This document shows positions 1 through 26,943 of a stretch of DNA of 26,943 bases, piece after piece. Position 1 is the stretch's first letter. Each line of letters starts with the position of its first letter. The notes beneath the pieces are model-generated. The model saw only the letters and a program-made list of their open reading frames with translations, made no database searches and had not been told where the DNA came from. The DNA comes from a virus. The stretch spans positions 1-26,943 of the IMG/VR virus record IMGVR_UViG_3300030616_000416; one strand, given 5' to 3'. Made by a program: the position numbers and the translations under genes.

Positions 1-3
1 ATA

Positions 4-267
4 TTGGTGGATGAAATATATCGTGTGAAAATTCGGCCCCTGTCGCCAGCACAACGGCGGGAGATCGCCGATTTTCTTGGTGTATCATATTTCACCCTTA
101 TGGGCAAGCTGTCAAAGACCGCCCGTGGGAACTTCACTCCCACCCAACGTCAGAAGCTGAAGGAGTGGTTCGGTGGACGAGGAACTGGAGATGTTTCTGA
201 AACAGGAAGAGCACCGGAGGGCGATGATCCTGAAAGTGGCGAAATTCTGTCAGGAGCACGGCCTTGA
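4..267 (+). CDS. Small HTH-like protein upstream of terminase (5' end uncertain)
   Basis: An open frame runs in from the left edge. Possible starts are TTG at 4 and GTG at 7, and the true start may lie outside the window. Residues about 14-56 look like a small helix-turn-helix: a run reading AQRREIADFLGVSYFTL followed by a second basic helix ending in KLKEWF. After about residue 57 the product turns into Gly/Glu/Asp-rich sequence that could be a disordered tail or non-coding read-through. Its TGA overlaps the TTG start of the terminase (TTGA), which suggests translational coupling. A small DNA-binding protein directly before TerL could be a terminase small subunit or a regulator, but no family motif proves it. 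Confidence 0.5.
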   Translation: MVDEIYRVKIRPLSPAQRREIADFLGVSYFTLMGKLSKTARGNFTPTQRQKLKEWFGGRGTGDVSETGRAPEGDDPESGEILSGARP

Positions 268-355
268 CCCAGCCGCAACGCCAGCAGAAATCCTTGACGC
301 AGCTACAGGTAGATTTTCTAGCTACGCTTGGGAGGTTGGAAGAGCGGCTTGGTGA
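173..355 (+). CDS. Possible overlapping small protein, function unknown
   Basis: A 60-aa frame starts at GTG 173 with an AAGGAG Shine-Dalgarno at 160-165 (7-base spacing). It overlaps the preceding frame by 95 bases and the terminase start by 92 bases. The first 45 residues look protein-like: an acidic/amphipathic helix (DEELEMFLKQEEHRRAMIL) and then a Pro-Ala segment ending in PAEILDAAT. The codons in this half (CTG AAA GTG GCG AAA TTC) match neighbouring genes better than those of the frame at 4-267 over the same stretch. The last 15 residues look like read-through of the terminase gene. Either this is a genuine overlapping gene or the preceding gene carries a frameshift that joins the two. 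Confidence 0.35.
   Translation: MDEELEMFLKQEEHRRAMILKVAKFCQEHGLDPAATPAEILDAATGRFSSYAWEVGRAAW
251..256 (+). promoter_or_regulatory. Shine-Dalgarno deciding the TTG start of terminase
   Basis: CAGGAG lies 7 bases before TTG 264. No in-frame ATG or GTG with a comparable site lies between here and the conserved part of the protein. The site supports the non-ATG start and a protein of 774 aa. Confidence 0.6.
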
Positions 356-2588
356 CGGAACCCGTCGGATTGATGTCGAAGAAGACTTCCTGAAAAAGAC
401 TATTGCCGACGCCAAAAAGCCTCTTCGGGAGATTCAGGGGGCACGCTATCCTATCTGGAAGGCGTGCAAAGAAGGCGCTGATGGCAAAAAGGCCGAGTTC
501 TACCAAAAGGCCGTAATCGAGCGCAGCAAGAACGACTTGTTCTATTGGATTGACTATTTCTGCTACATTCTCAATCCGCACCTCACCAAATATGGTTTTC
601 CAATGAAATTGCCACTCGTTCTGTACCCCAAGCAGATCGAGTATCAGAAGTGGCGCGAAGACCACTACCTGCGGAACAAGGGCGGGATTGTTTTCAAATG
701 CCGGGATGTCGGTGTCTCGTGGATGAATGTCACCAATCAGGCATGGCATTGGTTCTTTGAAGACGGGTTTCAGGGTCGTTTCGGATCATTGAAGGCGGAG
801 GAGGTCGATTCCAAAAATGACCCTGATTCCCTGTTCCAAAAACTCAGGACAATCATCTACTCCGTGCCCCTGTGGATGCTGCCGTTGGAATTCCACAACG
901 AGGACAACAAGTACGACAAAATCATGCAGATATACAACCCGGTGACCCAGGCAACTATCACCGGCCAGCAGGGTGACAATATGGGAAGAGGGGGTCGCGC
1001 GTCCGAGTATGACGTTGATGAGTGGGCCAAGGTGCAACATGACAAGCTGGTGGACTCCAACCTTGGTTCAAACTCGCCCTGTGTGTTTTACACCGGAACG
1101 CCGATGGGCAGAGACAACGATTATGCAGAGAAATTAACCTCAGGCAAAATTGATGTGTTTAGCTTCGATTGGTGGGATGACCCACGAAAGACTCCTGATT
1201 GGCTGGAAAACTACAAGGAAACGCATTCTAAGGCCGTTGTGCAGCAGGAGGTGTTGAAGAGCCTCGATGCGTTTGCCGGGGGAACGTGCATTCCGTCAGA
1301 CTGGGTGGCGGCCGCCGTACAGCTTTGGAACAAAATAGATAAGGGTGAGGTTGAGTACACGTCCGAGGAGCGGATGGGCGCGATGGATGTGGCGGCTGGT
1401 GGAACAAACCGAACGGTCTATCAGCACCGTCGGGGTATCGTTGTCGGCGATATGCGAGAGTGGGATTTGAACAACACCACGAGAATTGCGGAACACGGGG
1501 CTTCTGCTGCGGATGAGAACCAGGACATCATGCTCCAGTATGACCCCATTGCCGTTGGGGTGGGGGTCAAGTCCACATTTGAGGATATGGAACCCAGCTT
1601 TCGGCCCGTGCCGGTAGATTATCGAGGGGCGGCAAGCTCAATCCCGCTGGACGGGGACACACGAACGGCGGCACAACGGTGCCTCAACCGGCGGGCAGAA
1701 CTGGCAATGAGGCTTCGCAGGCGGTTTGAGAAGACATATGAGTTCGTGCATGATGGTGTCAAACACGATTTGGACGGGCTTATTGCCATACCTGACCACG
1801 CTAAACTGAGAACGCAGCTTTCCGTTCCAGAGCGCTTTTCTGAACATGGAAAATGGCGGCTGGAGTCGAAAGAAGCAATGGTCAAACGGGGGGTCGAGAG
1901 TCCAGACTACTTTGATGTGACCTGCATGAACTTCGCCAATGAGGTAATAGACACGCGGGTTTTGCCCCATTTTAGCCCCCGGTTGTCGCATTTGCGGGTG
2001 GATGACAATGCTCCCGTCAAAAGCATGGTCTGCAATGAGCGAAATCAGAACTTTGTGTCGGTATACCACCACAAGAACCTCAAGGCAGCGGCAATTGGGG
2101 CCGTCTGGACTGGCACGCTTACGGTGTACGACGAGTTCAACACATATAACCCCACGGTTCGGGAAGTGGTGGGCGCGATAACAACAAAATTTCACCCAAC
2201 AACCGTGCATGAATATGTGGGCAATAAAGAGATGTTTACCCGTGATGCTGATGATTTGTCCATGCAGTATCTAGAATACGGATTGCTGTTTGTGGAAAAC
2301 AGCCTGTACAACGAAATGGCTTCATATGCGATACTCAATCAGATGATTGAGCGGGGCCAAATACGCATACTGAAGAAGTGCAAGATGCTGGTGGGTCAGT
2401 TGGACGAGTTTGTGCGGAAAAAGGGTGGTGAGCCGGACAAGGAAGGTATGGAGGTTGCGCTTGCCCTGTGTTCGTTGGTGAATCGCCTGAAAGAGTTTGG
2501 GTATGTCGAGGAACCAAAGCCAATCGTGCAGCACTACTACCGCAAAACGAGCGCAACACTTCACCCAGACCCGTTGGGGATAGCGTGA
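264..2588 (+). CDS. terL: Phage terminase large subunit (TerL) with extended C-terminus
   Basis: This is the DNA-packaging motor: it uses ATP to translocate phage DNA into the prohead and cuts the concatemer. The ATPase domain covers roughly residues 90-340. It has a deviant Walker A (KCRDVGVSW, about 145-153), a Walker B ending in Asp-Glu (YDVDEW, 249-254) and a coupling motif TGTP (277-280). The nuclease (RNase H-like) domain begins with a hydrophobic strand and Asp375 (AMDVAAGG). A second element, YDPIAVGVG, lies at about 426-434, and a late acidic pair DYFD lies at 548-551. At 774 aa it is much longer than typical TerL proteins (about 450-600 aa). The extra region after about 575 contains NFVSVYHHKNLKAAAIGAVW and then TLTVYDEF, which resembles a second, degenerate RNase H-type strand order. 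It starts at TTG 264 inside the preceding stop and its TGA overlaps the next start (GTGA). The family call is secure; the meaning of the C-terminal extension is not. Confidence 0.93.
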   Translation: MTQPQRQQKSLTQLQVDFLATLGRLEERLGDGTRRIDVEEDFLKKTIADAKKPLREIQGARYPIWKACKEGADGKKAEFYQKAVIERSKNDLFYWIDYFCYILNPHLTKYGFPMKLPLVLYPKQIEYQKWREDHYLRNKGGIVFKCRDVGVSWMNVTNQAWHWFFEDGFQGRFGSLKAEEVDSKNDPDSLFQKLRTIIYSVPLWMLPLEFHNEDNKYDKIMQIYNPVTQATITGQQGDNMGRGGRASEYDVDEWAKVQHDKLVDSNLGSNSPCVFYTGTPMGRDNDYAEKLTSGKIDVFSFDWWDDPRKTPDWLENYKETHSKAVVQQEVLKSLDAFAGGTCIPSDWVAAAVQLWNKIDKGEVEYTSEERMGAMDVAAGGTNRTVYQHRRGIVVGDMREWDLNNTTRIAEHGASAADENQDIMLQYDPIAVGVGVKSTFEDMEPSFRPVPVDYRGAASSIPLDGDTRTAAQRCLNRRAELAMRLRRRFEKTYEFVHDGVKHDLDGLIAIPDHAKLRTQLSVPERFSEHGKWRLESKEAMVKRGVESPDYFDVTCMNFANEVIDTRVLPHFSPRLSHLRVDDNAPVKSMVCNERNQNFVSVYHHKNLKAAAIGAVWTGTLTVYDEFNTYNPTVREVVGAITTKFHPTTVHEYVGNKEMFTRDADDLSMQYLEYGLLFVENSLYNEMASYAILNQMIERGQIRILKKCKMLVGQLDEFVRKKGGEPDKEGMEVALALCSLVNRLKEFGYVEEPKPIVQHYYRKTSATLHPDPLGIA

Positions 2589-2938
2589 AACTGTCAGTTG
2601 AGGTGCAGCCATCCGCCGGGGTGCCGTATGATTGGCTTGTGTACCGTGGGAAGCAGAAGCGGTATACCGGATTTGTGAAGGTGGTGGTTGAAGCAGACGC
2701 TGCCATAATCTATTATATCTACATCAAGCCTGCCCAGAGGCGTAAGGGCTTTGGTTCGTCGGTGCTTTCTGACATGAAGAACAGTTTTGAGGAAATCAAA
2801 ACGCAGGTGTCGGCATCGTCCAAGGAAAGCATTGATTTTTTGTCCAAAAATGGGTTTATTAGGGACGGAGATTGGTTGGTATGGAAGAAGGTTCGCAGCT
2901 TGTTGACGCCCTTGAAGACGAAACAGCTCATTCTATGA
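2585..2938 (+). CDS. GNAT-family N-acetyltransferase, small
   Basis: This 117-aa protein is read from GTG 2585, which overlaps the terminase stop (GTGA). An in-frame extension back to 2468 lies wholly inside the terminase gene and is rejected. It has the GNAT core: a beta-bulge strand (IIYYIYIKP) followed by the acetyl-CoA pyrophosphate-binding motif QRRKGFGS, then a helix. Near the C-terminus, SKESIDFLSKNGFIRDG is the typical last helix-strand. GNAT enzymes move an acetyl group from acetyl-CoA to an amine. The substrate here is unknown: it could be a protein or, given the glycan genes downstream, an amino sugar. The final 14 or so residues overlap the next gene and look less constrained. Confidence 0.8.
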   Translation: MKLSVEVQPSAGVPYDWLVYRGKQKRYTGFVKVVVEADAAIIYYIYIKPAQRRKGFGSSVLSDMKNSFEEIKTQVSASSKESIDFLSKNGFIRDGDWLVWKKVRSLLTPLKTKQLIL

Positions 2939-3126
2939 CTCTCTTTGGAGAGTTGGAGATGACGCGGGTTCTCATTCTGGACATTGTTGCGGCACTCGTA
3001 CAGCACGGGAAAATCGGGCATACGTGGCGGCGCTTGTTTTCAAACGAGGTTTTGGGAGACATTGAAACGGTAGTCCGTGGGGATTACCTAACAGAGGAGA
3101 TGCAGCATGGCGAAGAAAAAGACTGA
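2881..3126 (+). CDS. Small acidic protein, function unknown
   Basis: An 81-aa protein starts at ATG 2881, with GGAG at 2867-2870 (a rather long 10-base spacing). An alternative start is ATG 2935, which forms an ATGA overlap with the GNAT stop but has no good Shine-Dalgarno. The N-terminal half is acidic and a hydrophobic helix follows (RVLILDIVAALVQ), then a helical segment ending in WRRLFSNEV. No catalytic motif or signal peptide is visible. It overlaps the GNAT gene by 58 bases and the next small gene by 20 bases. This sort of short phage protein between terminase and later genes is usually uncharacterised. Confidence 0.55.
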   Translation: MEEGSQLVDALEDETAHSMTLFGELEMTRVLILDIVAALVQHGKIGHTWRRLFSNEVLGDIETVVRGDYLTEEMQHGEEKD

Positions 3127-3223
3127 GGCACAGCGGCGGGCAGAGGCACGGGAGAAAAACAAGAAGATTGCCAACCGTGTGAGCAAATCTGGCGTTCTCA
3201 AGTATACGAAAAGGGGGAAGTAA
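3107..3223 (+). CDS. Very small basic protein (38 aa), unknown
   Basis: A 38-aa frame runs from ATG 3107 to TAA 3221-3223. GAGGAG at 3094-3099 precedes it with 7-base spacing. Nearly half of the residues are Lys or Arg (it starts MAKKKTEAQRRAEAREKNKK), so the product is highly positively charged and probably helical. Its stop shares a base with the next start (TAATG). Small basic proteins of this type may bind nucleic acid or be internal virion proteins, but nothing in the sequence shows a specific role. Confidence 0.65.
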   Translation: MAKKKTEAQRRAEAREKNKKIANRVSKSGVLKYTKRGK

Positions 3224-3348
3224 TGGGTAAAAATGCGCGAGGCAAGCGTGATGGCACTGGCCCGTACAAGGGCAGCTACCAGCAGCGTACAAGCGGCAAG
3301 GGGCGGCGCCAGCAGGCTGGCCAGAAGTGTCCACAGAGGAAGAAGTAA
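3223..3348 (+). CDS. Very small basic Gly/Arg/Lys-rich protein (41 aa)
   Basis: A 41-aa frame runs from ATG 3223 to TAA 3346-3348, with a purine-rich site (GGGGGA) just upstream. It is rich in Gly, Arg, Lys and Gln (KNARGKRDGTGPYKGSYQQR), has one Cys near the end, and finishes in PQRKK. As far as I recall, short proteins beginning like this (MGKNARGKRDGTGPYKGS) recur in environmental phages, but that is from memory and not checked. The start overlaps the previous stop and the stop overlaps the next start, so the three small genes are probably translated together. Confidence 0.65.
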   Translation: MGKNARGKRDGTGPYKGSYQQRTSGKGRRQQAGQKCPQRKK

Positions 3349-3479
3349 TGCCGCTTACGAAGAAGGGCAAAAAGGTCAAGAAGTCGATGCAGAAGCAGTA
3401 CGGCTCCAAGAAGGGCATGGAGGTTTTCTACGCATCGGTGAATAAGGGGAAGGTCAAAGGGGCACACAAGACCAAATGA
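3348..3479 (+). CDS. Very small basic protein (43 aa), recurrent phage type
   Basis: A 43-aa frame starts at ATG 3348 (TAATG overlap with the gene before), with AGAGGAAGAA immediately upstream as a Shine-Dalgarno. The product is Lys-rich, with the pattern KKGKKVKKSMQKQYGSKKG followed by EVFYASVNKGK. From memory, this pattern is common among short phage proteins annotated only as hypothetical. Its TGA overlaps the ATG of the LicD-like gene (ATGA). The function is unknown; the charge suggests contact with nucleic acid or an acidic partner. Confidence 0.7.
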   Translation: MPLTKKGKKVKKSMQKQYGSKKGMEVFYASVNKGKVKGAHKTK

Positions 3480-4108
3480 AGCCTCGGTGGGACTACATCT
3501 TCCGGGTGGTGTGCTCCGGGTTTAATTTCTGGCCCATGAAGTGGTTTTTCTGCTTTGGAACCATGTTGTCCATTGTGCGGTCAGACATGCGGGTAGCGCA
3601 GGGCAAAGAGCCGAAATTCCCGAAGAAGTGCGACGATGTGGATGTGGGCGTTTTCTACGACGAGTTTCAGCCTATTTACATCACCAATTTTTGCAAGAGC
3701 AATGGGTGGGTGGTGGACAACCGCATTGTCTCAGACACAACCGGCAAGACCCTCTACATGGGCCTGAAGCCCAGAGAAGATGTTGCAGACATGATGGGCA
3801 ATGTCCATGTGGACATTTTTTGCTGGGTGAAGCATGATGGGTACTATTGGCACACGTATGATGTGGATATGAAGCGTCCCAAGAATGGGAAACTCAAGCG
3901 CTATACGTTCAAGGGTGTGCCAGCGTGGGCGATAGATGGCGGCGTTGTGGAGCGGGTGAACATTGGCGGGTCGCATCATTGTGGGTTTATCCCGCTGAAG
4001 TATGGCACATTGCTTGACCTGTGGTATCCAGATTGGTTGGTGCCGCGAGAGTGCGTGAGCGAGGGAGAGGTTCGGGTGGTGAAATCCTGTAAGGAAATCG
4101 GCCTGTAA
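3476..4108 (+). CDS. LicD-like nucleotidyltransferase-fold phosphotransferase
   Basis: This 210-aa protein shows the LicD/fukutin pattern of the nucleotidyltransferase fold. GTMLSIVRSD (28-37) matches the usual G-T/S-LLGAVR helix. KKCDDVDVG (50-58) gives the paired acidic metal ligands in the usual DDDID position. HVDIFCWV follows as the third acidic strand. Near the C-terminus YGTLLDLWYPDWLVP resembles the family's YG-x-W motif. LicD proteins attach phosphocholine or other phospho-alditols to cell-surface sugars. It is the first gene of the glycan locus, joined by an ATGA overlap to the small basic genes. A role in adding a phospho-substituent to the glycan is an inference. Confidence 0.72.
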   Translation: MKPRWDYIFRVVCSGFNFWPMKWFFCFGTMLSIVRSDMRVAQGKEPKFPKKCDDVDVGVFYDEFQPIYITNFCKSNGWVVDNRIVSDTTGKTLYMGLKPREDVADMMGNVHVDIFCWVKHDGYYWHTYDVDMKRPKNGKLKRYTFKGVPAWAIDGGVVERVNIGGSHHCGFIPLKYGTLLDLWYPDWLVPRECVSEGEVRVVKSCKEIGL

Positions 4109-4125
4109 AATCTTACGGAGATGGC

Positions 4126-4971
4126 ATGAAAGCCTGCGTATCCACGGTGGTTACTGCTGACCATTTTCAGCACTACATTCCCTTGTTTTGCTATTCTCTC
4201 CAGCGGGCCGTCAAATGTGATGTTAAGATTTTCCTTCGCGGGAAACTTGACCACATTACGCGGGTGGCTCTCTGTGAGGCGGACTTGTATCCGCTCATAC
4301 TCCAAGACACCTTCCCCGGCTTCCCAAATTACACGTCCACGACAAACGCGCTGCGGTTCCTTCCGGGGCCGCGTGAATACATGCAGTACGAGTGGGTCTA
4401 TCACACCGATGTAGACTTTGTGTTCCTGCCCCACGAGCCAGATTTCCTTACCTACTATGCACGCAAGGCCGATGCGTGGGGGGAGGATTACTGGTCGCGC
4501 AGGGGGCCAAAGCGGGCGTCTGGGACAGATGAGCGGGCCAAGAGGATAGCTGGTGGGTGTATGATGACCCGTGTACCTGATTGGTATGTGAAGACCCAGG
4601 AACTGCGCACAGAGATGCTTGAGAAGGTCAGGGTGGGGGAAATAGGCAGATACCGCGAGGATGATGAGCGGATGCTGTGGGACATCTGTGCCGGTGCAGG
4701 GATGAAGTGTCCCACCAAGAGGGGGAACAGGCGCCACAAGAAGTACAAGGAAATTCATCTTGGTGATTTCAAGTTTGACGGTCGGTGGGGGTCAAACCGC
4801 AAGATGGCTCGGCGGATTTCTGCCGGGAATTTCCAGAAGTGGTTTCGGCTGGAGGAAGACCCAATGTGGAAGCACCTGTGTTCAATAGTTGAACAGGACA
4901 AGGAAATCAAGACGATACTGGACAATGTTAGGGAGTACATGGACGGGCGCAGGGACAGAAGTAGATCATAG
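4126..4971 (+). CDS. GT-A fold glycosyltransferase with DxD motif
   Basis: A 281-aa protein starts at ATG 4126 with ACGGAG upstream. The N-terminus (KACVSTVVTADHFQHYIPLF) reads like the first strand and helix of GT-A enzymes. A sugar-nucleotide metal motif DVD sits at residues 95-97 in HTDVDFVF. A Gly-rich segment AGGCMMTR follows, and then REDDERMLWDI, typical of the acceptor-side helix in GT8-like and related GT-A families. The C-terminal 60 residues are basic and helical. The donor and acceptor cannot be read. A 17-base gap separates it from the LicD-like gene, and 63 bases separate it from the methyltransferase start. Confidence 0.75.
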   Translation: MKACVSTVVTADHFQHYIPLFCYSLQRAVKCDVKIFLRGKLDHITRVALCEADLYPLILQDTFPGFPNYTSTTNALRFLPGPREYMQYEWVYHTDVDFVFLPHEPDFLTYYARKADAWGEDYWSRRGPKRASGTDERAKRIAGGCMMTRVPDWYVKTQELRTEMLEKVRVGEIGRYREDDERMLWDICAGAGMKCPTKRGNRRHKKYKEIHLGDFKFDGRWGSNRKMARRISAGNFQKWFRLEEDPMWKHLCSIVEQDKEIKTILDNVREYMDGRRDRSRS

Positions 4972-5034
4972 CACTAGTTGTATGCAATACCGGGGCAACC
5001 AATTTATAAGCGCGCGCGGGAAAAGACAAAGGCA

Positions 5035-5892
5035 ATGAAGATAGCATACCAGACAAAAGACGTGACGTTGTGGCATGGCGACTGCCGGGAAGTAATGGCA
5101 GACATGGCCGCTGATTCCGTCGCGTTACTCTGGACAGATCCGCCATACGGACACGGGAACAACGACGGAGACCTTGCCGCTGCTCGCGTTGGGGTGGCCG
5201 GAGCACGGCAGCGCCCGGTAGAGGCGATAGCCAATGACGGTGCCGACGACATGCGGAATGTAGTTGACGGCATGCTTGTGCAGGCCGCAAGAGTGCTTAT
5301 GCGCGACTGCTGCTGCTGCTGCTGCTGCGGCGGCGGCGGCCCGCGTCCCACGTTCGCATGGGTGGCGCAACGCATGGATACTTGCGGTCTGGTGTTTTTC
5401 CATTCCGTGATTTGGGACAAGACGGCACGCGGCCCTGGCATGGGGTGGCGCTATCGGCGCGACCACGAAATGCTGATGATTGCGCATCGCGCTGGTGGTC
5501 GGTTGCGGTGGTCTGACCCGGATACCGCAGTGTCAAATATTGTGCGCACAATGCCCCCGCGTGACAGGGAACATCCAAACGAGAAACCCCTTGCGCTTGT
5601 TCGTCAATTTGTCGGTTTGCACAGTATGCGCGGAGACACAGTTCTCGATCCGTTTTGTGGTAGTGGCACTACGCTTATAGCCGCACTGGACACGGGGCGC
5701 AAGGCAATCGGAATTGAAGTAGATGAGCGATGGATTGATGTGGCAGTCAAGCGGTTGGAACGCTGGCATGCACAGACAAACCTTTTCAGACAAGACGAAG
5801 ACGCGCGCGCCGGACATGGGGAGTGCCCCGGCACAGCGTGCAACAGCGCAAGCCCAAAGGCTACGCAGGTCACTATGGAATTGGGATTATAG
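5035..5892 (+). CDS. DNA methyltransferase (N6-adenine or N4-cytosine, DPPY type) with Cys-rich tract
   Basis: This 285-aa protein transfers a methyl group from S-adenosylmethionine to a base amino group in DNA. The catalytic motif DPPY is at 35-38, and the AdoMet motif DPFCGSGTT comes later. This order (DPPY first, then FxGxG) is that of beta-class enzymes. GDCREVMADM near the N-terminus is also typical. I use ATG 5035 because family similarity begins there; TTG 4978 would add 19 residues that look non-coding. Residues 92-102 are seven Cys then four Gly, encoded by pure TGC and GGC repeats. The gene's wording (many GCGC, GACGG) differs from the flanking glycosyltransferase genes and it is bordered by two of the few real gaps, so it may be an insertion. 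The target site is unknown. Confidence 0.88.
   Translation: MKIAYQTKDVTLWHGDCREVMADMAADSVALLWTDPPYGHGNNDGDLAAARVGVAGARQRPVEAIANDGADDMRNVVDGMLVQAARVLMRDCCCCCCCGGGGPRPTFAWVAQRMDTCGLVFFHSVIWDKTARGPGMGWRYRRDHEMLMIAHRAGGRLRWSDPDTAVSNIVRTMPPRDREHPNEKPLALVRQFVGLHSMRGDTVLDPFCGSGTTLIAALDTGRKAIGIEVDERWIDVAVKRLERWHAQTNLFRQDEDARAGHGECPGTACNSASPKATQVTMELGL
5308..5340 (+). repeat. In-frame triplet repeat (TGC)7(GGC)4 inside the methyltransferase
   Basis: Seven perfect TGC units (5308-5328) run into four perfect GGC units (5329-5340), coding Cys7-Gly4. Gain or loss of units would keep the frame. It lies between the DPPY motif and the rest of the catalytic domain. Confidence 0.95.
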
Positions 5893-5914
5893 GCGCAGCC
5901 TTCGGGCGTTGCGC
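5893..5914 (+). other. RNA hairpin with TTCG tetraloop after the methyltransferase
   Basis: Immediately after the TAG stop (5890-5892), GCGCA (5893-5897) pairs with TGCGC (5910-5914) and GCC (5898-5900) with GGC (5905-5907). The loop is TTCG, closed by C-G, and a two-base GT bulge sits on the 3' side. C(UUCG)G loops are exceptionally stable. No T-run follows, so it is not a textbook intrinsic terminator. It may act as an RNA-stability or attenuation element, or be a relic of how the gene was acquired. It lies in the 42-base gap before the next glycosyltransferase. Confidence 0.55.
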
Positions 5915-5934
5915 GGACGTTGTAGGAAACAACC

Positions 5935-6639
5935 ATGATAACAGTTGATTGGATAGTGCCGGTTTGGCGCCCAGACAAATATCGACAGGCCAATCTTGTT
6001 CAACAAAGAACATGGATTGCGTCACAAAAAAGGCTGATAGTTAATTTCAAGCCCATGTATGATGATTCGGACGAATTTAACAAGCAGTGGCTGGTGAATC
6101 GAGGGTTTAGAGAGTCTACGGCGGGGTGGGTGTTTGTTGCTGATATGGATGTGATTGGGGAGGGAACAGAATATGTGTGGGATGTAACACAATGGCTGAA
6201 GCAGAACAATCTCCAATGGGGCTTTGGTTGGAACCGGCTGGTCTACAGGGGAAAGGATGGCGGGAAGGACAGGGACGATTGGCCCAATCCCGGTGTTCAG
6301 GAGGGCGGGGTGGTCGTGTTTGGGCGCAGTCTGTGGAAGGAGATGGGTGGGGCCAACGAGTGGATACGGGAACTGTCTGGCCCGGACAATGATTTGGCTC
6401 TGCGGGCGCGGTATGTGTCGGGCACATATTCATCGTATCCGCGCACTCTGACTCACCAATGGCACCCACGCTCAGAGATGAAGCGTGCCAAGTGGCTCAA
6501 AAACAATCAGTCAATCTTGAAATATACCAACAAGTTTCCGTGGCGGGTGGTGAAGCTGCTCAAGATGCAGCCGTGGGGCGGCGCCGAACCATATTGCGAC
6601 AAGAGCTTCTATGAAACTAGGACAAACGCCCACCTTTGA
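5935..6639 (+). CDS. GT2-like glycosyltransferase (GT-A fold)
   Basis: A 234-aa protein starts at ATG 5935 with AGGAAA upstream. A metal-binding motif DMD is at 70-72 in VFVADMDVIGEG. Further along, GGVVVFGRSLWKEMGGANEW (about 124-143) and SGPDNDLALRAR (148-159) form the GG-F-W-E-GG/ED-L-R pattern of GT2 and GT27-like C-terminal catalytic segments, where an acidic residue acts on the acceptor. It probably transfers a hexose or hexosamine from a nucleotide sugar. The 3' end overlaps the next gene by 29 bases. Confidence 0.78.
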   Translation: MITVDWIVPVWRPDKYRQANLVQQRTWIASQKRLIVNFKPMYDDSDEFNKQWLVNRGFRESTAGWVFVADMDVIGEGTEYVWDVTQWLKQNNLQWGFGWNRLVYRGKDGGKDRDDWPNPGVQEGGVVVFGRSLWKEMGGANEWIRELSGPDNDLALRARYVSGTYSSYPRTLTHQWHPRSEMKRAKWLKNNQSILKYTNKFPWRVVKLLKMQPWGGAEPYCDKSFYETRTNAHL

Positions 6640-7324
6640 GCATTATCTCCTCACACGGTGGAATTTGGGAATCTATTCAAGGGCACAGAAGACCGTTGGG
6701 GGCGGCCGGATTGACCCCGAACAATGGATGGTGTCACGATTCCGGCTCTGGGAGAAATACTGTGTTCCGTCTGTTTTTAATCAGACCTGCCAGAACTTTA
6801 CATGGCTTGTGGTTTTTGATCCGGCAACACCACGGCATTACGTTGAACGAGCAACGGCCATTTTGCACCCCAAACACGAGATTCTGTTTGCCAACAATTT
6901 CAGGCAGGGGATTAAAGTGCGGATTGGAAAGCCGACGGTTGACCGGCTCATCACCTCGCGGTTGGATAACGATGATGCGCTCCATGTTGATTACATCAAG
7001 AAAATCCAAGAGCGGTTTCTTAGGCGCACTAAAACGGGTCTTTATGTGTTTCCGACAGGGTGGATTTGGAATCCCAGGAAGAGGAAGCTCTACCATTGTC
7101 GGTATCTCAGGAACCCGTTTCTGACATTGGTGGAGAAGCCGCAAACGAAGGTGCATACGGTTTTGGCGCACAGACATACGAAAATTGGGGAGATGTTTAA
7201 GGTACATCGGCTGGAGGGTGGGCATCGGTGGGTGCAGATAATCCACGGGGAGAACTTGGCGAACTACTGCCACGGTGACAGGGTGGATGAAAAGTTGCTG
7301 GTGGAGGGGGAGTATTGGGGATGA
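6611..7324 (+). CDS. Rhamnosyltransferase-like protein (PF11316-like), GT-A
   Basis: A 237-aa protein. Several spaced motifs fit the putative rhamnosyltransferase family PF11316: an N-terminal LLTRWN, then RLWEKYCVPSVFNQT, then FTWLVVFDP, and SRLDNDDALHVDYI (116-129), where DNDD is the metal/nucleotide-sugar site. The C-terminal half is basic. Rhamnose specificity is only the name of the family and is not shown here. It starts at ATG 6611 inside the upstream gene and ends at TGA 7322-7324, which overlaps the GT9 start (ATGA). Confidence 0.75.
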   Translation: MKLGQTPTFEHYLLTRWNLGIYSRAQKTVGGGRIDPEQWMVSRFRLWEKYCVPSVFNQTCQNFTWLVVFDPATPRHYVERATAILHPKHEILFANNFRQGIKVRIGKPTVDRLITSRLDNDDALHVDYIKKIQERFLRRTKTGLYVFPTGWIWNPRKRKLYHCRYLRNPFLTLVEKPQTKVHTVLAHRHTKIGEMFKVHRLEGGHRWVQIIHGENLANYCHGDRVDEKLLVEGEYWG

Positions 7325-8016
7325 TACTTGCCAAGAAGGCGAATGCTGAGTTTGGGTGGTTTCTGATGCGCTGGCAGGGGCATTTGCGGTATTTGTCACA
7401 GAAGCACAAGGTAAAAGTGGAGTGCGAGGATTGGCAGCGGTATTTGGTGAGTGATTTTGAGTATACGGGTGAGCCAGAGGATGAGGTGACAGAGGTACAC
7501 TATACCAAGCGGCTGCAAAGAAAAAAGCACCTGAAGCAGGAGTTCATACGCTATGGGGTGCTTGGTTCTCATCCGGGGTACGATGTTGTGATACACGCCC
7601 GGAATTTGAACAAGGGCGTTCATCGAAATTGGCCGGACGAGAAGTGGCAGGAGCTGGTGAAGGAGCTGAATGGATACCAGATTGCTTTTGTGGGCACATA
7701 CGATGGGGCGCGGTGTTGGGGCGGGGACAAGCGCGGGGTGCCGCTGGAAGAGCTGTGTAACATCATGTGTAATTCTGACTTGTTTATTGCAGAGTCTAGC
7801 GGCCCGGCACACTTGGCAAGCCTGTGTGGGTTGAACCACTTGGTGATTACGGATCGGCGAAGGTGGCGGGTGGGGTGGAAAAAGTCGCGCAATTGGAACC
7901 GTTACGTCCGTGATTGGAACCCCTTGGGCACTCCGGCATATGTGCTGGATCAGGATGACTACAATCCGCCCGTGGCGAAGGTGCTGCGGGCAATCGAGAA
8001 GAACGGGTTACTGTGA
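7321..8016 (+). CDS. GT9 (heptosyltransferase-like) glycosyltransferase
   Basis: This 231-aa protein is read from ATG 7321, which overlaps the previous stop and has GGAGGGGGAG just upstream; TTG 7315 in the same frame is less likely. The C-terminal half carries the GT9 signature: an HARN...NWPDEKWQELVKEL segment in the middle, an FVGTYDGA strand, then SDLFIAESSGPAHLASLCG (142-160), matching the donor-binding D-S-G-x-x-H-L-A motif of ADP-heptose:LPS heptosyltransferases. It is shorter than LPS heptosyltransferases (about 320-350 aa) and lacks much of the N-terminal domain. The last 19 codons are duplicated immediately downstream in degenerate form (8015-8074). Confidence 0.8.
   Translation: MILAKKANAEFGWFLMRWQGHLRYLSQKHKVKVECEDWQRYLVSDFEYTGEPEDEVTEVHYTKRLQRKKHLKQEFIRYGVLGSHPGYDVVIHARNLNKGVHRNWPDEKWQELVKELNGYQIAFVGTYDGARCWGGDKRGVPLEELCNIMCNSDLFIAESSGPAHLASLCGLNHLVITDRRRWRVGWKKSRNWNRYVRDWNPLGTPAYVLDQDDYNPPVAKVLRAIEKNGLL
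7957..8016 (+). repeat. Copy 1 of duplicated GT9 3' end
   Basis: This is the end of the intact GT9 gene, coding DYNPPVAKVLRAIEKNGLL plus stop. It is about 74% identical in DNA to 8015-8074. Most differences fall on third codon positions. Confidence 0.85.
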
Positions 8017-8074
8017 CTATAATCCGCCGGTAGAGAGGGTGCTTCATGCTATTGACAAAAACGGGCTTCTTTAG
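8015..8074 (+). pseudogene. Remnant 3' end of a second GT9 gene
   Basis: Directly after the GT9 stop, in a different frame, the DNA codes DYNPPVERVLHAIDKNGLL plus TAG. That is 15 of 19 residues identical to the end of the intact GT9 protein. The nucleotide changes are mainly synonymous, so both copies evolved as coding sequence before one lost its body. The fragment has no start of its own and begins inside the TGA of the intact gene. The simplest reading is a deletion or gene replacement between two related GT9 genes that left only the tail of the second. Confidence 0.75.
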
Positions 8075-8122
8075 AAGACAGGGCGGTGATGAATTTGCGC
8101 GTCTCAACTTTCCGGAGGTGGC
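8075..8122 (+). other. Short spacer, possibly the tail of a lost gene
   Basis: Between the GT9 remnant and the next gene, one frame codes a short peptide reading GGDEFARLNFPEVA. It ends at TGA 8124-8126, which overlaps the GTG 8123 start in the usual GTGA manner. A tiny 26-aa frame from ATG 8046 would include it. It could be the tail of another truncated gene. CCGGAGG at the right end is the Shine-Dalgarno for the next gene. Confidence 0.35.
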
Positions 8123-8881
8123 GTGATCAAAATAGCCAATATGTCACCGGAAGATATTGCACACATTGTGCCCCCAAACACAATTTTACTTGGGTATATG
8201 GGTTCAATATCACACGGTACACAGATTGTTGGCCCTGACTCGATAGACGACAAGGACATCATGGGGTGTGCGGTTGGGCCGATTGAGTGCTATTATGGGC
8301 TCAAGAAGTTTGAGCAGCGGGAGTGTAAGCGTGGTGTGTGGGACTCGGTTATCTACGAGTTGCGAAAGTATGTGTGTTTGTTGCTCAAGCAGAACCCAAA
8401 CGTTCTGGGGTTGCTCTGGCTCCAGCGCAAGGACTACATACACATTTCCCCCGCAGGCCAGCGCCTTATTGATAACCGTACCCTTTTTGTGTCGAAAAAG
8501 GCATATCACAGCTTTGTGGGATACGCCCACGGGCAGTTACATCGTATGACACATGGTGCATATCAGGGATATATGGGGCAGAAGCGCAAGCAGTTGGTTG
8601 ATAGGCATGGGTATGACACGAAGAACGCGGCACACCTTGTGCGTCTTCTCAGAATGGGCATTGAGTATTTAGTGGAGGGTGAGTTGCATGTGTTTCGTGA
8701 AGATGCCCCAGAGCTTAAGGCCATTAAGCGTGGCGAGTGGACTCTTGAGCGCGTACAGCGTGAAGCTGACAGGCTATTTGAGTTGGCGCGAGAGGCGCAT
8801 GTGAGATCATCATTGCCATCAGGGCCAGATTATGGTGGCGCGGAGAAGCTTCTTGTGTCAATTCTTAGGGACACCTTGTGA
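8123..8881 (+). CDS. RlaP-like predicted nucleotidyltransferase
   Basis: A 252-aa protein starts at GTG 8123 with GGAGG upstream. Residues 24-46 show the polymerase-beta-type nucleotidyltransferase pattern: a hydrophobic strand, GSISHGT (27-33), then DSIDDKDIMG, where Asp43 and Asp45 fit the DxD metal pair. This matches the RlaP family (PF10127), which is common in large phages. The remaining helical domain carries YAHGQLHRM and a KNAAHLVRLLRMGIEYL segment, both typical of that family. The substrate and product are unknown. In this setting it could nucleotidylate a sugar, RNA or protein. Its TGA overlaps the next GTG (GTGA). Confidence 0.75.
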   Translation: MIKIANMSPEDIAHIVPPNTILLGYMGSISHGTQIVGPDSIDDKDIMGCAVGPIECYYGLKKFEQRECKRGVWDSVIYELRKYVCLLLKQNPNVLGLLWLQRKDYIHISPAGQRLIDNRTLFVSKKAYHSFVGYAHGQLHRMTHGAYQGYMGQKRKQLVDRHGYDTKNAAHLVRLLRMGIEYLVEGELHVFREDAPELKAIKRGEWTLERVQREADRLFELAREAHVRSSLPSGPDYGGAEKLLVSILRDTL

Positions 8882-9807
8882 ACATTTACTTCCACGCCTC
8901 GGGGCCCAAGTCTGGTTTAGACAACAATGGCGGCTCCCGCACCATCCTCAAGTCTGCCGAGGTGCTGCGGGAACTAGGTCACCATGTAGACGTTGTGGCG
9001 TCCTATGATGCTTTCACATGGTTCTCTCACCCCAAGCCAATCAAGCAGGTGCCAGAGGGTGATGGTGTGGTCGTAGCTGTCAGTGCACGGGATGTGAAGA
9101 ATGCCGTCAAATATGCTCGGGGAAAGCCGGTTTATTGGTGGATACGTGGCAAGGAACTGTGGCAGATGCCCGAGGAGAAGTTGATTCAGCGGGCGAAGTG
9201 GGTGAATTGCATAGTGAACGCCGAACACTTGCGGGATTGGCTCAAATCGCATGGTGTCAAGTCAAAACTGTGCTATGCCGGGATTGACGATTTGTGGGAG
9301 CCAGAGGGTGATGACCTGTGGGACATGGCAGGGTTCAAGGCATCGGAAAATATACAAGATCCGATAGTTGTTGGGTGTCTGAAGAACATGCATCACCCCA
9401 CGAAGCGGTGGGATATGTGCCTCGATTTGTTGGGGCGGTTGGACGAGAAGCGGTTCAAGGTGATTCACACGGGTGCCCCGGACAAGACCGAAGAGCAGAT
9501 GCGGGAAATATACCAAAAATGTGATATATGGTTTGCACCATCAGAACTGGAGGGCTTTCACAATGTACCGCTGGAAGCGGGTCTATGTGGGTGTTTGGTT
9601 GTGTGTCGGCGCAGCCCTCGTGGGGGTTGTCGGGACTACGCTACTGAAGAGACTGCACACCTCTTTGACACAATTGAGGAGGCGGTCGAAGCTATTCTCC
9701 GCCCTGACTTCCGTAAGATACCACGGTTTTTCCAATATGCGTGGCCGAAGATAGGGAGCAGACACTCCAACATGGAGAAGTTTGTGGGGATATTGTGCCG
9801 AAAGTAA
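8878..9807 (+). CDS. GT4-like glycosyltransferase (GT-B fold)
   Basis: A 309-aa protein starts at GTG 8878. The N-terminus has the GT-B donor/acceptor opening: a strand NIYFHASGP, a Gly-rich loop with GGSRTI, and a helix ending in RELGHHVDVV. The C-terminal domain begins with a strand reading IVVGCLKN followed by KRWDMCLDLL. It carries the E-x7-E signature FAPSELEGFHNVPLEAGLCGC (219-239, split around Glu225 and Glu233), which holds the nucleotide-sugar ribose and phosphate. It is about 50-70 aa shorter than a typical GT4. The 3' end overlaps the next gene. Confidence 0.82.
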   Translation: MNIYFHASGPKSGLDNNGGSRTILKSAEVLRELGHHVDVVASYDAFTWFSHPKPIKQVPEGDGVVVAVSARDVKNAVKYARGKPVYWWIRGKELWQMPEEKLIQRAKWVNCIVNAEHLRDWLKSHGVKSKLCYAGIDDLWEPEGDDLWDMAGFKASENIQDPIVVGCLKNMHHPTKRWDMCLDLLGRLDEKRFKVIHTGAPDKTEEQMREIYQKCDIWFAPSELEGFHNVPLEAGLCGCLVVCRRSPRGGCRDYATEETAHLFDTIEEAVEAILRPDFRKIPRFFQYAWPKIGSRHSNMEKFVGILCRK

Positions 9808-10505
9808 GTGTCTGTGTGCCCCTCTATAACTATGATCGCCACATCGTGGATTGTTTGCTGTCGTGTATCTGCCAGCCAGAGAGAGATATTGAGGTAGTTG
9901 TGGTGGACGATTGCTCCACCGACCGCTCGTTGGAGTTCGCCCGGATGATGGAATCGGTTGATTCCCGCATACGGGTATTGGCCCATGCGGAGAATCTCGG
10001 CTATTCTGCGGCAAAAAACACCGCGATACGGGCCGCTAACTCTCCATATATCAGGATGTTAGACAGCGATGATATGCTAACGCTCGTGGGAATCACCAAG
10101 CCCCTCAAGGCCATTGAGGAAACAGGTGCCGATTTTGTTCATGGGATAGCTTACAAGTTGGATGGCAAAAACTCCACGGCAGGATATGCTCAAGCTCTGC
10201 GGAAGCAGCACAGACTGTCTTTTGACCGGCGCCCGGACATACATGCTCAGGGGGTTCTGTATCGGCGGGATTTGCATAAAAATTATGGGTATTATCCGGC
10301 AACCCTGCGGTCTCGCTCGGATAAATTCATGTGGCGATTATTTCAACATCGCGGCGTGAAGATGCACAAGATAGACTCGAAGCTTGCTTTTTACCGCATA
10401 CATGGTAAATCTATGCAGGCATACCGCAATGCTCACCCAAAGTACAACAAAGAACAGACCGATGAGCTGAGGCGTCTTTTGCGTGCGGAGGGGATAACGT
10501 GGTAG
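9795..10505 (+). CDS. GT2 family glycosyltransferase
   Basis: This 236-aa protein is read from GTG 9795, 13 bases inside the previous gene. An upstream extension to 9741 is rejected because family similarity begins at PKVSVCVPLYNYD. It has the standard GT2 motifs: VVDDCSTD (36-43) for nucleotide binding, NLGYSAAKNTAI (67-78), and the DSDD metal site (90-93). The C-terminal segment RSRSDKFMWRLFQ sits where the ED/QxxRW catalytic region is expected. It probably adds one sugar from a UDP- or similar donor. GGAGGGG near its end serves as the Shine-Dalgarno of the next gene. Confidence 0.88.
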   Translation: MPKVSVCVPLYNYDRHIVDCLLSCICQPERDIEVVVVDDCSTDRSLEFARMMESVDSRIRVLAHAENLGYSAAKNTAIRAANSPYIRMLDSDDMLTLVGITKPLKAIEETGADFVHGIAYKLDGKNSTAGYAQALRKQHRLSFDRRPDIHAQGVLYRRDLHKNYGYYPATLRSRSDKFMWRLFQHRGVKMHKIDSKLAFYRIHGKSMQAYRNAHPKYNKEQTDELRRLLRAEGITW

Positions 10506-11401
10506 TTCTCATCCATGTGAGTCGCCGGAGAACAACGGGGAAAGACAAGTTTCTGGGTCGCCTGTCTGACGAAATTGAGCGGCAGGGTCACAAGGTTGTA
10601 CGCTCTCCCAAGGAAAAGCACGACATCTATTTGGACAGAATATCGTTCAAGTGGGATACGGGGGCGCCACGGATTCTGCGGTTGAACGGGGTACACATAA
10701 ACTCAGACCGTCCGATGAAGAAGCCCAATGACGAAATACGGCATCACGCCAAGCGGGCTGATGGGATAGTGTATCAGTCGCAGTTTTGCAAACAGATGAA
10801 CGAGCGGTATGCCACGTATGGGCTGAAAATACCCAATCGTGTGATATTCAACGGCGCTCCGGTGGTGAGGCGGCGCTCAAAGCTGGCAACACTCTATGAC
10901 CGTACTTTTGTGGCATGTGCCAGATGGCGCCCACACAAGCGGCTGAATGACATTGTTGAGGCATTTGGACTAGCTAACATTCCCAATGCAGAGCTGGTTG
11001 TGTTAGGTAAGGTTACTCCTCGTTGTGTGCCGAATGTGCGTTTTATGGGGACGGTGAGCCAAGATGTGGTTGAGGCGCTGATGACCAATGCGGTGGCGTC
11101 AATACACATTGCGTATCTTGATTGGTGTCCAAACAGCGTTGTCGAGGCACAGATGTGTGGGTGTCCGGTGATAACAAACAACGTGGGGGGCACGCGGGAA
11201 ATTGCCCCAGAGCATGTGGTGGAAATCGACCCGGAATACTACGGCAAATCCGTGCGTTTGTATCACCCCCCATTGGTGGATCGACACAAGATTGCGAGTG
11301 CCATGTGGGCCTCGCTGAAGTGGGAACCCCCACAGACAGATCACATAGACATACGGAACGTGGCGAAACAGTATATTGAGTTCATGGAGACGTTGCTATG
11401 A
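10499..11401 (+). CDS. GT4 family glycosyltransferase
   Basis: A 300-aa protein starts at GTG 10499. Its N-terminal Rossmann half includes RLNGVHINSD, and SQFCKQMNERY is the usual linker helix. ARWRPHKRLNDIVEAF (141-156) matches the GT4 R-x4-K-x-hh-D-hhEAF motif that binds the donor diphosphate. LDWCPNSVVEAQMCGCPVI (207-225, Glu216) is the nucleotide-ribose signature, followed by NNVGGTREIA. All the main GT4 elements are present although the protein is short. ATG 11398 of the next gene overlaps its TGA. Confidence 0.9.
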   Translation: MVVLIHVSRRRTTGKDKFLGRLSDEIERQGHKVVRSPKEKHDIYLDRISFKWDTGAPRILRLNGVHINSDRPMKKPNDEIRHHAKRADGIVYQSQFCKQMNERYATYGLKIPNRVIFNGAPVVRRRSKLATLYDRTFVACARWRPHKRLNDIVEAFGLANIPNAELVVLGKVTPRCVPNVRFMGTVSQDVVEALMTNAVASIHIAYLDWCPNSVVEAQMCGCPVITNNVGGTREIAPEHVVEIDPEYYGKSVRLYHPPLVDRHKIASAMWASLKWEPPQTDHIDIRNVAKQYIEFMETLL

Positions 11402-12063
11402 GGTGTGCCGTTCTGGGAAGGGGAAAGAGCCTTGCGCTGTGGAACGCCATTCCGGCGAGGCCGTTGTTTGACCTGATCTATCTTGTGAATGACTGTTCCG
11501 AGGAGTCGCGGCGCATAGGGTTGACTGCGGAAGACGGAACGATAGAGCACGTATTCGGCCGTAAAAACGCAACGGTGCTAACCAGGGAGACATACGAGAG
11601 GCTGAATGTCAAAACGGCATGGGTGAATGCGCTTGGGGTGGACAATATACGGAACATGAAGCGGATGCTGCAATCCATACCCCAGCAGACAAAGGTTCAC
11701 ACTCGCCCCCCGTGTATGTACGACCGGGGGTATTTGCCGATAGGCTGGAAGAAGCTGCTTCGTGGGGTTACGTCGGCGGCGAGGCGGTCAGACAACGGCA
11801 ATGCGTGGCCCACGACCGGTCTGTATGCCATAGGGCTTATGCTGGCGAAGAATAGCCCGAGTGAGGTGTGGTTGTTCGGGTTTGATTTTTACCGCGACAA
11901 GTACCTGATTAAGGCGAATCGCCCCCACCAGAACCAGGGGGCTGCCAAGGTGCAAATGATGTATCGGTATTTGCAGAAGCTTGTGGATGAATTTGCGGAA
12001 ACGCAGTTCTATTCGGCAACGGATTTGGGTATGGAGGGTGAGAATTGGCACTTAATCCGGTGA
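11398..12063 (+). CDS. Sialyltransferase-fold protein (GT29/GT42-like)
   Basis: This 221-aa protein has the architecture of small bacterial sialyltransferases such as Campylobacter CstII. A first strand and glycine loop (AVLGRGKSL, 4-12) occupies the GNGPSL position. An Asn after the second strand (YLVNDC, Asn31) follows. WPTTGLYAIGLML (137-149) matches the S/T-G-helix, then comes WLFGFDFYRDK, the family's G-D/F-FY element. NRPHQNQ with His177 falls near the expected catalytic His. Such enzymes transfer sialic acid from CMP-sialic acid. It differs at several positions, so GT29, GT42 or a DUF115/MptE-like relative are all possible. Two more proteins of this type occur at 22725 and 25301. Confidence 0.65.
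   Translation: MRCAVLGRGKSLALWNAIPARPLFDLIYLVNDCSEESRRIGLTAEDGTIEHVFGRKNATVLTRETYERLNVKTAWVNALGVDNIRNMKRMLQSIPQQTKVHTRPPCMYDRGYLPIGWKKLLRGVTSAARRSDNGNAWPTTGLYAIGLMLAKNSPSEVWLFGFDFYRDKYLIKANRPHQNQGAAKVQMMYRYLQKLVDEFAETQFYSATDLGMEGENWHLIR
12033..12038 (+). promoter_or_regulatory. Shine-Dalgarno favouring TTG 12045
   Basis: GGAGGG lies 6 bases before TTG 12045. The competing start GTG 12060 (a GTGA overlap with the previous stop) has no comparable site, so TTG is preferred. The two choices differ by five residues. Confidence 0.5.
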
Positions 12064-12599
12064 AGCTCATTTCTGTTGCCAAAGTTGTGGACAGTCAGTA
12101 TCGCAACGGCAAGTTTAATCGCATGGACATGATTATGCGGCTGCTGTGTGCCGAAGAGGGGGGCAAATGGTGGAAGCAGTATCGGAAGATGCAGCATATT
12201 CGCATCAACAAGATACGCAAGATTCGCCCAAACAAGTGGCCGTCGGGATATGAAAAGAGGCGCGTCAAGGACTTTCTGGCGCTGCTGGAGTCGTTTGCCG
12301 AGAAGGGGTATGACATGTCGGTGAAGGGCATACGGCTTGACCGGGACTTGGAAATTGTGAACGGGTCGCACCGCCTTGCGTGCTGTATACTGAATGGAAT
12401 AAGTGAGATACCAGTACAATGGCCTCCGGAGAGTACAAAGGTGCGACGGCCATATGCGCTGAAATGGTTCAAGAAGCACGGGTTTTCAAAGCGAGTTCTT
12501 AGGGGGCTTGAGGCGCGGCGCCGAAAGCTGTTGAAGGATTTGGGACTCAAAGACAGGACAACAGATGAGTATTTTGAAAACAACATCGGGTGGGGCTAG
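12045..12599 (+). CDS. ParB/sulfiredoxin-fold protein (first of three)
   Basis: A 184-aa basic protein. It carries the ParB/Srx-fold signature: EIVNGSHRLACCILNG (103-118), equivalent to the DGxHR nucleotide-phosphate-binding motif, preceded by a strand VKGIRLDRDL and by a helix KDFLALLESFAEKGYD, as in ParB N-terminal domains. The Arg/Lys-rich C-terminus (about 129-170) is helical. Members of this fold bind CTP or ATP; some are DNA-partition CTPases, some nucleases, and some small-molecule kinases such as free-serine kinases. It sits directly before neuB and overlaps it by 35 bases. A role in sugar phosphorylation or CTP use is speculative. Confidence 0.7.
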   Translation: MALNPVKLISVAKVVDSQYRNGKFNRMDMIMRLLCAEEGGKWWKQYRKMQHIRINKIRKIRPNKWPSGYEKRRVKDFLALLESFAEKGYDMSVKGIRLDRDLEIVNGSHRLACCILNGISEIPVQWPPESTKVRRPYALKWFKKHGFSKRVLRGLEARRRKLLKDLGLKDRTTDEYFENNIGWG

Positions 12600-13437
12600 G
12601 GTTATTTGTGAGTGCTGCTGCAACCATCAGGGCGATTTGGACATTGCCAGAGAGATGGTGGTGGTTGCTGCAACGTATTGCAAGGTAGACTACGTTAAAT
12701 TCCAGAAACGATGCGTGTGGGACTTGCTGACCGATGAGCAGTATGTGCGTCCATACGATGGGCCGAATTCCTTTGGAGCAACATATGGGGAGCATCGTGA
12801 GGCGCTGGAATTTTCCATGCCGGAGCATTATACCCTACGCGACCTGTGCCACCAGCATGGTGTAGGGTATGGGTGTTCTGTGTGGGACAAGACCTCTGCG
12901 CGGCAGTTGGTGGAGATGAGGCCAGACCTGTTGAAGATACCGTCTGCGAAGAACCACGATATTGACATGATGGCATGGATACTTGAGCGATACGAGGGGC
13001 CGCTGCATGTGTCCTGTGGCATGATGACCAAGGACGAACGGGACAATTTGCGCCGCCTTACGAGTGAGTGGAAGGGGCGCATTGTGGTGTACCATTGTAC
13101 GTCGGCATATCCGGTGGAATTTGAGGACGTGTGCTTGGCTGAGATTGACCTGTTGCGGCGAGAGTGGTCACATGCGGCGGCCGTGGGGTTCTCCGGTCAC
13201 CATCGTGGCATTGCGGTGGATATTGCGGCGGTGGAGCGTGGGGCACAATGGGTTGAGCGGCATTTCACGCTGGACAGGACGTGGAAGGGCACAGACCACG
13301 CGGCGTCGCTGGAGCCTGACGGCATGAAGCGGCTGGTGCGGGACTTGCGGAATGTGCGGGTGGCAAGCGGCGTGAAGGAGAAGGACATCCTCGATTGCGA
13401 AGTCCCCAACCGGAGGAAGCTCAAGGGTGAAGACTAG
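12565..13437 (+). CDS. neuB-like: NeuB-type nonulosonate (sialic acid) synthase lacking the SAF domain
   Basis: Enzymes of this family condense phosphoenolpyruvate with an N-acyl-mannosamine-type sugar to make a 9-carbon nonulosonic acid. The TIM barrel is intact by eye: ICECCCNHQGD with Glu16 and Asn20-His21, VKFQK (44-48), LKIPSAKN (123-130), YHCTSAYP (176-183), VGFSGHH (207-213), ERHFTLDR (231-238), GTDHAASLEPD (242-252). Family members are usually about 330-350 aa with a C-terminal antifreeze-like SAF domain. This one stops at 290 aa, right after the barrel and the PNRRKL segment. It starts at ATG 12565 (weak AGGAC site) and is followed by a NeuA-like gene that overlaps its end by 11 bases. 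The exact sugar (Neu, Leg, Pse or other) cannot be decided. Confidence 0.88.
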   Translation: MSILKTTSGGARVICECCCNHQGDLDIAREMVVVAATYCKVDYVKFQKRCVWDLLTDEQYVRPYDGPNSFGATYGEHREALEFSMPEHYTLRDLCHQHGVGYGCSVWDKTSARQLVEMRPDLLKIPSAKNHDIDMMAWILERYEGPLHVSCGMMTKDERDNLRRLTSEWKGRIVVYHCTSAYPVEFEDVCLAEIDLLRREWSHAAAVGFSGHHRGIAVDIAAVERGAQWVERHFTLDRTWKGTDHAASLEPDGMKRLVRDLRNVRVASGVKEKDILDCEVPNRRKLKGED

Positions 13438-14089
13438 AGCGCTGATACCAATTCGGGCGGGGAGTAAGGGCATTCCCAACAAGAACATGAAGGAGATGTG
13501 CGGCAAGCCCCTATGCTATTGGGTTATTGATGCGGCTTTGGGGGCCAAATCTGTGGACGAGGTGTGGGTGAGTACCGACTATGACGAAGACATTGTTGGG
13601 CACATCGAGCCATGTCTTGGTGTGCGAGTTTTGTATCGTCCCGCATGGCTTGCTACCGATACCGCAACCTCGGACGATGTTCTGCGGCACTTCTGTTGGT
13701 CTGAGTGTGAGCCGGATGACGTAGTGGTGATGCTTCAGGCGACAAGCCCGCTGACTACTGGCAAGGATATAGACGGGGCTGTTGATAAGAGTACAAAGCA
13801 CGACAGTCTTCTGTCTGTTGTAAATCCGAGGTGCTGTTTCTATTGGGACGAGGATGGTTGTCCAATTAATTATAATCCAAGCACACGACCGTTTCGTGGC
13901 GAGATTAAAAAGATATGCATGGAAAACGGGGCTATATACATAACTAGCGCGGGCGCTTGTATGAGGGGCGAACCCCGTATCTGGGGTGATACAGGTATGT
14001 ATATGATGCCCCCAGAGACAGCCACAGAGATAGACACCCCCGAAGATTGGGACATCGTGGAGAAGCTGCTTGAAGCTCGCCTTTCGTAG
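13427..14089 (+). CDS. neuA-like: CMP-nonulosonate cytidylyltransferase, NeuA-like (first copy)
   Basis: This 220-aa enzyme would activate the NeuB product with CTP to give a CMP-sugar. The signature IPIRAGSKGIPNKN (7-20) binds CTP. WVSTDYDED (47-55), RPAWLATDTATSDDVL (71-86) and LQATSPLT (103-110) follow. ENGAIYIT (166-173) and TEIDTPEDWDIVE (200-212) supply the metal-site Asp region. Length and order match bacterial CMP-sialic acid synthetases without the extra C-terminal phosphatase domain. It starts at GTG 13427 with GGAGGAAG upstream. The last codons overlap the TTG start of the next gene. Confidence 0.88.
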   Translation: MKTRALIPIRAGSKGIPNKNMKEMCGKPLCYWVIDAALGAKSVDEVWVSTDYDEDIVGHIEPCLGVRVLYRPAWLATDTATSDDVLRHFCWSECEPDDVVVMLQATSPLTTGKDIDGAVDKSTKHDSLLSVVNPRCCFYWDEDGCPINYNPSTRPFRGEIKKICMENGAIYITSAGACMRGEPRIWGDTGMYMMPPETATEIDTPEDWDIVEKLLEARLS

Positions 14090-14993
14090 ATGTATGATGC
14101 AGCGGTACAGGGCTATCCTGCACCTTGTAGACCCGCTCATAGAGATGGGTCACGAGTTGAAACTGGTGGTGTCTGACCACGATGTGAATATCGAGGCTTA
14201 CCGCGCACGACCCTGCGACTTTGCGGCTTCCGCTCCGAACACCGTGGCGTATCTTGCTGGCACCATTGGTTTAACAATTAAGCATTTGGACAGGGTGAAA
14301 TATACTCTCAAGAAACACCCCATTTGTGACCAATACCTTGGGTATGACAATTCGCGGGATGACATATTTGGAATACCCTATGTGGGCGATTCCTGTTACT
14401 GGCGAGGAAAAACAATTACCACCGGCAATCCGATGCGGGATTTGATTACGGATGATTACCGTCCCAACACGGTGTTGATTCTTCATCCCGGTGGCGGCAG
14501 GGGGTACGTTTCGCCGATTCGGCAGGATTGGGCCAAAGAAATAACCACGCGGAACAACATTGAATTTCTGCGGTGTATTATTGATTGTCTGCCCGCGTCT
14601 GTGATCCAAATCACAATCAAGACCCATCCCGCCCCGTATCGGCGCTGCACAAAATCGGCACTTGAGAAGTTTGTTGCGCCAAATCTACAGCAACCAGTCA
14701 CGGTGGAGGACACTAACCTTATAGGGCTTATCAACTCCCATGAGTACATATTGAATTTTGGGGGGACATCTGCGCTGTGGGTAATGGGCAGCGGGAAGAA
14801 GTGGGCCAACGTCACGGGGCTGGTGAAGTATCCTGACTCAAACCAGCGAGAGAAGTTTTTGTCTGCGCGAGGGGGAGGCGTGCGGATAGAGAACTTGGCC
14901 GAGTGGTTTGAGAAGCCAGCCCCTGCGGCGCAGCCCAAGCCAAATGCGGTTCCCAAAATACTGAAGGCGATGCATGAATCTTTTGGCCTTTGA
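14070..14993 (+). CDS. GT-B fold glycosyltransferase-like protein
   Basis: A 307-aa protein read from TTG 14070 (GGAGAAG upstream, closely spaced); ATG 14094 is the alternative. Motifs visible are an N-terminal Rossmann start (KLAFRR... then a helix and LKLVVSDHD), TTGNPMRD (117-124), which resembles the T-GNP-x-D hinge of CDP-glycerol glycerophosphotransferase and epimerase-like GT-B folds, LILHPGGGRGY (136-146) as the first strand of the C-terminal domain, ITIKTHPAPYR, and NFGGTSALWVMG late in the chain. It lies next to the cytidylyltransferase, so a CMP- or CDP-linked donor is an attractive guess. The precise family is unclear. Confidence 0.6.
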   Translation: MKLAFRRCMMQRYRAILHLVDPLIEMGHELKLVVSDHDVNIEAYRARPCDFAASAPNTVAYLAGTIGLTIKHLDRVKYTLKKHPICDQYLGYDNSRDDIFGIPYVGDSCYWRGKTITTGNPMRDLITDDYRPNTVLILHPGGGRGYVSPIRQDWAKEITTRNNIEFLRCIIDCLPASVIQITIKTHPAPYRRCTKSALEKFVAPNLQQPVTVEDTNLIGLINSHEYILNFGGTSALWVMGSGKKWANVTGLVKYPDSNQREKFLSARGGGVRIENLAEWFEKPAPAAQPKPNAVPKILKAMHESFGL

Positions 14994-15852
14994 GAGCGTC
15001 GAGCAGTACAAGGAGGTGCTTCACGACGATACGTTTGTGAAGATACCCTTCAAGAAATGGCCGACTGTTGGCAACGAGACGATGAAGAAGTATGCCTATA
15101 CGACATGGCAGCCAGACGCACCGTATGTCATACTCCTGAATACCTACAAGGGCAAGTATGAGAGCGAGACGGAATGGGTCAGGGGGTTTCGGGGCAAGCG
15201 CTTGTGTGTGGTAGACGGTGGAGACAAGGGCCGGTATTGGGAGCCATTTGTGAGTGTGGCGGATGTGTATATAAAGGAGAATTCGTATCGTAACACAGAC
15301 CGTGATAATGTGCGGATTGGGTGTTACTGTCCCAGCATGAAGGTGCCGTTTTTGCTCAAGAAACACAAGATTGAATGGTGCGAGAGGCGTGTGCGCGATT
15401 GGTTGTTCTGTGGCGACATGCACAAGGCGCGGAAGCGGCATGTGAAGAAGTGGGTTCATTCAGGGCTGAAGGGCAAATGGGGCGATGAACACACATATGG
15501 TCGCCCGCAATATCTCAAGGAGATGGGCCGGTCGCGGATGGCCCCCTCGTTTAGGGGGTATGGGGACAGGTGCCGCAGGGAGTGGGAGGCGTTGCTTACG
15601 GGGGCATTGCTGGTGCAGGACGAGAGGCTGGTGGACTATCCGTTTGTTGTCATGCAGCCGGGAAAGCACTTTTCATTTGAGGCCAAATGGAACGAGAAAA
15701 TTGCCTGTGCCGGATACGATCTTGCTCGGAAGTGCTGGATGTGTAGCCCAAGTATAGACATCAGGATGGCGGCGCTGTACACCTTTTTTGATGTGCCCCA
15801 GATGTGGACATATGGGGATGTTGTCGAAGCGGAGAACAGATGGTTTTCTTAG
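14974..15852 (+). CDS. Glycosyltransferase-like protein, paralogue A of a tandem pair
   Basis: A 292-aa protein starts at ATG 14974 and overlaps the previous gene by 20 bases. The C-terminal half resembles exostosin/CgeB-type GT-B glycosyltransferases: a strand WLFCGDMHKARKRHV (143-157), then PQYLKEMGRSRMAPSFRGYG, the DRCRREWEALLTGALLV segment (198-214) where RE-x-LL replaces the E-x-L-A-G motif, and YPFVVMQPGKHF. The N-terminal half carries a conserved FRGKR...VDVYIKENS block. The next gene codes a close paralogue, including a nearly identical FFDVPQMWTY tail. The donor and acceptor are unknown. Confidence 0.6.
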   Translation: MNLLAFESVEQYKEVLHDDTFVKIPFKKWPTVGNETMKKYAYTTWQPDAPYVILLNTYKGKYESETEWVRGFRGKRLCVVDGGDKGRYWEPFVSVADVYIKENSYRNTDRDNVRIGCYCPSMKVPFLLKKHKIEWCERRVRDWLFCGDMHKARKRHVKKWVHSGLKGKWGDEHTYGRPQYLKEMGRSRMAPSFRGYGDRCRREWEALLTGALLVQDERLVDYPFVVMQPGKHFSFEAKWNEKIACAGYDLARKCWMCSPSIDIRMAALYTFFDVPQMWTYGDVVEAENRWFS

Positions 15853-16700
15853 TGTTTGAAAGCCCAGAACACTATGCCGAGGTTCTTGGCGACACGTCGT
15901 TTGTCAAGTCTACTGTTCCGGGTTTTCCCGTTGTGGCGAACAGGTCTATGTTGCGGTGTATAAGAACAGAGTGGCGTTCAGATTATCCATATGTGATGGT
16001 GTTGAGATATCGCGGGGGGGAGATTGGGGGCTTCAGGGGAAAGCGCATTCTTTTTTCGGACTATCGGCCGGAGCCATCGCTGTTGGATGAGTTTCGGTGG
16101 GTTGATATTTATGTGAAAGAAAACAGCGCCACTTGCTCGGACGGGAACTTGAGAGTTGGGGCGTATCGCCCAAGCGCGGCTGTGCCGTGGTCTATTTACC
16201 GACACCCGGAACTGATAAGGCAAAAGAAAAAGCTGGATGTGTTTTTTTGTGGGCAATTGCGTGGCGGGCGAAAAAGGAAGCTTCGTGGATTTAGCGGCAA
16301 ACGTGTTAAGATTTGTGGGACGAAATATGGACGCAAGAAGTACCTTGAGATGATGGCAAAATCGAGGGTGTGTCCATCGTATACGGGGCTTGGAAAGCGG
16401 TGTCGGAGAGAGTGGGAGGCGCTGTTGTGTAACTCCCTCCTCATGGTTGACAACGATTTGCGCCAGTACCCGTTTAATGTGATGCTGCCAGACAAGCATT
16501 TTGTATGGGATGGAAATTTGGAGCGAGCGCTTGCAGGAGAATTTGAACACATTAGGCTGGCTGGACACGAGCTGGCGCGGAAGTGTTTTCTTTCGTCGCC
16601 ATCGGTGGATATTCGTGCTGCGGCCCTTTATTTGTTTTTTGATGTGCCACAAATGTGGACATATGACGAACTTGTAGCACAAGAGGAGAAGCTGCTGTGA
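15840..16700 (+). CDS. Glycosyltransferase-like protein, paralogue B of a tandem pair
   Basis: A 286-aa protein starts at ATG 15840 (GGAG 5 bases upstream) and overlaps paralogue A by 13 bases. It has the same domain order: FESPEHYAEVL at the start, GFRGKRILFSDY, WVDIYVKENSA, DVFFCGQLRGGRKRKL, MMAKSRVCPSYTGLGKRC, RREWEALLCNSLLMVDND, YPFNVMLPDKHF, HELARKCFLSSPSVDIRAAALY and FFDVPQMWTY. The best conserved part is the C-terminal donor-binding half, as expected if the two enzymes share a donor but use different acceptors. A run of seven G lies at 16014-16020. The GTG of the FkbM gene overlaps its stop. Confidence 0.6.
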   Translation: MVFLVFESPEHYAEVLGDTSFVKSTVPGFPVVANRSMLRCIRTEWRSDYPYVMVLRYRGGEIGGFRGKRILFSDYRPEPSLLDEFRWVDIYVKENSATCSDGNLRVGAYRPSAAVPWSIYRHPELIRQKKKLDVFFCGQLRGGRKRKLRGFSGKRVKICGTKYGRKKYLEMMAKSRVCPSYTGLGKRCRREWEALLCNSLLMVDNDLRQYPFNVMLPDKHFVWDGNLERALAGEFEHIRLAGHELARKCFLSSPSVDIRAAALYLFFDVPQMWTYDELVAQEEKLL

Positions 16701-17500
16701 GTGCTAGGGCATATGACATAGAGGGCTTCAGGATGGGGCTTGATGCGAACGCTCCGGGGATAGGCCGCGAGTTGATTCGTAAGGGTGGCCGGGAATTTGC
16801 GTTCATGTGGGTGCTTCGTGAGGAGGTCAAGGGGTGTACGTTGGGGTATGACATAGGTGCAAACATTGGGTATACCACCCTTCCCATAGCCACGGCGTGT
16901 GAGAAGGTGTTTGCCTTTGAGCCAGACAAGCGTTCTCGGAAGCTGCTGGAGAAGAATCTTGAGTTGAACAAGTTGGGGAATGTGTTGGTGTTCAAGGATG
17001 CGGTGACTGACCATTGCTTGGGGGTGAATATTTACCTGTCGAAGAAACCTAACCAGTCTTCCATAGCCCGGAAGGTGGGTAAGAAGAAGCACGTTTCGAG
17101 TACGACGCTGGATACCCATGCCCGATTCAACGACGATGGGGTGTTCATCAAGATGGACATTGAGGGGGCAGAGGTCGAGGCAATCCGTGGGGCCAAGAAA
17201 ATACTGTCCCACAACGAGCATGTGAAGATACTCATGGAGATTCACCCCAAAGCCTATGGTGAGAATCGGGACTTCCGCGAGACGATGGACATACTTACGT
17301 TTCACGGTTTCAGGATGAAGTATATCGTGAACGCCAAGGGAATGATGGATCTGTTTCGGGCCAAGGGGGCGCGGCTGATTAAGCAGTTTGGTGACTATCC
17401 GAGGGCTGTGTGGGCACCGTTTAATGGGGCAAAGGAGTGGTGCCTGAACTTCTATGGCGGGAAGAAGATAGTCAGGAGCGTGTTGTGGGTAAAAGGATAG
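16697..17500 (+). CDS. FkbM-family methyltransferase (first)
   Basis: This 267-aa AdoMet-dependent methyltransferase starts at GTG 16697 (GTGA overlap). The AdoMet motif YDIGANIGYTT is at 51-61, the acidic ribose-binding strand FAFEPD at 72-77, and the FkbM hallmark IKMDIEGAEVEAIRGAKKIL follows in the middle. The domain is complete. FkbM enzymes O-methylate hydroxyls, often on sugars, so capping or protecting the glycan is a reasonable inference. A second, shorter FkbM gene lies at 22165. The last 16 bases overlap the next gene. Confidence 0.9.
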   Translation: MSARAYDIEGFRMGLDANAPGIGRELIRKGGREFAFMWVLREEVKGCTLGYDIGANIGYTTLPIATACEKVFAFEPDKRSRKLLEKNLELNKLGNVLVFKDAVTDHCLGVNIYLSKKPNQSSIARKVGKKKHVSSTTLDTHARFNDDGVFIKMDIEGAEVEAIRGAKKILSHNEHVKILMEIHPKAYGENRDFRETMDILTFHGFRMKYIVNAKGMMDLFRAKGARLIKQFGDYPRAVWAPFNGAKEWCLNFYGGKKIVRSVLWVKG

Positions 17501-18300
17501 CGTGCATTTGTGGCAAGCCGGGGCGGGTGCAGCATACGCGGATGAAGTTCCTGCGGGACAACTACATGCCGTATCTGGATGTGTACGCTGACGATGTACC
17601 AACCCTCAATAAATATGAGGTTGTGTACTTCAGCCACTATTCGCTTGCAAAAAAGGTCAAGTTTGACGGAAAGCGCAAGTATCTGGCATCGGTGACCAGT
17701 CACAAATATGACAAGAAGGAGTTGGGGAAGTTTGACAGGATAAGCGTGAACAATCGACTGCTGCTGGAGGAACTAAAGGAATTCAGTCCTGTGCTGACAG
17801 AGAACGGGGTGGACACGAAGTTCTGGACACCTAGTGATAGGGCAAACTCTCGCGGTGGTATTGGGTGGGTGGGGAATGTTGACAGATATGCCAAGCGTTA
17901 TGACATAGTTATGTGCCTTGAAGACAGGTTGCCGCTAAATTGGGTTCCCCTGCAAACATCAAAACACGACACTAGGCAGCGGCTAGAACCTCAAAACATG
18001 CGGGAGTATTATCGGTCTATCTGGGTGTATGTGGTAACCAGCGATTCTGAGGGTACGCCAAATCCGGCATTAGAGGCAATGTCGTGTGGGGTTCCCGTAC
18101 TTACCACTCCGGTTGGTAACATGCCAGATGTTCATAGTGCCGTTAAGTATCGTAACACAGAGCAATTGTGTATGATGCTTGGGAAATATCATTGTGGGCA
18201 CCACCCCAATAGAGAAGATATACGGCGGGAGATGGTTGAGAACTGGGACTGGTCAATCAAATACAGGGCGTGGGATGATTTCTTCAAGGAGTGGTTGTGA
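17485..18300 (+). CDS. GT4-like glycosyltransferase
   Basis: This 271-aa protein is read from GTG 17485 with AGGAG at 17474-17478; an in-frame extension to 17437 lies inside the FkbM gene. The N-terminal half is short, with EVVYFSHYSLAKK and the linker KFDRISVNNRLLLEEL. LTENGVDTKFW is the usual end of the N-domain. The C-domain has IGWVGNVDRYAKRYD and the GT4 signature VTSDSEGTPNPALEAMSCG (184-202, Glu189 and Glu197), then PVLTTPVGNMPD. It most likely acts in the cytoplasm on a nucleotide-sugar donor. Its TGA overlaps GTG 18297. Confidence 0.87.
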   Translation: MGKRIACICGKPGRVQHTRMKFLRDNYMPYLDVYADDVPTLNKYEVVYFSHYSLAKKVKFDGKRKYLASVTSHKYDKKELGKFDRISVNNRLLLEELKEFSPVLTENGVDTKFWTPSDRANSRGGIGWVGNVDRYAKRYDIVMCLEDRLPLNWVPLQTSKHDTRQRLEPQNMREYYRSIWVYVVTSDSEGTPNPALEAMSCGVPVLTTPVGNMPDVHSAVKYRNTEQLCMMLGKYHCGHHPNREDIRREMVENWDWSIKYRAWDDFFKEWL

Positions 18301-18926
18301 TTACGGCCTTCTTGATTACCAATGGGCGGTCGAGTTACCCGTATGCCATGCGGGCGCTGGAGGAACAGACCTACAAGGTGCCCATTGTCACCATTCACAA
18401 CAAGGGGTGGGTTGAGGCAAACAACCTTGCGTTGGAGACGTGTCCCACCGAGTTGATGCTGCGCGTGGACGATGACATGTTTCTGCATCCGGCTGCGGTG
18501 GAGTTCATGTTGGACACGCTGCCAGCCAAAACCACCATGCACAGGGGGAAGCTCTATGAGCCGCACACCCGCCGAGTTGCTGGAAGAATTAAGGTCTACA
18601 AAGTTCCCCGCTGTCGGGAGATTGGAGGTTTCAGGGCAAACAGACTCGGTAAAATTGACCGAATTTTTGAACGCACGGTTGGACATGATAATATCTCTAT
18701 TGCAGACAAACAATGTCCTGTTGGAATCCATAGCTGTCCGCCTTGGAGCGAACAGCGAGAGTATGAGCGGCTTTGGGGACACAGAAAGTCAACCCGAGAG
18801 CAGATGAAGCGGTTTGACATGCCGTTGCAGGAACAATTCGGAATGCGGGTTTGGAAAATTGAACGTATAGCCAGACAGCGGAATGGGAGGTTTTGGAAAT
18901 GGCTACAAGGAAAATCCGAGAGCTGA
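18297..18926 (+). CDS. GT-A fold glycosyltransferase, 3' half overlapped by a second frame
   Basis: A 209-aa protein starts at GTG 18297 with AAGGAG at 18286-18291. The N-terminus, ITAFLITNGRSSYPYAMRAL, then VTIHNKGWVEANN and the metal motif RVDDDMF (56-62), identify a GT2-like GT-A fold. GRIKVYKVP, GGFRANRLGKIDRIFERT and VGIHSCPPW follow and look structured. Codon use changes inside the gene: up to 18555 the Gly codons are GGG, while in 18556-18807 they are GGA or GGT and GTT/ATT/CGA become common. That is exactly where another protein-like frame runs. The function as a glycosyltransferase is likely; the acceptor is unknown. Confidence 0.72.
   Translation: MITAFLITNGRSSYPYAMRALEEQTYKVPIVTIHNKGWVEANNLALETCPTELMLRVDDDMFLHPAAVEFMLDTLPAKTTMHRGKLYEPHTRRVAGRIKVYKVPRCREIGGFRANRLGKIDRIFERTVGHDNISIADKQCPVGIHSCPPWSEQREYERLWGHRKSTREQMKRFDMPLQEQFGMRVWKIERIARQRNGRFWKWLQGKSES
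18556..18807 (+). CDS. Candidate overprinted small protein (83 aa) inside a glycosyltransferase gene
   Basis: A +1-frame ORF starts at ATG 18556 with GGGGGAAG (18544-18551) just upstream, and ends at TGA 18805-18807. Before this ATG the same frame translates to a Cys/Trp-rich string that looks non-coding. After it the product reads like a real protein: SRTPAELLEELRSTKFP, then VKLTEFLNARLDMIISLLQ, then NNVLLESIAVRLG and a polar tail. It is probably a mostly helical, coiled-coil-like protein. Codons used (TTG, CTG, AGG, GAG) resemble nearby genes. It is fully contained in the GT-A gene, which also looks genuine here, so this would be a nested gene. No function can be assigned. Confidence 0.45.
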   Translation: MSRTPAELLEELRSTKFPAVGRLEVSGQTDSVKLTEFLNARLDMIISLLQTNNVLLESIAVRLGANSESMSGFGDTESQPESR

Positions 18927-19228
18927 GATTCCGGCTCGACGAAGAGGGGAATTTGCAACACACCATTGTTTGTTTGACTCCCCACTATGCCCATGCGGTT
19001 GCATATTATGCCGGAATGGACTGCTGGGTGTACCGAGATTGGCAGCAATCACGGGGGAAAGACCCCGACAAGAAGGCCGAAAAGTACAATCTGTTGCTCA
19101 AGAGCTTGGCGAAAAAGGGGATGCGGCAGCCCATAGAGGTGCGGGATGATGAGATACAGCATGGACACCACCGGGCGGCGGCATGGTTGGCACTCGGCCA
19201 CAGGGAGATAGAATGTCAGGAAGTATAA
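18899..19228 (+). CDS. ParB/sulfiredoxin-fold protein (second of three)
   Basis: A 109-aa protein is read from ATG 18899 with GGGAGG at 18885-18890 (8-base spacing). It is little more than a ParB-type domain: a helix KYNLLLKSLAKKGMRQPIEV and the signature IQHGHHRAAAWLALGHREI (86-104), in which HGHHR replaces the usual DGxHR phosphate-binding loop. It overlaps the upstream GT gene by 28 bases and the downstream one by 16. Proteins of this fold bind nucleotides; whether this one is a kinase, an NTPase or only a binding protein cannot be read. Confidence 0.7.
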   Translation: MATRKIRELRFRLDEEGNLQHTIVCLTPHYAHAVAYYAGMDCWVYRDWQQSRGKDPDKKAEKYNLLLKSLAKKGMRQPIEVRDDEIQHGHHRAAAWLALGHREIECQEV

Positions 19229-20094
19229 TCATTGGGGGCACGTATTTCACGGACGAGCGTATCAATATGATACAGGGTTGGTTTGGTGCGGATGTCACTA
19301 CCGTTTCGTGGAATGATGTGGACTGTGGGCAGTACCCCCAGCTTGGGGATTGGGTGTTTGTGTTGGGGATAAAACAGTGGGTTCGGCGGCTCAAGAAGGC
19401 CAGATACACCTATCCCCAGATTGCCAAGAAGGTGGTTTCGTATATCGAGGGTTTGGGGCGCCCATACGGCCTCCTAGACGATTGTAACCTTGATGACGAG
19501 CGTGGCATAGGGGATAGACTCAGGATGGATTTGAGACCGGTTATTTGCCTCCTGAGAGAGTATCTGGAGCATGTGGAGTATCCGTCGTGGGTGCATCCAT
19601 TTTCCATCCCCTCTCCCGATCTGTCCCAGTACAAGTCTGCCGGGGTGCCGATATCCTTTTGCGGTGCTAAGAGTCACCCGTCACGGCAGCATTGGATCGG
19701 TCAAATACGGGAAGTCGCTCCCGAGGGGTCGATATTCAAGCTCTACAAGGAGGGGGGCAAGGGGAAACTGCCCCGCGAAGAATATCTGTCACTAATCGGC
19801 GAAAGCAAGGTATCTTTAAGCTTTCAGGGGAATGGGTACTGCTGCTTCCGATACCAGGAGATTCCTGCTGTGGGTAGCTGTTTGGCGTCACCAACGACAC
19901 CCCATGTCGTGCGCAATGATTACGTGAACGGAAAGCACTGTATCAAATTTGATACACCAAACGACATTTTGAAGAAGATGGATGCGGCAGAGGACATTGC
20001 TGCTGCGGGGCATGAGCATTTTCTGAAATACCACACCAGCGAAGTGCGCTACAATGAACTAGCGGGGTATATTGATGAAGTACGTAGGCATTAA
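19213..20094 (+). CDS. Exostosin/CgeB-like GT-B glycosyltransferase
   Basis: This 293-aa protein is read from ATG 19213 with AGGGAG upstream; an extension to 19183 lies in the ParB-like gene. The C-terminal domain begins with ISFCGAKSHPSRQHWI (147-162), then EEYLSLIGESKVSLSFQGNG and CCFRYQEIPAVGSCLAS, where Glu216 is in the expected place for the donor-binding Glu of exostosin and CgeB-like enzymes. DYVNGKHCIKFD, then AAAGHEHFLKYHT, close the domain. It shares this layout with the tandem pair at 14974 and 15840 but is clearly diverged. The role is presumably one step in building the glycan. Confidence 0.72.
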   Translation: MSGSIIIGGTYFTDERINMIQGWFGADVTTVSWNDVDCGQYPQLGDWVFVLGIKQWVRRLKKARYTYPQIAKKVVSYIEGLGRPYGLLDDCNLDDERGIGDRLRMDLRPVICLLREYLEHVEYPSWVHPFSIPSPDLSQYKSAGVPISFCGAKSHPSRQHWIGQIREVAPEGSIFKLYKEGGKGKLPREEYLSLIGESKVSLSFQGNGYCCFRYQEIPAVGSCLASPTTPHVVRNDYVNGKHCIKFDTPNDILKKMDAAEDIAAAGHEHFLKYHTSEVRYNELAGYIDEVRRH

Positions 20095-20497
20095 GTCGTG
20101 CAAGGAGAAGCGCAAGGCATCGAATCGTGGTGGCAAAATCGTTGTGGTGAAAACGGAAGACTTGATTGCGGGGGATTGTCAGCGGCATCTCGATTACCTT
20201 GAGGGGAACTATCGGACATACATTATATTTCACCAGAACAACGGGAAGTCAAATGACTGGATTGAGGCGCGGATGCAGAAGTTTGACGAGCTTATTGAGA
20301 GCATTCGGGAGAACGGGTTTGACTATTCTCGGGGATTTGTTCGTGTGGCCGAACCCGGTGTACGTGTGGATGGATCTCATCGCGCTTGCATATGTCATCA
20401 TCTTGGGATTGATACACTTCAATGTCTAGAGGTGAAGATGAAACTGACCCCGGCACTCAAGAAGCACTTGGAGGAGCAGCGCCGTGCGTATTGTTGA
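20075..20497 (+). CDS. ParB/sulfiredoxin-fold protein (third of three)
   Basis: A 140-aa protein is read from ATG 20075 (TTG 20072 is the alternative). It has an N-terminal basic segment, a strand KIVVVKTEDLI, a helix MQKFDELIESIRENGFD, and the ParB/Srx loop VRVDGSHRACICHHLGI (96-112) with the canonical DGSHR. The last part is a basic helix (KKHLEEQRR). GGAGGAG near its end is the Shine-Dalgarno of the following gene. As with the other two, a nucleotide-binding or kinase-like role in sugar metabolism is only an inference from the setting. Confidence 0.72.
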   Translation: MKYVGIKSCKEKRKASNRGGKIVVVKTEDLIAGDCQRHLDYLEGNYRTYIIFHQNNGKSNDWIEARMQKFDELIESIRENGFDYSRGFVRVAEPGVRVDGSHRACICHHLGIDTLQCLEVKMKLTPALKKHLEEQRRAYC

Positions 20498-21284
20498 TTT
20501 CACCAAACCCCGCCGGGAAAGTCGAATGCGGCATGTTGCCGAGCGGGAACATTTTGAGTATATACCCATATCAGACCCCCACAATGTTCCCGATGGGGAT
20601 TACTATCTTGTGCCGTCAAGCTGGTGGTACAAGGGAAAAGACAAGGGGGCTATAGAATGTGCAAACTCATTCCGTGGCCGGGTGGTAATGGTGGATTACG
20701 CCAAGGAAATGGAGCAGAAGAGGAAGAACAAGGGCGGGCTGAGGGCGGATTATATTGCGATGATGGACAATGCTTCGCCGAATTCCGTACCCGTGATTCC
20801 GTTTGCCGTGCCCTGTTTCGACCCCTCGCCTCGGTTCCGCCGCGACCCGCAGAAGGGGCGGGTGCTGGTGACGATGGAGGGCCCAACGGGGAAGGTGGTC
20901 GCCTCGTTGGTTGAGCGGCTGCGCGACAGGCACATCATATGGAAGATGCGGAGCAAGTTTCTCGACAGGCTGGAATACTATGCGGAAGTTCTGAGTGGTA
21001 CGCGGCACAAAATTGTGTACTCGGAGGACAAGGACTACAATTGGGCACAGCCGCTGGTTGAGCAATGTGCCCAGTTTGTTGAGGAACATGTAAACATAAA
21101 ACAGTTGTCTTATCCAAACCAAGAGATGATACGGTATGGTGTGCCCACCTCTATATGGGATGGGAAGCGTTTTGTTGGACACGAGAGAATAGAGAGAACC
21201 AAAAGGTTTTATGAGGGCAAACCGAGGGACTACTGTACTCGAAATTTGGTGAGGTTTTTGCGTGAGAATCTGCCTGATAATTGA
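20484..21284 (+). CDS. Unknown protein in glycan locus, possibly GT-B-like
   Basis: A 266-aa protein starts at GTG 20484 with GGAGGAG at 20470-20476. I do not recognise the family. Visible features are a first strand with RIVDFTKPRR, YYLVPSSWWYKGKDKG, a strand GRVVMVDYAKEM, a central strand RVLVTMEGPTGKVVASL followed by a basic segment, and a C-terminal region with NIKQLSYPNQEMIRYGVPTS. The two-domain alternation of strands and helices, and its position between glycosyltransferases, suggest a diverged GT-B enzyme, but no E-x7-E or G-rich signature is visible. It overlaps the next gene by 23 bases. Confidence 0.5.
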   Translation: MRIVDFTKPRRESRMRHVAEREHFEYIPISDPHNVPDGDYYLVPSSWWYKGKDKGAIECANSFRGRVVMVDYAKEMEQKRKNKGGLRADYIAMMDNASPNSVPVIPFAVPCFDPSPRFRRDPQKGRVLVTMEGPTGKVVASLVERLRDRHIIWKMRSKFLDRLEYYAEVLSGTRHKIVYSEDKDYNWAQPLVEQCAQFVEEHVNIKQLSYPNQEMIRYGVPTSIWDGKRFVGHERIERTKRFYEGKPRDYCTRNLVRFLRENLPDN

Positions 21285-22164
21285 CAAGTGGGGCTGGGCC
21301 TATGACCGCATAGCTCAGGGGCTTATCAAATTCAATAAGTCAGAACACGAGTTTGAGGTCTTTGCAGCGAAGACGGACGCGAAGAAAATCAAGCGGTCGA
21401 AGGCTGACAGATTCCTCGTGATGGGTTATCAATATTGGGACAAGGTGGACTTTCTGCCCAAGGACAGAACCTTCGTTGGGGTACACGGGCACCATCAGTG
21501 GGACGGACACAAGACCACCCCGACCGAGGACGTGCTTCCGCCGAATGATCTTCACGAGTTTCTTTCCACTTTCCGGGGGGTGAATGTTGTCTCAGAACGA
21601 TTGCACAGACTGTTTCCATACGCATCCTATACCCCAAACGGAGTCGATGTGGGGCTGTTTCGGCGCGAGCGTGTGCCGTGCCATTATTCTGGTGGTGGCA
21701 AGATGAAGATCGGTTGTGCGTATAACCCCAAACATGATTGGCGTAAGGGTGTCAAAGAGTTTGTTGAACCAGCGTTAAATATGGAGTATGGTAGTGATGG
21801 GTATGATGATGACTGGATGGACAATGACGAGTATGAGCTTTGTTTGGCTCCAAGAAATCTAGCACTGTATGAAATGCCGGCATGGTATAACACGATTGAT
21901 ATATATGTGTGTGCGTCATCCAGCGAAGGGCTTAGCCTTTCAGTCTTAGAGGCGCTGGCCTGTGGGAGAGGCATTGTTTCTACGATACCAAACGAAATAG
22001 AGGCACAAGACGTTGTGGCCAGAACCGTGCCGGACATTCGAGAGGGAATTGAGTGTTGCCTTGAGTATCCCAAACCAGAATCTGACAGAGCAATTCAAGA
22101 AGCCAAGGAGAGGTGGTCATGGGAGAAGAGATGCGGAGAATGGACAAGGTTCTTGGAGGGATGA
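21262..22164 (+). CDS. GT4-like glycosyltransferase
   Basis: A 300-aa protein starts at GTG 21262, inside the previous gene. The N-domain starts RICLIIDKWGWAYDRIAQGL, a typical GT4 opening. VNVVSERLHRLF then YTPNGVDVGLF mark the linker. After an acidic insert (about 177-192, many Asp and Tyr) come WYNTIDIYVCASSSEGLSLSVLEALACG (split; Glu222 and Glu230), which is the donor-binding signature, and GIVSTIPNEIEA. The acidic insert is unusual for GT4 and may be a loop specific to this phage. GGAGGG at its 3' end serves the following gene. Confidence 0.87.
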   Translation: MRICLIIDKWGWAYDRIAQGLIKFNKSEHEFEVFAAKTDAKKIKRSKADRFLVMGYQYWDKVDFLPKDRTFVGVHGHHQWDGHKTTPTEDVLPPNDLHEFLSTFRGVNVVSERLHRLFPYASYTPNGVDVGLFRRERVPCHYSGGGKMKIGCAYNPKHDWRKGVKEFVEPALNMEYGSDGYDDDWMDNDEYELCLAPRNLALYEMPAWYNTIDIYVCASSSEGLSLSVLEALACGRGIVSTIPNEIEAQDVVARTVPDIREGIECCLEYPKPESDRAIQEAKERWSWEKRCGEWTRFLEG

Positions 22165-22728
22165 ATGGCACTATTTAAGCATTTCTTTAAGAACCGTGAT
22201 GGTCTGTCGTTTGTACAAATTGGCGCAAATGATGGGGTGGACTTTGTTCGTGAGCGCGTGTTGACCTTCGGGTGGCGTGGGGTTTTCGTTGAGCCGATTC
22301 CACACATATTTAAACGGCTGAAAGAAACCTATCGGGGAGTTGGGGGGCTGGCGTTTGAGAATGTTGCTATTGCCGAGTCCGCCGGAACCAAGGACTTTCA
22401 TGTGTGTGATGGACACGAGGTGTGTAGTGGCCTTGAGATTGTTCATCCCAAGGTAAGTCGTCATCCGTTTCACACTATTCGGGTTAAGTGCATTACAATT
22501 TCCCAGTTGTTTGAGCGTTACGGCATAGAGCGCCTTGATGTGTTGGTAATTGACACCGAGGGGTATGATGGCAAGATAATCAAGAGCATGGATTTCAACG
22601 TAAGACCCAAGGTGCTGATATATGAAAGCAAGGATCTGCCTGATAATGATGAGGTGAGGGCGCTGCTTAAGGGGCAGGGGTACAAATTTCGTCCATTCAG
22701 TAACAACACGGTGGCATATCTAAAATGA
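22165..22728 (+). CDS. FkbM-family methyltransferase (second, short)
   Basis: A 187-aa protein starts at ATG 22165 immediately after the previous stop, with GGAGGG at 22155-22160. The AdoMet loop FVQIGANDG is at 16-24, the acidic strand GVFVEPIP at 39-46, and the hallmark LVIDTEGYDGKII follows at about 127-139. It lacks the N-terminal extension of the FkbM protein at 16697 and is among the shorter members. Probably a sugar O-methyltransferase. Its TGA overlaps ATG 22725. Confidence 0.88.
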   Translation: MALFKHFFKNRDGLSFVQIGANDGVDFVRERVLTFGWRGVFVEPIPHIFKRLKETYRGVGGLAFENVAIAESAGTKDFHVCDGHEVCSGLEIVHPKVSRHPFHTIRVKCITISQLFERYGIERLDVLVIDTEGYDGKIIKSMDFNVRPKVLIYESKDLPDNDEVRALLKGQGYKFRPFSNNTVAYLK

Positions 22729-23354
22729 AAACATTGGCAATATATGGGTGTGGGTATAGTCTGAACGAATTGTCTGATGAGCAGTGGGATGAGCTTCGTC
22801 AGTTTGATTCTATTGGTGTGAACTGGTTTGTGTTTCAGCGGTGGATCGAGCCTACTTACATGCTGGTTGGAGACATTCGGCACGACAGGAAGATAGCCAA
22901 GTTGGGACATACGCTTGAAGAAGCATTTGAGATATACGTCAAAGAGGCTTCTGCGCCGTGCTACAAGAACACAATTTTTGTGGCACGAGATTATCAAATG
23001 CCGATGCTTGGAAACCTGAGAATGTGTGAATATGTCCCAGATCGGGAGTGGAGGGCATCTAGCATAACCCAATGTCTTCATTGGGCGGTCAAAAATGGAT
23101 ATGAGCGAGCATTGGTTGCTGGAGTGGACTTGTATGACTATCGTTTTTTCTTCTTGGAACACGAACAAGTCAGGAACTATGGGTTGGTTGGGGGCGGTTG
23201 GGCAAAGAGAAAAATTCACGGTCGCCATCAGGCATATAACAAAATGAAGAAGTGGTTTAAGAGTGGGGTGTGCAAGATTCCGATTTACTGCTACAATCCC
23301 AAGTCACTCATGTTTGATTTTCCGGGGACAAAATCATGGTTGCAGCAATCCTGA
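22725..23354 (+). CDS. GT42-like (CstII-like) sialyltransferase
   Basis: This 209-aa protein shows the best match of the three to Campylobacter CstII-type sialyltransferases. IYGCGYSLNEL (6-16) stands where CstII has GNGPSLKEI. GVNWF with Asn33 matches the CMP-binding Asn. SSITQCLHWAVKNGYERALVAGVDLYD (split; Ser112-113, GVDLY 133-137) matches the SG-helix-GIDFY block. GRHQAYNKMKKW with His168 matches the catalytic His region, and IPIYCYNPKSL (185-195) matches the IKLYCLCPNSL end of the domain. It would use CMP-activated nonulosonate. It lacks the C-terminal membrane-associated tail of CstII. The two FkbM genes and a second cytidylyltransferase are near. Confidence 0.75.
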   Translation: MKTLAIYGCGYSLNELSDEQWDELRQFDSIGVNWFVFQRWIEPTYMLVGDIRHDRKIAKLGHTLEEAFEIYVKEASAPCYKNTIFVARDYQMPMLGNLRMCEYVPDREWRASSITQCLHWAVKNGYERALVAGVDLYDYRFFFLEHEQVRNYGLVGGGWAKRKIHGRHQAYNKMKKWFKSGVCKIPIYCYNPKSLMFDFPGTKSWLQQS

Positions 23355-24007
23355 TTGGTCGCAAGGGGTCGAAGGGGTTTCCCGGCAAGAACACCCATGT
23401 GGTCTGCGGTAGGCCAATGTGTGAGTGGCCTCTGCTTGCGGCTCAGAAGATGGTGGACAAGATATACTACTCCACCGACGATGAAGATGTACACGAGATT
23501 GCAAAAGCCTATGGGGAGAGGTTGCATCGCCCCCCGGAACTGGCAACTGATGAGGCTCTGGGCGAGGATGTATACCAGCATTGTGCGGCGCGAGTGGTTG
23601 AGCCAATACTGGTGTTGTTGATGGCCAACGCCCCGACAGTTGCAGATTTCCACATTGCTGACGGGTTGCGGGCACTTCAGGATGGATATGCCTCAGCTTG
23701 TACGGTGTCGAAGTACAACATGTTTCACCCAACAAGAGCAAGGGTGCGCGGGGAAAGCCTGTGGCATTACCATCATGGCGGCGCGAGTTGTGATCGTAAT
23801 TCTGCCGGTGATGCTTGGTTCTATGATTGTGGGTGTGCTGTGGTGAGAAGGGAGAACATGAGTATGCTTCACAGTGGGCTTCCCCCACAGCGGTGGCTCC
23901 ATGTGCCGTGCTATGGCATTGAGAACGAGGCGGGGATAGACGTGGATTACGAATGGCAACTTGGGCAGGTTGAGTGGTGGCTGAGGAGGTATGCAAAATG
24001 CGCGTAG
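23336..24007 (+). CDS. NeuA-like cytidylyltransferase (second, divergent copy)
   Basis: This 223-aa protein has the same scaffold as the NeuA-like protein at 13427 with different residues. AILIGRKGSKGFPGKN (4-19) is the CTP-binding signature. YYSTDDEDVHEI, RPPELATDEALGEDVYQH, LLMANAPTV in place of LQATSPL, and GIDVDYEWQLGQVEWWL (200-216), which provides the two metal-binding Asp, follow. It starts at ATG 23336 with GGGGA upstream and overlaps the GT42-like gene by 19 bases. The pairing with a sialyltransferase-like gene suggests a CMP-sugar different from the first. The substrate could be a nonulosonate or Kdo-like acid. Confidence 0.82.
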   Translation: MVAAILIGRKGSKGFPGKNTHVVCGRPMCEWPLLAAQKMVDKIYYSTDDEDVHEIAKAYGERLHRPPELATDEALGEDVYQHCAARVVEPILVLLMANAPTVADFHIADGLRALQDGYASACTVSKYNMFHPTRARVRGESLWHYHHGGASCDRNSAGDAWFYDCGCAVVRRENMSMLHSGLPPQRWLHVPCYGIENEAGIDVDYEWQLGQVEWWLRRYAKCA

Positions 24008-25335
24008 TTCTCATTTCTCCACAATACCGAATACTGCATTCTCCAGTAAGTGATTTGTCCAAGAATGTTCATAGGAGGGCGCAGCCCAATTTGGCGCTTG
24101 CCATACTTGCCACTACCCTGAATCGTGCGGGGTATGAGGTTTTGTATTTGGACAGCGTAATTGAGGGCATTGATCAAACCATTCGCTTCGATGAGGAAAC
24201 AGACTATTATGGACTGATGCCAGACGGTATCCGGCGCCGGGTGGAAGAATTCAGTCCAGACTTGATTGCCATTACTTGTCTGACAACCAGCCAATACCCC
24301 CTTGTACGGGCTGTGTATTTTGAATTGCTTTCGCTTGGTATTCCCATTATCATTGGGGGAAACCATGCCAGCCTCAATGCTCGTGATGTCAGGGAGCTTG
24401 GGTTTCATTCCGTTGTGTGCGGGGAGGCGGATCAGAAGATTCTGGAGGTTGTTGACCGACTGAACAGTTTGCCCGACATTGTTCACCTTGGGCGGTTAGA
24501 CGATTTGGACAAAAGCCCCCAGATAGATTGGTCACTTTTGCCAATGGAAAAGTATTGGACAAAAGCTCTTCCCCAAAATCCATTTCCCAAGAGTCGAAAG
24601 ACCATCCTCTATGAGACATCGCGGGGCTGCCCGGAACATTGTGTTTTCTGTTCTACGGCGAACCACTTCGGCCACAAGTTTCGTCCGAAATCGGCACGGC
24701 GCGTGGTGCAAGATATTACGGAGGCGGTTCGCACTACGGGGATTGAGGAGGTGCAGTTTTGTGATGACAGCATGGGGGTAAATCGCACTCGGTTCATGGA
24801 CATATGCGAGGGGCTAAAGCCTCTTGGCATACATCTGTGCAACCCTTCTGGAATCAGGTTCTACATAAAGAAAGAGTCTGAGCTGCGAGAAACATTTGCC
24901 ACGATGCGGGATGCGGGGTTTTACCAGATGACATTTGCTGTTGAAAGCGGCAACGAATATATCCTCAATACGGTAATCAAGAAGCGCCTTGATCTTGAAT
25001 GGACACGGAAAGCGATAGGCGTTGCAAAAGACTACTTCAAAGTACACGCATTTTTCATCATTGGATTGCCGGGGGAAACCGAAGAGCAAATCAACGATAC
25101 CTTGCGCTACGCGAAAGATATCAAGGTGGACAGCTATTCGCTGTCGCTGGCGCAACCGTTTCCATCCACAGAGCTGTGGAGGATTTGCCGTCGCGGGGGG
25201 TGGATGGTTCCGGGCACCAAAGAGTCAGACATGTTGTTGGGAAAACAGGTGATTCGCAGGGACGATGGTTTGGACTTGGTATCTATCGCGGAGGACGCTC
25301 TTGAACGACTGGCTGGTAATAGCAACAGGCCCTAG
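23998..25335 (+). CDS. B12-binding radical SAM enzyme
   Basis: This 445-aa protein is read from ATG 23998 with GAGGAGG at 23983-23989; an earlier in-frame GTG at 23974 lies before the Shine-Dalgarno. Residues about 1-150 form a cobalamin-binding-type domain (RAQPNLALAILATTLNRAGY, then PDLIAITCLTTSQYP, IIIGGNHASL, VVCGEADQ). The radical SAM core has RGCPEHCVFC with Cys211, Cys215 and Cys218 (CxxxCxxC) for the 4Fe-4S cluster, followed by QFCDDSMG, FAVESGNEYIL and FFIIGLPGETEEQI. This architecture is shared by class B radical SAM methylases and ring-forming enzymes. Acting on a sugar or sugar-linked intermediate would fit the locus but is not shown. Confidence 0.92.
   Translation: MRVVLISPQYRILHSPVSDLSKNVHRRAQPNLALAILATTLNRAGYEVLYLDSVIEGIDQTIRFDEETDYYGLMPDGIRRRVEEFSPDLIAITCLTTSQYPLVRAVYFELLSLGIPIIIGGNHASLNARDVRELGFHSVVCGEADQKILEVVDRLNSLPDIVHLGRLDDLDKSPQIDWSLLPMEKYWTKALPQNPFPKSRKTILYETSRGCPEHCVFCSTANHFGHKFRPKSARRVVQDITEAVRTTGIEEVQFCDDSMGVNRTRFMDICEGLKPLGIHLCNPSGIRFYIKKESELRETFATMRDAGFYQMTFAVESGNEYILNTVIKKRLDLEWTRKAIGVAKDYFKVHAFFIIGLPGETEEQINDTLRYAKDIKVDSYSLSLAQPFPSTELWRICRRGGWMVPGTKESDMLLGKQVIRRDDGLDLVSIAEDALERLAGNSNRP
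25290..25294 (+). promoter_or_regulatory. Shine-Dalgarno deciding TTG 25301
   Basis: GGAGG lies 6 bases before TTG 25301. The protein from this TTG begins MNDWLVIATGPS, with the family's first strand at the very start, so the 12-residue longer frame from 25265 is unlikely. Confidence 0.6.
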
Positions 25336-25849
25336 TGTTGGGGCTTATGCTGACGTAATTCGTGCTTTTGCAGATGGGAAAACCACCATAGGTGTACACC
25401 ACTTGGCGGGACGTTTTGTTCCCGACTATCACCTGTTTGTTTCAAAGAAGCGATACAAAAAGTACGGTAAGTATGTGAATCCCAAAAGCACCCTGGTTTT
25501 GACCAGCAAGATGGGTGGCCATTTTGATGTGGAGAACGAGTATCCATCTTCTGTGGGGTCGATTGAATTTTTTGACGGCCGCGTAGTAAGCAGGGGGGCG
25601 TCCGGTGGGGTGCTGGCTGCTGCATATGCAATCATGTTGGGGGCGCAGCGGGTGTTTATCGCCGGAATGGACGGATATAGTGATGGGGCAGGTCACCATT
25701 ACAAGGAGAAAGACAATTCTTGGAGTCGGCTCATGGAACACGAGGCTGCGACGCCAATGATTCTCAGGGATTTGAATAAGATTGTGCTGGTGACAATTAT
25801 TACGCCGACAGTATACCAAGAATACTACGTGGGATTTGAACACAATTAA
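25301..25849 (+). CDS. Sialyltransferase/DUF115-fold protein (third), short
   Basis: A 182-aa protein read from TTG 25301. LVIATGPSV (5-13) keeps the GPS loop that binds the nucleotide in GT42 and DUF115/MptE-like proteins. GVHHL replaces the Asn seen in the other two. RGASGGVLAAAYAIMLGAQRVFIAGMDGYSDG (split; SGG 101-103, AGMDGY 121-126) matches the SG-helix-GIDFY block, and GHH at 131-133 gives candidate catalytic His residues. It is the shortest of the three and ends soon after. The AGMDGY form is closer to DUF115-type proteins near nonulosonate and O-antigen genes than to CstII. It could be a transferase or a non-catalytic partner. Confidence 0.6.
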   Translation: MNDWLVIATGPSVGAYADVIRAFADGKTTIGVHHLAGRFVPDYHLFVSKKRYKKYGKYVNPKSTLVLTSKMGGHFDVENEYPSSVGSIEFFDGRVVSRGASGGVLAAAYAIMLGAQRVFIAGMDGYSDGAGHHYKEKDNSWSRLMEHEAATPMILRDLNKIVLVTIITPTVYQEYYVGFEHN

Positions 25850-25863
25850 CCAGGGGTGAACAG

Positions 25864-26670
25864 ATGAATGTGTACTGCAACACGGCCATGTGTGAGATTG
25901 AAAGCAACTGTGAGAAACAGGATGCGGTGATGCTTCTTCAGGGGGCACGGAAGGTGGACTTGGACGAGTTTCCCAGCCTGAAGTACATGTACCGTGCCGG
26001 GATTGGAAGCGAGAACCTACCCCTTGAACAGATTGCCGAACGGGGGGTAAGGGTATGGTTCCCCCCAATGGGGGTAAGAGAAGAGATATCAAAGGCCGTG
26101 GCAGAGTTGACGGTGGCCTTTATCATGCACGCAGCCACGTTGGACAAGTCAGACTTGGGTGAGTGGCACCGCTACAAGCGGGGCAGTTTGGTGGACAAGA
26201 AGATTCTGGTGATTGGAAATGGGCACATTGGCTCCAAGGTGGAGGCCATGCTGCCGTCTCGAACAATGGTGTATGACATCAAAAGCTCCATGCCTAACGA
26301 GCTTGAGAAGTTTGCACGGGCAGCAGACATTGTGACCATTCACATACCGGCCAAGTGTATCAATCTTGGTACATCTGTGGCGTACAATCACCACTTCATT
26401 GACGCGGAGAAGCTGTCGTGGCTGAAGAACGGGGCGGCGGTGGTGAACACCAGCCGTGGTGACATTGTGGACGTGGATGCCATGTATGATTGGCTGATGG
26501 ACACGGACGGGGTGTACTATGCTGACGTGCATGATCCCGAGCCGTACAACGGGCTGTTTGACGATGAGGGGTGCAGGTTCTACGGAACGCCCCACATGGC
26601 TTCGTATACCGAGCGGGTGGTGGACAGGAACACGGAATTTGCCAAGGAGTTGATGGGGGCGCTTGAGTGA
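25864..26670 (+). CDS. D-isomer-specific 2-hydroxyacid dehydrogenase-like, NAD-binding
   Basis: A 268-aa protein starts at ATG 25864 with AGGGGTGA upstream, after a 14-base gap. YRAGIGSENLPLEQIAERGV and SKAVAELTVAFIM are the usual linker elements. The Rossmann loop is VIGNGHIGS with GxGxxG at 118-123. Later, VVNTSRGDIVDVDAM, DVHDPEPYNGLF and YGTPHMASYT carry the conserved Arg, acidic and His residues of the family active site. At 268 aa it is shorter than standard members (about 310-330 aa) because the substrate domain is reduced. It would interconvert a 2-keto acid and a D-2-hydroxy acid. Its place in the glycan pathway is unknown, but it could make a lactate-type substituent. Confidence 0.85.
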   Translation: MNVYCNTAMCEIESNCEKQDAVMLLQGARKVDLDEFPSLKYMYRAGIGSENLPLEQIAERGVRVWFPPMGVREEISKAVAELTVAFIMHAATLDKSDLGEWHRYKRGSLVDKKILVIGNGHIGSKVEAMLPSRTMVYDIKSSMPNELEKFARAADIVTIHIPAKCINLGTSVAYNHHFIDAEKLSWLKNGAAVVNTSRGDIVDVDAMYDWLMDTDGVYYADVHDPEPYNGLFDDEGCRFYGTPHMASYTERVVDRNTEFAKELMGALE

Positions 26671-26943
26671 AGTATTTGTTTCTCAGAGGCAAGGTCGATA
26701 AGCGCACCCAGCAGGTGCGTACATTGGCCGAATCAAGCGACATGTGGACACACTTGGCGTTTGGCCTTGGGGAAGTGGTTGAGTTGTGGTACTGGGGGGG
26801 TGACAGGGTACACCGGTATGGGCCTGGATTGGTTGAGCGCTGGATACCCGATTTTAAGCGTTCTGAGCTGCCTGACTACCGACCTGATGTTATCATATGC
26901 CGGGGTGGTTTCCCTCAGTACAAACACGTCCTACGGCGGTTTG
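26667..26943 (+). CDS. Partial gene: start of a probable GT-B glycosyltransferase
   Basis: An open frame starts at GTG 26667 (GTGA overlap with the dehydrogenase stop) and runs off the right edge after 92 codons. It begins KYLFLRGKVDKRTQQV, then GLGEVVELWYWGG, and later LPDYRPDVIICRGG. This order of a first strand, a polar loop, a helix and a PDVII strand is typical of the N-terminal domain of GT-B enzymes. A run of seven G is at 26794-26800. The product cannot be named without the C-terminal half. Confidence 0.5.
   Translation, partial: MKYLFLRGKVDKRTQQVRTLAESSDMWTHLAFGLGEVVELWYWGGDRVHRYGPGLVERWIPDFKRSELPDYRPDVIICRGGFPQYKHVLRRF

Follow-up and report, generated by a model that had tools for sequence, protein, structure and literature searches.

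A putative phage-encoded nonulosonic acid pathway within an island of soluble sugar enzymes

Architecture of the sugar island and its genome

The window, i.e., the whole 26,943-nucleotide stretch analysed here (IMG/VR record IMGVR_UViG_3300030616_000416), codes for a terminase large subunit (TerL) and a GNAT acetyltransferase followed by an island of about 30 soluble sugar enzymes in about 23 kb (Table 1; genes are cited by their start positions). A preliminary description of this DNA had placed a phage terminase upstream of a co-directional block with many glycosyltransferases, two FkbM methyltransferases and a B12 radical SAM enzyme, all of which are borne out by the similarity of TerL to that of many phages and by the family profiles. 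The block, which it had drawn from 11398 to 25849, actually extends on the genome from about position 3476 to position 28272, reaching past both of those ends; it runs in a single direction, is 99% coding and has mostly overlapping genes.

Table 1. Features of the phage island and its flank (positions in the window unless noted)
Feature	Position	Strand	Evidence
Terminase large subunit (TerL)	264..2588	+	phrog_5989, 1.3e-8; ~30% identical to many phage TerL proteins
GNAT acetyltransferase, island edge	2612..2938	+	PF13508, 1.5e-6
Island left part, start of gene series: LicD-like, GT-A like, N6/N4 DNA methylase, two further GTs	3476..11401	+	Family matches
Island left part, continued: GT9-like, RlaP nucleotidyltransferase, GT4, GT2, GT4	within 3476..11401	+	Family matches
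GT42/Maf-fold putative nonulosonic acid transferase 1	11398..12063	+	AF2 model
ParB/sulfiredoxin-like small protein	12045..12599	+	Motif by eye
SAF-less NeuB-family nonulosonic acid (9-phosphate) synthase, putative	12565..13437	+	PF03102
CMP-nonulosonic acid synthetase 1 (NeuA1), putative	13427..14089	+	PF02348 (CTP_transf_3), 7.2e-22
Unknown protein immediately following NeuA1; GT-B-like motifs seen by eye	14070..14993	+	No family match
FkbM methyltransferase 1	16697..17500	+	PF05050, 1.6e-17
GT4, GT2-like, ParB-like, GT, ParB-like, unknown, GT4 genes	17437..22164	+	Family matches
FkbM methyltransferase 2	22165..22728	+	PF05050, 1.4e-18
Maf/DUF115-GT42-fold putative nonulosonic acid transferase 2	22725..23354	+	AF2 model
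Second CMP-sugar synthetase (NeuA2), putative	23336..24007	+	PF02348, 1.8e-11
B12-binding radical SAM enzyme	23974..25335	+	PF02310 and PF04055
Maf/DUF115-like protein 3	25265..25849	+	Profile/alignment link to 22725 only
2-hydroxyacid dehydrogenase-like	25864..26670	+	PF02826, 2e-18
GT-like gene start (continues to genome position 27605)	26667..26943	+	
LicD-like gene, next after 26667	27583..28272 (genome coordinates)		

A contig assembled from another sample is identical to the window at all but 1 of the 26,943 bases, and the two together close into a circle, yielding a complete phage genome of 76,170 bp. TerL and a portal protein (phrog_156, 6e-29) within this one closed genome place it among the tailed phages, the capsid gene being assigned solely by genome position and homology to phage G005. 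An assembly chimera joining a phage end to a bacterial O-antigen locus, the objection raised by the preliminary description itself, can be excluded: the right part of the block does look bacterial in gene content, but the second assembly, the closed genome, the uniform GC and coding direction, and the presence of the same modules in other phages leave its probability practically nil.

These modules recur, partly colinearly, in phages ranging from 25 to 164 kb in size and from 30 to 46% in GC (among them G003, G004, G005, L113 and L117). The island adjoins the packaging genes here and likewise in G005, L113 and L117, which also share the GNAT gene between TerL and the island. Within it, the left-part genes 4126, 6611, 8878, 9741 and 10499 have homologs in related phage islands; the series from 17437 to 22164 is largely colinear with G003; the order 22725-NeuA2-radical SAM is kept in G004/L176 (212 bits), with a 571-bit ortholog of the radical SAM enzyme in L176; the dehydrogenase homolog adjoins a 25265 homolog in G004; and the GT-like gene 26667 has homologs in G003 and G004. 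The radical SAM enzyme is a probable methyltransferase. The ParB/sulfiredoxin-like 12045, with zero matches in Pfam, PHROG and NCBIfam, is a possible candidate glycan kinase, and 14070, going by its motifs, a possible transferase of a second type; homolog searches with these two and with 14974 gave nothing convincing.

Synthase and activating enzymes

The assignment of a NeuB-type synthase to gene 12565 is secured by a PF03102 match (E 4.8e-62, 210 bits) covering profile positions 2–241 of 241. Alignments to SpsE, sialic acid synthases, and phage and bacterial sequences show that it keeps the active-site Glu of ICE, Lys of VKFQ, Lys of LKIPS, Tyr of AYP, His of SGH, Glu/His of ERH and Asp of GTD, barrel residues whose roles we take to be those known from NmeNeuB. 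At 290 aa, the protein ends at the linker and does not have the SAF (antifreeze-like) domain found at the C-terminus of classical NeuB/NANS, which is likewise absent in 61 of 80 bacterial and 71 of 79 viral relatives. The nearest relatives are spread over many bacterial phyla, and relatives of this type of NeuB are encoded in at least 534 viral stretches, suggesting that the trait may be widespread. One match labelled as a Moritella viscosa 'phage' proved to be a bacterial capsule contig and was left out of the phage count.

Both cytidylyltransferases of the preliminary description were likewise recovered by profile and share an N-terminal GSKGxPxKN motif. The closest solved relatives of NeuA1 are CMP-sialic acid synthetases (1e-28 to 2e-25 in the PDB; PpNeuA 1.2e-28), though it is devoid of the phosphatase domain that its bacterial kin carry; that of NeuA2 is a CMP-Neu5Ac synthetase (8e-11). 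Against the NCBIfam equivalogs, NeuB scores 181 of the required 400 bits for N-acetylneuraminate synthase (TIGR03569) and 117 of 340 for pseudaminic acid synthase (TIGR03586), and the two NeuA proteins fall under the cut-offs of enzymes for a defined sugar (PseF, KdsB), with 90 and 55 of 206 bits for PseF. With all three well under these cut-offs, the product is best described as a putative nonulosonic acid, as claimed earlier, the 'sialylated' glycan of that claim being too narrow a term.

The absence of a NeuC-type epimerase holds genome-wide: neither the complete genome nor any of nine relatives has an Epimerase_2 (PF02350) domain. It had been taken to mean a borrowed precursor; yet NeuC is rare near SAF-less NeuB everywhere (2 of 81 viral and 2 of 80 bacterial loci). 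Instead, a 9-phosphatase-type domain lies beside or is fused in 68 of the 80 bacterial loci, the bacterial partner carrying a domain similar to Kdn-9-phosphatase, which scores 168 bits where the cut-off is 180. Since the NeuB lacks SAF, and since its bacterial kin neighbour or are fused to a Kdn-9-phosphate/KdsC-type phosphatase but hardly ever neighbour NeuC, a pathway of the sugar-9-phosphate (Kdn-like) type, which requires no NeuC, is most likely; hence, the lack of an epimerase probably leaves no step unfilled. The precursor would then probably be a common hexose-6-phosphate, such as mannose-6-P, with no NeuC step expected. KdsC-like and EcbF-like profiles recognise no HAD phosphatase in the 76-kb genome, but do recognise one in phage G003 and one in phage G005.

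Putative transferases

Three sialyltransferase-fold proteins had been proposed; this stands for 11398 and 22725 by predicted structure and for 25265 by profile, though none of them has a Pfam or NCBIfam match of its own (including PF01973 and PF06002). The AF2 model of 11398 is of modest confidence (pLDDT 72.9), with its best VIA matches being 9c08 (Z 12.8), CstI and CstII (Z about 12) and Maf 5mu5 (Z 11.5); the GT42 catalytic His is not visibly kept in its family. For the model of 22725 (pLDDT 81.5, pTM 0.83), the top match is the Maf glycosyltransferase 5mu5 (Z 12.6), with CstII also matching (Z 11.1). Judged by sequence context, its His168, which 9 of the 10 closest sequences retain, is a candidate counterpart of CstII His188; Tyr137 is also retained in the family, and Phe stands at the second CstII Tyr position. 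The third open reading frame begins at 25265, the start given earlier (25301) being internal, and matches the sialyltransferase family phrog_4603 at no better than 0.043. Among 23 aligned members of the 22725/25265 family, 12 match PF01973 (DUF115/MptE-like; 2e-10 for relatives of 22725), and one distant relative matches CST-I (PF06002; E 0.0093).

Could NeuB and NeuA make a nonulosonic acid that the DUF115-fold trio does not transfer, with, for example, 14070, directly behind NeuA1, doing so? PF01973 includes the pterin diphosphokinase MptE, and structure comparison also recovers HPPK 8sd5 (Z 9.4) and thiamine pyrophosphokinases (Z 7–9), so the trio may use other nucleotides. However, Maf and CstII score higher (Z 11–13) over more residues, and DUF115 proteins are linked to NeuB/NeuA in many phages, making this alternative improbable.

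That linkage was gauged by comparing 81 viral and 80 bacterial NeuB loci (Fisher test). DUF115 occurs near NeuB in 33 viral versus 4 bacterial loci, an EcbF-like HAD in 29 versus 1, and the 11398 family in 6 versus 0. Reciprocally, three new contigs were retrieved using nothing but homology to 22725; each of them encodes a CTP_transf_3 enzyme, and two also encode NeuB. Phage G003 (164 kb) has an operon of the form DUF115-DUF115-NeuA-NeuB-KdsC-like phosphatase at 32.0–35.6 kb. When viral sequences were scanned with the 11398 family, solely the twin genome matched, and searches of the phage collection with 11398, 22725, 25265, 14070 and the radical SAM enzyme returned nothing; thus, metagenomic viral contigs were the sole source of relatives.

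Proposed pathway and acceptor

We propose, as a reading with about an even chance of being right, a phage-encoded, wholly cytoplasmic nonulosonylation pathway that is putatively directed at the virion. NeuB would condense a host six-carbon sugar or sugar-phosphate, likeliest mannose-6-phosphate or ManNAc-6-phosphate, with phosphoenolpyruvate; a host phosphatase would remove the 9-phosphate, a step for which related phages and bacteria have an enzyme of their own; and NeuA1 would form the CMP-sugar, with NeuA2 serving a second branch. Transfer would fall to the single-domain Maf/GT42-fold enzymes 11398, 22725 and perhaps 25265, probably onto Ser/Thr of virion proteins directly or so as to cap a short glycan that the soluble glycosyltransferases nearby would assemble and the FkbM and B12-radical SAM enzymes would methylate. 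The product may act as a shield or receptor decoy.

The genome has no flippase, and the block is essentially without membrane segments, containing no convincing membrane protein; hence, the glycan is probably made in the cytoplasm and placed directly on virion protein, much as Maf does to flagellin. A gene for a Ser-rich (GSAS)n fibre-like protein (54833–57325 in the genome), seen in this genome only, adjoins a glycosyltransferase gene and is a candidate acceptor. The recurrence of the modules in very different phages also suggests that phages coat their own particles, or with lower probability their hosts, with such sugars. More tentatively, and with more doubt than belief, we entertain that exchangeable, wholly soluble nonulosonylation islands are common in phages, with single-domain Maf-like enzymes modifying virion Ser/Thr, here on the (GSAS)n fibre.

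The virion, DNA and the host surface had all been named earlier as targets; the lack of a flippase, of membrane proteins and of thymidylate-synthase-family enzymes favours the first. Remodelling of a host O-antigen, capsule or S-layer glycan, blocking superinfection or changing serotype, would draw on the lipid carrier, flippase and polymerase of the host, which could supply the missing steps. In its gene content, the island is similar to an O-antigen or capsule locus, and serotype conversion by temperate phages is established (PMC12619734; PMC6586298). Nevertheless, with no flippase, no glycosyltransferase in the block showing clear membrane helices, and an island that adjoins packaging genes, we deem it rather unlikely. 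Sugar modification of phage DNA (hypermodified bases) for restriction escape is highly improbable: phage glycosyltransferases are frequently DNA-directed, and the island includes a DNA methylase and a nucleotidyltransferase, but the genome has no base hydroxymethylase of the thymidylate-synthase family, and the GT42/Maf relatives target glycans or proteins. Moreover, we know of no DNA glycosylation system with a gene set approaching this size.

In the open literature, we found no description of a self-contained phage pathway making, activating and transferring a sialic-acid-type sugar. Nonulosonic sugars could conceal virions from defence or binding, or aid attachment. If true, Maf-like virion nonulosonylation would be a viral counterpart to flagellin glycosylation, and soluble single-domain Maf-like enzymes would be useful tools for protein sialylation.

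Comparison with known systems

Maf enzymes O-link nonulosonic acids to Ser/Thr of flagellin, and their PF01973 domain resembles CstII (PMC11339370). The Magnetospirillum (5mu5) and Clostridium botulinum (CbMaf) enzymes parallel the phage island in the fold of 22725, the adjacent CMP-nonulosonic acid supply genes, the soluble pathway and the proposed protein acceptor; however, the phage proteins are single domains of 190–260 aa without the Maf N- and C-terminal domains, and sit in a phage island with no flagellin. With the GT42 enzymes (CstI, CstII and Pasteurella multocida 9c08), 11398 and 22725 share the fold and a DxY motif, and the 22725 family also has a His before the C-terminal helix, whereas pairwise identity is only 12–20%. 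The Kdn-9-phosphate pathway of Bacteroides thetaiotaomicron and Prymnesium parvum likewise uses NeuB without NeuC; while in the closest bacterial relatives a Kdn-9-phosphatase/KdsC-like domain either adjoins NeuA or forms part of the same protein, the phage keeps only the synthase and cytidylyltransferase for its putative product.

LPS-type genes are present in cyanophages, and virion glycosylation is established for a few cultured phages, including mycobacteriophages. Two viruses unrelated to this phage, the jumbo phage LR756508 and Kyanoviridae virus MH319754, also combine SAF-less NeuB with sialyltransferase-type genes: LR756508 has four GT29-like genes in place of GT42/Maf, MH319754 carries an 11398-like gene, and no NeuA of the 13427 type was found in either. 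Mycobacteriophage virion glycosylation and serotype conversion share with this island phage-borne glycosyltransferases that alter virion or host glycans, from which it differs in being a large soluble set with its own putative nine-carbon sugar synthesis and activation.

The sugar gene block in a complete phage genome

The block is 99% coding, lies on a single strand and consists mostly of overlapping genes (see the table). The gene list of the preliminary description, which reported a nonulosonic acid pathway, proved correct gene by gene: NeuB, both NeuA-like proteins, two FkbM methyltransferases and the B12-radical SAM enzyme were all recovered by profile, and GT2, GT4, GT9-like and rhamnosyltransferase-like enzymes were detected in the same manner. 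Small ParB-like proteins are scattered among the glycosyltransferases, and one of them (20072) recurs in the same place in the related phage G003. Elsewhere in the genome, one protein begins with what looks by eye like a sulfotransferase P-loop (GAPRSGTSW); a Pfam search gave it no match.

The window is a viral contig record of 26,943 bp. A second IMG/VR contig of 76,297 bp covers window bases 1-26,389 with a single mismatch, and its start extends the window's end. The 127-bp repeat at the ends of this contig, together with the window reading across the junction, yields a closed phage genome of 76,170 bp, which encodes a portal protein outside the window (phrog_156, 6e-29). Hence, the block belongs to a complete phage genome, and we reject the reading of it as a chimera. 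The phage is distant from every phage in the public collection, where its portal has one match at 21% identity and its capsid none. A 6,580-bp contig is a close variant, being 99.7% identical in the TerL region and just 92-99% identical, with gaps, in upstream patches; this suggests a co-occurring strain. Two minus-strand genes are paralogs that share ~470 bp at 83% identity; one of them also contains short tandem repeats.

Features of the block, the phage genome and two other viral NeuB loci
Feature	Coordinates	Remarks
Sugar gene block	window 3476-26670	
RlaP/RNA-repair type nucleotidyltransferase	window 8123-8881	within the island; phrog_388, 2e-46
Putative transferases	window starts 11398, 22725, 25265	
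Small ParB-like proteins (three)	window starts 12045, 18893, 20072	
NeuB	window start 12565	
NeuA1, NeuA2	window starts 13427, 23336	
GT-like and LicD-like sugar genes	to genome 28272	extend the block
Minus-strand paralogs	genome 28269-28778, 65934-66566	
Sulfotransferase-like start	genome 43350-43895	
GT2-methyltransferase fusion gene		structural region of genome
Fibre-like protein, 830 aa	genome 54833-57325 (L008:8571-11060)	directly behind GT2-methyltransferase fusion gene
Jumbo phage NeuB locus	LR756508.1 9292-14460	
Kyanoviridae NeuB locus	MH319754.1 6424-14421	

A short NeuB and the type of pathway

The NeuB protein (290 aa) retains all the active-site motifs of the barrel and ends just ahead of the SAF domain, which is present in classical NeuB. 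Equally short versions make up 61/80 of its nearest bacterial and 71/79 of its nearest viral relatives, a ratio biased upward by a search profile derived from short proteins. The bacterial short NeuB genes mostly (68/80) adjoin either a NeuA that carries a phosphatase domain or a separate KdsC-type phosphatase; the one such domain tested reaches 168 bits with the Kdn-9-phosphate phosphatase model, whose cut-off is 180. NeuC-like genes are rare near NeuB (2/80 bacterial and 2/81 viral loci), and a small EcbF-like HAD protein is found at 29/81 viral versus 1/80 bacterial loci (Fisher p 2e-9, ignoring kinship). The parsimonious reading of these gene contexts is a sugar-9-phosphate (Kdn-type) pathway starting from hexose-6-phosphate, a route demonstrated for Kdn in a haptophyte (PMC6200933). 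The absence of NeuC, which the preliminary description had noted, would then be expected, and we prefer this NeuC-free route to its proposal of a borrowed precursor. As no recognized phosphatase is encoded in this phage's genome, a host phosphatase would be needed. Both NeuB and NeuA fall under the equivalog thresholds; thus, "sialic acid" is to be read as "nonulosonic acid".

Putative Maf/GT42-type transferases

None of the three putative transferases matches a family by itself. Relatives gathered from viral contigs join 22725 and 25265 in one family. PF01973 (DUF115/MptE-like, the domain of Maf transferases) is hit by 12 of the family's 23 aligned members, and CST-I, weakly, by one. For the predicted structure of 22725 (pLDDT 81.5), the closest match is the Maf glycosyltransferase 5mu5 (Z 12.6 over 179 residues), followed by CstII at Z 11.1 and 20% identity; the model of 11398 (pLDDT 72.9) is closest to GT42 sialyltransferases (Z 12-13). 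Scores were Z 4-5 for unrelated folds and Z 6-9 for the related pterin/thiamine pyrophosphokinase fold. The earlier assignment of three transferase-like proteins is therefore borne out, for 22725 and 11398 by predicted fold and for 25265 by its family link. Among the 10 rows closest to 22725, a histidine ahead of the C-terminal helix (His168) is conserved in nine and the tyrosine of a DxY motif in eight; judged from their sequence context, these are the putative equivalents of CstII His188 and Tyr156. The second CstII tyrosine is a phenylalanine in 22725.

Conservation among phages

The island is not unique to this phage, and its modules recur in others. Three phages or viral contigs, G003, G004 and G005, were retrieved by homology to 22725 alone, yet NeuB is present in two and a CTP_transf_3 enzyme in all three. 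G003 (164 kb, GC 40%, with UvsX-like, DnaB and tail genes) has at least 10 homologs of window genes, mostly in the window's order, and a separate DUF115-DUF115-NeuA-NeuB-KdsC-like phosphatase operon, predicted to supply all four expected pathway steps within one phage. G005 (68 kb, 87-bp end repeat) has portal and capsid proteins in common with the window phage and, along with two further contigs (L113 and L117), the order TerL-GNAT-NeuB-HAD-GT-NeuA-GT2-rhamnosyltransferase-like-GT4-22725 family. In G004 (GC 30%), 22725-NeuA2-radical SAM is kept in the window's order, the radical SAM ortholog scoring 571 bits; these fixed neighbors suggest that NeuA2 serves a separate branch. A T4-type phage (G009) encodes NeuB, NeuA and both transferase families. 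DUF115-type proteins are found at 33/81 viral versus 4/80 bacterial NeuB loci (p 2.5e-8, ignoring kinship). In a NeuB tree, the window protein falls within a clade of 28 bacterial and 11 viral rows, and no fewer than seven bacterium-virus switches are needed to explain the topology.

Destination of the sugar

A lipid-linked surface polysaccharide as the target would depend on host export: neither this phage nor three relatives encode a flippase, and the hydropathy threshold is reached by just one window-encoded protein, the radical SAM enzyme, and by a narrow margin. Modification of phage DNA is countered by the lack of the usual enzyme, of the thymidylate-synthase family, in the 76,170-bp genome. 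Maf enzymes attach nonulosonic acids to serine and threonine of flagellin (PMC11339370), and by analogy we favor the direct modification of virion proteins. One might guess at the 830-aa fibre-like protein as an acceptor: it has 47 serines in a 94-residue stretch, mainly (GSAS)n, a repeat not found in the relatives.

Comparison with known viral systems

NeuB is matched by only 3 of 50,697 phage records, one of them bacterial. At a locus in a 484-kb jumbo phage, a SAF-less NeuB is bordered by four GT29-like sialyltransferases, one of which was tested (PF00777, 1.6e-26), along with GDP-sugar enzymes and a small HAD protein. Another, in a single-cell Kyanoviridae virus, combines NeuB with a DegT-type aminotransferase, an SpsF-like cytidylyltransferase and an 11398-like gene, and may encode a pathway for an amino-nonulosonic acid. 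Phage glycosyltransferases, virion glycosylation and scattered viral NeuB genes are already known or visible in databases; what appears undescribed in the searchable open literature is a nonulosonic acid pathway that is self-contained, includes Maf/GT42-type transferases and is common to unrelated phages.
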